Of a stretch of DNA of 62,448 nucleotides, positions 1 to 62,448 are shown piece after piece (position 1 is the first letter of the stretch; every line of letters begins with the position of its first letter). The translations under genes were made by a program, and so were the position numbers. Below the pieces are notes generated by a model. That model was not told where the DNA came from and made no database searches. It saw only the letters and a program-made list of their open reading frames with translations. This DNA comes from Deltaproteobacteria bacterium. Lineage in GTDB: Bacteria > Myxococcota_A > UBA796 > SXON01. Location: positions 1-62,448 of the forward strand of contig CANKOI010000010.1 of NCBI GenBank assembly GCA_947484175.1. Reading direction: 5' to 3'.

Positions 1-33
1 ATCGAGATTCTCGTGATCGAAGGCGTATTCCAC
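1..33 (-). CDS. four-helix-bundle protein, N-terminal fragment cut by window edge
   Basis: Reading leftwards from a GTG at 33-31, the codons give VEYAFDHENLD. This is identical to the start of the 4HB protein encoded at 50715-50957. The rest lies beyond base 1. In both copies the upstream DNA also stays open in the same frame for 30 more codons, to a GTG at 123-121 (50625 in the other copy), with no indels but with several amino-acid changes. A longer N-terminus is therefore possible but weakly supported. The family is the 23S rRNA intervening-sequence protein / Avd-like four-helix bundle. Confidence 0.5.
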   Translation of the reverse strand, partial: MEYAFDHENLD

Positions 34-161
34 ATTGACTCCGGCGGGCCGCGGGTTGAAGGAGGCTCGGCCCCCGCCCAAGCGGGGCCGCAGCCGAACC
101 AACCCGGGGGCTGACGGAGTCACACGGAGAGTTCGTTCATCGAACCTGGATCATCGACGGG

Positions 162-307
162 TCGAGTTTCGGCTCTCGGTCAACCAGTTTCGGTGGTCGA
201 ATAATCGAGTTTCGGCCGTCGAACCTCGGTTGTCGAATCTCGCCCACCGAGCATCGCCCATCGCCCATCGCCCATCGCCCATCGCCCATCGCCCATCGTT
301 CATCGAC
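162..307. repeat. 14-nt TCG-phased array with six CATCGCC heptamers
   Basis: Units such as TCGAGTTTCGGCTC, TCGAACCTCGGTTG and TCGAATCTCGCCCA follow each other at 14-nt spacing, with one 1-nt phase slip near 204. From 252 to 293 the array becomes six perfect 7-nt CATCGCC units, followed by two degenerate units. The same 14-nt or 7-nt organisation occurs at 17699-17754, 29598-29667 and 50546-50582. There is no spacer structure of the CRISPR kind. Confidence 0.8.
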
Positions 308-408
308 CGGCGGGCCCGCGGACTTTGCGACGGCCCTGCCGGCAGGGCCGTTCCGCGGCTCCGCTGCCGGGCTTGCAGAAGCGGCGATTCCGGGTGTACG
401 TTCCGCCG

Positions 409-1380
409 GTGAATGGCCTGCGCAGCGCTGCGGCCCTTGTGCGCCCGGCGTGGGCGGTGCTGTGCGTTTCGGTGGCCTGCGAGTCCCCGCCCGAATCGGC
501 GGGGCGGGAGCCGGCGGCCGAGGAACCTTGGCCCGACGTGGACGCTGCGAACACCGGCCTCTTACTCGACGCTGCCACCCTCTCCGTCGACCTCCAGGCG
601 CATGTGCAATCGCTGCTCAGCTCCCAAGCTGCTGACCCGGTTCTGGCCTTCGAAGCCGCCATGCTCTTCGCCACCGACAGCTGCCCTCAGGTGGCGCGCA
701 CCGAAACGGAGGGCTTCGGGCTTACCGAGTACTTCGACGGCCTGTGTGAAACCGGCGGTGTCGTGTTCAAGGGCCCGGCGATCCTCTACACGTGGAACGA
801 GGAGCGGATCAACCCCATCGGAGCGATGGACAGCGTTGCACAGTTTCCCTCCGAGCTCCTCTGGACAGGGAGGGGCTACAACGGCCAGACCGACATCTTC
901 AGCCTCGCCGGTCCCATGGACTACAACTGCAGTTGCACGATGATCTCGGCGACGGCGGAGTACGACGAGAGCACGCACCTCTTCTTGGGCGTGACCCAAG
1001 GAACGGCCCACTGGACGGCGGAGGGGGCGGAGGGAACCTGGCTGCAGGATGCAGGTTTTGTGCCTGACTTTCTGCTCACCACGGTTGAGCGGGGCACGGG
1101 CCACGGCGTCGAGGCCCGGGGCACGCTCTCCGGCGTGGGGGAGCGGTACACGGCCGCCCTCTTCGACCTGACCCTGCAGGGGGACAACCGCTTCGGCTCT
1201 TGGTCGTGCGGCGAGGGCAATCAGGTGGAGTGGAAGGTGCGTGACTCCTCGGACAGCTCGTGGGCGACCTTCACGATGGGCGTTGACGAGGCCTGCGGAG
1301 CCTGCGGCGTCGAGGTGGGGTTCGAGGAGGTGTGCATCGACCTTGTGCCCCTGCTCGATTGGGAGGGGGAGCCTTGGTAG
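409..1380 (+). CDS. hypothetical surface lipoprotein
   Basis: The protein has about 323 residues when started at the GTG at 409. That start gives a positively charged tip, a hydrophobic stretch and a lipobox-like SVAC, so it is probably an exported lipoprotein; an upstream ATG at 325 would lie inside the mobile element. The mature part is acidic and cysteine-containing (CSCTM, CGACG and SWSCGEG motifs), which suggests disulfides outside the cytoplasm. I recognise no family. Its stop overlaps the start of the DUF1588-like gene, and it leads a four-gene set (409-4570) of exported or cytochrome-like proteins, so it probably works with them at the cell surface. Start choice is moderate; the reading frame itself is well supported by length and position. 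Confidence 0.7.
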   Translation: MNGLRSAAALVRPAWAVLCVSVACESPPESAGREPAAEEPWPDVDAANTGLLLDAATLSVDLQAHVQSLLSSQAADPVLAFEAAMLFATDSCPQVARTETEGFGLTEYFDGLCETGGVVFKGPAILYTWNEERINPIGAMDSVAQFPSELLWTGRGYNGQTDIFSLAGPMDYNCSCTMISATAEYDESTHLFLGVTQGTAHWTAEGAEGTWLQDAGFVPDFLLTTVERGTGHGVEARGTLSGVGERYTAALFDLTLQGDNRFGSWSCGEGNQVEWKVRDSSDSSWATFTMGVDEACGACGVEVGFEEVCIDLVPLLDWEGEPW

Positions 1381-2982
1381 TACTCGCCTTCGCGCTCGGC
1401 TGTGCCACCGTGGCCGTCGATTCTGGCGCCCCCCCAAGAGCCTCCGCCGATGGAGATCGGGCGGCTCGCGTCACGCCTGAGTCTGGACATTCTGGGTCGT
1501 CGCCCCACGGAGAGCGAGTTGCTCGCGGTCCGCTTGGATCCCGCCTCGCTCGAGGCCCAAGTGCAGACGTGGTTGGCGGACCCCGCGTTCGAGGAGCGGG
1601 TGGTGAGCCTGTTCGCCGACGTATACCGCACCCGCCCGGATCGTTACGTCGTGGAAGCCGACGGCGATGCGGCCTTTCACGACCTCACGTATCGGGCGCA
1701 GTTCATGCGCTCGGTGGGCGAGGAGCCGCTCCGGCTCGTGGGCCGTGTGGCCGCGCTCGATCTGCCCTGGACGGACGTGGTCACCGCCGACTGGACCCTG
1801 GCGAACGACCTTCTCCTCGCTCACTTTCCGATCGAAGCGCTCGAATCGGGGGGCGAGGGGTGGCGGCCTGCGCGCTACCTCGACGGTCGCCCCGCGGCGG
1901 GGGTGCTGGGCACCAACGGGATGTGGTGGCGGTACACCAGTACTACGGACAATCTGAACCGGGGGCGCGCCGCGGCGATCGCACGAATCCTGCTCTGCGA
2001 CCAGCGCTACGACGGCACGGTTGACTTCCAGAAGAGCGAAGAGGCCGACGTTTCCGCCCGCATTTCCACCGACCCCGCGTGCGTGGCCTGTCATGTGAGT
2101 CTCGACCCCATCGCGAGCACGTTGTGGGGATTTTGGCGACATCATCCCGAAAGTTACACGGAAGCCCTTCGTTATTACCCCAGCCGCGAACTCGATTGGG
2201 CCAGCCGCCCGGTGGCCCCCCCGGGCTTCTACGGGCAGGACGTCGACTCGTTGTACGAGTTGGGGCAGGCGATCGCGGACGACCCCCGATTCGGAAACTG
2301 CGCGGTGGCCCAAACTTGGTCGTTCCTGCTTGGGCGCGAGCCGACTGTGGCGGAAACCGACCGTTTCAACGACGACCGGGATGCGTTCGTGCGGGGGGGC
2401 CTCGTGTACCGCAACCTGTTCCGCGCGGTGGCTGACGACCCCTGGTATCGCTCTGACTCCGCCGACTTCGAAGGAACCACCGCGCCGCGTCGACTCACCC
2501 CCGACCAGTTGGCTGCTTCGGTCGAGGCCCTCACCGGCTACCGCTGGACCGTGGCCGATGGCATCGACGCGATGGTGAACGACACCTGGGGGTTCCGTAT
2601 CCTCAACGGCGGAGTGGACGGGTCGCTCGTGGTGACCTCTCCCGCCACCGAGTCCGCTCCGGTGGCCCTAGTCCAGGAGCGGCTCGCCGAGCTGGCGGCT
2701 CCCTACGCCGTGGCAGATGAGCTCCTGCTCCCGGCCGGCGATCGGGTGCTGTTCCGCGAGGTGCAGTCGCTCGAAGCCGAGCCCACCGATGAGGAGCTCC
2801 GGGCGCAGATTGCGGGACTGCTCCTACGGGTGCACGGCGCGGCGGCGGCGGTCGACAGCGAGCAGGTGACGATTCTGGTCGAGCTGTGGACGACGCTTCG
2901 TGCGGAGTCCAGCGGCCCTGCGGAGGCCTGGGCCTGGCTCCTCTCCGCCTTGTTCCGCCACCCTGACTTCGTGTTGTACTGA
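1374..2982 (+). CDS. DUF1588/DUF1592-like cytochrome-associated lipoprotein, apparent frameshift in signal region
   Basis: The long frame runs from 1402 (or the ATG at 1450) to 2982, about 510-526 residues. It carries one CxxCH haem-type motif (CVACH, 2080-2094) in the context DPACVACHVSLDPIASTLWG, as in the planctomycete-type DUF1588 family. In that frame there is no signal peptide. A different frame opens with a TTG at 1374, placed just after a strong GGGAGGGGGAG Shine-Dalgarno, and gives MVVLAFALGCATVAVDSGAP, a textbook lipoprotein signal. Removing one C from the seven-C run at 1429-1435 joins the two frames exactly (GAPQEPPPMEIG). The DUF1501 partner follows 2 bp downstream, the usual pairing. 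Function beyond a periplasmic or surface redox role is unknown. Confidence 0.75.
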
Positions 2983-2984
2983 GC

Positions 2985-4244
2985 ATGTCTATGCAGCTTT
3001 CTCGCCGCCAGTTGCTCGCTGCCCTCACCGCCGCTTCGGCCGTGCCTCGCGTGGCTCGCGCCGCCAGCGTTTCCGAGCGACGCTTCATTTTCGTGTACAC
3101 GATGGGCGGGTGGGACTCCACTCGCGTGTTCGCCGACCTCCTCGGCGAGCCGCTGATCGCGACCGAATCCGACGCCTTTACCGCCTTCGCGGGCGGCATC
3201 TCCTTCGTGGACCACGCTTCGCGTCCGTTCGTGCGGGCGTTCTTCGAGGCGTGGCACGACCGCTGCTTGGTGGTGAACGGGGTCTACTGCCCGTCGATCT
3301 CCCATTCGGGTGCGCTGCGGGTCACGTGGACCAACGACTCGGGCGGCGGACTTCCGGACTGGCCCACCCGCATCGCTGCGGCCCAGGCCGACCGTTTCGT
3401 GGTGCCCTACCTCGTAGTGGGCGGGCCGTATTTCGCGGGTGCCAACGGCGTGTACGTGTGCCGCGCGGGAAACGCGAACCAGCTCTCCGACCTCGTGAAG
3501 GGGGATGCGCTCTCGGGCGCGGACCTCCCGGCAACGCCCCCGACGGCCGGCGCCCTCGCGGCGATCGACGAGTGGCTTTTGGCGGAAGGGGGGCGCATGT
3601 CCGCCGATCCCGACGCCGCCCGCGCCCGCGCCGTCACCCGGTGGACGACCGCCCAGTCCCGCGCGCTGGACTTGAAATTGTTAGGTGACGACCTCGACCT
3701 GTCCAGCGGCGAGGAGTTCTCGGAGCAGATCGATCTGGGCGTGCGGGCCCTCGCCACCGGCCTTTCTCGCGTGGTCTCACTCACCCACCCCCGTCAGGAC
3801 TCGCTGACGGCATGGGACTCCCACGCCCTGAACGACCTTACGCAGAGCGAGCTCTTCGAGTCGCTGTTCCTCTCGCTGGGCGACCTTTTGGAGAAACTGT
3901 CTGCGACCCCAGCGCCGGGTGGCGGGATGCTCTCCGACATCACGACGGTGGTGGTGATGTCGGAGATGGGCCGCACGCCCTACATGAACGCCTCGGGCGG
4001 CAAGGACCATTGGCCGTACACCACGGCGCTGTACATCGGTCCTGCCGTTACGGGCGACCGGGTGGTGGGCGGATTCGACGAGGGCCAGTACGGTCGGACG
4101 GTCGACCTTCAAACGGGAGAGATGAGCGAGCAGGGCAGCCTGCTGCGGATCGACACGATCGGCGCCACGCTGTTGCGCATGGCCGACATCGACCCGGCGG
4201 AGGAGGGCGTCGTGGCCGATCCGATCGAAGGTGTGCTGGCCTGA
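2985..4244 (+). CDS. DUF1501 family protein, Tat-exported
   Basis: The 419-residue protein starts MSMQLSRRQLLAALTAAS, a twin-arginine signal. The mature part begins FIFVYTMGGWDSTRVF, matching the GGWD/DxT opening of DUF1501, a family related to alkaline phosphatase and sulfatase folds. Later segments such as VVVMSEMGRTP and GGKDHWP correspond to the conserved C-terminal half, including the usual E/R and D-H pair. DUF1501 genes are typically the partner of DUF1549/DUF1588/DUF1592 cytochrome-like genes, as here. The gene sits 2 bp after that partner and overlaps the next gene by the A of its stop (TGATG). The enzymatic role is not established for the family; hydrolysis of a phosphate or sulfate ester outside the cytoplasm is an inference. 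Confidence 0.85.
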   Translation: MSMQLSRRQLLAALTAASAVPRVARAASVSERRFIFVYTMGGWDSTRVFADLLGEPLIATESDAFTAFAGGISFVDHASRPFVRAFFEAWHDRCLVVNGVYCPSISHSGALRVTWTNDSGGGLPDWPTRIAAAQADRFVVPYLVVGGPYFAGANGVYVCRAGNANQLSDLVKGDALSGADLPATPPTAGALAAIDEWLLAEGGRMSADPDAARARAVTRWTTAQSRALDLKLLGDDLDLSSGEEFSEQIDLGVRALATGLSRVVSLTHPRQDSLTAWDSHALNDLTQSELFESLFLSLGDLLEKLSATPAPGGGMLSDITTVVVMSEMGRTPYMNASGGKDHWPYTTALYIGPAVTGDRVVGGFDEGQYGRTVDLQTGEMSEQGSLLRIDTIGATLLRMADIDPAEEGVVADPIEGVLA

Positions 4245-4570
4245 TGCTGTTCGCATTCATGCTGGCCTGCTCTGAGCCGGCCGACAGCGGGGAGGAGCCC
4301 GCGCTCTGCGCCGACGCGCCCACCGTCACCTGGGAAACCTTCGGCGAGGCGCTGCTCGTGGAGAACTGCCAGTCTTGTCACGCCAGCACCTCCGAGAGCC
4401 GGAACGGGGCGCCCGAGGCCGTGACCTTCGACACCTACGAGGATGCGATGACCTGGGGAGAGTCCATTCTGCGCACGACCGACCCCGCGGCTCGAACGAT
4501 GCCTCCGGGGATTGCGCTCGCCGATGCCGATCGGGAACGGCTGGAGATCTGGCTGCGCTGCTGGGAGTAG
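4244..4570 (+). CDS. small c-type cytochrome lipoprotein
   Basis: The protein has 108 residues. It begins MLFAFMLACSEPADSG, a short signal with a LAC lipobox. The mature region has a CQSCH haem-binding motif at residues 42-46 and a downstream TMPPG (Met86) that can serve as the second axial ligand. Together these make a single-haem cytochrome c domain of minimal size. The ATG overlaps the DUF1501 stop as TGATG, so translation is probably coupled. It is the last gene of the 409-4570 set and supplies a plausible electron carrier for it. What reaction the set performs cannot be read from sequence. Confidence 0.8.
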   Translation: MLFAFMLACSEPADSGEEPALCADAPTVTWETFGEALLVENCQSCHASTSESRNGAPEAVTFDTYEDAMTWGESILRTTDPAARTMPPGIALADADRERLEIWLRCWE

Positions 4571-4612
4571 CCACCACGGGCCGTTAGACCCCGCCACTCT
4601 GCCGGAGGGCTC

Positions 4613-7600
4613 GTGAACCCGGAACGTTACCGTCCCCGCAACACCGTGCGCATCGTTACGGCGGCTTCGCTCTTCGACGGCCACGACGCCAGCATCAACG
4701 TGATGCGGAGGATTCTCCAGCAGCTTGGCGCAGAGGTCATCCACCTTGGCCACAATCGCTCCGTCGGTTCGATCGTGAACGCGGCCATCAGTGAAGACGC
4801 TCAGGCGATCGCGGTGAGCAGCTATCAGGGCGGCCACAACGAGTACTTCCGCTACATGGTCGACCTGCTTCGGGAGCGAGGCGCCGGCCATGTGAAGGTG
4901 TTTGGCGGCGGCGGCGGGGTGATCGTGCCGGAGGAGATTCGGGCGCTGCACGAAGCGGGTGTGGAGCGCATCTACTCCCCCGAAGACGGGCGCCGGATGG
5001 GGCTGGTGGGCATGATCGAGGACCTGATCCGCCGTGCAGACTTCGACCCGGAGGAGGTGCAAGCTGCGGCGGGCGTCGCATCCGGGGCGGCGGCGGCGCT
5101 GGCAGGTCTGGCGGAGGGGAGCGTGAACGCGCTGGCGAGGGCGATCACGCTCGCGGAGAGCGGGCGCCTGCCCGCGCTGCCGCCGTCCTCGATTTCCGCC
5201 CCGATCGTGGGCCTTACGGGTACCGGCGGGGCGGGGAAGTCGAGTTTCTGCGACGAGCTGGTGCTGCGGTTTGTGAACGACTTCCCGAACCTGCGCGTGG
5301 CGGTGCTGAGCATCGATCCCACTCGCAAGAAAAGCGGGGGCGCGCTCCTCGGCGACCGAATCCGCATGAACGCGATCGACAACGAGCGGGTGTTCATGCG
5401 TTCGTTGGCCACTCGCGGCGAGAGGGGTGAGCTGTCGGCCGCCACCCGCACCGCGGCCGATCTCTGCCGCGCCGCCGGCTATGACCTCATCCTCGTGGAG
5501 ACCAGCGGCATCGGCCAGAGCGATGGCGCCATCATGGAGCTGGCCGACGTGGCCCTGTACGTGATGACGCCCGAGTTCGGCGCCCCCAGCCAGCTCGAAA
5601 AGATCGACATGCTCGACAACGCCCATCTCGTCGTCCTCAACAAGTTTGAGCGTCGCGGCGGGGAGGATGCGCTGCGCGACGTGCGCAAGCAGGTGAAGCG
5701 GAACCGCGAACTGTTCACCACCCCCGACGAGGACCTGCCGGTGTTCGGCACGATCGCCTCGCAGTTCAACGACCCCGGCGTGAACGCCGCCTACCTTGGG
5801 CTGCTCACCGAGCTGGCCCGCCACACGGGTCGCGCCTGGCCGTCCACCGTGCCCGACCCCGGCACCAAAGCCAGCCCACCTCGTCGGCGGATCGTGCCGC
5901 CCGAGCGCCAGCGCTACCTCGGCGAGATCGCCGACACCTGCCGGGGCTACCGCGCCCGCGTGGCCCGCAACGCCGCGGTCGCCCGTCGGCGCAACGCCTA
6001 TGAGGTCGTGGCTGGCGAGGTGGGCGGCGACTTGGGCGCCGACCTTCTCAGTCGCGGCAGCGCGCTGGTCCTCGACGCCGACTGTGTGGCAGCCCTCGCG
6101 GAGCACCCCGTTCTCGTGGACCGCTACCGGCAAGAAACCTACACCTACACCGTCCGCGGCAAGGCGATCACGCAGCCGCTCGTGACGGAGTCCCTGTCGC
6201 GACTCAAAATTCCTCGGATCGCCACCCCCCGGTTCGCCGACTCGGGCGACAGGTTGATCTGGGCGATGACGGAAAACTTCCCCGGTTTCTTCCCCTACAC
6301 CGCCGGCGTTTTCCCGCTGAAGCGCCAGAGCGAAGACCCGAAGCGCATGTTCGCCGGCGAAGGGGGCCCGGCGAAGACCAACGCCCGTTTCCACTACCTG
6401 TGCCAGGGGGAGCCCGCCAATCGGCTGTCCACGGCCTTTGACAGCGTGACCCTCTATGGGGAGGACCCCGCTCCCCGGCCCGACATCTACGGCAAGATCG
6501 GCGAATCGGGCGTGAGCGTACCTACGCTCGACGACATGAAGGTGCTGTACGGCGGTTTTGACCTCTGCGCCGCGAACACCAGCGTGAGCATGACGATCAA
6601 CGGGCCTGCGCCGATGCTGCTCGCCATGTACATGAACACGGCGATCGACCAGCAGGTGGAGCGGCGGGCCGCCGAGTTGGGCCGCCCGCTCACCCCCGCG
6701 GAGCTCTCCGAGTTGCGCGCCTTTGTCCTCAGAACGGTGCGCGGAACAGTACAGGCCGACATCCTCAAGGAGGATCAGGCCCAAAACACCTGCATCTTCT
6801 CCACCGAGTTCGCGCTGCGGATGATGGGCGATATCCAGCAGTTCTTCGTGGAGAACGCCGTCCAGAACTACTACAGCGTGAGCATCTCTGGGTACCACAT
6901 CGCCGAGGCGGGCGCGAATCCGATCAGCCAACTTGCGTTCACGCTGTCCAACGGATTCACCTTCGTAGAATATTATCTGTCCCGCGGGATGAAGGTCGAT
7001 GACTTCGCCCCGAACCTGAGCTTCTTCTTCAGCAACGGGCTCGACCCCGAGTACACCGTGATCGGCCGGGTGGCCCGCCGCATCTGGTCCGTGGCGATGA
7101 AGGAGCGCTACGGCGCGAGCGAGCGCAGCCAGAAGTTGAAATACCACATTCAAACGAGCGGCCGGTCGCTCCACGCTCGTGAAATCCAATTCAACGACAT
7201 CCGCACCAGCCTCCAGGCCCTTCTCGCGCTCTTCGACAACTGCAATTCTCTGCACACCAACGCCTACGACGAGGCTGTCACCACGCCGACCGAAGAGTCG
7301 GTGCGCCGGGCGATGGCCATCCAACTCATCATCAACAAGGAGCTGGGTTGGGCGAAGAATGAAAATCCGCTCCAAGGCAGCTTCATCGTCGACGAGCTCA
7401 CCGATCTTGTGGAGGAGGCCGTGTTGGCCGAGTTCGAGCGCATCGACCGGCGCGGCGGCGTGCTGGGGGCGATGGAAACGCAGTATCAACGAGGAAAGAT
7501 TCAGGACGAGTCGCTGCATTACGAGGAGCAGAAGCACGACGGAACGCTCCCCATCGTCGGCATCAACACGTTTCAGGACCCTGCCACGCTCGGCTCGGAC

Positions 7601-7849
7601 TGGGAACCCCCGGCGGTGGAGCTGCGGCGGAGCTCAGGAGACGAAAAGCAGGCGCAAATCGACGCCGTGCGCGCGTTCCAGGCCCGGCACGCGGGCGAAA
7701 CGCCCGCTGCGCTCGCACGCCTCCAGGAAGTGGCACTGTCAGGCGGAAACCTCTTCGCGGAGCTGATGAACACCGTTCGCGTGGCCTCTCTGGGCCAGAT
7801 CAGCAACGCGCTGTACCGAGTGGGCGGCGAGTACCGTCGCAACGTATGA
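4613..7849 (+). CDS. icmF: fused isobutyryl-CoA mutase (IcmF)
   Basis: The 1078-residue protein is about family length. It has the IcmF architecture: an N-terminal B12-binding domain with FDGHDASI (His lower ligand) and SSYQGGH, then a MeaB-like G-protein chaperone, then the mutase barrel. In the G domain are the P-loop GTGGAGKSS, the [15 protein letters not shown] segment, [10 protein letters not shown] and NKFERRGG. In the barrel are [27 protein letters not shown] and [19 protein letters not shown]. The Phe in AGVFP and the Gln in NPISQ are what separates IcmF from methylmalonyl-CoA mutase. It interconverts isobutyryl-CoA and n-butyryl-CoA with adenosylcobalamin and GTP hydrolysis. The GTG start is preceded by CCGGAGGG. 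It overlaps the downstream methyltransferase by 4 bp (ATGA). Confidence 0.95.
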
Positions 7850-8796
7850 CCGCGCCCGTGCCCATTTCGGTGGGGGCGGGCCTGTCGGAAGGCGCGCCGG
7901 CCACCCTTTTGGAGGGGGACTCCCTTCAGCATTTGCGGGCGCTCCCCAGCGGGTTCGCGAAGCTGATCATCACGTCGCCGCCGTACAACATCGGCAAGGA
8001 GTACGAAACGCAGGCCGAGCTGAAACAATACCTCGAGGGACTGCGTCCGGTCATCGCGGAGCTTCATCGGGTTCTCTCGCCGCAGGGCAGCGTGGCCTGG
8101 CAGGTTGGAAACTTCGTGGAGGACGGCGAGGTTTTTCCGCTCGACATTTGGTTCTACCCGCTGTTTCGGAGCGTCGGATTCAAACTTCGGAATCGGATTG
8201 TGTGGCATTTTGACCATGGCTTGCACGCCACCCATCGCCTGAGCGGACGGTACGAGACGCTCCTGTGGTTCACCAAAGGTGACGACTACACCTGGAATCT
8301 CGATCCGATCCGTGTGCCGTCAAAGTACCCAGGAAAACGCAACTACAAGCCGGGGCCCGACTACGGGAAGCCGTCCGGCAATCCGCTCGGAAAAAACCCG
8401 TCGGATATCTGGACGCTGATGGCCCACGAATGGGAGATGGGCTTGTGGAACATTCCCAACGTGAAGGCCAACCACGCGGAAAAAACCCTGCATCCCTGTT
8501 CGTTCCCCATTGAGTTGGTGGAGCGCTGTGTGCTGGCCATGACCGACGAGGGCGACGTGGTGCTTGACCCCTTTTCGGGCGTCGGAAGTGCCATGCTGGC
8601 GGCGTTGAAGCGGGGCCGGCGCAGCGTCGGCATCGACCGTGACCCGCGGTACCTCGCGGAGGCCCGTCGGCGCATCGGCATGTTGGCCGATGGGTCGCTG
8701 CCCTACCGAACGCTGGGGAGGCCCGTGCACGTTCCCACTGGCCGGGAACGGGTGTCTCAGCGTCCCGAAGAGTGGCCGCGGGGGGAAGCGGAGTAG
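7846..8796 (+). CDS. orphan site-specific DNA methyltransferase (beta-class amino-MTase)
   Basis: This is a 316-residue protein with motif IV TSPPY at residues 43-47 near the N-terminus. The S-adenosylmethionine motif ([15 protein letters not shown]) lies near residue 240, followed by GRRSVGID. This circular order is that of beta-class N4-cytosine or N6-adenine DNA methyltransferases; SPPY occurs in both, so the base cannot be assigned. The centre ([19 protein letters not shown], and [14 protein letters not shown]) also matches this class. No restriction endonuclease or specificity gene is near, so it looks like a solitary methyltransferase, possibly regulatory. Its ATG overlaps the icmF stop (ATGA), an odd pairing that implies co-translation with a metabolic enzyme. 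Confidence 0.88.
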
Positions 8797-8830
8797 GTCG
8801 GTGCCCCCCGGTTTCTCGTTAGTCAGGAGC

Positions 8831-10390
8831 ATGGCCGTTCTCCGTCCCTCTCGTCGCCACGTGCTCCGCGCCGCCCTCGCCTTGGCTGGCGCCTCCTTGC
8901 TGCCTTCTGCGGCGCGGGCGTCGCCGCGGTATCGTTTCACCGGCTACCCGTTCACCCTTGGCGTGGCCTCCGGCTACCCCGCCGCCACGGCCGTCACGCT
9001 GTGGACGCGGCTCGCTCCTTCTCCGCTCGAGGCCGCGGGTGGCATGCTGCCGGAGAGCATCGCGGTGGACTTCGAGGTGGCGGAGGATGAGGCGTTCGGG
9101 CGCGTGGTGGCGTCGGGTACGCGCCTGGCCATCCCGGAGCGCGGCCATGCGGTGCATGTCGATGTGGAGGGCTTGGCACCCGGGCGTTGGTACTTCTACC
9201 GGTTCCGTGCGGGGGACGAGGTGAGCCCCGTGGGGCGCACGCGCACCGCCGAGGTGGTCGGGACCGCCGTGCAGCGCTTGCGCGTCGGGGTCGGCTCCTG
9301 TCAGCACTACGAGCAGGGCTACTACGCAGCCCACCGCCACCTTGCCGGGGAGAACCTCGACCTGATGCTCTTTTTGGGCGACTACATCTACGAGGCTACG
9401 TGGGGGAACGCGTTGGTGCGGCGGTACGCCGGGGGCGAGGCGCGGACCCTCGGCGATTACCGGGTTCGGTACGCGCAGCATCGCGGCGATGCCGACCTCC
9501 AGAGGCTTCACGGACAGGTGCCGTGGGCGGTGCTGTGGGACGACCACGAGGTGGACAACGACTGGGCCGGCGATCAAGCCGAGCACCTGGAGCCGCAATT
9601 CCTCGAGCGGAGGACGGCAGCCTTTCAGACCTTCTTCGAGCACATGCCGCTGCCGGCCCGGATGCGCCCGGCCGGCACCGGGATGCGCATCCACGACACG
9701 CTGGTCTTTGGCGATCTCGCTCGCATCCACCTGCTCGACGACCGGCAGTATCGATCGCCGCAAGCGTGCCCCGATCCGGTCAAAGGTGGGGGCTCGACCG
9801 ACGTTGACCCAGCGGCCTGTGCTTCGTTGGCCGACCCCACGAGGACGATGCTGGGAGCCGAACAGGAGCGGTGGTTGGATGCCTCGCTGGCCGCCTCCGG
9901 CCAGCGCTGGAATCTCCTCGCCCAGCAAACGCTCGTGCAGCCGGCGGCCGTGGTCACCGCCACGGGCCAGACCGTCTGGACCGACGCGTGGGACGGCTAC
10001 GCTCCAGCGCGCCAGCGCCTCCTCGACTCCCTGCGCAAACGAAGGGTCGCCAACCCGATCTTCCTGGGCGGCGACATTCATGCCACCGTGGCCGGCGACC
10101 TTCACGCCGACCCCGGCGACGTGCGTACGCCCATCGTGGCCTCGGAGCTGTGCGGGACGTCGATCTCCTCCCAAGGGAACTCGGTTTTGGACCCCGCCGC
10201 GCTCAGCGCAAACCACCCCCACGTGCGGTACGCCAACACCAAGCAGCGCGGCTACCTCGTGGTGGAGCTGACACCAAGCGGAATGCATGCACAGCTGCGC
10301 GCGGTGGACGAGAAGCGTCGAGACAGCGAGGTGACGACCCCCGCTGCGTTCACCGTCGTCGCGGGGAGGCCCGGGCTGCAGGTGGGGTGA
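8831..10390 (+). CDS. phoD: PhoD-like alkaline phosphatase D, Tat-exported
   Basis: The 519-residue protein starts MAVLRPSRRHVLRAALALAG, a twin-arginine signal. The ATG at 8831 follows CAGGAGC; the longer open frame upstream runs into the methyltransferase gene and is not used. After an N-terminal beta domain (FTLGVASGYP, VTLWTRLAP), the metallophosphatase core shows VGSCQHYEQGYY, MLFLGDYIYE, WDDHEVDNDW and LGGDIHATVAGDL. These are the Fe/Ca-ligand motifs of PhoD. The enzyme cleaves phosphate mono- and diesters outside the cytoplasm and is commonly used in phosphate scavenging. No Pho box could be recognised, and the gene stands alone between the methyltransferase and a short intergenic region. 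Confidence 0.92.
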   Translation: MAVLRPSRRHVLRAALALAGASLLPSAARASPRYRFTGYPFTLGVASGYPAATAVTLWTRLAPSPLEAAGGMLPESIAVDFEVAEDEAFGRVVASGTRLAIPERGHAVHVDVEGLAPGRWYFYRFRAGDEVSPVGRTRTAEVVGTAVQRLRVGVGSCQHYEQGYYAAHRHLAGENLDLMLFLGDYIYEATWGNALVRRYAGGEARTLGDYRVRYAQHRGDADLQRLHGQVPWAVLWDDHEVDNDWAGDQAEHLEPQFLERRTAAFQTFFEHMPLPARMRPAGTGMRIHDTLVFGDLARIHLLDDRQYRSPQACPDPVKGGGSTDVDPAACASLADPTRTMLGAEQERWLDASLAASGQRWNLLAQQTLVQPAAVVTATGQTVWTDAWDGYAPARQRLLDSLRKRRVANPIFLGGDIHATVAGDLHADPGDVRTPIVASELCGTSISSQGNSVLDPAALSANHPHVRYANTKQRGYLVVELTPSGMHAQLRAVDEKRRDSEVTTPAAFTVVAGRPGLQVG

Positions 10391-10513
10391 CCGCTGGAGG
10401 CGGCGATCCGACTTTCTATAAAGAGTAGATCGTGCCGCGCACGGGTAGATCGCCGAGCTGCCGCCGTCGCCACTCGCGGGCCCTTTCGGAGAACTCGCGG
10501 CGTTTCATGCGGG

Positions 10514-10529
10514 TGGCACGCGGCGTGCT
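10514..10529 (+). promoter_or_regulatory. sigma-54-like -24/-12 element (weak)
   Basis: TGGCACGCGGCGTGCT has the -24 TGGCAC and a -12 GC with exactly 10 bp between the GG and GC doublets. The consensus TT before the -12 GC is GT here. It ends 28 bp before the ATG of the LysM-like gene at 10558, a suitable distance. It could also be chance in GC-rich DNA. Confidence 0.35.
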
Positions 10530-10537
10530 TTCCTGTC

Positions 10538-10558
10538 TGGCACACTCCCGGTGTGCCA
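10538..10558. promoter_or_regulatory. perfect 8-bp inverted repeat touching the start codon
   Basis: TGGCACAC and GTGTGCCA are separated by 5 nt (TCCCG), and the last base of the right arm is the A of the ATG at 10558. No Shine-Dalgarno is visible there. The repeat could be an operator for a dimeric repressor or, in RNA, a hairpin shielding the start of the small gene. Confidence 0.5.
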
Positions 10559-10875
10559 TGAACGTCGTCTTCCTCCTCTCCCTTGCGCTCGCCTCCGAGC
10601 CCTTGCCCGCCCTCCCCCAACCCGTGCCGCCCTCCGCCTTCGACCGCTGGTCGTCGCGGAGCCCGGTGCTGTGGATGGGTGAGCACCGCATGGAGGCCGG
10701 TGAGACCGCGTGGGGATTGAGTCAGGCGCTGGGCGTGCCGCTGCCCGTGCTTCGCGAGCTCAGCACCCTCGATCTCGACCATCTGCAGGTGGGCGACTGG
10801 GTGGCCTTTCCGGTGACCGAGGCGAACGAGGATGAGGCGATGGCCTGGCAGACTCAGGAGGACTGTGGGTGCTAA
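10558..10875 (+). CDS. small secreted LysM-like protein
   Basis: The protein has 105 residues. An N-terminal signal (MNVVFLLSLALASEPLP) is followed by a Pro-rich linker. Then comes a segment HRMEAGETAWGLSQALGVPL with LSTLDLDHLQVGDWVAFP, which has the shape of a LysM module (GET-W-ISQ-VP---L---N-L-----L--G--L--P). LysM domains bind peptidoglycan or chitin-type glycans, so a periplasmic wall-binding role is inferred. The tail ends in CGC. The open frame extends upstream to 10432, but only the ATG at 10558 gives a proper signal peptide. An inverted repeat overlaps the start. The class III aminotransferase follows 39 bp downstream on the same strand. Confidence 0.65.
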   Translation: MNVVFLLSLALASEPLPALPQPVPPSAFDRWSSRSPVLWMGEHRMEAGETAWGLSQALGVPLPVLRELSTLDLDHLQVGDWVAFPVTEANEDEAMAWQTQEDCGC

Positions 10876-10914
10876 CGAGGGGGCCGCGGTGGGAGGCCCG
10901 ACCGCGATAGCAGC

Positions 10915-12273
10915 ATGGTCATGGCCAGCATCTCCCTCAAGACCGAAATCCCCGGCCCTCTCAGCCGCGCCCTCGTCGCGAGGCGCGAGGCGGCCACCCC
11001 GCAGGGTGCCGCCAAGCTCACGCCCCTCGCCATCGTTCGTGCGCATGGCGCCACGATGACCGACGCCGACGGCAACACCTTCCTCGACTTCGCCGGCGGC
11101 ATCGGCATGCTTGCGGTGGGGCACACCCCCGACAACGTGGTGGAAGCGCTGCGCGAGCAGGCCAGCGAGCTGATCCACATGTGCGGCATTGTGGCCTCGC
11201 ACGACGCCCCCGTCGCGCTTGCCGAACGGCTGAACGCGGCGGCGCCGGGTTCGGAGCCCAAGCGTACGCTGCTGATGAACAGCGGCGCCGAGGCCGTAGA
11301 GGCCGCTGTACACATCTGCCGCAGCCACACACGGCGGCAGGGCGTGGTGGTGTTCGATGGCGCCTACCACGGGCGCTCGAACCTCACGCTGGCCATGACG
11401 TCCAAGTTCAACCTCTTCAAACGAGGGTTCGGCCCCTTCGCACCCGAGGTGTACCGCTTCGGTTTCCCCAACGTGTACCGTCGTCCCGGGGGCATGACCG
11501 AGGCGGGGTTCGTGGATTGGCACATCGAGCTCTTGGGCCACAACTTCACGGCGGTGGTCGATCCGGCGCACGTCGCGGCCGTGGTGGTGGAGCCCGTGCA
11601 GGGGGAAGGCGGGTTCATTCCGGCGCCAGCGCGCTGGTTGCGCGCGTTGCGCGACCTGTGTACTCAGCACGGAATCCTGCTGGTCGCCGACGAGGTGCAG
11701 TGCGGGATGGGGCGCACGGGCCGCCTCTGGGCATGTGAGCACTCCGGGGTGGTGCCGGATCTGCTCACGACGGCCAAATCCCTCGGCGCTGGACTGCCCA
11801 TCTCGGCGGTGGTCGGCCGGGCTGACGTGATGAACGCCCCGCACCCCGGGGGTCTCGGCGGCACGTATTCGGGCAGCCCCTTGGCCTGTGTGGCCGCGCT
11901 CGCCGTGCTCGACACGCTCGCCACGCCAAGCTTCCTACGCCGGGCCACCGAGCTGGGCGACCGGATGCGCGTGCGGCTCGTGGCCCTCCAGGCGGCGCTG
12001 CCGAACCTCGTGGGCGATGTGCGCGGGCTCGGCCCGATGCTCGCGATCGAGCTCGTGAAGAGCGCGGCCGGCAGGGAGCCGTGGATGGAGGCAACGGCCG
12101 CGGTGAACGCCGCCACTCTGCAACGGGGCCTAGTCACGATCCGCGCCGGCCTGCACAGCAACTGCGTGCGCCTCCTGCCTCCGCTTACGCTGAGCGATGC
12201 GGAAGTCGACGAAGGCATGGATGTGCTCCATCAGGCCACGCTCGAAGTAGCCGCGAAGATGGGCGCGGCATGA
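10915..12273 (+). CDS. gabT: class III PLP aminotransferase, 4-aminobutyrate aminotransferase-like
   Basis: The 452-residue protein is typical in length for GABA/ornithine aminotransferases. It has LDFAGGIGMLAVGH, MNSGAEAVEAA (cofactor phosphate site), DGAYHGRSNL, VVEPVQGEGGF, LVADEVQCGMGRTG (Asp259 holds the pyridine ring) and TTAKSLGAGLP (Lys288, Schiff-base lysine), then GGTYSGSPLAC. It transfers the amino group of an omega-amino acid, probably 4-aminobutyrate or a relative, to 2-oxoglutarate. Substrate cannot be fixed from motifs, so the symbol is tentative. It overlaps the next gene by 4 bp (ATGA), linking it with an acyltransferase of the C45 type. Confidence 0.85.
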   Translation: MVMASISLKTEIPGPLSRALVARREAATPQGAAKLTPLAIVRAHGATMTDADGNTFLDFAGGIGMLAVGHTPDNVVEALREQASELIHMCGIVASHDAPVALAERLNAAAPGSEPKRTLLMNSGAEAVEAAVHICRSHTRRQGVVVFDGAYHGRSNLTLAMTSKFNLFKRGFGPFAPEVYRFGFPNVYRRPGGMTEAGFVDWHIELLGHNFTAVVDPAHVAAVVVEPVQGEGGFIPAPARWLRALRDLCTQHGILLVADEVQCGMGRTGRLWACEHSGVVPDLLTTAKSLGAGLPISAVVGRADVMNAPHPGGLGGTYSGSPLACVAALAVLDTLATPSFLRRATELGDRMRVRLVALQAALPNLVGDVRGLGPMLAIELVKSAAGREPWMEATAAVNAATLQRGLVTIRAGLHSNCVRLLPPLTLSDAEVDEGMDVLHQATLEVAAKMGAA

Positions 12274-13343
12274 AGCCGTTGCGGGTGTTGCGGCTGGAGG
12301 GCAACGCCATCCGGCGCGGTCACGCCCACGGCGAAGCGTACGCCGAGGCGATCCGTGCCTACGCCGAGGAGCGCATCCACCTTGCCGCCAACGGAACGTG
12401 GGCCGGGCGCCCCGTCACCCCCGACGACGTGCTGGCCCTCGCGCGGGCCATGCTCCCCGCCCACGAAGCCTACGACGCCGACCTCTACGCGGAGTTGCTT
12501 GCGTTGGCGGAGGCCGCGGGCGTGAGCCCGGAGGCCGCTCTGGTGGCGGGTGGGTTCACCGATGTGGTCGATGCCGTGCGCAACGCGGGAGGGGACGCTC
12601 CGGAGGAGGATGATTGCACCGCCGTGCTGGTGCCCCCCTCCCGCGCCGGCGGCCTCGGGGGCCTGTTCGCCCAGACGTGGGACATGCACGACTCCGCCAC
12701 CCCCCACGTAGTCCTGCTCGACGTGCGGCCGGTCGATGCACCCCGCGCTCTCGTATTCTCCACGCTCGGCTGCCTCGGACAGATCGGCCTGAACGAGGCC
12801 GGCATCACGGTCGGCATCAACAATCTGGTGTGCACGGACGGCCGCCCCGGGGTCACGTGGAACTTCGCGGTGAGGCGCGCCCTGGCCGCGACCACCTTCG
12901 AGGGAGCCGTGAAGGCGATTCGAGACGCCGAGTTGGCCGGCGGACACAACTACATGGTGATGGATGCCGCAGGCCGCGGCCTGAACCTAGAGTGTACCGG
13001 GCGAATGCGCGTGGAGACCGTGCTCTCCGAAGTCCCGATCGTGCACACCAACCACTGTGTCCACGACGAGACTCGCCCGTGGGAGGCCAAACGAGACGCG
13101 GGACTTCTCGCCTCGTCGCACCAGCGGCTGGCCACCGCGCAGGAGGCCCTCGCGGCCGGAGAGGTGGGCGTGCAACGCCTGCAGCAGCTCATGGCTGAGC
13201 CCACGTGTATCTGTCGGCACGGCGAACCCCCCGGACACATCGAGACCAGCGGCGCGATCGTCGTACAACCGCGCACGCGCACGCTTTGGGCCACGTGGGG
13301 GCCGCCGGACCAGAACCCGTGGGAGCGGTTCCGCTGCGAGTGA
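12270..13343 (+). CDS. C45 family (acyl-CoA:6-APA acyltransferase-like) Ntn hydrolase
   Basis: The 357-residue protein matches the penicillin-N acyltransferase/C45 layout. An N-terminal propeptide (RGHAHGEAYAEAI) is followed by an internal nucleophile Cys116 in EEDDCTAVLV that would become N-terminal after self-cleavage. The mature part has FAQTWDMH, GQIGLNEAGITVGINNL, HNYMVMDAAGRGLNLE, TNHCVHD and a C-terminal HIETSGAIVVQP. Family members hydrolyse or form amide bonds with acyl groups; bacterial substrates are mostly unknown. The ATG overlaps the aminotransferase stop, so the two probably act on the same amino or amide compound. That link is inference. Confidence 0.82.
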   Translation: MKPLRVLRLEGNAIRRGHAHGEAYAEAIRAYAEERIHLAANGTWAGRPVTPDDVLALARAMLPAHEAYDADLYAELLALAEAAGVSPEAALVAGGFTDVVDAVRNAGGDAPEEDDCTAVLVPPSRAGGLGGLFAQTWDMHDSATPHVVLLDVRPVDAPRALVFSTLGCLGQIGLNEAGITVGINNLVCTDGRPGVTWNFAVRRALAATTFEGAVKAIRDAELAGGHNYMVMDAAGRGLNLECTGRMRVETVLSEVPIVHTNHCVHDETRPWEAKRDAGLLASSHQRLATAQEALAAGEVGVQRLQQLMAEPTCICRHGEPPGHIETSGAIVVQPRTRTLWATWGPPDQNPWERFRCE

Positions 13344-13370
13344 AGCGGGCGCTGAGGACGCCGGCTGCCT

Positions 13371-13691
13371 TCAGTGTCCGGACGTCATCCGCAAGCGCTG
13401 GAAGACTTCCCGATTCTGTTGGACCGTCGCCCCGTGAATCAAAAAGAGGTCAATGAACCCCCAAAGCCCGCAGGTGAACCAGTTCAGAAACAGCATGGCC
13501 ACCCCCAGCCCCACGTGGCCCGCGTACATCCGTCCCACGCCGGCAACCCCGAGGAGGAGGAGAAAGGAAAGGGCCAGAGCCGTACCGGGGTCTTTGCGTT
13601 GCGAAAGGTAGGACATCTGCATGGTGGCTCGATGCTCTTGGGGAAGAGACTGAATCCACTGAATCATTTCGTACTCGACGATGTCGGCCAT
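13371..13691 (-). CDS. TM2 domain membrane protein
   Basis: This 106-residue protein has an N-terminal soluble segment of about 35 residues and then two predicted membrane helices. They are separated by the short polar turn GRMYAGHVGLG, with NWFTCGLWGFIDLFLI in the second helix. This is the TM2 pattern (DxxxGxHRFYxG-like turn, W-x-D-x-F/L). A polar tail follows. Function of bacterial TM2 proteins is poorly known. It lies 52 bp downstream of the sensor kinase on the same strand and may be co-transcribed. It is convergent with the C45 gene, 27 bp away. Confidence 0.85.
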   Translation of the reverse strand: MADIVEYEMIQWIQSLPQEHRATMQMSYLSQRKDPGTALALSFLLLLGVAGVGRMYAGHVGLGVAMLFLNWFTCGLWGFIDLFLIHGATVQQNREVFQRLRMTSGH

Positions 13692-13743
13692 GGCGCCCCT
13701 GGGCTGGTGGCGAAGTAACCCGTGGAAAGCCGCCCGCCGCCGC

Positions 13744-14814
13744 TCAATCCCGCGGGAGCGTCATCACGAACACGGCCCCGCCGCCCGCGCGGTTCTCCGC
13801 CAGCAGGGTGCCCCCGTGGTCCGCGACGATGCCGTGGGCCACTGCGAGGCCGAGGCCGGTGCCGTGCCCCAAGGGTTTGGTGGTGAAGAAGGGCTCGAAG
13901 AGGTGGGGGAGCACGTTGGCGGGGATGCCCGCGCCGCGGTCGAGGACGCCCAGTCGGTTTCCTTGCACCACGACCTCCACGACGGCGCCGGCAACGGACG
14001 CCTGCACGGCGTTGCGCACGAGGTTGTAGACCACCTGCTCCAGGGCGGCGCCATCGGCGGTCACCTCCTCGCCTGCGCCCTCGAGCTGCACGGTCACGCC
14101 GCGCGCTGCCGCCTCGGGCCGCGCAAGCCCGGCGGCGCTCGCGGCTACCTCGGCGAGGTCAACACCCGCTCGTTCCCCGCGGTTGGGCCGGCCGAGCCGC
14201 AAGAGCGCGCCGGTGATGTCGCGGATGCGCTCAGCCTGGCGCATGATCACACGAAGGTCTTCCACGGCTTCGGGCGGCAAGGAGCTGGCGTCGTCCAAGA
14301 GAAGGGCGGCACGGCCCAGGATCACGCCGGCGGGGTTGTTCACCTCGTGGGCCACGCCGGCGGCGAGGCGCCCCACGCTCGCCAAGCGCTCGCGCTCGAG
14401 CAGTGCCCGCTGCGCTTCGGCAAGTGCGCCCGAGCGCTCCACCACCCTCGCCTCCAGCTCTGCGTTCGCCTGTCGCAGGGCTTCTCGTTCGGCCACCACG
14501 CGCTCCCGCAGGTGCTCCAACGCTTCGCCCAACTCCCGCGGCTCGTCGAATCCGGTAGGGATGAACGGCTCGCGGTAGTCCTGGGCCACCATCCGGCGGG
14601 CCTGCCCCGAGAGGCGCACCAGCGGCCTGATCACCAGTCCGTCAAGCACGATGGCCCCGACCATCGCCATGCCGAGGGCGAGGGCCACGAAGACCAGCAC
14701 CCGGGCCCGGTCGAGCGAGGAGCCGGTCGTGAGGGAGAAGTCGAACAACATCGCGCCCACCACGCCCAGCATCAGCAGGACACTCAGCTTCAGCGCAAGT
14801 CCCGGTCGGCGCAT
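13744..14814 (-). CDS. membrane sensor histidine kinase
   Basis: The 356-residue protein has two N-terminal membrane helices (about 8-25 and 39-60) with hardly any periplasmic loop. A HAMP-like/coiled-coil region (about 62-140) follows. The dimerisation domain carries His156 in GVAHEVNNPAG. The ATPase domain shows the N box NLVRNAVQAS, G1 VLDRGAGIP, F PFFTTKPLG and G2 HGTGLGLAV. This is the NtrB/PAS-less HPK4 style. No response regulator is adjacent, so its partner is elsewhere. The ligand sensed is probably intramembrane or cytoplasmic because the periplasmic loop is minimal. It is transcribed divergently from the GT-C gene with about 50 bp between starts. Confidence 0.92.
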   Translation of the reverse strand: MRRPGLALKLSVLLMLGVVGAMLFDFSLTTGSSLDRARVLVFVALALGMAMVGAIVLDGLVIRPLVRLSGQARRMVAQDYREPFIPTGFDEPRELGEALEHLRERVVAEREALRQANAELEARVVERSGALAEAQRALLERERLASVGRLAAGVAHEVNNPAGVILGRAALLLDDASSLPPEAVEDLRVIMRQAERIRDITGALLRLGRPNRGERAGVDLAEVAASAAGLARPEAAARGVTVQLEGAGEEVTADGAALEQVVYNLVRNAVQASVAGAVVEVVVQGNRLGVLDRGAGIPANVLPHLFEPFFTTKPLGHGTGLGLAVAHGIVADHGGTLLAENRAGGGAVFVMTLPRD

Positions 14815-14866
14815 GCGGGGGGCTTAAGGCTTGCTCAGCCGGGGCGCGAAGCGGTACCCTCGCGGC

Positions 14867-16588
14867 GTGTCGATCGAGCCACAGCCATGGGAATGGGTCG
14901 CGCTCGCCGGTGCCGTGCTCGGAGCGGGGATTGAGCGCTTCACGCGTGCGGCACGGGCGCCGATGGTGGAGCGGCTGTCCAAGGCCACGCCGGCGCGCGT
15001 ACCGCTGCTGTTCCGCCGCTTCGCGCTCGACGCGGCCTTGCTCGCCCTCGTCTTGCTCACCTCCCTGCCGGTCTTACGTTCGTTGTGGTCGCGGCTCGGG
15101 CCCTTCGGTTCGCCCATGGGGCCCGACGCCGATGAGAACTTCCTCGCCGCGATCGCGCTTGAGCGAGGGCTGCCTGCGGTCTACGCGAGTGATCGGTACC
15201 CCGCCTTCGCGTGGCTGGTCGCGCTCGTGGCTTCCGGCCCGCTCGACGTCCATCCTGCGGCGGTCCGCCTCAGCGCCGGCTTCGCGCTGGCCGCGGGGGT
15301 GGCGGCGTACGTGCTCGGACGTCAGTTGGGTGGGCCCGCAGTCGGTGCCGTTGCCAGCGCACTCACGCTCCGCCTGCCGGGGATCGTGGACGTGAGTCGG
15401 CAGTTCACCCCGTACATGATGGTGGCCTGCCTCGACCTCGTGGCCGTGGCCCTCACGCTCGGGCTGCTGCGCGGCCGGCGGTTGGGTGTGCCCTTGGCCG
15501 TGGTGCTCGCGGTGCTGTGGGCCGCCGACCCCAAGCAGATGCCGGTGGTGCTGGGCTTCGTTGCGGTCGGGGGCTGTGCCTCACTGGCGCACCGGTCGTT
15601 GGTCGGGGTGGTCGGCGCGCTCGCGCTGGTGGCGGCCGTGCCGGTGGCGAACCGGGCGGCAGCTTCGCTGGGGGTGCAGATTTTCTCGGTGGAGGAGATC
15701 GCCGGCCGCGTGGATCTCGGACTCGTGGCGCCGCCCGTGCCGGCGGCGGGTGGCTATCGCCTCGGGGGCGACCTCCGCGCGCTCCCCGCCACGCTCGAGC
15801 GACTGGCGAGCACCCGCCCGCGGTCGTCTCGCGGTTGGCTCCACGAGCGTGTCCGCACCTCGCTCCCGATGGAGTTCCCCCGCACCTCGCTGCTCTGGCT
15901 CCTCCCCGCGGCGCTCGGCTGCTTTTCGCTCCGCGCAGGATGGCGGCGTGCGCTGGTCACTCCGCTGGCCGTGGCACCCTTGGCTCCGTTGTTGGTGGCC
16001 ACGCTCCACCTTCACTTTCAGCATCGGTACTTCGCCGGTCTGGCGGCTCCGTTGCCGGCGCTGGTCGGAGCGGGGATCGCGCTCGTCGGGGGGCCGGGAG
16101 CGGCCATCGGCGCGGGTCTCGTGGCGTTGTGCTGGCCGACGTCGCCGTGGTCGGGCGTGGCGCCCGGCCTGCTGGGCAGACCGCCGGTCAACGCCGAACC
16201 CTGGACGGGCCGGGAGCCCCCCGATTGGGCGCAGGCGCTCAGCCAAGCCGTGGATCGACTGCCCGAGGGCGCCGTGGTCGTGGACTACTCGCAGTCCCGG
16301 CCGTGGACCATGCTCGCCGCGCCCTTCGACTACCACCGGTGCTCGCAGGCGCGCGATGGGTGTCGTTCGGTCGTTGGGGCGGGGGGCAGCCCGCTCGTGG
16401 CCGTGCTGGTGCCGGGAGAGGCGCTGAGCGTCGCGGCGCCGGGTGCATCCTCACTCGCGGGGCAGGTCGACGACGCAGCTACGATCGGCTCCTGCTGGAC
16501 CGTTGCGCTCAATCGACCGGGACCGGGCGCGGCCTACCTGTGGACATGCCCGGAGCCCCCGTCAGCAGGGGTTGGGCGAGGGCCGTAA
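14867..16588 (+). CDS. GT-C fold membrane glycosyltransferase (PMT/ArnT-like)
   Basis: About 573 residues from the GTG at 14867; an in-frame TTG at 14831 is closer to the divergent kinase gene and less likely. About nine to eleven hydrophobic helices are visible. The first long loop holds MGPDADENFLAAIALERG. An acidic DADE after the first helices and the ERGLPAVYASDRYP segment are characteristic of polyprenyl-phosphate-sugar-using GT-C enzymes (PMT/ArnT/GT83-like). The C-terminal 110 residues are soluble (VVVDYSQSRPWTMLAAPFDYHR). Donor and acceptor cannot be predicted. Followed by a short Pro/Ala-rich gene 83 bp downstream. Confidence 0.75.
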   Translation: MSIEPQPWEWVALAGAVLGAGIERFTRAARAPMVERLSKATPARVPLLFRRFALDAALLALVLLTSLPVLRSLWSRLGPFGSPMGPDADENFLAAIALERGLPAVYASDRYPAFAWLVALVASGPLDVHPAAVRLSAGFALAAGVAAYVLGRQLGGPAVGAVASALTLRLPGIVDVSRQFTPYMMVACLDLVAVALTLGLLRGRRLGVPLAVVLAVLWAADPKQMPVVLGFVAVGGCASLAHRSLVGVVGALALVAAVPVANRAAASLGVQIFSVEEIAGRVDLGLVAPPVPAAGGYRLGGDLRALPATLERLASTRPRSSRGWLHERVRTSLPMEFPRTSLLWLLPAALGCFSLRAGWRRALVTPLAVAPLAPLLVATLHLHFQHRYFAGLAAPLPALVGAGIALVGGPGAAIGAGLVALCWPTSPWSGVAPGLLGRPPVNAEPWTGREPPDWAQALSQAVDRLPEGAVVVDYSQSRPWTMLAAPFDYHRCSQARDGCRSVVGAGGSPLVAVLVPGEALSVAAPGASSLAGQVDDAATIGSCWTVALNRPGPGAAYLWTCPEPPSAGVGRGP

Positions 16589-16608
16589 GCCCGGCAACTC
16601 GTCGGGCT
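16588..16608 (+). terminator. possible hairpin after GT-C gene
   Basis: AGCCCG (16588-16593) and CGGGCT (16603-16608) can pair across a 9-nt loop immediately after the TAA stop. There is no T tract, so intrinsic termination is doubtful. Confidence 0.25.
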
Positions 16609-16671
16609 GGCCCCGGCTGGCCCTCGCGGCGCCGTCGTGGCGCGATACGCGGCCGTAGACGGAGACCGCCG

Positions 16672-16983
16672 ATGGGATTGCGTGACCTTGCCAAACGAGC
16701 CATCAACCGGGCCCTGAGCGGCGGCGCGGCTCCTTCGTCGCCGCCGCCTGCGCGGCCAGCCCCTGCGGCCCCTGCGCCGGCCGCCGCCGCGCCCGCTCCC
16801 GCTGCGCCCCCGGCGGCTGTGGCCCCCGCTGTCGCGCCGACCCTCCCCCCCCTCCCCGACGCCAACGCCGAAACCGGCCGCTCCGACAAGCCATGGTTTC
16901 TGCAGAACGCCGACGACGTGGACGGCTGGGACGAAACGAATCCGGGGGCCGAGCCCGGCCAGAAGAACCTCCGCGAGAGGTGA
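16672..16983 (+). CDS. small Pro/Ala-rich hypothetical protein
   Basis: The 103-residue protein has a basic head (MGLRDLAKRAINRALSGG), a central low-complexity Pro/Ala stretch of about 45 residues, and a conserved-looking acidic tail with KPWFLQNADDVDGWDETNPG. GGAGACCG precedes the ATG at suitable distance. There is no signal peptide or membrane helix. The tail looks like a short linear motif displayed on a flexible tether, attached through an amphipathic N-terminus; this is inference. It is the last gene before the ISAs1-type insertion at 17013. Confidence 0.65.
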   Translation: MGLRDLAKRAINRALSGGAAPSSPPPARPAPAAPAPAAAAPAPAAPPAAVAPAVAPTLPPLPDANAETGRSDKPWFLQNADDVDGWDETNPGAEPGQKNLRER

Positions 16984-17121
16984 TCCAAAACGGGGGGCAA
17001 GGCCTGGCCGGCCAGGGGGATCGCAAAGTCCCCCGCGGCCCGCCGTAGGGGGGATCGACACGGCCGCGATCCTGCGATCTTCTGCGGCTGGCGGTCGTAC
17101 CCGCCTTCACCGGAGCGGAGC

Positions 17122-17691
17122 ATGGCTGTGGCCGTCGACATCGAGGATCTCGTGGAGCGCCTTCGGCGGGTGGAGGATCCGCGGGAGGACCTCGGGTTGC
17201 GGCATTCCCTGGTGGCCGTGCTGTTCATCGCGTTGGTGGCCATGGTCAGCGGGGCCGACGACGCCGAGGCGATGCAGGACTACGGCGAGGCCAACGCCGA
17301 GTGGTTCGGTAAGTTCTTGGAGCTTCGCCATGGAATCCCGTCGCAGGACACGTTTCTACGGGTGTTCGCCCTGCTGTCGACCGAAACGGTAGAGCGCCTG
17401 TTCCTGGATTGGGTCCACGGCCTGCGGACAGTGTGGGAAGGCGGCCACGTAGCGTTGGACGGCAAGACCGTGCGCGGGAGCTTCGACGCCGCCTCCGGGG
17501 GCAAGGCGATCCACATGGTGAGCGCGTGGCTCGCATCGGAGGGGCTCGTCCTCGGGCGGGTGAAGGTGGCCGAGAAGGCCAATGAAATCGTGGCGATTCC
17601 GGGGCCTGCCGGAGTCGCAGGGAGCATTCGTTCATCGAACCTCGTTGATCCGTCGGATGCATTACGCGACTCGACGTTCGGGGCTCGGTGA
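17122..17691 (+). pseudogene. ISAs1 family transposase, C-terminally truncated
   Basis: The first ~165 residues are ISAs1-like. They include the associated N-terminal domain (VEDPREDLGLRHSLVAVLF), GIPSQDTFLRVFALL, the first catalytic Asp in VALDGKTVRGS, IHMVSAW and KVAEKANEIVAIP. After AIP the reading frame runs into unrelated repeat DNA and stops at 17691. The second Asp and the Glu of the DDE triad are therefore absent. A full ISAs1 transposase is about 350-400 residues. The junction at about 17602 coincides with where the 4HB gene begins in the related copies A and D. It is not expected to be active. Confidence 0.88.
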
Positions 17692-17698
17692 TCGCCAG

Positions 17699-17754
17699 TC
17701 GAGTTTCGGCTTTCGAACCTCGGCTATCGAGATTCGCCTTTCGAACCTCGGTCG
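17699..17754. repeat. four 14-nt TCG-phased units in element B
   Basis: TCGAGTTTCGGCTT, TCGAACCTCGGCTA, TCGAGATTCGCCTT and TCGAACCTCGGTCG follow without gaps. Units 1 and 2 resemble units in copy A. The array lies about 50 bp inside the right terminus. Confidence 0.85.
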
Positions 17755-17835
17755 CCGGTAATCGGTCATCGGACACCGTCGGGCGGAGACCGGTCGAGGT
17801 GCCCGCGGACTTTGCGACGGCCCTGCCTGGCCGGC

Positions 17836-19275
17836 CTACCCCCCCGCCCCATACAAATCGGCCAACCACCGCACGCGAGTGGTGGCGTTGCCGAGGGAGG
17901 CGGATGCTCGCCAGACCACCACTCCTTCCGGGGTGACTTCGGTGATCATCCCTTGGAGCGTCCAGGACACGAGGTAGTTGCCATTGTCGAGCTTCCGCAC
18001 GTCGCCGAGGAGGGGGTCGAACTCACCGGTTTCGGAGGCAAACTCCCACGTCTTCTGGATGCTCCGACCGGGAATGTCCAGCGAGTACTCCACCACCCGC
18101 GAAACGGTCGGATCGTGGTGGTACCCGTTGTCGAAGAGGACAAAGCCGTCCTCCCAGAGGTGGGACAGGTGCGCGTGGCTCCACCAGGTGCGGTTGGGCC
18201 CCTCCACCTGCCAGGCGTCCGCGCTGGCGCCGATGGTGTCGCCGTCGATGTCGCTGAAGTCGCCGTAGCGTCCTCCGATCTGCCACAGCGGTTCGCCCGT
18301 GTCTGGGTTGAGGGCGAGGAGGGCATCCAAGTTCCGCGAGTTGACGAGGAGCGTGTTCCCGTCAGGTTCGTAGAGCAGCGAGTTGGCGTGCACCCAGTCC
18401 TTGCCGCCGCCCAGAGCGGGGTCGTCGAAGTGTTGGCACACTCGCCACGGTTCCTCCGGGTAATGGGCCTTGAAGTCGAAGATGGTGTCGGCCGCCCGGG
18501 CGTCGAGCAACCCCTCCTCGGCGAGTGCGACGGCGTCCACCCCGAGGTCTACGGTCTCGCCGTCTTCGAGGACCACGTCGGGCTCGGTATATTCGCGCAG
18601 GAAGGCGATGCGCCCGTCGGGGAGTTGGAGCGCGTCGTGGTGGGCATCTTCGGTAGCGGTGAGGGTGCGGGGGCTGCCGTTGAAGGGCTGGTGCACGATG
18701 CCGCTCACGGCTTCGTTGCCGCTGCCCTTCCGGGCGTTCTGCGTGTACACCACCCCGGTGGAGGCGTTGTCGAGTCGAACGCCGGGGATGTTGATCTGTT
18801 CGTCGGCGCGGACACTCCACACGTAGTCGCCGTCGCGGTCGATCACGACCACCCAGGCGTCGCCGTCCTGCAGCAGGCTGGTGAGCACCACCCCGCCGGC
18901 TTGCTGCGCGGCGCGGTCGTCCTCGCCGACCGTGAACGTGGGCAACTCCGCTGGGGCTGCGGCCACCTGCAAAGCACCGGACTCCGACTCGATCCGTGCG
19001 CCGGCGGGAGTCTCGACGACGACGCGGAAGCTGTACTCACGGCCCGACTTGAGGCCGAGCATCGTAGCGGTGTTCCCCGAGGGCTCGCGGGGGGATTGCT
19101 GGTCGAAGGCACCGTCGAGCCCGTACTCCACCCAGTGCTCGCCGGCGGGGGCGAGCAGGTTCCACGTGAGATGAACGACGTTGGGGAGCCGCTCGTCCGC
19201 TACTGCGTCGACCGCTCCGATCTCTGCACAGGCGGAGAGACAGACGCAGGTTGCGGTGACGAGGGCGCGAGCCAC
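17836..19275 (-). CDS. ASST-like (arylsulfotransferase family) lipoprotein
   Basis: About 479 residues from the GTG at 19275, chosen because it gives MARALVTATCVCLSACAEIG with a lipobox LSAC. The longer frame to 19380 would overlap the divergent gene. An N-terminal beta-sandwich-like domain (about 25-115) precedes a propeller with repeated strand-turn motifs. Conserved features include DAHHDALQLPDGRIAFL, DWVHANSLLYEPDGNTLLVN, WWSHAHLSHLWEDG and LLGDVRKLDNGNYLVSW. This pattern is the bacterial arylsulfotransferase (PF05935/PF14269) family, in which the active His sits in the HxH/HANS regions. Real sulfotransfer is not proven; many such lipoproteins have unknown substrates. A paralogue lies at 26917-28281. 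Confidence 0.8.
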   Translation of the reverse strand: MARALVTATCVCLSACAEIGAVDAVADERLPNVVHLTWNLLAPAGEHWVEYGLDGAFDQQSPREPSGNTATMLGLKSGREYSFRVVVETPAGARIESESGALQVAAAPAELPTFTVGEDDRAAQQAGGVVLTSLLQDGDAWVVVIDRDGDYVWSVRADEQINIPGVRLDNASTGVVYTQNARKGSGNEAVSGIVHQPFNGSPRTLTATEDAHHDALQLPDGRIAFLREYTEPDVVLEDGETVDLGVDAVALAEEGLLDARAADTIFDFKAHYPEEPWRVCQHFDDPALGGGKDWVHANSLLYEPDGNTLLVNSRNLDALLALNPDTGEPLWQIGGRYGDFSDIDGDTIGASADAWQVEGPNRTWWSHAHLSHLWEDGFVLFDNGYHHDPTVSRVVEYSLDIPGRSIQKTWEFASETGEFDPLLGDVRKLDNGNYLVSWTLQGMITEVTPEGVVVWRASASLGNATTRVRWLADLYGAGG

Positions 19276-19348
19276 GCGCGTCGATAACGCGCGGGCGGGA
19301 CGCCGCGCCGCCGCGACGATAAGCGCGCGTCCACACCCGGAACCCCCG

Positions 19349-20422
19349 ATGGCAACCCCCTTGGCCGAAGAGGCCACCACGCTCCACGACCGTTACCGCA
19401 AGGGCTTCGTGGGCCGATCTCGCGCCACCCGCGACCTCTCTGTGCTCGACACGCTCATCCACGACACGGCGGCCTTCCTCCCGACTCTGGGTCAGTCGCT
19501 CACCTTGCGGAGCCAAGTAGAGGAGCGTCTGGCGCTCTACCGCACGGAGCGCGAGAACATCGCGCAGATTCAGGCTGGCGGCGCCGAGGCCGTGGCTGCG
19601 TGGCGCCTCGTGGAGTGGAGCGACCTCCGTTTCCAGCGGTACGCGCGCGACTTCGCGGGTCAGTCCCGCCTCACCCGCGATGTGGCGCTGCTCGACGAGC
19701 TGGCTACCGAGCAGGCCGCTGCCCACACGGAGGTCGCCGCGACCGCCGGCCGCCTTGGGGAGCCCCGCCTCCTTGAGCAGGTTCCGCAGTTGAAGAAGCA
19801 CGCAGACCTCTTCCGAGCGGAAGTGGGTGAGGTGAAGAAGGCGCAGGCCGCGCTCGCGCCGGCCGATCGCGTGGGCGCGCTCGCCAGCCGCGCCAACCGG
19901 CAGTTCGCCCTGTGGCGCCTCCACTTTGAGGGCCGCCCGCGTGCCAGTCGTGGCTCCGGCGGCTTGAGCCGCATGATCGCCGAGCTCCAGGCCATCCAGG
20001 CGGGCATGGAGTCCACCCGTGGCGCCGGGGTCACTTCGGCTACGCACGCGGAGAACATCAACAAGGTGGCTGACCGGGTTCGCCATCATGGCGAAGAGCT
20101 CGCCAAGATCGCGGAGGCCCGCACCAACACGCCCACGGCGCAGCTGGTGGGGATGCACGGCGACGACGCGAACAAGCTGATCGCCCGCTACCGCGCGGAG
20201 TACGCCGGCAAGGGCCGTGAGGGCCGCGACCTGAACGTGCTGGCCGACCTCTGCGAGGGCATGCACGAGATCGCCCGCAGCATGAGCGCCTTGGGCGCCG
20301 ACCGCGGGGCGGACGGTCAGAACGGCCGCAACCTCACCGTCGTGCTCGACCACCTGAAGATGATGGAGCGGGAGTTTGTGGCGATCCTGAAGCTGAAGCA
20401 GCCGGCGCGCACCCGCGCCTGA
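19349..20422 (+). CDS. alpha-helical protein with four ~85-92-residue repeats, unknown function
   Basis: The protein has 357 residues, no signal peptide and no membrane helix. Four related segments are seen: RYRKGFVGRSRATRDLSVLD (15-34), RYARDFAGQSRLTRDVALLD (97-116), LWRLHFEGRPRASRGSGGLS (189-208) and RYRAEYAGKGREGRDLNVLA (280-299). Spacing is about 82-92 residues and each is followed by a long predicted helix. The shared signature is R/W-x(3)-F/Y-x-G-x(2)-R-x(2)-R-D-L/V. The rest is charged and helix-forming. I recognise no family. It is alone on the plus strand between divergent and convergent surface-protein genes, with its start 74 bp from the ASST-like gene start. Confidence 0.75.
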   Translation: MATPLAEEATTLHDRYRKGFVGRSRATRDLSVLDTLIHDTAAFLPTLGQSLTLRSQVEERLALYRTERENIAQIQAGGAEAVAAWRLVEWSDLRFQRYARDFAGQSRLTRDVALLDELATEQAAAHTEVAATAGRLGEPRLLEQVPQLKKHADLFRAEVGEVKKAQAALAPADRVGALASRANRQFALWRLHFEGRPRASRGSGGLSRMIAELQAIQAGMESTRGAGVTSATHAENINKVADRVRHHGEELAKIAEARTNTPTAQLVGMHGDDANKLIARYRAEYAGKGREGRDLNVLADLCEGMHEIARSMSALGADRGADGQNGRNLTVVLDHLKMMEREFVAILKLKQPARTRA

Positions 20423-20428
20423 CCGCGC

Positions 20429-21898
20429 CTACTTCTCGCGCACGTCGCTCGGAACCTCCAGCCGTCGCGCATCCTTCGGCAGCTCCTCCACGGCGGCCAC
20501 TCGGAACTCTACGCGGCGGTTCACCGCTCCCGCATCGGGGTCGTCGGGCTCCACCAACGGCCGTGCCTCGCCGAAGCCCTTGCTGAGCAGTCTGCCGCTC
20601 GGCATGCCGCGCTGCCCCAGCCAGGTCATCACGGAGAAGGCGCGGGCGTCGGAGAGTCGCAGGTTGAAGGCGTCGCCCCCGTTCCGGTTGGTGTGGCCTT
20701 CTACGAGGTAGTACGCAATTTCGGGGTGTTCGTTCATCACCGCGAGCACGGCTTCGAGCACGGGCGTGGCGCTGGCCATGAGCTCCGCGCGGCCTTCGGC
20801 GAAGAAGATCGCCTGGGTGATCACGATGCGGTCGCCGGCAAACTCGGCCACCTTGGGGCAGCCGTCGCTGTAACGGGGGTCCTGCTCGGGGTGGATCGCG
20901 TCACGAGGGCAGGCGTCGCGAGCGAACTCTACGCCGTCCTGGTCGCCGTCGAATTCGGGGCAGCCGTCGTCGTCGGCAAAGCCGTCGAAGGTTTCGGCCA
21001 TGTCGTCGCAGCGGTCGACCACATCGCGGATGCCGTCGCCGTCGGTGTCTAGGTTCGGGTCCACCGCGAGAGGCGGCGGCGGCGGGTCGGGCTTGGTGTA
21101 CGTCCAGCCCACGCTCACGATCGCGCGGAAGCTGGCCGCCCCCACACCTTCGGAGAGGCCGGCTGCGGCGCCCACCGACGCCCACGCGCCCTGAGGCAGC
21201 CGGTATCGGCCGCTCACGGTCGCCTCGACCGGCCACGTTTCGCCGCCCACGTCGGACTGCGAGGTGATCTCCAACGCCGCGCTGGCGGCGTCGGTCAGGT
21301 GATAGCGCCCGCCGAGGCCCAACATGGGGCCAACCCCCGCCACGAGGTTGCGGTCGGTCTCGGGAAAGCCCACCTCGGCGCCCACCATCGCTACCAGACC
21401 GATGTTGCCGAGCTCCTTCTCCAGAACGACTGCCGCGCTCGCGCGGGGACCGAGGCCGCCCACGTGGTGGGTCTCGTCGCCGGTGGGCAACCAAATGTTG
21501 GCCTGCACGCCCATGGCCGGCCGCAGGGCCTCCTCGCCGAAGGTGGGCACGAGTACGCCCAGTCGCGCGTCTCCGGGCGCCACGAAGCTGCCCGTCTGGT
21601 CTTCGCCCATCGCGTGGATGGGCAGGGCGCCGTCTACCCTAAGGCCGCCGAAGCTGTATCCGCCGCCGAGGTAGATGGTGCCGAGCGAGGAGATGACCGA
21701 CTCGCGGCCCCAGGGAAAGGCCTCGGCGAGAGGGTTTTCGGCGTAGTCAAAACCGAGGAGCGTGTCCCACGAGCCGGAGCGCTGCGCGTACGCGGAGCCC
21801 ACGCGGGCGAAGCTGTGGGGGTTCCCCGAGGTGCCGAGGAGCTCGTACCCGTGCGCGTCGAGGGCCAAGGCGGAGTGGGCCGCAAGAAGAAGGAACAT
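20429..21898 (-). CDS. OmpA family outer-membrane protein with thrombospondin type 3 repeats
   Basis: This 489-residue protein starts with a short signal (MFLLLAAHSALA) and then an N-terminal beta-barrel-like region (about 15-265) rich in alternating glycine and aromatic strands. A Pro linker (PDPPPPP) follows. Then come calcium-binding type 3 repeats (DTDGDGIRDVVDRCDD, ADDDGCPEFDGDQDGV, DGCPKVAEFAGDRI). The C-terminal OmpA/MotB domain (ITQAIFFAEGRAEL, VEGHTNRNGGDAFNLRLSDARA, NRRVEFRV) binds peptidoglycan. It anchors the outer membrane to the wall. Its ATG overlaps the stop of the beta-helix gene (ATGA), so the two are co-translated and may form one surface assembly. Confidence 0.9.
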   Translation of the reverse strand: MFLLLAAHSALALDAHGYELLGTSGNPHSFARVGSAYAQRSGSWDTLLGFDYAENPLAEAFPWGRESVISSLGTIYLGGGYSFGGLRVDGALPIHAMGEDQTGSFVAPGDARLGVLVPTFGEEALRPAMGVQANIWLPTGDETHHVGGLGPRASAAVVLEKELGNIGLVAMVGAEVGFPETDRNLVAGVGPMLGLGGRYHLTDAASAALEITSQSDVGGETWPVEATVSGRYRLPQGAWASVGAAAGLSEGVGAASFRAIVSVGWTYTKPDPPPPPLAVDPNLDTDGDGIRDVVDRCDDMAETFDGFADDDGCPEFDGDQDGVEFARDACPRDAIHPEQDPRYSDGCPKVAEFAGDRIVITQAIFFAEGRAELMASATPVLEAVLAVMNEHPEIAYYLVEGHTNRNGGDAFNLRLSDARAFSVMTWLGQRGMPSGRLLSKGFGEARPLVEPDDPDAGAVNRRVEFRVAAVEELPKDARRLEVPSDVREK

Positions 21899-24800
21899 CA
21901 GCGTGTCTCCGCGCCGGTCCGGCGCCGCCGCAGCGTGAACACGAGGCCCGGAAGGAGCGCGGCGCCAGCCCAGTCCGCCCCACAGCCGCCGCCGGCGAAG
22001 TCGCCCTGGTAGTCAAGCCAGTCGCCCACCCCGTCGTAGTCGAGGTCAACGGTACCTTCGTCCGCGTCGGTGAGGCCGTCGCCATCGCTGTCGAGGTCCC
22101 AGCTGTTGCGCTCGCCGTCGCCGTCCACGTCGGTATCGAAGCTCCCGTCGTCGTCGGTGTCGGTGAGGTTCTCGATGCGCGAGGCGATGCCGTCGTCGTC
22201 GTCGTCGGTGTCGCCGCAGTCGGGCACAAAGTCGCCGTCGTGGTCGGGCCCGTCATGGTACTCGGTGGCGTCGTCCACGCCGTCGCCATCGGTGTCGGGG
22301 TCCTCCGGGTTGCAGCCCACGATCCACTCCTGCAAGTCGGTGAGGGTGTCGCCGTCGCGGTCGTCGTGCTCGGTGTACCCGTCGCAGTCGTTGTCCTCGC
22401 CGTCCACGCGTTCGTAGGCGCCGGGGTAGGTCGCGGGGTTCTCGTCGTCGCAGTCTTCGCCGATCGGGTACCCGTCGTCGTCCTGGTCGTCGTCTCGCCC
22501 GTCGCAGTTCTGATCCACGCCGTCGTACCAAATCTCTTCGGCCTCGGGGTTCACGGCCGCATCGAAGTCGTTGCAGTCGCCGCCGCCGTACACCACATCG
22601 TCCCAGCCGTCGCCGTCCCGATCCCACTCGGAAAATCCGTCGCAGTCGGTGTCGAAGCCGTCGGTCGGGTCCTCATAGGCGCCCGGGTACACCGTGGCTT
22701 GCGCGTCGTTGCAGTCGGCGCCGCCGGCCTCTACGGCCACCCAGCCATCGCCGTCTACGTCGATGAGATCGCTGCCGTCGCAGTCCTGGTCGATCGTGTC
22801 GTAGGGGATCTCGGCGTTTCCGGGGTGGCGCGCGGCGTTGAAATCGTCGCAGTCGCTGCCGCCGTAGTCGCTGGAGATGAAGCCGTCACGGTCACGATCG
22901 TAGTCGTTCCGGCCGTCGCAGTTCTGGTCCACGCCGTCGTACCACACCTCCACAGCGCCGCCGTGTACCGTGAGGTCCTCGTCGTCGCAGTCGTCGCCGC
23001 CGTCGACGAAGGCCGCGTCGTGCAGGTCACCGTCCTGATCGTAGTCGCTGCCGCCCGAGCAGTCCTGATCCACCCCGTCGTACCACACCTCCACGGCGTC
23101 CGGGTTCACGGCGAACGCCGTGTCGTCGCAGTCGTCGCCCCCGGCAATCGTGGCCACGTGGCCGTCGCCGTCGATGTCCACGAGGTCGGAGCCGTCGCAG
23201 TCCTGGTCCACGCCGTCGTAGGCCACCTCGGCTTGCACCGGGCTGATGGCGCTGTTGTCGTCGTCACAGTCCACGTTGTCGTAAAAGCCGTCGCCGTCGC
23301 GGTCGGCCACGTCGGCGTCGGGCCCGCCGTAGGCGCCGATGTCGGAGGGGGAGCCGTCGAGGTCGATGATGGCCGCGTAGCCCGCGTCGATCGCAGGGCT
23401 GCCGGCCTGGAGGTAGAGGCTGTCGTCGGTCTCGTCGCCGTCGGGCGTATACGCCACGAATTCGGGATCGACGTTGAGGTTGCCGCTGGTGCCGGTGGGG
23501 TCGCTCCAGCCCACCCAGTCGCTGCCGGCGTTGTCCCACACGAGGTTGTTGTACAGGTCCGTCGAAGCCGCGGTGCCGTAGGCTCCGCCGCCGTCCAGGC
23601 CCTCGACGAAGAGGTTGTTCACGACCGAGAGCGTGGTCTCCGTGTAGAGGTGGCCCCCGTTGCGGGCTCCGTCGTTGCCGGCGAAGCTGTTGTTCACCAG
23701 CTCGATCTCCACGGTTCCGTTCAGCCAAGCGCCGCCGCCATCCACGCTCGCTTCGTTGTCGGTGATGCGGTTGTTGGTCACGCTGCCCGAACCGCTCACG
23801 TCGTCGAGCGCGAGCCCGCCGCCGTACTTGGCGGTGTTGCCATGAATGTAGGCCCGCGCCACCGCCACGGTGGGCACGCCGCTGGCGCCGACCGCTCCGG
23901 CGTACGCCCCGGCTACGTTGCGGAAGAAGCTGCCCTCGAACACGCTGAGCTCGGCGCCGCCCTGCGCCCACACGGCGCCGCCTGACTCGTCGGCCGCGTT
24001 GCCGGTGAAGCGCGACTCTTCGATGGTGGCGCTGCCGCCCACCCAGATGGCACCGCCGTTCCCGAGGCGGGCTTCGTTGTCGGAGAAGGTTGCGCCGCTC
24101 ACGGTGAGCCCGTCTCCCGCGCCGATCGCGCCGCCGTCCCCCCCAATCGACACGTTTCCGGAGAAGGCACACTCCGTAAGGTCGAGGGAGCCCTCGCCGC
24201 CGATCGCGCCGCCGTCGCTCCCGGCGTCGTTGCCGTCGAAGGTGGCGGTCTCTGCGCTGTAGCTGCCCGTTCCCGTCACCGAAACCGCACCGCCGTCGGC
24301 GGTGGCTTCATTGTCGGTGTACTTCCCGCCCACATCGACGAAGGTTGAGCCGGTCCCCACGTCCACGGCGCCGCCGTCTGCGCCAACGTTGCGCGTGAAT
24401 ACGCAGGCGTCGCAGTCCACGGAGGCGCTGCCGCTGAGCGAAACCGCCCCGCCCCCGGCACTGCTCTCGTTGTCGGCGAAGCGCACGCCGATGAGGCGGG
24501 CCGTGGCGCCGTCGCCCACTGCGAGCGCGCCGCCGCCGTAGGCCAGATTGTCGGAGAACTCCACGCCCTGGAGGTCTGCGCCGCTGCCGTCGACGAGCGC
24601 GATGGCGCCGCCGTCGTAGCCGCCGCTCCGGCCGCTCGCTACGGCGCCCGAAATCGAGCTGGTGGTCAGGGTGAGGCTGCTGTGATCGGTGAGGTAGAAG
24701 CCCACCCCCGAGGTGTTGCGCCCGGTGGGGTTTACCACTTCCACGGCATCGCCCACGAAGGAGGCGTTGTCGAGGTAGGCGAAGCCGCCGTGCGAGGTGG

Positions 24801-25389
24801 CGGAGGGGCCATTCGCGACGACGTCGAGGAAGTCGAGGCTGGACCCGTCGTCGGCGTAAATGGCGCCGCCGTACGTGGCCGTTCCGCTCTCGATGCGCAG
24901 GGTGGAGGCCTGGACCACTCCGCCTCCGGTGACGTAGATCGCCGCACCGTAGGCGGCCGTCGCGCCGGTCACGGTCACGTCGTCGAGCACGAGCTCGCCG
25001 CCATCCACGTAGAAGGCGCCGCCTCGGCTGGTGGCCGTGCCTGCCGACACCACGTTCACGGCCGACAGATGCAGCTCTCCTCGCTCCAGCACCACTCCGC
25101 GCGCGCCGAAGGGTTGGAGCTCGAGGTCTTCGAGCCAACACGCCCGGCCACTCGCGATCGTGACGACGTCGTCGGGGGAGCCAGGCGACAGAATGGTGCT
25201 ACCCGCGCCTGCGCCGCGCACCGTGAGCGACTTGCTTCCGAAGTCGATCGCCTCGGCCCAGGTCCCCGCGGGAACGTCGATGGTGTCGCCGTCTGCGGCG
25301 AGGTCGATCGCCCCTTGAATGGTGGCGGCGTCGACGCCGACGGTGAGCGTGGCCGCGGAGGCCCCGCGTGCAATCAGGAGCAGGATCAT
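21898..25389 (-). CDS. secreted beta-helix protein with MopE-like metal-binding repeats and MYXO-CTERM-type tail
   Basis: The 1163-residue protein starts at 25389 (MILLLIARGASAATLTVGV, a signal peptide). Residues about 20-700 form a right-handed beta-helix with Pmp-like GGAI/FxxN turns (FSDNEARLGNGGAIWVGG and similar). About 715-1000 hold seven putative metal-binding motif repeats of the DxDGDG...DCDD...DQDCDG type. They are followed by type 3 Asp-rich repeats (TDTDGDGV-like). The end is GGGCGADWAGAALLPGLVFT followed by RRRR: a Cys, one helix and a basic cluster, which is the MYXO-CTERM sorting-signal pattern. It is thus likely lipid-linked or sorted to the cell surface. It sits between overlapping neighbours on both sides (ATGA at each end). 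Confidence 0.88.
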   Translation of the reverse strand: MILLLIARGASAATLTVGVDAATIQGAIDLAADGDTIDVPAGTWAEAIDFGSKSLTVRGAGAGSTILSPGSPDDVVTIASGRACWLEDLELQPFGARGVVLERGELHLSAVNVVSAGTATSRGGAFYVDGGELVLDDVTVTGATAAYGAAIYVTGGGVVQASTLRIESGTATYGGAIYADDGSSLDFLDVVANGPSATSHGGFAYLDNASFVGDAVEVVNPTGRNTSGVGFYLTDHSSLTLTTSSISGAVASGRSGGYDGGAIALVDGSGADLQGVEFSDNLAYGGGALAVGDGATARLIGVRFADNESSAGGGAVSLSGSASVDCDACVFTRNVGADGGAVDVGTGSTFVDVGGKYTDNEATADGGAVSVTGTGSYSAETATFDGNDAGSDGGAIGGEGSLDLTECAFSGNVSIGGDGGAIGAGDGLTVSGATFSDNEARLGNGGAIWVGGSATIEESRFTGNAADESGGAVWAQGGAELSVFEGSFFRNVAGAYAGAVGASGVPTVAVARAYIHGNTAKYGGGLALDDVSGSGSVTNNRITDNEASVDGGGAWLNGTVEIELVNNSFAGNDGARNGGHLYTETTLSVVNNLFVEGLDGGGAYGTAASTDLYNNLVWDNAGSDWVGWSDPTGTSGNLNVDPEFVAYTPDGDETDDSLYLQAGSPAIDAGYAAIIDLDGSPSDIGAYGGPDADVADRDGDGFYDNVDCDDDNSAISPVQAEVAYDGVDQDCDGSDLVDIDGDGHVATIAGGDDCDDTAFAVNPDAVEVWYDGVDQDCSGGSDYDQDGDLHDAAFVDGGDDCDDEDLTVHGGAVEVWYDGVDQNCDGRNDYDRDRDGFISSDYGGSDCDDFNAARHPGNAEIPYDTIDQDCDGSDLIDVDGDGWVAVEAGGADCNDAQATVYPGAYEDPTDGFDTDCDGFSEWDRDGDGWDDVVYGGGDCNDFDAAVNPEAEEIWYDGVDQNCDGRDDDQDDDGYPIGEDCDDENPATYPGAYERVDGEDNDCDGYTEHDDRDGDTLTDLQEWIVGCNPEDPDTDGDGVDDATEYHDGPDHDGDFVPDCGDTDDDDDGIASRIENLTDTDDDGSFDTDVDGDGERNSWDLDSDGDGLTDADEGTVDLDYDGVGDWLDYQGDFAGGGCGADWAGAALLPGLVFTLRRRRTGAETR

Positions 25390-26867
25390 GCCGGCCTCGC
25401 GGTGCGACGTCGCGCAACCTGCAGGAGTAGGGGGAGAAGTACGAGGGGGAGGGCGTGGCGCGCCGGGGCGGAGGAGCAGCCGCAGCCGCCCGGCTCCCCG
25501 AGCCATTCGCCGGCGTTGAGCCCGGTAGGCCCGGTGTCGATGACCCCCGCGCCGCTGTCGTCGCCGGCGGCGGTATCGGTGCCGCTGTCAACCGGCTCGG
25601 CGGTGTCGCCGGTGTCGCCGGTGCCCGTGCCTTCGAAGGTCAGGCTGGTTTCGTCGAGCTCGGCGAGGCCGTTGGCGGTGACGGTGATCTCGACGAACTC
25701 CGTCATCGCACACGTCATCACCGGACCGCCGCCCCAAGAGGCTTCGGCCTGCGCGCCGTCCCAGTTCACAGTGAGGGTAGCGAAGGTGCCCGGAAGGGGC
25801 GAACTGGTCACCTGGCCGATGACCTGCGTATTTTCGTGCGAGGCGTCCACGAAGAGGGCGAGGGCGTTCCCGTCGCGCACCATGCCCGCGGTGCCGAAGC
25901 CGCCCTCGCTCCAGGCGGTGTCGTTCATGGAGAGGAGGGGGCGCAGGTCCGTTCCGGCGTCCGCGAAGTGGGGGTCCTCGCCCCCGACGGCGAACCCGAT
26001 GCTGTCGAGCAACGTGTACACGCCTTCGAAGCCCAGCGCCGCAACTTCTACGTCCACACCGAAGAGCCTCCCGTTGTCCACGCTCAGCTCGGCGTCGCGT
26101 GTGAACACCGTGCCGTCGCTGCTCGTGGCGCTCCCCGACGCTCCGGTGGCCGGGACGCTGTACCAAAGGCGCCAGGCGCCCTCCTCCGCGAGCACCGAGG
26201 GGTGGCCGAGGCCGCTGGCATCGAAGCCGGTGCCGGGGGAGAGGGCGACGGTGGGAAAGGAGAAGCTCAGGCCGTCGGGCGAGCTGGTGCGCCACAGTTG
26301 GCCGCCGGAACCGTAGAGAAGCACCAACTCGCCGGCCACGACCTCCGCGGAGGGCTGCGATGCGCCGGCAAGGACCGTGGCGCTGGAACGAGTCCAGTTC
26401 GTCAGATCGGTCGACGTGGCGGCGTGCACCGAGGGGCCGAGGCTGGTGTCGAAGGCGGTGTAAAACATCCACCATGTCCCGTTGAAGTACACTACTTCGG
26501 GATCGCCCACGCCGCCGGTTTCATCGGCACCCGACCCGTTGAGCACGGGAGAGGAGCCCGGAAGGAACGCGAGCTCTGCCACCGGGAATGGTTGGGAACT
26601 CCCGCCGAAGCCAATTTCCTCGGCACCGGTGTACTCGGCGGTGAAGGTGCAGGCGTCTCCCAGCCTCACGGTGAACCCCTCGCCGGCCGCGAGGCGCATC
26701 CTCGCGGTGAACACGAAGCTGGTCACCTCACCCACGTTGAGCACGGCCGAAGTGTCATCGAGGCGCAGCACGCCTTCCTCGACGGAACCGCCCTCCCAAT
26801 CTCCAGCATCCGCGGCGAACGAGGCGTCAGAAGTGGACGCCCGAGCGAGCGCAACGAGAAGCAGCAT
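25386..26867 (-). CDS. secreted glycosidase-like propeller protein with MYXO-CTERM-type tail
   Basis: The protein has 493 residues with a signal peptide (MLLLVALARASTSDA). An N-terminal sandwich is followed by a five-bladed-propeller-like region resembling GH43-type proteins: GVGDPEVVYFNGTWWMFYTA, ATSTDLTNWTRSS, GLGHPSVLAEEGAWRLWYS. The DPxV...W-M-Y and SxDLxNW motifs are typical of that fold, but catalytic acids cannot be assigned with certainty. A Thr/Asp/Gly linker (TGDTGDTAEPVDSGTD) leads to GGCGCSSAPARHALPLVLLP and a basic end, a MYXO-CTERM signal. It overlaps the beta-helix gene by 4 bp. Carbohydrate binding or hydrolysis at the surface is inferred. Confidence 0.8.
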   Translation of the reverse strand: MLLLVALARASTSDASFAADAGDWEGGSVEEGVLRLDDTSAVLNVGEVTSFVFTARMRLAAGEGFTVRLGDACTFTAEYTGAEEIGFGGSSQPFPVAELAFLPGSSPVLNGSGADETGGVGDPEVVYFNGTWWMFYTAFDTSLGPSVHAATSTDLTNWTRSSATVLAGASQPSAEVVAGELVLLYGSGGQLWRTSSPDGLSFSFPTVALSPGTGFDASGLGHPSVLAEEGAWRLWYSVPATGASGSATSSDGTVFTRDAELSVDNGRLFGVDVEVAALGFEGVYTLLDSIGFAVGGEDPHFADAGTDLRPLLSMNDTAWSEGGFGTAGMVRDGNALALFVDASHENTQVIGQVTSSPLPGTFATLTVNWDGAQAEASWGGGPVMTCAMTEFVEITVTANGLAELDETSLTFEGTGTGDTGDTAEPVDSGTDTAAGDDSGAGVIDTGPTGLNAGEWLGEPGGCGCSSAPARHALPLVLLPLLLQVARRRTARPA

Positions 26868-26916
26868 GCGGGCGCATCGGTCACCTCCCGAAAAGCTTGA
26901 GGCGGCAGGCGGCGGG

Positions 26917-28281
26917 TCAGTCCCCGATCGGGGCCGCCAACTCGCCTACATGCGTGGCAACGCCGAAGATATTCCCTGCTGTAAGGTTCGCCTCGAACAT
27001 CGTGCTGCCGTCCACGGCTACCTGCTGAAGTCGGCCCCCTGAGGCGTAGTCCATCAGGGTTTCGCCGCCCGGCAGGCGCTGGGCGTTGCCGAGGAAGGCG
27101 ATGACCAGACAGGAATCGGACGACTCGGTCCACGCCACTTCCGCGGTGCCCGCGGCTTCATTGAGCGTGAATTCGGTGGCATTTGCACAGCTTGTCGGCT
27201 CGTTCGTGTCGCTGCCCCGATTGAAGACGAGCACTCCACCCGGCACTGGCACCGCGCTGTGGGGGAGCACCATCGAGCCCTCGGGCGTTGCGAGGGTGGA
27301 GTAGGGCGAGCCGAGCACCCACTCGGTGCTACCGTCGAGGCCCACGCGCGCCACGCCGTCGAGGTCGCCGAGCGTCACGAGATAGCCGCTGCCGTCGTAG
27401 TCGAGCCCGTTGCTGTGGGCGAAGTCCTCGAAGGCCATCTGCCCGCTCGGCGTGACCACTTCGTAGCTCAGGTCGGGCCCGAGGGCGTCGAGCACCTGCC
27501 ACAGCACGGTGACGTCAGTGCCGTCGGCGATCACCAGTCGGTCGCCCCGCAACACCTGCCCGTCGCTGTACTTGCGCATCTCCGTGTCGAGCGCCGCCAC
27601 CCGGCCATCCTCGAGCTCGTCGAAGTCCACTTCGATGCCGGGCACGGGGAAGCGGGAGATCACCTCGCCGTCGAGCCCGACGCGCACCACCTCGCCCTCG
27701 TCGGGCGCGCTTGAGCGGGTGTGGTAGAGTACACTGGCGCGGTCGAGCCCCAGCCGGGCCCGGATCATGGGTGTCTCCGCTGGGGCGTCGATCTCCAGCG
27801 CCCACACCACCTGCCCCTGCGAGTCGAGGATCACGGCCGTGGAGGTGATGCCGACGATGGGGGTGACCGTGTACCCGGGCGACAGGGCGCCTTGGACTTC
27901 CAGGGAGGGCACGTCGAGCTCGCCGGTCTCTGCGGTGAAGACCGGGGTGCAGCGCCTTTCGCCTTCCGCTTCGTGCACGACCTGGTAAGAAACCTCACGG
28001 CTGGGCAAGAGCCCCACCATGAGGCCTTCGCCCGGCGCGTTCAGCGCCCAGCGGCCCGTGCTGTCGACGAAGCGGAGGCTGCCCTGCTGGCTTCCGTCCA
28101 GCGTCCATGTTGCTCGAAGCACGGTGGGCATCGCTGTCACGACGACCTTGAGGTCGCCGACGAGGCCGTCCTCGACCACGCAATCGGAGGCCGCGGGCAC
28201 GCCGGGGCCCTCCGAGCTGTCGGGTGCGACATCGCAGGCGAACAGCAGGGAGAGGAGCAACGAAGCCTCGCGCTGCGGCAA
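26917..28281 (-). CDS. ASST-like lipoprotein (paralogue of 17836-19275)
   Basis: The 454-residue protein starts at a TTG (28281) and gives MPQREASLLLSLLFACDVAP, with a lipobox FAC. Domain order matches the other ASST-like protein: a small N-terminal beta domain, then a propeller with VDFDELEDGRVAALDTEM, FAHSNGLDYDGSGYLVTLG, VLPHSAVPVPGGVLVFNRG and GNAQRLPGGETLMDYAS. The HSN and PHSA positions replace the HANS and HAH motifs of the paralogue. It is the first gene of a minus-strand run (28281 to 20429) with a 49-bp gap to the next gene. The TTG start has no clear Shine-Dalgarno, so the exact start is uncertain. Confidence 0.72.
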   Translation of the reverse strand: MPQREASLLLSLLFACDVAPDSSEGPGVPAASDCVVEDGLVGDLKVVVTAMPTVLRATWTLDGSQQGSLRFVDSTGRWALNAPGEGLMVGLLPSREVSYQVVHEAEGERRCTPVFTAETGELDVPSLEVQGALSPGYTVTPIVGITSTAVILDSQGQVVWALEIDAPAETPMIRARLGLDRASVLYHTRSSAPDEGEVVRVGLDGEVISRFPVPGIEVDFDELEDGRVAALDTEMRKYSDGQVLRGDRLVIADGTDVTVLWQVLDALGPDLSYEVVTPSGQMAFEDFAHSNGLDYDGSGYLVTLGDLDGVARVGLDGSTEWVLGSPYSTLATPEGSMVLPHSAVPVPGGVLVFNRGSDTNEPTSCANATEFTLNEAAGTAEVAWTESSDSCLVIAFLGNAQRLPGGETLMDYASGGRLQQVAVDGSTMFEANLTAGNIFGVATHVGELAAPIGD

Positions 28282-28358
28282 TGCCTAGGCGCCGTGCCCA
28301 CCGATCGGGGGGGCGTGCATCCTCACCGGTTTTCGACATGGACGGATAGGCTGACCCC

Positions 28359-29198
28359 ATGGTCGCTCCCGTCGAGTGTGCATGGACACTGCGTGAGCAG
28401 TCATTCGGGGGGCTGCGCTGGGGCCATCCCGGCCCCGCTCCGCTGGTCCTGCTTCACGGTTTTCTGGACCACGCCGGAAGTTGGGATCGGGTGGCCCGGT
28501 TGCTGGGGGAAGGCTGCATCGCCCTCGACCTCCGCGGGCACGGTCTCAGCGCGTGGGTTGGCCCTGCGGAGACCTACCACTTCGCCGAATACGTGGCCGA
28601 CCTCGACGCCCTCGTCGACCAGCTCGGCGGTCGCGTTCGCCTCGTGGGGCACTCCATGGGGGGCACGCTGGCGTCGTTGTATGCGGGCGCCCGGCCGGAG
28701 CGGGTGGAGCGCCTCGCCGTGGTGGACGGCCTCGGCCTTGCCGACGGAGGCCCCGGGGCTCGCACCCGGATGATCGAGTTCCTCGATGCCGCACGCGCCC
28801 CGCGCGAGCCGCGCCCGATGGCCTCCGTGGAGGAGGCCGCCGGGCGGCTCAAGCGCACCTGGGCGCGTCTGGACGACGCCTTCGCGCTCGAGCTCGCGGC
28901 GCGGGGCACCCGCCCCGTGCCTGGCGGTGTCGTATGGGCCTACGACCCCCGCCATCGCTCGCGTTCCGCCGTGCCGTACCGCCAGGACCAGCACCAACGT
29001 TTCCTCGAGGCGATCCGTTGCCCCGTGCTCTCGATTCGCCCGGAACACGGCCCCTTCGCGGCCGACGACGTGGCGCGGCTCGAGGCGACCATCCCCGATC
29101 TGCGCGCGGTGGTCGTACCCGGCGCCGGGCACATGCTGCCCTTGGAGGCGCCGGAGGCGGTGGCAGAACATTTGCGCGGGTTCCTTGCCGCGGGCTGA
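28359..29198 (+). CDS. alpha/beta hydrolase
   Basis: The 279-residue protein has the oxyanion HGF in VLLHGFLDHAGSWDRV, the LDLRGHGLS strand, the nucleophile elbow GHSMGG, an acid on a later strand (LSIRPEHGPF region) and the catalytic His in VPGAGHMLPLEAPE. These define a MEST/epoxide-hydrolase-like esterase of the alpha/beta fold. There is no signal peptide, so it is cytoplasmic. The substrate is not predictable. It is divergent from the ASST-like lipoprotein (77 bp between starts) and is followed by the degraded TIR element C. Confidence 0.88.
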   Translation: MVAPVECAWTLREQSFGGLRWGHPGPAPLVLLHGFLDHAGSWDRVARLLGEGCIALDLRGHGLSAWVGPAETYHFAEYVADLDALVDQLGGRVRLVGHSMGGTLASLYAGARPERVERLAVVDGLGLADGGPGARTRMIEFLDAARAPREPRPMASVEEAAGRLKRTWARLDDAFALELAARGTRPVPGGVVWAYDPRHRSRSAVPYRQDQHQRFLEAIRCPVLSIRPEHGPFAADDVARLEATIPDLRAVVVPGAGHMLPLEAPEAVAEHLRGFLAAG

Positions 29199-29417
29199 AC
29201 GCGCTTGGCCTCGGATCTGCTACCAAGGTGAGCCGCAGCAGCCGGCCATCTGCGGCAGGCCCCGGCGCCAACTCGGATTTTTCTCACGCGACCCATCAGC
29301 CGGCCGCCGACGGGTAAGGGACCTTCGCCCCCTCGGCGCCGCGTCCTGCGCGGCGAGCCGCATCGACGTCCCTCGCGGGAACAGCCAGTGCCCACCCGAG
29401 CCGGACGCGAACGCGGC

Positions 29418-29589
29418 TACCGAACGAGTCCCCGCAGCATCGCGCCAACCCGATGTTGAGTACCACCGAATCCGCAGCGCGCTGGAGTTGATCTCGCAGT
29501 GCCGCCCTCCCCGTGGCGATCCGCAGCGCCGGACAGCCGCGAGCGACCTCGAGCGCGAGGCGGTAAACATCGAGATTCTCATGGTTGAA
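29418..29589 (-). pseudogene. four-helix-bundle protein remnant
   Basis: Reading leftwards from 29589, the frame gives FNHENLDVYRLALEVARG, then LRDQLQRAADSVVLNI, the canonical first half of the IVP/Avd-like family. The homology then jumps, out of frame, to the DNA that encodes the last ~12 codons in copy D (gttggcgcgatgctgcgggg). It continues past the equivalent stop into matching downstream sequence. The N-terminal codons are replaced by the 14-nt array. This is an internally deleted, frameshifted copy. Confidence 0.75.
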
Positions 29590-29597
29590 CAGACACC

Positions 29598-29667
29598 GGT
29601 CATCGAATCTCGGTCATCGAATCTCGGTCATCGAATCTCGGTCATCGAATCTCGGTCATCGCTCGAC
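29598..29667. repeat. four perfect GGTCATCGAATCTC units plus one degenerate
   Basis: Perfect copies lie at 29598-29611, 29612-29625, 29626-29639 and 29640-29653, then GGTCATCGCTCGAC at 29654-29667. The perfect identity, unlike the degenerate arrays in copies A and B, suggests recent expansion. Confidence 0.95.
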
Positions 29668-29719
29668 ACGCCCCGCCGACGTTGCGACAGCCCCCGCGCC
29701 CCCCGCGGTGCCCCCCTCC

Positions 29720-30934
29720 ATGCTACTTTGCCGCCCCGTGCCCAGCCCGACCGCGACTGCCTTCGCCATCCTTCACGCCACCGTCCTGACGGTGAGTGGC
29801 CCCGCGCTGCCGGATGCCGCCGTCGTCGTGGAGAACGGCCTCATCCGGCAAGTGGGCGGGGTGGTGCCGGTGGGAATCCCCACGGTCGATGCGACCGGTC
29901 AGTTTTTGATGCCCGGACTCATCGATCTCCACTCGCACATGGGCGTGTACCCCTGGCCGGGTGGTGACGGTACTTCCGATGGCAACGAGGCCGTGGAGCC
30001 GTTCACGCCGCGGGTGTACGTGCGCGACAGCTTCGACCCGGAAGATCCGGCCATCCCTCGCGCTCGGGCCGGCGGAATCACGACGATTCAGGTGTTGCCC
30101 GGCTCGGCGAACCTCATCGGGGGGCAGGCCGTCGTGCTGAAGTTGCGCCCCGCCCGCACTGTGGACGGCATGAGCTTCCCCGAGGCCCCGCGCTCGATCA
30201 AAATGGCGTGCGGCGAGAATCCCAAGCGGGTGTACGGCGGAGAAACCGACGAAGACGCGGTGCAGACGCGCATGGGGGAAATCGCGCTGCTCCGGCAGGA
30301 GTTCATCCGCGCCGGCGAGTACGCCTCCGCCCGTGCCGGCAAGGCCCCACCGCCCCGCGACCTTGATCTCGACGTGCTCGCCGACGTACTCGCCGGCAAG
30401 GTGCGGGTGAACCTGCACTGCTACCGCAGCCACGACATCGCCGACTGGTTCCGCGTGGCCGACGAGTTTGGCTTTCGGATCGTGACCATCCACCACGCTC
30501 TGGACACCTACAAGGTGCGCGATCTGCTCGCCGCGCACGGCACCGGCGTGGCCACGTGGCCCGACTGGTGGGGGTTCAAGCAGGAGGCGTTCGACGGCCT
30601 CCCGGAAGGCCCGGCGCTCGTGAGCAGCGCGGGCGTGCCGGTGGCCACCCACAGCGACAGCGCGAGCCACATCCAGCGTTTCAACATCGAAGCCGCCAAG
30701 ATGGTGCGCTACGGCATGACGGAGGCTGACGCCCTTGAGAGCATCACCCTCGACGGGGCCCGCCTTCTCGGCGTCGACCGCCTCGTGGGGAGCATCGAAG
30801 TCGGGAAGCAGGCCGATCTGGCGCTGTTCGACAAGTACCCTCTGGAGGGTACGGCCCGGGTCACCCATACGTGGATCGACGGCCAGCTGGTGTACGACCG
30901 GGCCAAGGAGGGCACCCCCGATGGCCGACGTTAG
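29720..30934 (+). CDS. amidohydrolase (imidazolonepropionase-like), metal site intact
   Basis: About 404 residues from the ATG at 29720; a GTG at 29738 is also possible and neither has a clear Shine-Dalgarno. The N-terminal beta-sandwich (ATVLTVSGPALPDAAVVVEN) leads to MPGLIDLHSHMGV with the HxH metal pair. Further landmarks are GITTIQVLPGSANLIGGQ, MACGENPKRVYGG, VNLHCYRSHD, VTIHHALDTYK and VATHSDSASH. This is a complete set for the amidohydrolase superfamily, lacking a signal peptide. Substrate is unknown. It overlaps by 14 bp a second amidohydrolase-like gene that has lost the HxH motif, so they probably form a pair or heteromer. Confidence 0.85.
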   Translation: MLLCRPVPSPTATAFAILHATVLTVSGPALPDAAVVVENGLIRQVGGVVPVGIPTVDATGQFLMPGLIDLHSHMGVYPWPGGDGTSDGNEAVEPFTPRVYVRDSFDPEDPAIPRARAGGITTIQVLPGSANLIGGQAVVLKLRPARTVDGMSFPEAPRSIKMACGENPKRVYGGETDEDAVQTRMGEIALLRQEFIRAGEYASARAGKAPPPRDLDLDVLADVLAGKVRVNLHCYRSHDIADWFRVADEFGFRIVTIHHALDTYKVRDLLAAHGTGVATWPDWWGFKQEAFDGLPEGPALVSSAGVPVATHSDSASHIQRFNIEAAKMVRYGMTEADALESITLDGARLLGVDRLVGSIEVGKQADLALFDKYPLEGTARVTHTWIDGQLVYDRAKEGTPDGRR

Positions 30935-32288
30935 CCGCCGCTCCCTTCTGGCGGCCGCCGCCGCCGGCCTCGCCGGGGTTCCCGCCTTGGCGAACGCCGC
31001 CTTTCCCGCGGCTGTTTCCACGAGTGGCGGCACCTTCACCTCTCCGCCTCCGGCCAGCGCTCCCGATATGTTCCCTGCCGACCTCGGAGGCTACCTCGAC
31101 GGGGCGCCGACTTCGTTCTCCCTACGGAACGCACGAATCCTCGTCGGAGACGGCAGCGAGCTGACCGGAGGAATCCGCGTGGAGGGCGGCAAGATCGTGG
31201 AGATCGGCCCGGGGGTGACGGTGGGGACCGACCTCGGAGGCGCCACGATTTTCCCGGGCTTCTTCGACGGCGGGAGCGGGCTCGGGCTCTGGGAGATCGA
31301 CCTCGAGTCGGCCACTCACGACGAGAGCGAGGGGAGCGACGGAGCCGTGCCCGCCGTGCGGGTGGAAGACAGCTACAACCCGCTCAGCGAGCTGATCCCC
31401 GTTGCCCGCCGGCAGGGCGTCTTAGGCGGCTTGGTGATGCCCAGTGGCGGCCTCGTCGGGGGGCAGGCGGCGTGGATGCGGTTCGCGGGCAGCCGCGTTG
31501 CCGAAGCCACGATGCTCAGCGGCGCCGGCGTGGTGGTGAACTTCGGCCACGCGGATACCGGCGACCGGGCGAATCAGGCCAGCTCGCGCATGGGGCTCGT
31601 GTGGAAATTGCGCGAGCTGCTCGATGCCAACGCGCCCCCGGAGCCGCCCGACCCCAAGGCGAGGAAGCCGAAGAAGGGGGAGGAGCCCGAGCCTGAGGTG
31701 CTCACGCGCACGCAGAAGGCGTGGCGCGCGGTGCGTTCCGGTGAGCTGCGGGTGATTCTGGCGGCCGACCGGGCCGATGACATCGTGGCCGCCCTTGCCT
31801 TGGCGGCCGAGTACCAGTTGAAGGCGGTGCTGGCCGGCTGCGCGGAGGGAAGTCTCGTGGCGCGGGAGCTCGCCGACAGTGGCACTACCGTGCTCTTGGG
31901 GCCGGTCACCACCCAGCCCTCCGGTTGGGACACGCTTCACGCGCGGTACGAGAACGCCGCCCTCCTGCACGCCGCGGGGGTGCCGATCGTGCTCCGGGCG
32001 GGCGATCCCCACAATCTGCGAGAGCTGCCCACGGAAGCGGTGGTAGCGGTGGCGGCGGGGCTGCCGTACGGCGCGGCCATTCGGGCGGCCTGCGGTTTCC
32101 ACGCGGCGAGGGTGTGGGACCTCCCGATCGGCGCGCTGGTCGCGGGGCGAGCGGCCACCTTCGTGGTGGCGCAAGGCGATCCCATCGAGCCCCGCACGCG
32201 CATGTCGCGTGCCTTCTACGATGGCCGTGAACTGAGCCTGCGCAGCCGCCAGTCCAGACTTCTCGACCGCTTTCGCACGCTCGAGTAG
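30921..32288 (+). CDS. amidohydrolase-like protein lacking the HxH metal motif, Tat-exported
   Basis: The 455-residue protein begins MADVSRRSLLAAAAAGLAGV, a twin-arginine signal. The ATG follows AAGGAGG inside the previous gene. The fold is amidohydrolase-like: RNARILVGDGSELTGGIRVE, then ATIFPGFFDGGSGLGLWEID where active enzymes have PGxxDxHxHxGL, then AGVVVNFGHADTG, RVILAADRADDIVAALALA and GVPIVLRAGDPHNLRELPTE. Both metal-ligand histidines are replaced by Gly and Ser-Gly (GGSG). It also has an insertion with charged Pro/Lys/Glu (about 240-255). It is probably catalytically dead, or works as an exported partner or binding protein. It is translationally coupled to the active homologue; the epimerase follows 2 bp later. 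Confidence 0.85.
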   Translation: MADVSRRSLLAAAAAGLAGVPALANAAFPAAVSTSGGTFTSPPPASAPDMFPADLGGYLDGAPTSFSLRNARILVGDGSELTGGIRVEGGKIVEIGPGVTVGTDLGGATIFPGFFDGGSGLGLWEIDLESATHDESEGSDGAVPAVRVEDSYNPLSELIPVARRQGVLGGLVMPSGGLVGGQAAWMRFAGSRVAEATMLSGAGVVVNFGHADTGDRANQASSRMGLVWKLRELLDANAPPEPPDPKARKPKKGEEPEPEVLTRTQKAWRAVRSGELRVILAADRADDIVAALALAAEYQLKAVLAGCAEGSLVARELADSGTTVLLGPVTTQPSGWDTLHARYENAALLHAAGVPIVLRAGDPHNLRELPTEAVVAVAAGLPYGAAIRAACGFHAARVWDLPIGALVAGRAATFVVAQGDPIEPRTRMSRAFYDGRELSLRSRQSRLLDRFRTLE

Positions 32289-32290
32289 CC

Positions 32291-33190
32291 GTGAACGTGC
32301 TCGTGACTGGGGGTGCGGGCTTCATCGGGCAGCACCTGTGCCGCACCCTCCTCGCGCGGGGCGATCAGGTGCGCGTGCTCGACAACTTTGACGACGCCTA
32401 CGACCCGGCGATGAAGGGGGTGCCACCGCAGTCGGAGCTCGTACGGGGCGATGTGTGCGATCCAGCGGTGGTGCGGGCATGCCTTCAGGACATCGACGCC
32501 GTCTGCCATCTCGCCGCGCGTGCGGGAGTGCGGGAGTCGATCGAAAACCCGGAGCCGTACGGCCGGGTCAACGTGGGCGGCAGCCTCACCCTCCTTCGCG
32601 CGATGGCCGACCGGGGCGTTCGTCGGATGGTGTTCGCCAGCAGCAGCAGCGTGTACGGCAACGCGGGCGGCCCCTTCCGCGAGTCCGACGCCGCCGACCG
32701 TCCCGCCTCGCCCTACGCCGCCAGCAAGCGGTCCGCGGAGCTGTTCTGCGCCGCCTCGGGCCTCGACATCACGGCCGCGCGGCTCTTCACCGTGTACGGC
32801 CCAGGGCAGCGCCCGGGGATGGCCATCGCGCGCTTCGTGCGGCTCGCCCGCCAGCGGGAGCCCATCCCCGTCTTCGGCGACGGCACCTCCCAGCGCGACT
32901 ACACCTATGTTTCCGACATCGTGGCCGGCCTGCTCTTAGGCCTCGACTGCGCCGACGGCTTCCGGATTGTGAACCTGGGCGGCGGCAACCCCGTGCCGCT
33001 CACCGAGCTGCTCAGCGCCGTTGCGGAAGCCACCGGCGAGCAGTTGCGCCTGTCCTGGCTCCCCGTGCAACCGGGCGACGTACCGCTCACCCATGCCGAC
33101 ATTCGGGTGGCGCAGGACTGGTTGGGCTGGCGCCCCAGCGTGACGTTCCGCGAGGGCGTGTCACGCTACGTGGCGTCGTTCAGGGGCTGA
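32291..33190 (+). CDS. NAD-dependent sugar epimerase (UDP-glucuronate 4-epimerase/GalE-like)
   Basis: The 299-residue short-chain dehydrogenase-type protein has the NAD motif VTGGAGFIGQHL at the N-terminus. It has AARAGVRESIENP, SSSSVYGNAG and the catalytic YAASK. Further on are RLFTVYGPGQRPGMAI and the FGDGTSQRDYTYVSDIV segment that contacts the nucleotide sugar. AGVR-SIENP resembles UDP-glucuronate 4-epimerases, but GalE-like or 4,6-dehydratase-like roles are not excluded. It acts in polysaccharide precursor synthesis. It starts with a GTG 2 bp after the pseudo-amidohydrolase and ends convergently with, and overlapping, the lipoprotein gene by 11 bp. Confidence 0.88.
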   Translation: MNVLVTGGAGFIGQHLCRTLLARGDQVRVLDNFDDAYDPAMKGVPPQSELVRGDVCDPAVVRACLQDIDAVCHLAARAGVRESIENPEPYGRVNVGGSLTLLRAMADRGVRRMVFASSSSVYGNAGGPFRESDAADRPASPYAASKRSAELFCAASGLDITAARLFTVYGPGQRPGMAIARFVRLARQREPIPVFGDGTSQRDYTYVSDIVAGLLLGLDCADGFRIVNLGGGNPVPLTELLSAVAEATGEQLRLSWLPVQPGDVPLTHADIRVAQDWLGWRPSVTFREGVSRYVASFRG

Positions 33191-34388
33191 CCGCGGTGTC
33201 GCCCGTGTCGGGCGGACGGGAGGGCGGCTGGCAGGAGTGTACGGCCAGCACCTTGGAGCCGATGGCGATCGCCGACCCGGCGGCGCCATCCCCTGAGTAG
33301 GGCACCAGCGTGGAGCCCTCGCCGACGTAGAGGTAGCCGGGAGCGGCGGCGATGGCATCCACAGTGGGGGCCACGGTAAAGCCGGAGTCGAGCTCCGATC
33401 CGTCGGGAAGGTAGTGATGCGCCGCGGTGGTGCCCCCTTCACGCAGAGCAACCCAAGACGTACCGTCGTTGCCCGTGCTGAAGGAAGCGATGCGGTCGGC
33501 CTCGCCGTACTCCAAGCTTCGGCCGCCGCTGGCGTTGGCCGTGAGGTCGAACATCTCGATCCCGCCCCCATCGCTCGCCACCGGCAGCATCTCCACGGCC
33601 ACGCCACCGGGCACGCCACTCGCGGTCCGACCGGCGTTCATGCCGGCGAGCGTGCCGCTCGAGGTGATCGTCTGCGTGCTCAGGTCGATCTTGGCGACCA
33701 TGCTCTTCTCGTAGGAGCCCTTGGTGGTGTCTTGGCGGCGGAGAATCGCCACGATCGTGCCTTCGGCGTTGAGCAGGCGGGTGACTTCGGGGGAGCCGTC
33801 GCTATCCGCGAGCGAGCTCAGGTCGACCGAAGCGCCGGCGGTGCCCGCGTCGTCGAACGAGAGCAACGAGGCGGAGCCCAGCCCGCCGAACCAGTAGGTG
33901 GAGGCGCTGTAGAGGGCGGACTGAGCGGCGAACCCGGCCCCGAGGGCGAGCGTCTTCGAGATCGCGATGGTTCGCCCTTCAACCCCGTAGGCGTTGTCGG
34001 TCACGCTGCCGCCCTGATTGTCGAGGGCCCAAATCATCTGGCCGGCGCAGGCCATGACGGCGGTTTTGCTCACCGAGAGGTCCGGCACCACCGTAGCGAC
34101 ATTGGTGGTCGGATCGACGAGGTAGGCCTTTGCGCCCCCCGCGCCGTCGTCCGCCAAGACCATGATGATGGGGGGGCCGAAATAGCCGCTGTCGGGGAGC
34201 ACGGGCTGGGAGGTGTCGCCCGTGTCAAAGCCGGTGTCGGTGTCCTTACCCGTGTCGCCCGCGGTGTCCGCGGTGTCGGTCGCGGTCTCCGAGCCGCCGC
34301 CGGTCTCCTCTTTGTCGCTATCGCCCTCGCTGTCGCAGGCAAGCACAAGAAGGGTGGAGGCGCAGAGCAGGCGGGTGGGGAGCGTCAT
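33180..34388 (-). CDS. hypothetical lipoprotein with Asp/Thr-rich linker and propeller-like domain
   Basis: About 402 residues from the ATG at 34388. MTLPTRLLCASTLLVLACDS gives a lipobox LVLAC. A low-complexity D/T/G linker (about 22-60) follows, then a beta-rich domain (about 70-385) with repeated blades (GAKAYLVDPTTNVATVVP, SASLLSFDDAGTAGASVD, MVAKIDLSTQTITSSGTL). This suggests a six- or seven-bladed propeller. The C-terminus ends CQPPSRPPDTGDTAVSP, a second DTGDT stretch. No catalytic family is recognised. The start 22 codons upstream would place charged residues before the signal and is less likely. Convergent with the epimerase gene. Confidence 0.72.
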   Translation of the reverse strand: MTLPTRLLCASTLLVLACDSEGDSDKEETGGGSETATDTADTAGDTGKDTDTGFDTGDTSQPVLPDSGYFGPPIIMVLADDGAGGAKAYLVDPTTNVATVVPDLSVSKTAVMACAGQMIWALDNQGGSVTDNAYGVEGRTIAISKTLALGAGFAAQSALYSASTYWFGGLGSASLLSFDDAGTAGASVDLSSLADSDGSPEVTRLLNAEGTIVAILRRQDTTKGSYEKSMVAKIDLSTQTITSSGTLAGMNAGRTASGVPGGVAVEMLPVASDGGGIEMFDLTANASGGRSLEYGEADRIASFSTGNDGTSWVALREGGTTAAHHYLPDGSELDSGFTVAPTVDAIAAAPGYLYVGEGSTLVPYSGDGAAGSAIAIGSKVLAVHSCQPPSRPPDTGDTAVSP

Positions 34389-34437
34389 GGCCAGTTCCGG
34401 AGGTCGGCGATCGTAACCGATTACCGGTGGTGACGCC

Positions 34438-35112
34438 TCACCGGGGCGTGGCACGCCGCCAGTTCCTCACGAACTCGCTGAGCTTCGTTTGGATTTCGGG
34501 GTTCACGTCTGCGAAGCGCGTGCCGTAAACCCGGAGGTTCGGCTGGCGCGGATAGTTGCGGCCGTGGCGCACCTCCAACACGAGCTCCAGCGGCAACACC
34601 CCCGGCATGTGCAGCGTGCCCACTACGCGCTCGTCCTGATGGAAAACGTGCCGTCGGGTGTCGGCCACCAACGCCATGCCCTGGTCGGAGATGTCGTAGA
34701 GCCCGAGGAGCGGCTGACCGGGGTGGGTGCTGAGCCGGAAGCAGAAGCCGGAAACCCCGGCCACCACGTGGCGGGTGCCGACACGGCGGTCGCACCGCTC
34801 CACGGCCATGGGAGACTGCAGGAGCCATCGGCCGCGTGCGTCCACCGTGATCAGGCGGGTGAAGAAGGAATAGGCGTCGGTGCGAGCGCAGTATTCCGCC
34901 TTCACGCTGGCCCCGAGGCGCGGCGGGATCACCTTGATGCGGTTGTCCGGTTGGAACGTGGGGCCGCTCACTTCGGGGGGGTGAAAAATGCCCTCGGCCG
35001 TGCCCCCGCCACCGATGATCGTCACCGACCGGCGCTCGCCAGCGGCGCACGCGAGATGGCTGTGGATGTCGCTGGGTCGGGTGAGCCACAGATTGCCAGT
35101 GTCGGTGTCCAT
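34438..35112 (-). CDS. PilZ domain protein, YcgR-like
   Basis: The 224-residue protein has an N-terminal beta domain (about 25-105) of the YcgR_2/flagellar-brake kind (IKVIPPRLGASVKAEYC; FFTRLITVDARGRWLLQSP). It also has a C-terminal PilZ domain. That domain shows the c-di-GMP contacts as ERCDRRVGTRH (RRxxxR-like) and LYDISDQGMALV (DxSxxG). It most likely binds c-di-GMP and adjusts motility or surface secretion; the target is unknown. It is cytoplasmic. The stop lies about 50 bp from the start of the lipoprotein gene 33180-34388 on the same strand. Confidence 0.85.
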   Translation of the reverse strand: MDTDTGNLWLTRPSDIHSHLACAAGERRSVTIIGGGGTAEGIFHPPEVSGPTFQPDNRIKVIPPRLGASVKAEYCARTDAYSFFTRLITVDARGRWLLQSPMAVERCDRRVGTRHVVAGVSGFCFRLSTHPGQPLLGLYDISDQGMALVADTRRHVFHQDERVVGTLHMPGVLPLELVLEVRHGRNYPRQPNLRVYGTRFADVNPEIQTKLSEFVRNWRRATPR

Positions 35113-35206
35113 CGAGGTGCCCCCGCTCGACGGATCGGCGTGTGCCTAGCGATACTTTAGGGGCGCTCGCGCGGGTGCGGGCCGGGGCTGTCGGATAGGC
35201 GCGATC

Positions 35207-36118
35207 ATGGTGATTGAAACGGTCGAGGCGAGCGGACTTCGCGGGCTGGCCGGCGTCTGGGCTTTCGAACAGGAAGAGCGCCTGTCGCTCGGCTGGGAAG
35301 CCCGGCGCGCCCTACGGCACGCCCTGCACGTGCCCTTCGCGTTGGTGGATGCGGCGGTGCTGCGCGCCCTGCTGGCCGACTGGGGCGCTTCCGACGTGGA
35401 ACTGGAAGGGGAGCCCTGGGCGACGGGGGCGCGATTTTCTTCCGCTCCGGGTCTAAGCGGCCTCTTGGAGCCTGAAGCCGGCGGGTTGGTGCGTGTGCGC
35501 GCGCGGCTGCGGCTCGATCCGCCGCAGTTCGCCACGCTTCGCCACCACGCCGCCCGCGATCTCCGACTGGTGGCGGCGCTGGCGGAGGGGGCTACCTGCG
35601 AGCTTGCGGTCGGGCTTCTCGTTCGTGATGGCAGCGTGGCGTTGGACCTACACACCTTTGTGGTGGGGGGCGTTTCGTTCCCTGTCGCGGGGCCCGACCG
35701 CCCCGCCTGGCTGGTGCCCTTCCTTTCGGGCATTAGGGGTCGATTCGCGGCCGCCCCGGTGCCACCCGGGGCGTGGGGCGAAGCGGCCCGCAGCTGGTCG
35801 GCGGAGGAGCAACTCCACCTTCGGGCGGCCACGGAAGCCCTCGCGGCCTGCCCCGATGCCGTGATGAACCTGCTCCCACTCCCCGACGAGCCCGCTGTCC
35901 TCGAGGGGAACGCGCTCATCCCCGTGCGGTTCCTCCCCGCCGCCGCGCGTGCGGCCGTGGGGTGGGTGGGGGTGGTGCATCTTCGGCGCCCCGACATGCT
36001 CGTGGCGCTCGACGCACCGAGCGGGCCGGCATGGGCGGCGTGGTGGGCTGGCCAGGTGGCTGCCGAGCAGGCCGCGGTAGAGCAGGTGATCCTCCTCTCG
36101 GGCCCGCCGGGTGAATAG
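35207..36118 (+). CDS. hypothetical protein, unknown family
   Basis: The 303-residue soluble protein is rich in Ala, Leu, Gly and Trp. It has no signal peptide or membrane helix. The sequence is alternating strand/helix without recognisable motifs; distinctive stretches are FEQEERLSLGWEARRAL, VRARLRLDPPQFATLRHH and MNLLPLPDEPAVLEGNA. Its codon use is like its neighbours, so it is not obviously foreign. It overlaps the following zinc-ribbon/membrane gene by 8 bp and may be part of the same unit. It is divergent from the PilZ gene (94 bp between starts). No function proposed. Confidence 0.65.
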   Translation: MVIETVEASGLRGLAGVWAFEQEERLSLGWEARRALRHALHVPFALVDAAVLRALLADWGASDVELEGEPWATGARFSSAPGLSGLLEPEAGGLVRVRARLRLDPPQFATLRHHAARDLRLVAALAEGATCELAVGLLVRDGSVALDLHTFVVGGVSFPVAGPDRPAWLVPFLSGIRGRFAAAPVPPGAWGEAARSWSAEEQLHLRAATEALAACPDAVMNLLPLPDEPAVLEGNALIPVRFLPAAARAAVGWVGVVHLRRPDMLVALDAPSGPAWAAWWAGQVAAEQAAVEQVILLSGPPGE

Positions 36119-36542
36119 TTGCTGTGTGCGCTGTGGCGCGGAGAAGGAGCTGCCCTTGGGCCGCTGCCCGGCGTGCGAGCACTTGCCCGATCGGGGCGAG
36201 GCAGCGCTCTCGGTGCTCGCCTCGCGCCGCATGCTCGGCGCTGCGGAGCTCGCCGAGGTGCAACATCGCATTCAGCGGGGCGAGCCGCTTCGCCCCTCCG
36301 CGGCGCGCTTGCGCGCGGCGGAGGGGCTCCTCTTCGGCACGTCGAACGAACTCCCTGCTCTCCGGCCCGCTCAGCTCCTCGCCCTCGTGGCCGGCTCGCT
36401 CCTGTTCAGCCCGCTCCTGCCGCTGGCCGCGGCCGTCGCGTGGCGCGATACGGCGCGAGGGCGGCAGGCGCTCATCGTGGTGGCGGCCTCAACGGTGCTG
36501 CTCGGCGGCGTGTGGCTCGCTCTCGTGTTTTCGCGGGGCTGA
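36111..36542 (+). CDS. small zinc-ribbon membrane protein
   Basis: The 143-residue protein opens with a four-cysteine ribbon: CVRCGAEKELPLGRCPAC (CxxC...CxxC). A helical region of about 55 residues (LASRRMLGAAELAEVQHRIQ) follows, then two hydrophobic helices (about 87-110 and 120-140). The GTG start overlaps the previous gene. The zinc ribbon probably faces the cytoplasm. Its stop TGA abuts directly, with no spacer, the stop of the convergent permease gene (TGATCA). Confidence 0.7.
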   Translation: MNSCCVRCGAEKELPLGRCPACEHLPDRGEAALSVLASRRMLGAAELAEVQHRIQRGEPLRPSAARLRAAEGLLFGTSNELPALRPAQLLALVAGSLLFSPLLPLAAAVAWRDTARGRQALIVVAASTVLLGGVWLALVFSRG

Positions 36543-37376
36543 TCAGGGCACGTCGGTGCGCGAGAAGCGCAGCATCGACACAGCGGTGGCCACCAACGTG
36601 ATCACCCCCACCGCGAGAAACTGGCCGGGCTCAAACGCGCCTTCCCAGTTCTCCCAGCAACCCATGGCGCCCACGAGCGTCCATTTCACAGCCGTCTTGG
36701 GCCACTCTTCCTGAAGGATCAAGCCGAGGCCCTTCAAGAGCAGCCACACGACTCGGTCGGCGAGCAGCAGGAGGATCAGGCTCGCCACGACGCCCCCCAC
36801 CGAACGGACGAAGCTCGAGAGGGCCATGCCAATCGCGATCAGCGCCATGTCGCTCACGAAGCTGGCGGCAAAACCGAGGGAGAGACGCAGGAGCGACTCG
36901 CTGCCTTCGGCGACGGATTGATCGATCGCCGGGCCACCGATGACCGCCCAGCCGAGGCCCACCGCGGCCACGAAGGTGAGCGCCAAGGTGGCCGCGGAGA
37001 GCGTCCACAACGAGATCGCTTTGGCGAGGAGGATGCTCCAGCGGGGCACGGGGCGCACCATCAGCTCGCGGAGCGTGTGGTCGGCGTTTTCGCCCGCTAC
37101 ACTCGCCCCGGTGGCGAGAAAGAGCAGCAGCGGGAGTACGAAGAAGTTGCGCGCCCAGAGGGCCTTGCCGCCCACGGCCACCACGTCGAACTGCAACATG
37201 CCCCGCAGCGGCTGGCCGTTGAACTGGGCGCTGTCCTGCATGCCCATCAGCGCGTTCATGCCCAGCACCGCGAACAGCGGCACCAGCACGGCCACCACGA
37301 GAGCGCCGATGCCGCTCCCCCGCGTGTAGACCTTCAGCATCTCCACCCGAACCATGGCAAGGAACTGGCGAGGCAT
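36543..37376 (-). CDS. ABC-2 type transporter permease
   Basis: The 277-residue protein starts MPRQFLAMVRVEMLKVYTRG. This ExxK-type N-terminal amphipathic helix typifies ABC-2 permeases such as NosY-like proteins. About six membrane helices follow, with the cytoplasmic sequence ENADHTLRELMVRPVPRWSILLAK between helices 2 and 3. The ATG overlaps the stop of the ATPase gene (ATGA), so the two form one exporter. Cargo is unknown; members handle drugs, lipids, peptides or copper-site maturation. Confidence 0.88.
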   Translation of the reverse strand: MPRQFLAMVRVEMLKVYTRGSGIGALVVAVLVPLFAVLGMNALMGMQDSAQFNGQPLRGMLQFDVVAVGGKALWARNFFVLPLLLFLATGASVAGENADHTLRELMVRPVPRWSILLAKAISLWTLSAATLALTFVAAVGLGWAVIGGPAIDQSVAEGSESLLRLSLGFAASFVSDMALIAIGMALSSFVRSVGGVVASLILLLLADRVVWLLLKGLGLILQEEWPKTAVKWTLVGAMGCWENWEGAFEPGQFLAVGVITLVATAVSMLRFSRTDVP

Positions 37377-38314
37377 CACGCCACCCCCGGCTCGGAAGAG
37401 GTGACGGAGAGGAACAGCTCCTCCAAGGAGCCCGCCCGCGGCACCAGCGAGGAGACGGCCACGCCGCCCTGCACCAGCGCCCGGTTGAGCTCGGCGGGCG
37501 CGGTGCTCGACAGGGCGAGGAGCAGGCGACCATCGGCGCCATCCCCTTCGATCGTGGCGCCTTCGATGCGGGCGATCACTTCGAGCGCTCGGGGGCGGTC
37601 GTCCACGCCCACTTCGATCACGGTGCGCGCGCCCAACTGCCGGATGAGCTGCGCCATCGTGCCTTCGGCTTTCAGCACTCCGCGGTCGAGGATGCCCACA
37701 CGATTGCACATGGCTTCCACTTCACTCAGCAGGTGGGAGCTCACGAAAACGGTGCAGCCGTCGCGGCGCACCAGCTCGACCAGCAGGTCGCGCACCTCGC
37801 GCATTCCGCGCGGGTCGAGGCCGTTGGTGGGCTCGTCGAGCACGAGCAGCTTCGGCCGGCCGAGCAGGGCCCGAGCGATCCCGAGGCGCTGCCGCATGCC
37901 GAGGGAGTAGCTGCGAACGCGCTCGCCGCCCCGTGCCAACAGGCCCACCCGCTCCAACGCCTCCTCGATGTCGGCGGCGGTGCCCCGACCCGCGTAGGCC
38001 GCCGCGATGCGCAGGTTCTGTCGGCCGGAGAGCCAGTCGTTGAACGTGGGAGTCTCGACCATCGCGCCGATCTCCGTTCGTTGGCGCACGATGTCGCGCT
38101 CGCCGAACACCTCCACGGTGCCCTCACTGCGGGCGATCAAGCCCAGAATCGCACGGATCGCGGTGGTTTTGCCGGCGCCGTTCGGCCCTAGGAACCCGTA
38201 GAGGTCGCCGCGCTGAACCTGCAGCTCCAAACGATGGACGGCGGCCCGTTTGCCGTAAAAGCGCGACAGGCCGGTCACGGCGAGCGCAGGAACTTCACTT
38301 GTCACCAGCCGCAT
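37376..38314 (-). CDS. ABC-2 type transporter ATP-binding protein
   Basis: About 312 residues from the ATG at 38314. The nucleotide-binding domain shows Walker A GPNGAGKTT, a Q-loop-like METPTFNDWLSG, the signature YSLGMRQRLGIA, Walker B LLVLDEPTNGLD and the switch VSSHLLSEVE. A C-terminal ~90-residue domain (ARTVIEVGVDDRPRALEVIA) follows, common in ABC-2 ATPases. It powers the adjacent permease. An upstream in-frame start exists at 38377 but would run under the divergent lipoprotein gene. Confidence 0.93.
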   Translation of the reverse strand: MRLVTSEVPALAVTGLSRFYGKRAAVHRLELQVQRGDLYGFLGPNGAGKTTAIRAILGLIARSEGTVEVFGERDIVRQRTEIGAMVETPTFNDWLSGRQNLRIAAAYAGRGTAADIEEALERVGLLARGGERVRSYSLGMRQRLGIARALLGRPKLLVLDEPTNGLDPRGMREVRDLLVELVRRDGCTVFVSSHLLSEVEAMCNRVGILDRGVLKAEGTMAQLIRQLGARTVIEVGVDDRPRALEVIARIEGATIEGDGADGRLLLALSSTAPAELNRALVQGGVAVSSLVPRAGSLEELFLSVTSSEPGVA

Positions 38315-38354
38315 CCCCGTGTAGACAGCGCCGCCAGCTAACCCGGAGTTGCAG

Positions 38355-39617
38355 ATGTTCGCTCTTCTCACCGTCATTGCCTGTCTCGACCCCGTTCAGA
38401 AGGACGATGGGTCCGACTCCGGCGACACTGCCGGCGGCGGCGGGGGCACAGGGGCCACGATTTTCGACGTGCGTGAGGGTCGCGTGGCGGACGGCCAGAC
38501 GGTCACGATCACGGGGGCGCTCGTGTCTTCCCCGCTCACTCGTGCGGATAGCGACTCCGGGCGCAGCGACGGCTTCTTTGTGCAGGATCCGGCGGGCGGC
38601 GAACGCAGCGGGCTGTACGTGTGGAGCCAGGGGCAGTTCGGGAGTGAGCTCACGGTCGCGGAGGGCGACGAAGTCACGATCTCCGGCAAGGTTTCGGAGT
38701 ACTTCGGGTGGACCGAGCTGGTGGTGGGCGATGCCTCGTCGATCACCGTCACCGGGGCCGGCACGCTCCCCGCCCCCGCCGACCTCGGCGATGGCGCCGG
38801 GGTGGACTGGGATGCCTGGGAGAGCGTGCCCGTCACCCTCCAAGACCAGACCGTCGATGCCGTGAGCGAGTTCGGCACCGGCACGCTGAGCGCGGGCGTC
38901 GGCCTCGACGACGGTTTTGTCTACAACGACTACGACTGCCGCGGCCACTTCGAGAGTGTGACCGGCATCGTCTTCTACTCCTACGAGGTCTGGTCGGTGA
39001 ACAACCGCACCGAGAGCGACCTCGGCCAGTACACCGACGGCGCCGCTCTGGAGTCCGATGTTTTCGCGGTCCGCGCGGGGCAGGTCTGCGGACCGGTGCA
39101 CCTCACGGGCCTCGTGTCGAGCGCGCCGAGCTTCGGCGAGGACGACGACCGCACGTACATCTTCGCGCAAGACCCGGCGGGCGGTCCCAACAGCGGCATC
39201 GTGCTCTTCGCGCCGGGCGGCTACACCGCGTTCGAAGCCGGCACCGAGTTTGAGGTGACGGGCTCGGTGAGCAACTACTTTGGCCTGATCGAGATTTTTG
39301 TAGGCGACGACGGAAGCCTCACGGCTACGGGCACGGGCACGATCACCCCGCAGGTGGTCACGGCCGACGAGACGGACTGGCTGCAATGGCAATCGGCGCT
39401 GGTTCGCATCGAGAACGTCACCGCGGTGACGGCTGTGGACGAATACGGGACCGTCCTGACCGACGCAGGCGTGTACGTGGACAACCTGTTCTACAACTTC
39501 AGCGCGGAAGAGGGCACGGCGTGGTCGTCTGTGACCGGGCCGTTGTTCTACACCAGCTACGACGACGTGCCCCAGTACCTGGTGGAGCCGCGCAGCGCGG
39601 CGGACCTCGAGAACTAG
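38355..39617 (+). CDS. lipoprotein with tandem OB-fold-like domains
   Basis: About 420 residues from the ATG at 38355, with GGAG 7 bp upstream. MFALLTVIACLDPVQ has a lipobox IAC and a D/G/T linker. Two copies of a ~190-residue unit follow. Each unit has a strand set like GQTVTITGALVSSPL, then FFVQDPAGGERSGLYVW, then GDEVTISGKVSEYFGWTELV; the second copy reads IFAQDPAGGPNSGIVLF and FEVTGSVSNYFGLIEIFVG. The QDPAGG...G---(V/L)--G-V-EYFG---(L/I) pattern is that of OB-fold modules found beside secreted nucleases and in DUF5689-type proteins. No nuclease domain is present here, so it is likely a binding protein. The Tat phosphoesterase follows after 4 bp and is probably its partner. Confidence 0.8.
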   Translation: MFALLTVIACLDPVQKDDGSDSGDTAGGGGGTGATIFDVREGRVADGQTVTITGALVSSPLTRADSDSGRSDGFFVQDPAGGERSGLYVWSQGQFGSELTVAEGDEVTISGKVSEYFGWTELVVGDASSITVTGAGTLPAPADLGDGAGVDWDAWESVPVTLQDQTVDAVSEFGTGTLSAGVGLDDGFVYNDYDCRGHFESVTGIVFYSYEVWSVNNRTESDLGQYTDGAALESDVFAVRAGQVCGPVHLTGLVSSAPSFGEDDDRTYIFAQDPAGGPNSGIVLFAPGGYTAFEAGTEFEVTGSVSNYFGLIEIFVGDDGSLTATGTGTITPQVVTADETDWLQWQSALVRIENVTAVTAVDEYGTVLTDAGVYVDNLFYNFSAEEGTAWSSVTGPLFYTSYDDVPQYLVEPRSAADLEN

Positions 39618-39621
39618 CCCC

Positions 39622-41034
39622 ATGCGGGTGACCCGTCGCGAAGTTTTGGCGGGCGCCGGAGCGCTGGCGGGCGCCGCCAGTACGCAGGCCTGCAAGACCG
39701 ACGACGCCGACAGCGCCGGCGATCTCGGCCCCGCCGCGATCGACACCATCATCGTGGTGATGATGGAGAACCGCTCCTTCGACCACATGCTCGGCGGGCT
39801 CACCCTGTTCGAGGGCCGCACCGATGTGGATGGCGCCACGGCGGAGATGTCGAACCCCGACGCCGACGGCAATCCGGTGTACGTCTACCCCAACGACGTC
39901 GGGTGCCTCGACGACCCGCCGCACAGCTGGGACTCCGGGCACGCGCAGTTCAACAGCGGCGCCAACGACGGGTTCGTTACGCGCTACGGCGGCCCCGGCG
40001 TGATGCAGGTGCAGGCCCGCACCGACCTCCCGATCTCTTGGGCGCTGGCCGATGAGTACGCGGTGTTGGACCAATACTTCTGTTCGGTGATGAGCTCCAC
40101 GTGGCCCAATCGCTTCTACGGCCACTGTGGCACTTCGCTGGGCATGACCGGCAACGATTGGCCGCCCGACGGCAGCTACGACATCCCCAACGTGTGGGCG
40201 AAGCTCAACGAGGCCGGGGTCGAGAACCAGTACTACTACTCCGACCTGCCCTTCCTCATGCTGATCCGCGAGGGCCTGAACGTCACCCGGCTCCGCTACA
40301 TCGAAGACTTCGTGCGGGAGGCCGAAGCCGGCACGCTGCCGCCCGTGGTGTGGGTGGAGCCCGGCTTCGCCTTCAACGACGACCATCCCCCCCACCACGT
40401 CGGGCTCGGGCAAGAGTTCCTCGCCGTCGTCTACAAGGCGCTCTCGCGGTCGCCGCAGTGGAACAACTGTCTGCTGCTCATCACCTACGATGAACACGGG
40501 GGCTTCTTTGACCACGTGCCGCCGCCCAAGACCGACGACGACTACGTCACCGAGGGTTTCGACCAGCTCGGCTTCCGCATCCCCGGCCTGGCGATCGGTC
40601 CCTACGTGAAGCAGGGCGCGGTGAGCACCCAGTTCGACCACACCAGCTGGTTGAAGTTCGTGTGCGAGCGGCACGGCATCGAGCCGTGGACCAAGCGCAT
40701 CGCCGCGGCGAACTCGCTCGCAGCCGTGCTCGACACCGACCGGATGGCCGCCCGCGACCCCCGCCCCCCCATCGAGCTTCCCGTCTTCGAGTTCGACGAT
40801 GACGCCCTCGGCGACGAGTGTACGTACTCCGGGGTTCTCGGGCCGCCGCCCCCCCCGGGCGCGCCCCCCGGCCCGCCCCCCCCGCAGCCCGCCGTGGTGG
40901 AGCCGTGGCACGGGTTGATGCGCGCCGTGTACCGCGAAGAAGATCGCAGCGAGGAGTGGGTGCGCTTGGTGCACTGGCTGCGGGCCTACCTGCGCGACGA
41001 GGCTCCTCCGGGCGTGTTCCAGCGTCGTCGCTGA
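39622..41034 (+). CDS. phosphoesterase / phospholipase C family protein (Tat)
   Basis: The 470-residue protein begins MRVTRREVLAGAGALAGAAS with a twin-arginine motif and then QACK, so it may be a Tat lipoprotein. The mature part has TIIVVMMENRSFDHMLGG and ITYDEHGGFFDHVPPP, the metal- and nucleophile-containing blocks of the PF04185 (phospholipase C/acid phosphatase) family. It also has PNRFYGHCGTS. A Pro-rich loop (GPPPPPGAPPGPPPPQP) precedes the last ~50 residues. It should hydrolyse phosphoesters of lipids or nucleotides outside the cytoplasm. It lies 4 bp after the OB-fold lipoprotein gene and 36 bp before the AAA+ ATPase gene. Confidence 0.88.
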   Translation: MRVTRREVLAGAGALAGAASTQACKTDDADSAGDLGPAAIDTIIVVMMENRSFDHMLGGLTLFEGRTDVDGATAEMSNPDADGNPVYVYPNDVGCLDDPPHSWDSGHAQFNSGANDGFVTRYGGPGVMQVQARTDLPISWALADEYAVLDQYFCSVMSSTWPNRFYGHCGTSLGMTGNDWPPDGSYDIPNVWAKLNEAGVENQYYYSDLPFLMLIREGLNVTRLRYIEDFVREAEAGTLPPVVWVEPGFAFNDDHPPHHVGLGQEFLAVVYKALSRSPQWNNCLLLITYDEHGGFFDHVPPPKTDDDYVTEGFDQLGFRIPGLAIGPYVKQGAVSTQFDHTSWLKFVCERHGIEPWTKRIAAANSLAAVLDTDRMAARDPRPPIELPVFEFDDDALGDECTYSGVLGPPPPPGAPPGPPPPQPAVVEPWHGLMRAVYREEDRSEEWVRLVHWLRAYLRDEAPPGVFQRRR

Positions 41035-41070
41035 GCGCCCCGCCGGTGGCGGCGGCGTTACATCGCTGGC

Positions 41071-43161
41071 ATGAGCACCGTGTTCGAGGAACTCGCCCGC
41101 CGCCTTCGGCGCACCGACCTCCTCCTCCTGCGCGCCGTGCGCCGCCAGCGCTCGCGCCCCGCGATGCGCGCCAAGGGCCAGTTCTGGGGCTCGGTGATCA
41201 CCGACGACGAGGTGGATGCGCTCCTCCGCGCCCACGGCGAAATCGACTACCCCGCGGGCCCCGACGGCCTTGAAGAAGCCGTCCTCGCCTCCTCGGCCCT
41301 CCGCGACGCGCCCGGAGGCCGTTTCGACCGCTTCCGCGAGGCCTTCGGCCTTGACGGCGACGACGCGGACCTCGTGCTCCTCTCGCTCGCCCCCGAGATC
41401 AGCGCCGGGTACGGCAAGATTTTCGCCTACCTCAACGACAACCTGAATCAGGCCTACCTCACGGTCGACATGGCCACTCGCGTGCTGCGTCCCGGGCGGC
41501 GGGAACGATTGGCGTTGCAGGCCCGGCTGTTGCCCGGCGGCCCGCTCATCCGGCACAGGCTGTTGTTGCTCAACCCACCCGACGGTTTTGAGACGCACAC
41601 GTCCCGTCGGTTGCACCCCGCCCCTCGCCTCGTCCGGTGGTTTTTGGAAGAGGAGGAGCTGCCCACCAGCGTAGGGTTCACGCCCATCGAAACCGACGTG
41701 GAGCCCTTCATCCCGGCCCCCACGCGCAAGCGGATCGAGGACCTCGATCGGACCCTACGGGGAGCCGTGACCGTGGCGATCGTGGGCAGCACCCTCGGCC
41801 TCCGCGAGGGTGTGGCGCAGTCCATCGCCCGGTTCGTAGACCGAAAGCTGGTTCGCATCGACCTCGAGCGCACCCGCCAGTACCTCGAAGAGCCCTACGA
41901 CCTCATTCGGGAGCTGCGCCTGAGCGGGGCGCTGCCCTATGTCGTGAACGTGGCCTCCGCCCAGGAAGACCCTGCGCTGCGCAACCAGTTGATGGCGCTC
42001 GGCGGGGCGCTGAGCACGCTGCCGTACCCGGTGTTGGTGTCGGGCAGCGACCGCCGCGCCATTTCGGGGCTGTTGGGTCCCGACCGCCCCAGCGTGACCG
42101 TACAAGTAGGGCGCACTACGCTCGAAGAGCGCGTGGAGGCCTGGAAGGTGCAGCTGGAGCGGAAGGGCTGGTCGAGTGCGATCGCCGAGGACATCTCCGA
42201 GCGTTTCTACAGCGTGGCCGGCACGACCATTCCCAAGGTGCTCGATCGGGCCGAGGCCGAAGCGGGCGGTCGCGAGCCGCACATCGAGCTGTTGTGGCAG
42301 GCTGCCCGCGATCTGAGCCGGCCCGAGTTCCGGGGGCTCGCGCAGCACGTGGTGCCGCAGTTCAAGATGGAGGACCTGATCATCACCGACAAGGTGAAGG
42401 ACCAACTCATCCATCTCACCCACTACCTGTCCGAACAGGAAAACGTCTACCACCGGTGGGGGGCGAACAAGATTCGGGCCCGCGGCTACGGCGTGAAGGC
42501 GCTGTTCTCCGGGGGGCCGGGCACCGGCAAGACCATGGCTGCCGAGGTGATCGCGGGTTCGCTGGGCCTCGACCTGTTCCGAGTAGACCTCTCCAGCGTG
42601 GTTTCACGCTGGGTGGGCGAAACCGAGAAGAACCTCCGCGAAATCTTCGACGCCGCCGAGGGCGGCACCGCCGTGGTGCTGTTCGACGAGGCGGACGCCC
42701 TGTTCGGCTCCCGCGGGGAGGTGAAGCAGGCCCAGGACCGGTTCGCCAACCAGGAGGTGAGCTTCCTGCTCCAACGCCTCGAAGTGTTCGAAGGGTGCGC
42801 CATCCTCACCACGAACCTTCAGGAAAACATCGACGAGGCCTTCCTGCGTCGGTTCGGCTCCGTGGTGGAGTTCCCGATGCCCAACCCGGAGATGCGCCAG
42901 AAGTTGTGGGACCGCTCGATCCCGCCGTATGCCCCCCGCGGCGACGACCTCGACCTCGTGTACTTGGCGAACCAGTTCGTTCTCGCCGGTGGCGGCATCG
43001 TGAACAGCGCGATCAACGCGTGCATCCTCGCGAGTGCGCGGCGTGAACCGGTGTGTATGCGTCACGCCGTAGAGGCCGTGGCCCGCGAGCTCATCAAGAT
43101 GGGCAAGCAGGTGAACCGCGTACACTTCGCGGACTACTACGAATTCGTGAAACACCTTTGA
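41071..43161 (+). CDS. AAA+ ATPase of the contractile-injection (Afp15/eCIS) type
   Basis: The 696-residue protein has a long N-terminal part (1-400) with a helical LLLLRAVRRQ opening and an inactive-looking ATPase-like section (about 210-360). The C-terminal AAA+ domain has Walker A GGPGTGKTMAAE (about 478), VGETEKNLREIFDAAE, Walker B VVLFDEADALFGSRG (about 540), sensor 1 LTTNLQENID and the arginine-finger FLRRFGSVVEFPMPN. This whole layout is that of the ATPases encoded in extracellular contractile injection clusters. No sheath, tube, baseplate or spike gene is in the window, so it is an orphan here. Other AAA+ roles remain possible. The stop overlaps the TTG start of the next lipoprotein. 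Confidence 0.8.
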   Translation: MSTVFEELARRLRRTDLLLLRAVRRQRSRPAMRAKGQFWGSVITDDEVDALLRAHGEIDYPAGPDGLEEAVLASSALRDAPGGRFDRFREAFGLDGDDADLVLLSLAPEISAGYGKIFAYLNDNLNQAYLTVDMATRVLRPGRRERLALQARLLPGGPLIRHRLLLLNPPDGFETHTSRRLHPAPRLVRWFLEEEELPTSVGFTPIETDVEPFIPAPTRKRIEDLDRTLRGAVTVAIVGSTLGLREGVAQSIARFVDRKLVRIDLERTRQYLEEPYDLIRELRLSGALPYVVNVASAQEDPALRNQLMALGGALSTLPYPVLVSGSDRRAISGLLGPDRPSVTVQVGRTTLEERVEAWKVQLERKGWSSAIAEDISERFYSVAGTTIPKVLDRAEAEAGGREPHIELLWQAARDLSRPEFRGLAQHVVPQFKMEDLIITDKVKDQLIHLTHYLSEQENVYHRWGANKIRARGYGVKALFSGGPGTGKTMAAEVIAGSLGLDLFRVDLSSVVSRWVGETEKNLREIFDAAEGGTAVVLFDEADALFGSRGEVKQAQDRFANQEVSFLLQRLEVFEGCAILTTNLQENIDEAFLRRFGSVVEFPMPNPEMRQKLWDRSIPPYAPRGDDLDLVYLANQFVLAGGGIVNSAINACILASARREPVCMRHAVEAVARELIKMGKQVNRVHFADYYEFVKHL

Positions 43162-45080
43162 TCCTCGGGTGGGTGCTAGTGGCCGGGTGCGCGGCCGATC
43201 CCGTTCCGGCGGAAGAACTCTGCGTGGTGGACCCTGTGCCCGCCGGGGAAGTGCGTGCGGGGCGGATCGTGTGCGTGGAGCAGCTCGTGGTGGGCGGTGA
43301 GGGCCGGGTGGGCGACTGGCTGCTCGAGAATTCGCAGGTCCGGTACGTAGTGCGCGACAGCTACGCTTCGCTCACCCAGCTCGGTGAGGAAGGGGGCGGG
43401 TTGGTGGACGCCAGCCTGCTCGGCGGTCCCGACCTGCTGATGGAGCTCCTTCCGCTCGGCGAGCGCAGCCCAGTAAGCGCCACCGTCACGGAGGACGGCG
43501 GAGCCGTGAGCGCAGGCGCCTTCACTTGGCAGCTCGCACCCGACGACCCGCAGCTGCAGCTGATCACAGACAGCGGCGAGGCCGACGCGATCTGGGTGCC
43601 GCGGCCGGGCGTGGTGCGGACCACCGCCGTTACGCGTGAAGGCGCGGACTTTTTGGCGGTGGGTGCGTTGGGGGAGGTGCCGCCCGGCGGGGCCGGCGGC
43701 CAGCTGCTCGTGGAGGGCCTGGTCGGCGTGCAGCCCAGCGCGGCTGTCTGGTACGCGACGTCCGCGCCGATCGCGGGCCCCATCGATGCCGACGCCGTGG
43801 ACCTCTTCGCGGCCGACGGTGGCCACCTCGACCGGATTCCTGTCGTGGCCGGCGAGGCGGGGGGGGGCGGGCAGCCAGAGGCCACCACCGCGATTGGCTT
43901 CCGCCCCGGCTGCGTGTACGACGGCCTCACCAAGGGGGAGTGCGGCGGGTTGACGGTGACGGTGCGCGATGAAGACGACCGGCCGCTCGCCGCGACGGTG
44001 CATTTCGACGGCGAGGATTTTCCGCTGCCGGAGGGCGGCGGGCGGGCGGCGCTCGGCCCGGAGGAAGGCGAGGCGTGGGTGTGGGCGGGTCCCGGGTTCT
44101 CGGCGTGGCGAGGATGGTTCGCCGGCGGCGAGGAGCGGGCCGAAATCCGGTTGACGAGGGTGCTCCCCGCGGAGCGGGAGTGGCCGGCCGAGGCGACCGC
44201 CGAGGCGCCGGCCACGTGGTCGGCGGGCGGCGTCCTCCTCGCCGACTTCGCGGTGCAGGCCGCGCCCGACGCCGACCACGCCGCCTACAGCGCCGACGCT
44301 CTCCACGCCGCGCGTGCCGAAGGCGTCGGCTTCGCCGTGCTCCTCGCCGACGACGAAGTGCCCGTGGCCGAGCGCTACCCCCACGACGACCTTCGCGCCG
44401 CCATCGGCAGCCGATCGGGCGGCGACGCCTGGACTTGGGGGGCGAACTCCACGACACGCCGCGCGGCTCACGGCGCTCCGAACTGGCTAGGCTTCAGCGC
44501 CCTCGACCGGCTCACGCTCGTTCGCGGCGGTGCCGGCGCCGATCGCTTCACGATCGTCACGCGTGGCTGGGTGGAGGAGGCCACGGCGCTGGGGCCTGCG
44601 TGGTCGTGGCCGGTACGTCCTTCCGCGCTCTGGCTGGATGGCCCCGACGACGTCGGCACTCTCGCGCAGCTCTGCGAGGCGTGGGTAGATGTGCAGCCGT
44701 TGGCGCACCGAACCTGGCTTCCCTACGTCGGCGCTACCTCGGCCACGGCGGCCCTGCGCTCGGTGTACGACCGCACCGCCAGCGCGGGCAACGGCCCGAT
44801 GGTGTCTCTCGTGGCCTCGACGCCTTCGCTGCTGGGCGCGCCGCGCCCCGATCTCACCGTCGAGGTGTTCGCGGCCGGTTGGATGGGGGCGGTCACCGCC
44901 GCGCTGCACACGCCGGTCGGTGCGCGAGAGCTGCCGCTCGACCCCGACGGGCGCGCCACCGCCGAGATGCACGAGCCGGGCTGGGCCTTCGTGGTGGTGC
45001 AGGCGGAGCGGTCGTTGCCGTGGGGCGGCGCGCCGGCGTGGGCCGTGAGCGGCGTGCGGTGGTTCGATCAGCCGAGCTGA
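43158..45080 (+). CDS. lipoprotein with degenerate PHP (CehA/McbA-like) domain
   Basis: About 640 residues from a TTG at 43158 that overlaps the ATPase stop (TTGA); this gives MILGWVLVAGCAADP, a short lipoprotein signal. An N-terminal beta-rich region (about 20-350) carries EGRVGDWLLENSQVRYVVRD. It is followed by a PHP-like domain beginning GGVLLADFAVQAAPDADHAA. The active form of such domains reads ADLHVHTxxSDxxYSPE...VATDHD. Here LHVHT is FAVQA and the TDH is ADD, so the metal ligands are gone. The rest of the fold (AADALHAARAEGVGFAVLL-like) is kept. It is probably a non-catalytic binding protein. The reading frame extends upstream but inside the ATPase gene. Confidence 0.75.
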   Translation: MILGWVLVAGCAADPVPAEELCVVDPVPAGEVRAGRIVCVEQLVVGGEGRVGDWLLENSQVRYVVRDSYASLTQLGEEGGGLVDASLLGGPDLLMELLPLGERSPVSATVTEDGGAVSAGAFTWQLAPDDPQLQLITDSGEADAIWVPRPGVVRTTAVTREGADFLAVGALGEVPPGGAGGQLLVEGLVGVQPSAAVWYATSAPIAGPIDADAVDLFAADGGHLDRIPVVAGEAGGGGQPEATTAIGFRPGCVYDGLTKGECGGLTVTVRDEDDRPLAATVHFDGEDFPLPEGGGRAALGPEEGEAWVWAGPGFSAWRGWFAGGEERAEIRLTRVLPAEREWPAEATAEAPATWSAGGVLLADFAVQAAPDADHAAYSADALHAARAEGVGFAVLLADDEVPVAERYPHDDLRAAIGSRSGGDAWTWGANSTTRRAAHGAPNWLGFSALDRLTLVRGGAGADRFTIVTRGWVEEATALGPAWSWPVRPSALWLDGPDDVGTLAQLCEAWVDVQPLAHRTWLPYVGATSATAALRSVYDRTASAGNGPMVSLVASTPSLLGAPRPDLTVEVFAAGWMGAVTAALHTPVGARELPLDPDGRATAEMHEPGWAFVVVQAERSLPWGGAPAWAVSGVRWFDQPS

Positions 45081-46480
45081 TCGGTCTGTGCCCGCCGGCC
45101 GGAGATTTCGCGTCGGCAGCCGGGCGCCCCGCAGCCGCAAACAAACGGCGTCATGTCGGGGCCGCAGAACGTGGCGTAGTCCACGCTGAGGGCTTCGTCG
45201 GCGGCGATCGGGCGGCGGGCCACGAGGTCGAGGCCGAGGAGCTCGGTGTTGGGGTCGCAGCTGTGGTTGAGGGGCCTCCAGTCCTCGGGGTTCTGGCTCC
45301 ACATCGCGAACACCTCGGCCGAGAGCGGCCACGCGTACCGGTGAAACCACTCGGCGTGCGCGCCGGGCCACCGCTCCTCTGCGTGGCGCCGCGACACCAG
45401 CCGTTGCGGCTCCCCTTCGTATCGGACCGCCACCTCGCCCGCACCGATGGGCGCGCTGGCCACGAGCTCGAACCCTCGCTCGCGGGAGAATCGGTGCTCC
45501 CACGGGCGCACGGCCTCGTCCCGGCGGCGCAGCGCCGTCGTGAGCATGTGTTCGAGGAATCCGCGGTGCCCGAGCGGATCGGCGTCGAGGATCGTGTCGG
45601 CGCTCCCGTACTGGCCGAGCGGGTAGAAAATCCCGCAATTGGGGTTGATCTCGAGGAAGTAGATTTCCCCGGCGGCGTCCATGCGAAAGTCGAAGCGGCC
45701 GTAGCCCGACCCCTCGATCGCCACCCACACGGCGGCGGCGGCGCGGCGAAGCGCCCGCTCGAGCGAGGGATCGCTGACGACGCAGGTCTCCATGGTGGCG
45801 TGGCTCTCCCACTTCAGCTCGAAGTGTTTGAAGCTCTCGCCTGTTGGAAAACGAAACTCCACGGGCATCAGCACCAGCGGCTCCGTGGGCGCCTCCGCTC
45901 CCTCCGCCACCAGCACCGTGAACTCCCGTCCCTCCACGAACTCTTCGATCAGCGCGGCGCCGTGGCGCTCGATGAGCGTCGCAGCCTCCCGGCTCAGGTC
46001 GGCCGGCGTCGTGACTCGCGACCGCGGGGTGAGCCCCACGCTTCCGTAGCCGCGCGGGTGCTTCACGATCAGCGGAAAGCGGAGCGTTTCGTGGGCGCGT
46101 TGCACGTCCCGGGGAGTGCGCGCCTCAACGAACGGAGGCACGCTCACGCCGGCCGAGTGCGCGGCCATCTTCATCGCCAAGCGGGAGGGGTCGTAGCCCC
46201 GTGAGCCCGCACCGGTGAACGCCACGCCCAACTGCTCGAGCGCCTGCGTCACCTCAATTCCGGCCCGGTCTTCGTCCCAGGCGCCGTCGCAGAGGTTCAC
46301 GAATACGTCGAATCCTTCCCGGTGTGCTTCGAGCAGCGTCTGTACCGCCGTGGCCTTCTTCAGCGAGAGGTGCGTCCACTGGTGTTCGGGCGCGAACCGG
46401 GAAGGGTCACATTCCGGGTCGAGGGCGGCGAAGGGGGCGTTGGAGCCCTCAGCGGAGGGGGTGAGGAGGGCAAGCCGCAT
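45068..46480 (-). CDS. ATP-grasp ligase fused to a SET domain
   Basis: About 470 residues from the ATG at 46480. Residues 1-300 are ATP-grasp of the D-Ala-D-Ala-ligase kind: FDVFVNLCDGAWDEDRAGIE, FTGAGSRGYDPSRLAMK, FPLIVKHPRGYGSVGL, LIEEFVEGREFTVLV and EIYFLEINPNCGIFYP. The C-terminal ~140 residues form a SET domain: ERGFELVASAPIGAGEVAV, the core RPLNHSCDPNTE, ADEALSVDYATF and a post-SET CGCGAPGCR Cys cluster for zinc. One chain could thus ligate an amino acid or peptide and methylate a lysine. No peptide substrate gene is visible. It overlaps the pseudo-PHP gene convergently by 13 bp and is divergent from the trypsin-like gene. Confidence 0.85.
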   Translation of the reverse strand: MRLALLTPSAEGSNAPFAALDPECDPSRFAPEHQWTHLSLKKATAVQTLLEAHREGFDVFVNLCDGAWDEDRAGIEVTQALEQLGVAFTGAGSRGYDPSRLAMKMAAHSAGVSVPPFVEARTPRDVQRAHETLRFPLIVKHPRGYGSVGLTPRSRVTTPADLSREAATLIERHGAALIEEFVEGREFTVLVAEGAEAPTEPLVLMPVEFRFPTGESFKHFELKWESHATMETCVVSDPSLERALRRAAAAVWVAIEGSGYGRFDFRMDAAGEIYFLEINPNCGIFYPLGQYGSADTILDADPLGHRGFLEHMLTTALRRRDEAVRPWEHRFSRERGFELVASAPIGAGEVAVRYEGEPQRLVSRRHAEERWPGAHAEWFHRYAWPLSAEVFAMWSQNPEDWRPLNHSCDPNTELLGLDLVARRPIAADEALSVDYATFCGPDMTPFVCGCGAPGCRREISGRRAQTDQLG

Positions 46481-46566
46481 GCGCGCCGGCCTTAACATCC
46501 GAAATTTACGATCAGCGCACGCTGTGGGCGCGGTTGCTGGGGTAGCCTGCGGCGCCCGGAGGCTCC

Positions 46567-47502
46567 GTGTTCCTGTTCCCCTCGCTCGCGCTCGCCGCCG
46601 CCCCGCCGCCGATCATCAACGGCGAGACGACGACGGACTACCCGGAGGTCGTGGCGTTGTACATCACGGACTCCACCGGGCGTCAGGGCGGCATGTGCAC
46701 CGGCTCCCTGATTTCGCCCACGTGGGTGCTCACGGCCGCCCATTGTGTGAGCGACACCCGGGATTTTGAGGTCGACGCCGTGTACGTGATGTTCGTGAAC
46801 ACCACGAACGACGCCGACAACGGAAATACGAAGCTCGCCCGGGATTGGATTCCCAACCCCAACTACAGCGACAGCACCGGGTACAACGACATCGCGCTGA
46901 TCGAGCTCCGCACCGAGATGGACGGTCCGTTCATGCCGCTCACCGAGATCGGGCTTCGGCAGAAGGACGTTGACACCGATTTCCGCATCGTGGGCTTCGG
47001 CGCCACCAGCGACAACGACAGCAGCACCAACGCCAAGAAGCGGGTCGTGGATGTGCCGCTGGCCGACTACGACACCAGCCTGATGCACACGGAAGACAAC
47101 GCCGACGACCAGAACGCCTGCCATGGCGACTCCGGCGGTCCGGTGATGCGCCTCTACGAAGATGGCACCTACTCGGTGGCCGGCATCGTGGACTTCGGCG
47201 GCCCCAGCTGCATGCGCGATGGCACGTACTCGGCGCGGGTGGACACCTACATGGACTTCATCGGCGACCACGTGGATGACTACACCCTGTGGGCCGCCGC
47301 GGAGGAAGAGGAAGAAGAGGAGGAGCCGGTGGACACCGGCACTCCGGACGACACCGGCTCGGCGGGCGAAGACACGGGGGGCGACGAGGGGGGCGACCCC
47401 GCTTCCCCGCTGTCTCCAGGGATTTGCGGGACGGAGTCGTCGGCGGGACTGTTCGCGGCCGCCCTGGCGGGACTCATGGTGGGGCGTCGGCGGCAGGGCT
47501 GA
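46567..47502 (+). CDS. trypsin-like serine protease with MYXO-CTERM-type tail
   Basis: The 311-residue protein starts at a GTG and has a signal peptide (MFLFPSLALAAAPP). Its activation-type N-terminus is IINGETTTDYPEVVAL. The chymotrypsin-fold triad is seen as LTAAHC (His), GYNDIALIEL (Asp) and CHGDSGGPV (Ser). A Glu-rich stretch (eight Glu in a row) and a D/T/G linker lead to GICGTESSAGLFAAALAGLM and RRR, a single-Cys MYXO-CTERM-like end. It is therefore a surface-attached protease. Specificity pocket residues are not assignable. Convergent with the cyanophycin synthetase gene, 3 bp apart. Confidence 0.92.
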   Translation: MFLFPSLALAAAPPPIINGETTTDYPEVVALYITDSTGRQGGMCTGSLISPTWVLTAAHCVSDTRDFEVDAVYVMFVNTTNDADNGNTKLARDWIPNPNYSDSTGYNDIALIELRTEMDGPFMPLTEIGLRQKDVDTDFRIVGFGATSDNDSSTNAKKRVVDVPLADYDTSLMHTEDNADDQNACHGDSGGPVMRLYEDGTYSVAGIVDFGGPSCMRDGTYSARVDTYMDFIGDHVDDYTLWAAAEEEEEEEEPVDTGTPDDTGSAGEDTGGDEGGDPASPLSPGICGTESSAGLFAAALAGLMVGRRRQG

Positions 47503-47505
47503 GCG

Positions 47506-50400
47506 TCAGTCGCTGGCTTCCGCTGGCGACGGCCGCACGCCGCGCTCGTCGCGCACATAGCTGGGCAGTTCGACAGGCGCGGACGGCGGGTGTTCGCCCA
47601 CCTGAGCGTGCTCGACACGTTCGTCGTGGGCGCTGGGGTGGGCGTCAGTTGGCGGTGCTGCCCGCGTCGGCACCGGGACGGGAGCCTCGGGCGTGAGGTA
47701 GGAGGCCTGTGGGCTCGCGGTGGCTCCCTCCGCCGGCTTGCGTCCGCCGAAATAAATGATTTGTTTCCAGCAGCGCGTGATCTCGTCTCCGAAGATGAGC
47801 ACGATGTCTCCCGGCGCCGCCGTGCTGAGCGCGCGCTGGACCGCCTCCTCCTCCGACTCGACGCGCTGGATTCGTTCCGGCGCGATGCCCTGCGCGAGTA
47901 GCCCCCGCTCTAGGAGCCCCGTGATCTCCCCCACGGCGCGCCCGCGCAGGTTGTCGTCGGCCTTGAGGATGAACCGGTCGAAGCTGGGTGCAACGCGACG
48001 CGAGATGTTGAGCACGTCTTCGTCGCGACGGTCGCCGGGCGCGCTGAGCACCACGATGCGCTGGCTGCCCGGCCGGTGAGTGTCCCCTTCCGTGAGCAGG
48101 TCGACCAGCTGGCACATGGCCGCCACCGCGGCGGGGTTGTGACCGTAGTCGAGGATCACCTTGAAGCCGAGCTGGTCGTAGACGTTGCCCCGGCCCGGCG
48201 CCTGGAAGAAGGTGGTGTCGAAGGTGCGGAGCCCTTGCCGGATGTCTTCCAAACGCACGCCCATCGACCACGCCATCGCCGCGGCGAACATCGCGTTCTG
48301 CACGTTGTGGAGCGCCTTGCCCTCAAGGGTGGCGGGGATCAGGTGTGTCCACAACAGGGGCATGTGCGCCCCGTTGTCGTAGATGGCGATCATTTGCCCG
48401 TTCACGCCGGCCTCGAGCGCCACGGCGCGCCCGCCCGCACGGATGTGCTCCCGCACGAGCGCGTTGTCGTTGCACATCGTCACCCAGCAGATCGTTTTGG
48501 CGACAGAGCGTTCGGCCATGCGGAGGCAGAGAGGGTCATCGGCGTTGAGCACGATGGTGTCGCGGGCCGCCTCAATCGGAATCCGCTTCACCTCGGCCAG
48601 CTGTTCGAGCGTGTTCACCCCGCCCATGCCGAGATGGTCGGCGCTCACGTTCAAGCAGCAGGCCACGTTGGGGTGGCGGTACGCCAAGCCGGACCGCAGC
48701 ATTCCGCCCCGCGCAGTCTCCAAGATGGCGACCGTCACGTGGGGGTCGGTGAGCACCATGCGCGCCGCCATCGGGCCGGTCATGTCGCCGGCCACGGTGG
48801 GTCGGCCGTCGATGTACACGCCATCGGTGGTGGTCATGCCGACCACTTCGCCGCGCAGCTTGTGGATGTGCGCGAGCATGCGCGTGGTGGTGGTTTTGCC
48901 GTTTGTACCGGTGATCGCGGCGATGGGGATGCGGGACTGGCTGCCGGGAGGGAACAGCATGTCGAGCACCTTGCCGGACACATCGCGAGAGCGTCCTTCG
49001 CTGGGCGCGACATGCATGCGAAAGCCAGGCGCCGCGTTCAGCTCACAGATGCCGCCGCCGGCGTCCTTCCAGCTCCGACTGATGTCGGGCGTGAGAAAGT
49101 CCACGCCGCACACGTCAAGCCCGACGGCGGCGGCGGCACGAATCGCCATCTCGCGGTTGTCGGAATGGCAGACGTCGGTCTGGTCGATGGCCGTGCCGCC
49201 CGTGGACAGGTTGCCGGTGCTCCGCAGGTAGAAGCGCTCACCCGCGGGGAGCACGGTGGCGGCGGTGTGGCCGGCCTTCAGCAGGAGGCGCTCGGCTTGC
49301 GCGTCGAGGGCGAGCTGCGTCAGCACCTTCTCGTGCCCGATGCCCCGCCGAGGGTCCTGGTTCACGATCTCGACCAGCTCGGCGATGGTGCGCGTCCCGT
49401 CTCCCACCACGTGCCCCGGCACACGTTTGGCCACGGCCACCAACTCGCCGTTGACGACCAACATGCGGTGGTCAAAACCGGTGATGCACGTCTCCACCAG
49501 CACGGTGTCGCTGTGCACCTCTGCCTCTACGAACGCGATGCGCACCTGCTCCGCGGTGGTGAGCCCGATCGACACGCCTCGTCCGTGGTTGGCGTCGAGC
49601 GGTTTGACGACGACGGGGTAGCCCAGCTCCACGGCGGCCTCTACGGCTTCGTCTGCGCTGTAGACTTGCTCCTGTTTGGGCACGGGCAGGCCGAGGTCGC
49701 CAAGAATGCGGTTGGTCAGCTCCTTGTCGCCCGCGATGTCCACCGCGATGTGCCGGGTTTCGCTGGTGATCGTGGCTTGAATGCGCCGCTGGCGGAAGCC
49801 GTGGCCGAACTGCACGAGTGAGCCCGACGACAGGCGCACCCACGGGATGTCGCGTGCTTCGGCCGCCCTCACCAGAGAGGCCGTGCTGGGGCCGAACGCT
49901 CGCTTCTCGGCGCCGCGGATCAGCGCGTGCAGCTCGGTAGTGAAGTCGAACACCGGGTCGGGCTCGGCGTCGCCGCGGAGGGCCGGCGGGATCAGGGAGT
50001 GCAAGAGGCGCAGCGCGAGGAGCCCCGCCTGTTCCCCCACCCAACCGTCTTCGTACTCGTAGACCATGTGGTACTGCCCGCGCACGCCGTTCCCGCGGGT
50101 CTTTCCGAAGGTGACGCGCGCCCCGGCCAAGTTCTGCAGCTCGATCGCCACGTGCTCCATCACGTGCCCCATCCACGTGCCGCCGTCCTCCCGCAGCCGC
50201 CGCACAAAACCGCCCGCCTCGCCGAAGCTGCATCCGTGTTCGCCGAGACTGGGAATCGCGGCCACCAGCGCATCCACGAAGCCCGGGATGCCCGCGCTGG
50301 GCGCTTCCTCCAGCGGCCCGAGGTCGAGGGTCATGCGAATGACCTTGAAGTTGGCGTAGAGGTTCGGTCCGACGTACACGCGCTTGTCGAGGATGCGCAC
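47506..50400 (-). CDS. cphA: cyanophycin synthetase
   Basis: The 964-residue protein starts at a GTG and has the three-domain CphA plan. An N-terminal domain (1-about 210; GPNLYANFKVIRMTLDLG, MGHVMEHVAIELQNLAG) comes first. The ATP-grasp domain (about 215-480; YPVVVKPLDANHGRGVSI, CGVDFLTPD, CELNAAPGFRMH) adds Asp. The Mur-ligase-like domain (about 490-890; AITGTNGKTTTTRMLAH, ILETARGGMLRSGLAY, LDYGHNPAAVAAM) adds Arg. It makes the nitrogen-storage polymer multi-L-arginyl-poly-L-aspartate. The last ~75 residues are a Pro/Ala/Glu/Asp-rich extension. No cyanophycinase or isoaspartyl dipeptidase is nearby. A TIR element (50508-51004) lies 107 bp upstream of the start, in the probable promoter region. 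Confidence 0.93.
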   Translation of the reverse strand: MRILDKRVYVGPNLYANFKVIRMTLDLGPLEEAPSAGIPGFVDALVAAIPSLGEHGCSFGEAGGFVRRLREDGGTWMGHVMEHVAIELQNLAGARVTFGKTRGNGVRGQYHMVYEYEDGWVGEQAGLLALRLLHSLIPPALRGDAEPDPVFDFTTELHALIRGAEKRAFGPSTASLVRAAEARDIPWVRLSSGSLVQFGHGFRQRRIQATITSETRHIAVDIAGDKELTNRILGDLGLPVPKQEQVYSADEAVEAAVELGYPVVVKPLDANHGRGVSIGLTTAEQVRIAFVEAEVHSDTVLVETCITGFDHRMLVVNGELVAVAKRVPGHVVGDGTRTIAELVEIVNQDPRRGIGHEKVLTQLALDAQAERLLLKAGHTAATVLPAGERFYLRSTGNLSTGGTAIDQTDVCHSDNREMAIRAAAAVGLDVCGVDFLTPDISRSWKDAGGGICELNAAPGFRMHVAPSEGRSRDVSGKVLDMLFPPGSQSRIPIAAITGTNGKTTTTRMLAHIHKLRGEVVGMTTTDGVYIDGRPTVAGDMTGPMAARMVLTDPHVTVAILETARGGMLRSGLAYRHPNVACCLNVSADHLGMGGVNTLEQLAEVKRIPIEAARDTIVLNADDPLCLRMAERSVAKTICWVTMCNDNALVREHIRAGGRAVALEAGVNGQMIAIYDNGAHMPLLWTHLIPATLEGKALHNVQNAMFAAAMAWSMGVRLEDIRQGLRTFDTTFFQAPGRGNVYDQLGFKVILDYGHNPAAVAAMCQLVDLLTEGDTHRPGSQRIVVLSAPGDRRDEDVLNISRRVAPSFDRFILKADDNLRGRAVGEITGLLERGLLAQGIAPERIQRVESEEEAVQRALSTAAPGDIVLIFGDEITRCWKQIIYFGGRKPAEGATASPQASYLTPEAPVPVPTRAAPPTDAHPSAHDERVEHAQVGEHPPSAPVELPSYVRDERGVRPSPAEASD

Positions 50401-50545
50401 AGCTCAACTCAGGGAGGGGGCGAGCTTAGCGGGCTGGCGAGGCCGGGGCGATGTGCTGGGCCCGGAAGCTCGTCGCAGCGGGGCCGCCGCACATCGCTGA
50501 GCCACCGCAGGGCGGTCGCAAGCTCCCTCCCCGCCTGCCCATGAC

Positions 50546-50582
50546 CGAGTTTCGATAATCGATAATCGATAATCGAAACTCG
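50546..50582. repeat. palindrome built on three TCGATAA heptamers
   Basis: Arms CGAGTTTCGAT and ATCGAAACTCG enclose the centre of three TCGATAA units (50552-50572). The whole 37-nt stretch is close to a perfect inverted repeat and is AT-rich compared with its surroundings. In RNA or single-stranded DNA it would form a strong hairpin. Confidence 0.85.
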
Positions 50583-50714
50583 ACGACCGACGGATGAGCG
50601 AGGTTCGATCAACGAAGTGTCCCTGTGACTCCGGCAGTCCGCGGCTTGGTTCGGCTGCGGCCCCGCTCAGGCGAGGGCCGAGCCTCCTTCAACCCGCGGC
50701 CTTCTGGAGTCAGC

Positions 50715-50957
50715 GTGGAATATGCCTTTGATCACGAGAATCTCGATGTTTACCGCGTGTCACTCGAGGTCGCTCGCGGCTGTTCGCGGTTGCGGATCGC
50801 GCTGGGACGGTCCCCGTTGCGCGACCAACTCCAGCGCGCCGCAGACTCCGCCGCAGAAGCCTGCGCGGCGCTCGATCTGGTGGGCACGCCCGACGCGCTG
50901 GCCCTCCAACCGAAGCTTCGGCGTGTTGGCGCGATGCTGCGGGGCCTCGTTCGATAG
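50715..50957 (+). CDS. four-helix-bundle protein (23S rRNA intervening-sequence/Avd-like), internally deleted
   Basis: The 80-residue protein starts at a GTG with GGAG 6 bp upstream. It reads VEYAFDHENLDVYRVSLEVA, then LRDQLQRAADSAAEACAALD, ending KLRRVGAMLRGLVR. The family (TIGR02436-like) is normally about 115-120 residues. The RAAxS(I/V)xLNIAEG...GSAxE block has collapsed here to RAADSAAEA, a loss of about 33 codons in frame. The packed bundle may therefore not form. The frame stays open upstream to a GTG at 50625. It is the only coding capacity of element D. Whether it is expressed or functional is doubtful, but homologous DNA occurs at 1-33 and 29418-29589. Confidence 0.65.
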   Translation: MEYAFDHENLDVYRVSLEVARGCSRLRIALGRSPLRDQLQRAADSAAEACAALDLVGTPDALALQPKLRRVGAMLRGLVR

Positions 50958-51047
50958 CCTCGTTCGCGGCCGGAGCGCGTGGCGCCGACGTTGCGATCGT
51001 CCTGCGCGCCGCCGCCGCGAGCCATCCCTGTGGGCTACGCTGCCCCC

Positions 51048-52694
51048 ATGACGACTCTCCTGCTGCTCCTGTTCGGCTGTCCCGCTGCCCCTCCCGTCGA
51101 AACCGGCGAGTCGTCTGGCGCCGACACCGCCGACACTTCCGACACGGCTGACACCGGCGGCACCCCCACCCTCTGCGACCAACTCGGCTTCGTGACGCGC
51201 CCGTGGGATGCCGCGGGCGTCACCGTCGACTTCGACGAGCTCGCTCCCGACGCCACCCTAAGGCAGATGGATGGCTCCTCGTGGACGCTCTCCACGGCCT
51301 GGACCGGCTGCGAGAGCGTGATGTTCGTGGTGGTGCGCGCGGGCGATGCCTACCCGGACTTCAGCGAAAAGCCCGACGTCCGCGAGTGGATGGAGGGGGC
51401 CCCTCCGAACGTGCACTGGGTGTTCTTTTCCGACGAGCGCACCGCCCCGGCACGGGAGACGGCGCTGCAAGAGCTTCAGGTGGACATCGAGGCCATCGCC
51501 GACGCCGACGAGGCCTCCCTCGCCCTCTGGCAGTCCCACACGCACTACGTGTCGGACTCCTGGAGCCGCACGGACACGTGGGTGGACGAGCTTGTCGACA
51601 CCTACGGCGGCGGCGGCATCCCGCTGAACTTCGCCGTCGATCGCTTTCAGCGCATCCGGGAAGTGGGCTACCTCGCCGACCCCGTGACCGGGTGGGAGAC
51701 TGCGCCCCCGCTGTTCCTGAACTACGAGGTGCGAGCGTTCAACTACCAGGCCGATCTCCAAGACCGCCTCGATGCCGAGACCGTCACGGTGATTCGACCC
51801 TTCGAGAACACCGGGGAGCGCAGCGCCACCGTAGACTTCGGCAGCGCCGCCACCGTGGCGGGGTACGACACGCTCGAGTTGGACATGCAGTTCATCTGCA
51901 ACGGCCACCCCGATGCGTCGGGGTGCGGCGAGTGGGACTACCTCGCGTACGCCTACCTCTGCCCCGTAGACGACGCGGCCACGACCGAGGTCGACGAGTC
52001 GGGCAGCTGCATCGAGATCGCCCGCTACATCACCGCCTACGCCCGCCCTGGCCGCTGGGTGGTCGATGCCACGCCCTTCCTCGCGCTGATCCAGGACGGC
52101 GGCGAGCGCGTGATCCGCGTGGACAGCGCGAACGCCCCCTTCATCACGCTCGACCTGCGGCTCTCGAATCGGGGGAAGGGGATGCGCCCGGTGGCGATCG
52201 AGTACCTGTGGTCGGGCGGCGGCTTCGGTTCCACCTACAACGACGGCCGCGCCACGGTGGAGTTCACCCCGTCGGCCTCGGTGAAGCGGGTGGACGTCGT
52301 CGCGCTCGTCACGGGGCACGGGTACGGAAAGGACAAGGCGAATTGCGCCGAGTTCTGCAATCACCAGCACGAATTCACGGTGAACGGGGCGGCGAGCTTC
52401 ACGGAGGAGTTCACGATGGCGGGCAGCGCCTACGGGTGCGCCGAGCAGGTGGAGCAGGGCACCGTACCCAACCAGTACGGAACGTGGGTGCTGGGGCGCG
52501 GGGGGTGGTGTCCCGGCCGGCATGTCGACCCATGGACGGCAGACATTACGGCCTCCGTGAGCCTCGGCGCGGCGAACACTCTCGACTACCGCGGGCTCTA
52601 CCGGGGGGAAACGTACGTTCCGGAACCCTACGACTCTGGCCAGGGCTTCGGCGCCACGATCGTGGCGAACACTTGGCTCGTGTACTACGAGTAG
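51048..52694 (+). CDS. PNGase F-like (peptide-N-glycosidase) lipoprotein
   Basis: About 548 residues from the ATG at 51048. MTTLLLLLFGCPAAPPVE has a lipobox FGC, and SSGADTADTSDTADTGG is the D/T linker. Residues about 45-215 look thioredoxin-like or similar (VMFVVVRAGDAYPDFSEKPD). The C-terminal half matches the PNGase F jelly-roll pair: CNGHPDASGCGEWDYLAYAY, YARPGRWVVDATPF, ALVTGHGYGKDKANCAEFC, NHQHEFTVNG and WVLGRGGWCPGRHVDPW. PNGase F removes N-glycans from glycoproteins; several bacterial homologues lack activity, so this is a family call. It begins 44 bp after element D, which may supply or disturb its promoter. Confidence 0.85.
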   Translation: MTTLLLLLFGCPAAPPVETGESSGADTADTSDTADTGGTPTLCDQLGFVTRPWDAAGVTVDFDELAPDATLRQMDGSSWTLSTAWTGCESVMFVVVRAGDAYPDFSEKPDVREWMEGAPPNVHWVFFSDERTAPARETALQELQVDIEAIADADEASLALWQSHTHYVSDSWSRTDTWVDELVDTYGGGGIPLNFAVDRFQRIREVGYLADPVTGWETAPPLFLNYEVRAFNYQADLQDRLDAETVTVIRPFENTGERSATVDFGSAATVAGYDTLELDMQFICNGHPDASGCGEWDYLAYAYLCPVDDAATTEVDESGSCIEIARYITAYARPGRWVVDATPFLALIQDGGERVIRVDSANAPFITLDLRLSNRGKGMRPVAIEYLWSGGGFGSTYNDGRATVEFTPSASVKRVDVVALVTGHGYGKDKANCAEFCNHQHEFTVNGAASFTEEFTMAGSAYGCAEQVEQGTVPNQYGTWVLGRGGWCPGRHVDPWTADITASVSLGAANTLDYRGLYRGETYVPEPYDSGQGFGATIVANTWLVYYE

Positions 52695-52735
52695 GGGGCC
52701 TACTGGAATGGACGCGGCGCGTGCCACGACTCGCC

Positions 52736-53161
52736 TCAATCAAGGCCGTGGAACGGGTTTTCCACCACGAGGTTGCCCAGCCGGAAGCCGAGCTGGAGAT
52801 CCTCGCTTAGCAGGCGGGTGCACCCACCCCTCAACGCCGCCTGTAAGATGAGGGCGTCCCACAGCGAGAGTTGGTAACGCCGATGGATCTCGATCGCCGC
52901 CACGACCAGCTCGGCGTCGGCGGACACCACGGTCAGCCTGGCGAGCGCCCGAACGGCCGCGGTCGCGTCCTCGAGCGTGACTGGGCGGGCCAGCTTTCGG
53001 GTGACCGCGGTGAAGAACTCCTGCAGGACCTGAGGACTGATGACGTGGGACTCCGCACACGCCCCCGCAATCAGCGCCTGAGCGCGGGCCTGCTTGGCCG
53101 GCGCAGCGTCGTCCATGGCGTAGACGACGACGTTGGTGTCTATGAACGTCCTACCGGTCAT
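52736..53161 (-). CDS. vapC: PIN domain toxin, VapC-like
   Basis: The 141-residue protein starts MTGRTFIDTNVVVYAMDD, with the first PIN acid in FIDTN. The other acids fall in SPQVLQEFFTAVTRK (Glu), LSLWDALILQAA (Asp) and LLSEDLQLG (Asp). These four form the Mg-binding RNase site. VapC toxins cut tRNA or rRNA. The ATG overlaps the antitoxin gene by 11 bp, the usual order antitoxin then toxin. The longer open frame upstream belongs to the antitoxin region. The pair lies between the PNGase-like and GT2 genes. Confidence 0.9.
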   Translation of the reverse strand: MTGRTFIDTNVVVYAMDDAAPAKQARAQALIAGACAESHVISPQVLQEFFTAVTRKLARPVTLEDATAAVRALARLTVVSADAELVVAAIEIHRRYQLSLWDALILQAALRGGCTRLLSEDLQLGFRLGNLVVENPFHGLD

Positions 53162-53381
53162 GGAGGTCGTCACGCTTCCACGAACGCCCTCCGGGGCCGC
53201 TTGTGCCCGCGGCGCGCCTCGCAAGCGCCACGAACTCCTCCCCCGGAGCTTCGGCGGGCGCCCGCGACCACGATTCGAGGAAGGCCCGCAGGACGAGGTT
53301 GACGGACGTACCGTCCTCGATCGCACGGATGCGGGCCCGCTTCAGCGTCTCCTCGTCGACCGTGATGGTCAGGTTGGTCAT
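53151..53381 (-). CDS. vapB: ribbon-helix-helix antitoxin, VapB-like
   Basis: The 76-residue protein opens MTNLTITVDEETLKRARIRA with the strand and first helix of a ribbon-helix-helix DNA-binding domain. DGTSVNLVLRAFLESWSRA forms the second helix. The charged C-terminal half (GGRSWKRDDLHDR) is the likely toxin-binding tail. It should neutralise the PIN toxin encoded by the overlapping gene and repress the operon as a dimer. A candidate operator was not identified in the 95-bp upstream region. Confidence 0.85.
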   Translation of the reverse strand: MTNLTITVDEETLKRARIRAIEDGTSVNLVLRAFLESWSRAPAEAPGEEFVALARRAAGTSGPGGRSWKRDDLHDR

Positions 53382-53476
53382 CGCTCGTGCTCCACGAGAT
53401 CAGTGTAGCACGGGCGGTCCTCGGGTGAACAGGGTTCGACCGCTGTCCAACCGTGACCGAACGCATCAGACCTCCG

Positions 53477-54172
53477 CTACTGAAATAGGCGGCTGTGCGG
53501 CAGCTCGGTGAGCAGCACCCGCAAATGGTCTACCCCCACCGGCCACGACGACGCCTTCCGTTCGCCGCCAATGCGCTGCCCCTCGCGCGTGGGCACCTCG
53601 TCGATGCGCCAGCCGCGCTGCATCGCTCGCAGCGTGATCTGATACTCGATGGGGAAACGTTTCACTGTGGTGTCGAGCTCCAGGAGTGCGCCACGCCGTA
53701 GGGCACGGAAGCCGTTGATCGTGTCGTAAACCCTTGGGCCGCGGTGGAAGAGCCGGTTCGCCACCTGCGAGAGCGTGTCGTTCACGCGAGCCCGGAGGCG
53801 CACGAACTCGGCGTCTTCTTCGTTCACCGCGCCCGGGCCGAAGCGGCGGGCGATGGCGAGATCGGCTCCGGCGAGCAGGCAGTCGTCGAGTCGCACGATG
53901 TCAGCAGGGTCTTCGTTGCCGTCGGGGCTGAAGAACACGAGCCGCTCGCTGCTGCAGGCTTCGGCCGCGCATCGGAACGCCACGCCACGCCCTCGGATGG
54001 GCTGTACCACGACGGGAATTCCCTTCTCGCGGAAGAACTCCTGTGTGCCGTCGGTGCTGCCGCCGTCGAGCCCGACCACTTCGCGGAACTCTCCGATGGG
54101 GAGCTGATCCCAGAGGGCGCGCAGGCCCTCGATCTCGTTGAGGGTCAGGAGAATGAGGGCCGAGTCGCGCAT
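53477..54172 (-). CDS. family 2 glycosyltransferase (dolichyl-phosphate mannose synthase-like)
   Basis: The 231-residue protein has the GT-A signatures ALILLTLNEIEGLRALWDQL, VGLDGGSTDGTQEFF, RGRGVAFRCAAEAC and FFSPDGNEDPADIVRLDD. The acceptor-side motif NGFRALRRGALLELD comes later, followed by RFPIEYQITLRAMQRGWRI. No membrane helices are present, so it is the DPM1 type that charges a polyprenyl phosphate with a sugar. It is last in a minus-strand run with the SGNH hydrolase (9 bp gap) and lectin-like gene, suggesting a glycan-modification operon. It could supply the donor for a GT-C enzyme such as that at 14867. Confidence 0.88.
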   Translation of the reverse strand: MRDSALILLTLNEIEGLRALWDQLPIGEFREVVGLDGGSTDGTQEFFREKGIPVVVQPIRGRGVAFRCAAEACSSERLVFFSPDGNEDPADIVRLDDCLLAGADLAIARRFGPGAVNEEDAEFVRLRARVNDTLSQVANRLFHRGPRVYDTINGFRALRRGALLELDTTVKRFPIEYQITLRAMQRGWRIDEVPTREGQRIGGERKASSWPVGVDHLRVLLTELPHSRLFQ

Positions 54173-54181
54173 CGGGGCAGT

Positions 54182-55174
54182 CTACTTCACCAGCCCGCTC
54201 GCAACGAGGAACTGCGCCACGCCTTGGGCGATCACGTCGTTTCCCGCTGCGTTGGCATGGCCTCGGTCCTGCGGAAAGTACAGCGGCTCTGAGGCCGTTC
54301 TCCGCTCCATCTCGGGCTGCGGGTCGTAGACCGGCACTTCCAGCTCGGCGGCTGCGGCGTGCAGGATCGCGCGGTGCCCCTCGGTGTAGCCGGACCGCTC
54401 AAGCGGGTAGCCGAACAGCACCAACTGAGCGCCCACGGCATCGGCACGGGCCTTGAACGCCCGGATATTCTCCACGTACTCGCTCATCGGGGTGCGGAAG
54501 GTGTCCGGGGACCCAACCTCCTTCTGTTCGGTGCGTACGCCGTCGATACGCGCCTTCAGCCAAAGGTACGACTTCAGTCGGTGAAGGAGGCTTTGTTTGA
54601 TGAACTCGTTGTCTTGCTGCAAGAGCTGCTGGCTGCGGTCGCTGTAGGCGACCTCGCGGGAGTCTTGGACGAGGTAGCCGAACAGCACGACATCCGGCTC
54701 GTAGCGGCTCAGCACGGTGTCCCAGAGGTGCAGCCCTTGGAAGCTGGTGTAGCCGGGCTGACCGCCGTTGATCACCTCCACGCTGTGCCCGCCCTCGTTG
54801 AGGATCGTTTCCAAGCGGGCGGGGTACGACTCGGCGTCGTCCACGCCCCACCCGAAGGTGGTGGAGCAGCCCAGCGTCATGAGGCGTACGGTGCCGGCCG
54901 GCTTCTGCTCAGTGTGCAACGGGGTGCGCAGGCCATTCTGGTCGGTGCTCACGCGAAAGCTGCCGCCGGTCTCGTTGTGTTTCACGGCCTCGAGCGTGAG
55001 GTTGGGCGGCTCCACCCAGTACACGGTGTTGTGGATGAACACCGCGCCGGGCGGAAGCTTGGGCCAGCCCGACCCACGCAGCCACGACTCGGCCCCCACA
55101 AAGAGGAGCACCATGGGCAGGCACGCGAACAGCAGGCGCCGCGTGAGCGGCCCGCGGGCGCGCGGACGAGCCAC
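54182..55174 (-). CDS. SGNH/GDSL hydrolase, membrane-anchored
   Basis: The 330-residue protein has an N-terminal signal anchor (RRLLFACLPMVLLFVGAESW). The SGNH fold has block I MTLGCSTTFGWGVDD (nucleophile Ser), block II INGGQPGYTSFQG (Gly), block III-like FGYLVQDSRE and block V PQDRGHANAAGNDVIAQG (Asp and His). Such enzymes remove acyl groups, often O-acetyl, from glycans or lipids. It sits between a secreted lectin-like protein (1 bp gap) and a GT2 (9 bp gap) in one operon, pointing to a glycan substrate outside the cytoplasm. Confidence 0.88.
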   Translation of the reverse strand: MARPRARGPLTRRLLFACLPMVLLFVGAESWLRGSGWPKLPPGAVFIHNTVYWVEPPNLTLEAVKHNETGGSFRVSTDQNGLRTPLHTEQKPAGTVRLMTLGCSTTFGWGVDDAESYPARLETILNEGGHSVEVINGGQPGYTSFQGLHLWDTVLSRYEPDVVLFGYLVQDSREVAYSDRSQQLLQQDNEFIKQSLLHRLKSYLWLKARIDGVRTEQKEVGSPDTFRTPMSEYVENIRAFKARADAVGAQLVLFGYPLERSGYTEGHRAILHAAAAELEVPVYDPQPEMERRTASEPLYFPQDRGHANAAGNDVIAQGVAQFLVASGLVK

Positions 55175-55175
55175 G

Positions 55176-55991
55176 CTACTCTGCCGGCTCGATCGTCAGC
55201 GCGACGCGATCTTCGAAGGCAGCGGTCTTGAAGTACTTGTTGTCGTACCAGGTGGTGTCGTTCACCGACCAGCTCAGTTGGCCATTTCCGGAAGCCGTGA
55301 AGGTGTGGTTGGCGCCGATGGGAAAGAGGGTTTCGACTCCGTCGTCGCCCGTGAACTTCCCGACCAGCATTCCCACCATGCAGCCTTCGATATTGCATGG
55401 GTAATCGGCGCCGATGGCCCTCTCCCCCGGCACGCCCTCGACGGTGATCCATTCGCCGCTGTCGGAGATGCGGTAGCGGTCCTTCAGCGTGGCGTTGACG
55501 TGCACCCGGTCGCCCTGGCACACCGTCACGCTGCGGAACCAGGCGCGCGTGATCTCGAGGTAGTCAAACATCGTATCGATGAGTGGGGACGCACACTCTC
55601 CTGCCATGAGCTTGCTGGCCAGCGGGAGCAGCCAGCCTTGCCAAGCCTCCATGGTGCCCCCCTTCATGAAGGCCTTGCACTGGTCGAGATTGGAGCGGCT
55701 CACTTGCTCCACCAACTCGGGCCGCCCGAGGAGGGTGATCTCGAGGCCCTCTACGACCCTCTCCTCGAACTGCACGCCGTCTTCTCGACTGCCGCGCCAC
55801 TGGAGGGTCATCGCCTCCAACGCGGCCTGTCGGGCCTGCTTCCGCTCGCCGTCTGGTAGTTTTTCGTAGTCGGCCGGGTAGAAGCACTGCCCCTTCATGT
55901 CTGCTTCCTGACCCCAGGCGTTGACGGGAGGTGGGGGCGGCGCCTTCGGCTTTTTGGCGTCGGCGATGGAGAGAGTGAGGAGCAACAGCAT
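55176..55991 (-). CDS. secreted protein with C-terminal LecA-like carbohydrate-binding domain
   Basis: The 271-residue protein begins with a signal peptide (MLLLLTLSIADA) and a Pro linker (KAPPPPPV). A central helical domain (about 25-150) has Cys residues. The C-terminal ~120 residues show GEWITVEGVPGERAIGADYP, MVGMLVGKFTGDDG, FPIGANHTFTASGNGQLSWS and VNDTTWYDN. The G-L-G-I...F-IG...F-A...G-L---VND--YYDN pattern is that of PA-IL/LecA-like galactose-binding domains. It heads the operon with the SGNH hydrolase and GT2. Its start is 139 bp from the divergent lipA start. Sugar specificity is not predictable. Confidence 0.72.
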   Translation of the reverse strand: MLLLLTLSIADAKKPKAPPPPPVNAWGQEADMKGQCFYPADYEKLPDGERKQARQAALEAMTLQWRGSREDGVQFEERVVEGLEITLLGRPELVEQVSRSNLDQCKAFMKGGTMEAWQGWLLPLASKLMAGECASPLIDTMFDYLEITRAWFRSVTVCQGDRVHVNATLKDRYRISDSGEWITVEGVPGERAIGADYPCNIEGCMVGMLVGKFTGDDGVETLFPIGANHTFTASGNGQLSWSVNDTTWYDNKYFKTAAFEDRVALTIEPAE

Positions 55992-56130
55992 GGGGTCTCC
56001 AGTTCAAGCGGTGCCGCATACTAACCGCGAATGGGCGTCAGGCTTCCGAGCGGCTCCGCGGAGGTCAGGCCCGAGCCGCTGGTGGCTTTCCGACTGCATC
56101 CGGGGTAGAGGCAGCGCCCGCGGAGGGCGG

Positions 56131-57024
56131 ATGGTGGGCGGCCGACCGGAATGGCTGAAGGTGAAGATGCCGGGGGGCGAACGCTACGCCCGGATCAAGC
56201 AGCGCGCCCGCCAGTTGAAGCTCCACACGGTGTGTGAGGAGGCCCAGTGCCCCAACGTGGGCGAGTGCTGGAGCGGCGGAACCGCCACCTTCATGGTCTT
56301 GGGCGACACGTGCACCCGCGGCTGTCGGTTCTGTGCCGTGAACACCGCCCGCAACCCGAGCCCGCCCGATCAGGCCGAGCCGGCCAACCTCGCCGATGCG
56401 ATCGCCGAGATGGGCCTCGACTACGTGGTGGTCACGAGCGTAAACCGCGATGATCTGCTGGATCAGGGCGCGGGGCACTTCAGAGCCTGCATCCAAGCCT
56501 CGCGGGAGCGCAGCCCGTCTACGCTCGTGGAGGTGTTGATCCCCGACTTTCGCGGACGTACCGATCTGCTGGATTCGCTCCTTGAGGCGCGGCCCGATGT
56601 GCTCGCCCACAACGTGGAGACGGTTCCTCGCCTGCAGGTGCCGGTGCGGGACCCTCGGGCCAACTGGGAGCAATCCACCACCATTCTCCAGCATGCGAAG
56701 GCACGTGGTTTTCTCACGAAGACCAGCCTGCAGGTGGGTCATGGCGAAACGGAAGCGGAGATGCTCGTTGCCATGAGGCAGCTCCGCGCGATCGACGTGG
56801 ACTTCCTCACGATCGGCCAGTACCTCCGCCCCACGCCTGCCCACCTCGCGGTCCAGGAGTACGTACACCCCGACACCTTCACTCGCTACGCCGAGGCGGG
56901 CCGAGAGATGGGCTTTGGGTTCGTGGCGAGCGGGCCCTTGGTGCGCAGCTCCTACAAGGCGGGCGAGTACTTCATCCGTGACTTCCTGCGCGGTCGCGCC
57001 GCGCCACCGAGGGCAGAAGCATGA
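56131..57024 (+). CDS. lipA: lipoyl synthase
   Basis: The 297-residue protein starts at the ATG at 56131, which follows CGGAGGGCGG; the open frame upstream is not used. It has both LipA cluster motifs: auxiliary Cys35-x4-Cys40-x5-Cys46 (CEEAQCPNVGEC) and radical-SAM Cys61-x3-Cys65-x2-Cys68 (CTRGCRFC). It also has VVTSVNRDDL, HNVETVPRL, GQYLRPT and the C-terminal RSSYKAGE serine cluster ligand. It inserts two sulfurs into octanoyl groups on lipoyl domains. Its stop overlaps the next gene (ATGA). The E2 two genes downstream carries a lipoyl domain and is the obvious substrate. Confidence 0.95.
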   Translation: MVGGRPEWLKVKMPGGERYARIKQRARQLKLHTVCEEAQCPNVGECWSGGTATFMVLGDTCTRGCRFCAVNTARNPSPPDQAEPANLADAIAEMGLDYVVVTSVNRDDLLDQGAGHFRACIQASRERSPSTLVEVLIPDFRGRTDLLDSLLEARPDVLAHNVETVPRLQVPVRDPRANWEQSTTILQHAKARGFLTKTSLQVGHGETEAEMLVAMRQLRAIDVDFLTIGQYLRPTPAHLAVQEYVHPDTFTRYAEAGREMGFGFVASGPLVRSSYKAGEYFIRDFLRGRAAPPRAEA

Positions 57025-57821
57025 CGACGGGAGCGGTGGGCCTCAGCGCGGCGCTCGCGGCACATGCATCGCTGGCCGACGGCGTGCTCGTCGGGGAGGC
57101 GGTGGGCGTTGCCGGCCTTTCCAAGGGCGCTTCGGGTGGCCTCGTACGCACGCCGCTCTCGGAGGCGGCCTCGGTGGGCGTGGCCGCGGGGCTGGCGTTG
57201 GCGGGGAAGCGCCCGGTCGTGGAGCTGCTTGACGTTCTCGGGGTGGCGCGGGCGGCGGAGGCCCTGAGCGACGCCGCGGCGCTTCCGAGCCGGAGCGAGG
57301 GCGCGTTCGCAGCCCCCCTCGTAGTGCTGGCGCCGCTGCCGCTTGAGGCCGACCTGCCCGCACTCCCGCCGGGTGTAGGCCTCGCCGTCGCGGCCACGGC
57401 CGCTGACGCTGTGGGCCTCTTCGCGGCGGCTCTCGCGGCTCGCTCCCCGGTGGTGCTCTTCCTCAGCGACGATGCACTCGCGGCCCGAGACACCGGCCCG
57501 GCGGCAGCCCTGGGCGAGCCCGTCGTCCGGCGAGAAGGGCGCGGGGCGGTGCTGCTCGCGGAAGGTGCCGGTGTGGCCTTGGCGCTCGCTTCGGGCGGGG
57601 AGTCCACCGTGGTGGACCTTCGCGGCTGCCGAGACGCCGCTCGGATCGGGGCCCTCGTAGCGCCTACCGGGCGCGCGGTCGTCCTGGCGCACGGCGGCGA
57701 TGCGCTTCTGGCCGTGCTTGCAGGGGCATTCTGGCGCCTCGAGGCGCAGCCCACGTTCGTTCACCCTCGCGATGGCGCCGCTGCCCTCGGCGCCGCTCTC
57801 GCAGAAGCCCTGACCCCCTGA
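57021..57821 (+). CDS. shortened E1beta-like transketolase-fold subunit
   Basis: The 266-residue protein is clearly shorter than usual 2-oxoacid dehydrogenase E1beta (about 325). It aligns by eye at GLVRTPLSEAASVGVAAGLA, equivalent to the DTPIAEAGIVGxAxGxA block, and Glu48 keeps the thiamine-activating position. The C-terminal domain is also recognisable (VVDLRGCRDAARIGALV; VVLAHGGDALLAVLAG). The middle is degenerate. The GGGxxHSQS/E loop with its catalytic His and the PGLKVVxPS segment are replaced by APLPLEADLPALPPGVGL. Ala content is very high. Coupled to lipA (4-bp overlap) and 10 bp before E2. It may be a structural or regulatory E1 remnant, or work with altered chemistry. Confidence 0.75.
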   Translation: MTTGAVGLSAALAAHASLADGVLVGEAVGVAGLSKGASGGLVRTPLSEAASVGVAAGLALAGKRPVVELLDVLGVARAAEALSDAAALPSRSEGAFAAPLVVLAPLPLEADLPALPPGVGLAVAATAADAVGLFAAALAARSPVVLFLSDDALAARDTGPAAALGEPVVRREGRGAVLLAEGAGVALALASGGESTVVDLRGCRDAARIGALVAPTGRAVVLAHGGDALLAVLAGAFWRLEAQPTFVHPRDGAAALGAALAEALTP

Positions 57822-57831
57822 GGAGTGCCTG

Positions 57832-59130
57832 ATGTTCGTGTTTGAACTGCCCGAGATCGGTGAAGGCGTGGTGGAGGGCGAGATCGTCAGCTGGAAGGTG
57901 AAGGCTGGCGACATGGTGGCCACGGATCAGCCGATCTGCGAGATCATGACCGACAAGGCCACCGTCGAGATCAGCTCGCCGAAGTCAGGTCGGGTGGCGC
58001 GTCTGCACGGCAATCCCGGCGATGTCGTGCGGGTGCACAGCCCGCTCGTGGAGATCGACCTTGGGGGGGGGGCTGTCGCTCCCGCCGCGCACGCCGCTCC
58101 GGCCGCTCCCGCGCCCGTCGCCGCTCCCGTCGCCGTCGCGGCCGCCCCGCTTGCGGCCGCCCTCGCGGCCGCGGCCCCATCGGCCCCCGCGGCCGCCGCG
58201 GCTCACCCCGCGGTGGCCGCGCGCATGCCCGCCCCCCCCCGCCCCTCCGGCGCGCCCGCGCTGGCCAGTCCCGCCGTCCGTCACGAAGCAAGCGCGCGCG
58301 GGCTCGACCTCGGCGCCATCCCCGGCAGCGGCAAGGACGGCCGGGTCACCCGCGCCGATGTGGAGGGCTTCACCTCCGAGCCCGAGCCCAAGGCCCTTCC
58401 GGGGCTCGTGGTCCCGGCGCCTTCGGCCGGCGACGAGCGCGTGAAGATCATCGGCCTCCGCCGCAAGATCAGCGAGAAGATGGTGCAGGCGTGGCGCACC
58501 GCGCCGCACTTCACCTACGTGGACGAGGTCGACGCGAGCCGGCTTGTGGACCTCCGCAAGCGCCTGAACCCCGCCGCCGAAGCTCAGGGCGTGAAGCTCA
58601 GCTACCTGCCCTTCATCCTGAAGGCGCTCGTGCGGGTCTTCCGCGACTTCCCCACCCTGAACGCGGTGATGGACGAGCAGAATTTCGAGCTCGTCGTGCG
58701 CCACGACGTGAACATCGGCATCGCGACGGACACGCCCGCGGGCCTCTTCGTCCCGGTAATCAAGCGGGTGCAGGACAAGTCGCTGTTGGAGCTCGCCGCG
58801 GCGATCGCGGACGTCACCCAGCGCACGCGCGAGGGCAAGGCCCGCATGGACGAACTCTCCGGCGGCACCTTCACCGTCACTTCCGTGGGGAACATCGGCG
58901 GGCGCTTCGCTACGCCGATCTTGAACCACCCGGAGGTGGCGATCCTCGGGGTGAACCAGATCCATGATCGGCCGGTGGCCGTGGATGGGCAGGTCGTGAT
59001 CCGCCCGATGATGTACATCTCGCCCAGCTTCGACCACCGTGTGATTGATGGCGCCGTGGCCGCCCGCGCCGTGAGCGCGCTCAAGTCGCTTCTGGAAACG
59101 CCCGAGCAGCTCTTCTTGGAGCTTCGGTGA
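57832..59130 (+). CDS. 2-oxoacid dehydrogenase E2 acyltransferase
   Basis: The 432-residue protein has an N-terminal lipoyl domain with the modified Lys42 in IMTDKATVEI. An Ala/Pro-rich linker (about 80-135) leads to a peripheral-subunit-binding domain (about 145-180, SGKDGRVTRADVEGF). The catalytic domain (about 205-432) has IGLRRKISEKMVQAWRTAPH, GLFVPVIKRVQDK, GGTFTVTSVGNIGG and the active His402 in SFDHRVIDGA. All catalytic elements look intact. The MTDKA form of the lipoyl site is common in branched-chain-type E2s. Which 2-oxoacid is handled is open. It is flanked by two shrunken E1-like genes; the downstream one overlaps its stop (GTGA). Confidence 0.93.
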   Translation: MFVFELPEIGEGVVEGEIVSWKVKAGDMVATDQPICEIMTDKATVEISSPKSGRVARLHGNPGDVVRVHSPLVEIDLGGGAVAPAAHAAPAAPAPVAAPVAVAAAPLAAALAAAAPSAPAAAAAHPAVAARMPAPPRPSGAPALASPAVRHEASARGLDLGAIPGSGKDGRVTRADVEGFTSEPEPKALPGLVVPAPSAGDERVKIIGLRRKISEKMVQAWRTAPHFTYVDEVDASRLVDLRKRLNPAAEAQGVKLSYLPFILKALVRVFRDFPTLNAVMDEQNFELVVRHDVNIGIATDTPAGLFVPVIKRVQDKSLLELAAAIADVTQRTREGKARMDELSGGTFTVTSVGNIGGRFATPILNHPEVAILGVNQIHDRPVAVDGQVVIRPMMYISPSFDHRVIDGAVAARAVSALKSLLETPEQLFLELR

Positions 59131-59684
59131 GCCCGGCGCCCCCGAGCCCCTTCCACACATGGACGGCTTCGCAGCCCGCCGCGGCGGGGGTGCGCGGGGT
59201 GGAAGCGCTGGTGGAGGGAGTGGTGGCCGCCGTGTCCAAGCGGGTGTGGCTGTTCCCTGGCCGACGCGAGCGGGGTGCGGCGATCCTGCGTGGTGCCGAC
59301 CCTGAGCGCATTGCCGCGGCCCGGCCGTACAAGGTGGTCCCGCCCGGCGCTTCGCCATCAGCGCGTGCGATGCAGGCCGTGGGCGTGGCGCTCGCCGGGG
59401 AGCCGGCGCTGTGTTTTCTGGGCACCGGGTCGCTTGGCTACGGGGCCGCTCAGGAGGCCCTGCAGCTCGCCGCCGGGCACAAGGCGCCCGTGGTGTTCGT
59501 GCTGAGCTGGTACACCGACGGGCCCTTCGCCGCGCCGTTGGCGGTGGAGCCGGCAGCCTACGCGAGCGCGCTGGGAATGAAGATGGCGTCGGCCTCGGGC
59601 GCCGATGCTGCCTCCGTGAAGGCGGCGGTCGCTTCGGTTGGAGCAGGCCCCGCCCTTGTCGTCGTGACGATGCCGCACGGCTGA
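59127..59684 (+). CDS. shortened E1alpha-like subunit lacking the GDG thiamine-diphosphate motif
   Basis: The 185-residue protein starts at a GTG overlapping the E2 stop. Usual E1alpha is about 330-400 residues. The N-terminal half is only vaguely like E1alpha. Residues about 80-185 follow the family: SARAMQAVGVALAGEPALCF, then LGTGSLGYGAAQEALQLAAG and HKAPVVFVLSWYTDGP, ending GPALVVVTMP. In active enzymes the second block reads GDGAxxEGxxxEALNxAA and then VxxNNxxAIS. Here Asp is Thr100, and the Asn pair is replaced by Trp-Tyr. Mg-thiamine diphosphate binding is therefore not expected in the normal way. No E3 gene is close. Convergent with the MopE-repeat gene, 13 bp away. Confidence 0.72.
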   Translation: MSPAPPSPFHTWTASQPAAAGVRGVEALVEGVVAAVSKRVWLFPGRRERGAAILRGADPERIAAARPYKVVPPGASPSARAMQAVGVALAGEPALCFLGTGSLGYGAAQEALQLAAGHKAPVVFVLSWYTDGPFAAPLAVEPAAYASALGMKMASASGADAASVKAAVASVGAGPALVVVTMPHG

Positions 59685-59697
59685 CCGCGGAGGTCGC

Positions 59698-62163
<2,466 letters not shown>

Positions 62164-62380
62164 GGAGGCAGGGTAGCGTGGGACGGCGTGGGTGCAAAGG
62201 AGAGGGATGGTCGGCTCCGCCCCCGCGCTGGGCAGCCTTCCCCCGGCATCCGGCTCGCGGAGTGTTCCCTGAGCCTGCTCGTGTCCAGAACGGCGGCGCT
62301 GGGAAGGATCATGCCTGCCATTGGGAAGCATCGATCCCACAATCCTCGCGAATTCCCGAGGTTCCTCCGATGGCGTGGTT

Positions 62381-62396
62381 TGGCACGCCCCTTGCA
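62381..62396 (+). promoter_or_regulatory. sigma-54 promoter (-24/-12)
   Basis: TGGCACGCCCCTTGCA matches the sigma-54 consensus TGGCACG-N4-TTGCW at every conserved base, with 10 bp between the GG and GC doublets. It points rightward, so transcription should start near 62408 and run out of the window; its gene is not visible. Upstream, GGGAagcatcgaTCCC (62330-62345 area) is a short inverted repeat that might be an activator site, though this is tentative. The remaining 62164-62380 shows no gene and presumably also holds the promoter of the divergent lipoprotein gene. Confidence 0.8.
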
Positions 62397-62448
62397 CTAA
62401 GGGGAGTCGTGGAAGGGCAACCGACCACGGGCATCCGGGAAACCGGGG

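Follow-up and report, generated by a model that had tools for sequence, protein, structure and literature searches.

What kind of element is dispersed over the 62,448-nt contig of a deltaproteobacterium analysed here (the window), and by what is it moved? A preliminary description had recognised four loci that share one architecture and had taken them for a non-autonomous family of ISAs1-type transposons carrying a four-helix-bundle (4HB) gene. The shared architecture and the ISAs1 link have largely held, and a wider survey suggests that heptamer repeats, so far unexplained, stem from a type of mobile element that has been overlooked.

Four broken copies in the window

The element is built from inverted ends of the form CAGGGC(G)GTCGCAAAGTC, a CGA-phased array of 7-nt units, a hairpin leader and a 4HB gene (TIGR02436/PF05635). 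All four copies in the window are broken: A is truncated by the contig, B is chimeric, C is degenerate and D is internally deleted. Copy A, on the minus strand, has a 4HB gene that the contig and window start breaks off after 11 codons (1–33), followed outward by the hairpin leader (TGACTCCG...CGGAGTCA, 34–125; its folding was computed on copy D and on the copy of contig C27), the array (approximately 127–306) and a terminal inverted repeat (TIR, 321–338) located by the end-pattern search. Copy B lies between the two halves of a perfect 10-bp target duplication (17003–17012 and 17826–17835) and comprises an ISAs1-type left end (17013–17030, plus strand, 2 mismatches), a plus-strand ORF (17122–17691), an inverted array (approximately 17629–17790, minus strand) and, from the end-pattern search, a right end of the 4HB-element type (17808–17825, minus strand). 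Residues 1–160 of this ORF are the front of an ISAs1 transposase, as had been proposed (NF033564, 142 bits, 1.9e-41, profile positions 1–128 of 314 only; PF13808, 2e-26), and a 4HB leader remnant and array follow. Copy C (minus strand) consists of an N-terminal 4HB remnant (29451–29589, 86% identical in DNA sequence to the copy on C27), a 14-nt (2x7) array (29597–29665) and a degenerate end (29678–29695, 2 mismatches). Copy D (plus strand) has a left TIR (50508–50525, 1 mismatch), an array (approximately 50547–50605), a hairpin leader (50621–50717, z -5.0), a 4HB gene with an internal deletion (50718–50957), for which profile searches gave no family match, and a right TIR (50987–51004, minus strand, 2 mismatches). 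A 4HB gene or its remnant is thus present at three loci, as first described, and no intact one was found in the window.

All four arrays were also called by Tandem Repeats Finder, and their longest in-phase CGA runs (every 7 nt) are 8, 12, 9 and 7 in A to D; no run longer than 3 arose when each copy was shuffled by mononucleotide 1000 times. Other parts of the first account stood only partly. The 18-bp ends of A, B and D show 0–2 mismatches to CAGGGCNGTCGCAANGTC, and C lacks CAGGG, since 29678–29695 reads GGGGGC... there. The leader said to be common to A, B and D is whole in A and D; B retains its outer piece only. Duplications of 8–10 bp had been expected, and the one at copy B has no counterpart at copy D or at the complete copy C4.

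In a covariation test of the leader hairpin, RNAalifold predicted no pair on a MAFFT alignment of 17 leaders, so that its support comes from folds of individual sequences (z -5.0, -2.0, -7.8, -10.6 and -7.9). In window-type 4HB genes the hairpins contain the SD, and Rfam recognised no known RNA at five loci.

The family in the genome and its link to ISAs1

Copy A was matched at 16 other places in the genome, and the search with the end sequence that the preliminary description had called for found the 18-bp end exactly at 19 places and with one mismatch at 4 more; these are places, not copies, both ends of one copy being counted separately. With all hits of up to 3 mismatches pooled, the reversed-pattern control gave 63 against 124. 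Chance coincidence of the four loci was ruled out by the genome matches, the end search and the CGA-run shuffles. The copies on C4 and C11 are bounded by TIRs on both sides. An intact relative of the 4HB gene is located at C27:36006 (TIGR02436 43.7 bits, PF05635 42.8 bits); between it and the C1 gene, whose start is removed by the contig end, dN/dS is 0.07, which indicates purifying selection.

Copy B has an ISAs1 end on one side and an end of the 4HB-element type on the other. Its structure, in which the front of the transposase meets the array end in inverted orientation inside a 10-bp duplication, supports ISAs1-type mobilisation. C-terminal parts of ISAs1 transposases were found at C5 and C63, and the contig ends C33, C75, C83 and C99 have short stretches that resemble ISAs1 left ends and share the TIR core. 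A full-length ISAs1 element with the same ends had been anticipated; no full-length transposase gene was found in the genome. At C5 and in a sister genome (G009:C41), transposase and 4HB leader/array are convergent within one end, which suggests an ancestor of the form TIR-tnp> <4HB-leader-array-TIR. The window copies probably descend from an ISAs1-type transposon into which a 4HB element had been taken up, and have since decayed to non-autonomous forms.

Contrary to what had been supposed, the combination of array and 4HB gene is not particular to this ISAs1-ended family. Two further 4HB genes of the same genome (C13 and C116) are accompanied by leader hairpins and by 7-nt arrays whose sequence is different, and the end was not found near them with up to 2 mismatches. 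Because these arrays differ and inverted arms are common in other groups, the window array is taken as one local form of a feature that goes with 4HB genes, to which the ISAs1 ends seem to have been added. Three TIR types accompany 4HB genes in the order of the window organism: the ISAs1-like type, CAATGCCGG and, in genome G055, GGGCGCGAT. The CAATGCCGG elements show a perfect 10-bp target duplication in 3 of 5 bounded copies and 9 of 10 matching positions in a fourth, and none was seen by eye in the 7 bounded copies among 8 scanned loci of the GGGCGCGAT type. Such variety of ends favours an alternative that we regard as unlikely, namely that the 4HB gene is MITE-like cargo moved by assorted transposases, the arrays being slippage repeats and the arms decayed or expanded TIRs.

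Inverted short-repeat arms at 4HB loci across bacteria

Most 4HB genes lie between two inverted arrays (arms). This holds for 80 named loci from many phyla as well as for Gammaproteobacteria, CPR and cyanobacterial plasmids; the loci surveyed are mostly best-scoring matches and not a random sample. The arm units are mostly 7 nt long, sometimes 6, 8 or 9 nt; their sequence varies among loci and both arms of one locus match (own-arm match 15.8 vs 8.1, 0/5000 permutations). A period-7 score of at least 10 was reached upstream in 49% and downstream in 42% of 76 4HB loci, against 2% and 4% of 134 controls, and an inverted match of at least 14 in 53% against 0% (4 of the 80 loci were left out for short flanks). 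Any arm signal was present in 65/77 named loci compared to 15/104 flanks of other genes at the same loci (3 of 80 left out likewise); 12 of the 77 have no arm by these thresholds. A replicate set, from which L271 of a 15-locus set was left out (same site as L193, with a stop inside), gave an upstream arm in 37/43 vs 2/38 and an inverted match in 34/43 vs 0/38. Additionally, any arm signal was found in 23/30 CPR loci vs 1/58, and the cyanobacterial plasmids showed by eye an upstream arm in 12/12 inspected loci and an inverted downstream arm in 11; L246 and L247 are one site. Calothrix H2 and H3 proved to be one duplicated plasmid segment. The protein itself is very common: of the 379 genomes sampled in the phylum to which a Candidatus Uhrbacteria genome belongs, 201 have a match.

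In the class of the window organism (75 loci, 23 of 98 being left out for short flanks), a strong upstream array was present in 46, a downstream one in 16 and an inverted match in 19, whereas shuffles gave 0 for each. That the downstream array is absent from most class loci again fits MITE-like cargo. Against it, the 7-nt period and the upstream mode of five motifs stay constant while the sequence changes, and so does the orientation of the AG polarity with respect to the gene: among runs of at least 4, AG predominates upstream (68, CT 12, of 129) and CT downstream (44, AG 10, of 128). By core-motif length, 44 of the 129 upstream runs have five motifs, 18 four and 12 six, while length 5 occurs in 5/237 control runs (four duplicates and L246 were left out of the motif-run and polarity counts). 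In a threshold-free count, downstream runs of 5 (32/128) are only as common as background runs of 3, and CPR downstream runs peak at 3 (16/30). The solved S23 entries 2gsc and 2rld have five chains each.

The upstream arm stands a median of 22 nt from the start codon (n=75). This proximity, together with the SD-containing hairpins of window-type genes, would suit translational autoregulation only, in which the 4HB protein binds its own leader array (ring-protein attenuation) and the element is not self-mobile. We consider this very improbable: it has no need of a downstream inverted arm or of matched arms, and it leaves empty sites with duplications unexplained.

Insertion sites and mobility

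Insertions occur at gene ends within operons. The stop of a long upstream ORF lies within 20 nt of the arm start at 35/60 loci, compared to 9.4% of 3000 random points within 200 nt. Three copies (L245, L251 and L252) sit between cas genes on plasmids; 'empty' plasmids for cas6/cas4 and cmr2/cmr3 were rejected as empty sites, their spacers being too divergent for the junction to be read. Among eight sites compared, two show a clean 5-bp target duplication. The mobility of the arm-only form rests on empty sites because no enzyme was found. At both clean sites the element's two ends have different outermost tips, which again speaks against MITE-like cargo: MITEs have no coding capacity and fixed TIR tips, whereas the 4HB gene shows a dN/dS of 0.07 between the C27 and C1 copies. 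At one site, L247 and L259 differ in repeat number by 14 nt, as slippage repeats would. One 4HB query had no match in phage records.

The 5-bp duplications fit DNA integration (n=2 only) and so count against an RNA-level element (intervening-sequence/SINE-like), in which the arms would pair in the transcript, a reverse transcriptase would act in trans and the 4HB protein would be Avd-like. This has in its favour a weak similarity to Avd and bAvd (5.9e-07; 6.6e-06, 7.8e-08), under curated cut-offs, and the S23 gene found between inverted repeats in rRNA intervening sequences (PMC4990558). A reverse transcriptase in trans was rejected: RVT_1 is equally frequent with or without 4HB genes in the class (14/28 vs 21/43 genomes, hand tally), and none was found in the window genome (94.71% complete), though it holds many copies. 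We consider the RNA-level element improbable.

Proposed element

The reading that we prefer, with a probability of about 0.6, is a minimal mobile element with heptamer-array ends around a 4HB gene, which in the window genome was taken over by an ISAs1 transposon; the enzyme that cuts and joins would be supplied in trans. In its general form it would consist of one S23/IVP (TIGR02436) gene between two inverted arms, most commonly of five motifs. A solved relative of the protein forms a pentameric ring, and each subunit of the protein could bind one heptamer on each arm; it would bind nucleic acid at the element ends, perhaps also its own mRNA directly before the start codon, may mark or pair the ends, and would itself be needed for propagation. 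The enzyme, which is not in the element, would in the window genome be an ISAs1-type transposase acting on the added TIRs. A broader version is offered tentatively: S23/4HB proteins may be the end-binding proteins of bacteria-wide minimal elements, the pentamer reading five heptamers per arm, 23S rRNA intervening sequences may be their rRNA-inserted members, and many orphan arrays (cyanobacterial, GGGAATC, TAACTGA) their footprints.

Comparison with known systems

The window elements resemble ISAs1 family insertion sequences in the TIRs and, at copy B, in the transposase and the 10-bp duplication, and 4HB copies have the same TIR core; they differ in holding a 4HB gene, a hairpin leader and a CGA array inside. 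We know of no ISAs1 element with these three parts, and a literature listing on ISAs1 showed none. Avd, the DGR accessory protein, shares remote sequence similarity and the four-helix bundle with 4HB proteins, which score under the Avd and bAvd cut-offs.

The 23S rRNA intervening sequences hold one S23 gene between inverted repeats, are sporadic and are regarded as selfish or horizontally moved (PMC4990558). They share the S23/IVP gene with the window family (three of four proteins exceed the PF05635 cut-off, the exception being the deleted copy D) but sit in rRNA helices, whereas 4HB elements lie between protein genes with tandem 7-nt arms. Rfam placed no 4HB gene within 23S rRNA in 40 loci (L330 has a 23S gene downstream), nor an rRNA-borne copy among 35 CPR loci.

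Heptanucleotide repeats of cyanobacteria are known as STRR; these and the GGGAATC, GGGGA(C/T)T and TAACTGA repeats have the same 7-nt period as the 4HB arms. Such repeats are mostly intergenic, with inverted pairs in Xanthomonas (PMC4692102), and horizontal spread is suspected although 'no mechanism is evident' (PMC4679880). The main text of neither paper contains the terms 'S23' or 'four-helix', and no report linking 4HB genes to heptamer arrays was found in the portions of open-licence literature covered. The 23S rRNA IVP is among the CRISPR-linked proteins of a large screen (PMC10910872), which may be explained by the copies between cas genes. If true, the preferred reading would supply this common but uncharacterised small protein with a function that can be tested, and would also provide a source for the unexplained heptamer repeats of cyanobacteria, Xanthomonas and Beggiatoaceae and a possible origin of rRNA intervening sequences.

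Element copies in the window and its genome

The window is the whole of contig C10; the assembly comprises 167 contigs and totals 4.37 Mb. The preliminary description had ascribed one shared architecture to four loci; all four are real and at none is the element intact. Copy A (1-338) is a left half in which the contig start cuts the four-helix-bundle (4HB, S23/IVP family) gene after codon 11, copy B (17013-17825) is a chimera, copy C (29451-29695) is a degenerate remnant, and copy D (50508-51004) has both ends and an internally deleted 4HB gene. The order of the element is terminal inverted repeat (TIR), CGA-phased 7-nt array, hairpin leader, 4HB gene and TIR; the array had been described as TCG-phased with 7/14-nt units, and it holds up once its unit is recast as a run of CGANNNN heptamers. 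The window also has long-period tandem repeats within long ORFs (61065-61725, 213 bp; 22885-23143, 141 bp).

As a DNA query, copy A gave 20 matches in the genome, that is, 16 places outside the window with the two rows of C4 merged, some of which represent a second family that has only the end and the array type in common with it. The 18-bp end has 19 exact matches, and many of these are at contig ends, the pattern that repeat collapse in assembly would produce. Copies with both ends are found at C4:52002-52504 and C11:1-579, while the 4HB gene is intact at C27:36006 and nearly so on C1; dN/dS between the latter two genes is 0.07, which indicates that the protein was kept during the spread of the family. 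Second-family copies with the same 18-bp end and a different array (C11:61487, C44:126, C92:147, C164:3315 and C117:11093) each run off a contig end, and so none of these stretches shows the family's interior.

Connection with ISAs1 and other TIR elements

The ORF of copy B is the front of an ISAs1 transposase (NF033564, 1.9e-41), followed by a 4HB-element leader remnant, array and end, all in inverted orientation, and a perfect 10-bp duplication bounds the whole copy. Since both parts lie within one duplication, one ISAs1 end and one 4HB-element end seem to have moved as a single unit. On C5, an end, an array, a truncated leader and the C-terminal half of the 4HB gene are abutted by an opposite-strand ISAs1 C-terminal half, and in a sister genome (G009:C41) a truncated ISAs1 frame faces an inverted leader, array and end. 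Judged from these sequences, the simplest ancestor would be TIR-tnp> <4HB-leader-array-TIR, with the short copies as its deletions; no complete copy of this form was seen among the copies found. The short ends on C33, C75, C83 and C99 are assigned to ISAs1 from start residues and TIR only.

Besides ISAs1 in the window's genome, 4HB cassettes of genomes G006, G009 and G055 lie within CAATGCCGG ends, apparently captured secondarily. Both boundaries are present in five of the eight such loci scanned, and by eye the 10-bp duplication is perfect in three of these, 9/10 in one and absent in one. In G055, 7/8 loci scanned lie within GGGCGCGAT ends, with no target duplication visible by eye at the seven.

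Many window-type 4HB genes have an 80-90-nt hairpin upstream of the start codon that includes the Shine-Dalgarno sequence. Five that were folded gave z of -2.0 to -10.6; the hairpin sequence varies between genomes, and an alignment-based covariation test found no pairs.

Arrays around 4HB genes in other genomes

In the window's genome, 4HB genes on C13 and C116 have a leader hairpin and arrays of other 7-nt units, and no ends with up to two mismatches were found near them; 4HB genes of other genomes were therefore examined. At one C13 locus (L068, 57300-58124) the arrays are of GGGAGAC type with 6/7-nt units and the leader hairpin is very stable; no TIR was seen. TIGR02436 is present in 28 of 71 genomes of the window organism's class. 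Flanks were extracted for 98 listed loci and the 75 with enough flank were scored: a strong array lay upstream in 46 and an array downstream in 16, and 19 had an inverted match, against zero for all three in one shuffle of each locus. The second, downstream arm is often absent in this class.

The 80 top-scoring loci in a scan of the whole collection with a VWQKAH-type query came, by record titles, from Bacteroidota, Poribacteria, Chloroflexota, Nitrospirota, Planctomycetota, Verrucomicrobiota, Acidobacteriota, Proteobacteria, CPR, Clostridia and others. Of those with enough flank, 76 were scored against 134 pseudo-loci of the same neighbourhoods and 77 against the sequence flanking 104 other long ORFs; replicates comprised 43 loci (14/15 from one set and 29 from another, four already among the 80), 30 CPR loci and 12 of 30 matched plasmids. 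In all of these sets, most 4HB genes lie between mirror-oriented short-unit arrays, most commonly with a period of 7 and also of 6, 8 or 9. Twelve of the 77 loci fell below all arm thresholds (L163, L166, L172, L179, L185, L191, L193, L194, L201, L212, L218, L239), and 15/104 control neighbour genes passed one. CPR genomes of about 1 Mb (G466, G622, G711 and others) hold 9 to 12 4HB matches each, and one CPR 4HB gene (L330) is closely followed by a tRNA gene and a 23S rRNA gene.

Polarity and repeat number of the arms

The polarity is constant, with AG-containing units forward in the upstream arm and reversed in the downstream arm. The match of a gene's downstream array scored 15.8 with its own upstream array vs 8.1 with those of other genes, and the own upstream array was the best match of the downstream one for 32/78 genes. 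Counting identical dinucleotides spaced 7 nt apart, a threshold-free measure, gave a mode of five repeats upstream (44/129, only 12 at six); downstream, five (32/128) equals background runs of three, with 5 at six. When only arms above a score threshold are counted, five is the commonest number both upstream (37/90) and downstream (25/68). CPR upstream arms likewise have five repeats in 11/30, and CPR downstream arms peak at three. Two solved relatives were found, 2gsc and 2rld, each with five chains; 2gsc (XCC0516) is presumably the Xanthomonas campestris S23p structure. That structure is described as a toroidal homopentamer (PMC4990558). There may be one heptamer per protein subunit.

Insertion sites and empty sites

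At 35/60 scored loci, the stop codon of a long upstream ORF is no more than 20 nt from the arm start; the same holds for 9.4% of 3000 random points placed up to 200 nt from the arm. Eight filled plasmid sites were compared with relatives, and two are clean with a readable duplication: Trichormus and Scytonema filled vs three ~97% identical empty plasmids (GTAAT), and Nostoc pNsp_a filled vs empty pNsp_c and p057_H (TTCTA). At the latter the upstream stop codon is preserved as TAA, and pC052_D has one change in the second duplication copy. The other six have the gene between the same neighbours and no readable duplication. At one site, the array in one plasmid is exactly 14 nt longer than in another. 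In some plasmids the element separates cas6 from cas4, cmr2 from cmr3, or two ribonucleotide reductase genes. The 4HB genes L245, L251 and L252 occupy the cas and cmr positions, and this may be why IVP turns up in CRISPR-neighbour screens.

Relation to known elements

Already published are S23/IVP genes within 23S rRNA (PMC4990558), heptamer repeats in Xanthomonas and Nostoc, inverted pairs included (PMC4692102), TAACTGA repeats (PMC4679880) and IVP in CPR rRNA insertions (PMC11270868). A link between S23/IVP genes and heptamer repeats was not found in the open-licence literature searched. Taken alone, the window copies would count as a new form of ISAs1 derivative. The general element has repeat arrays for its ends and no enzyme of its own, and it matches no mobile-element kind compared here.
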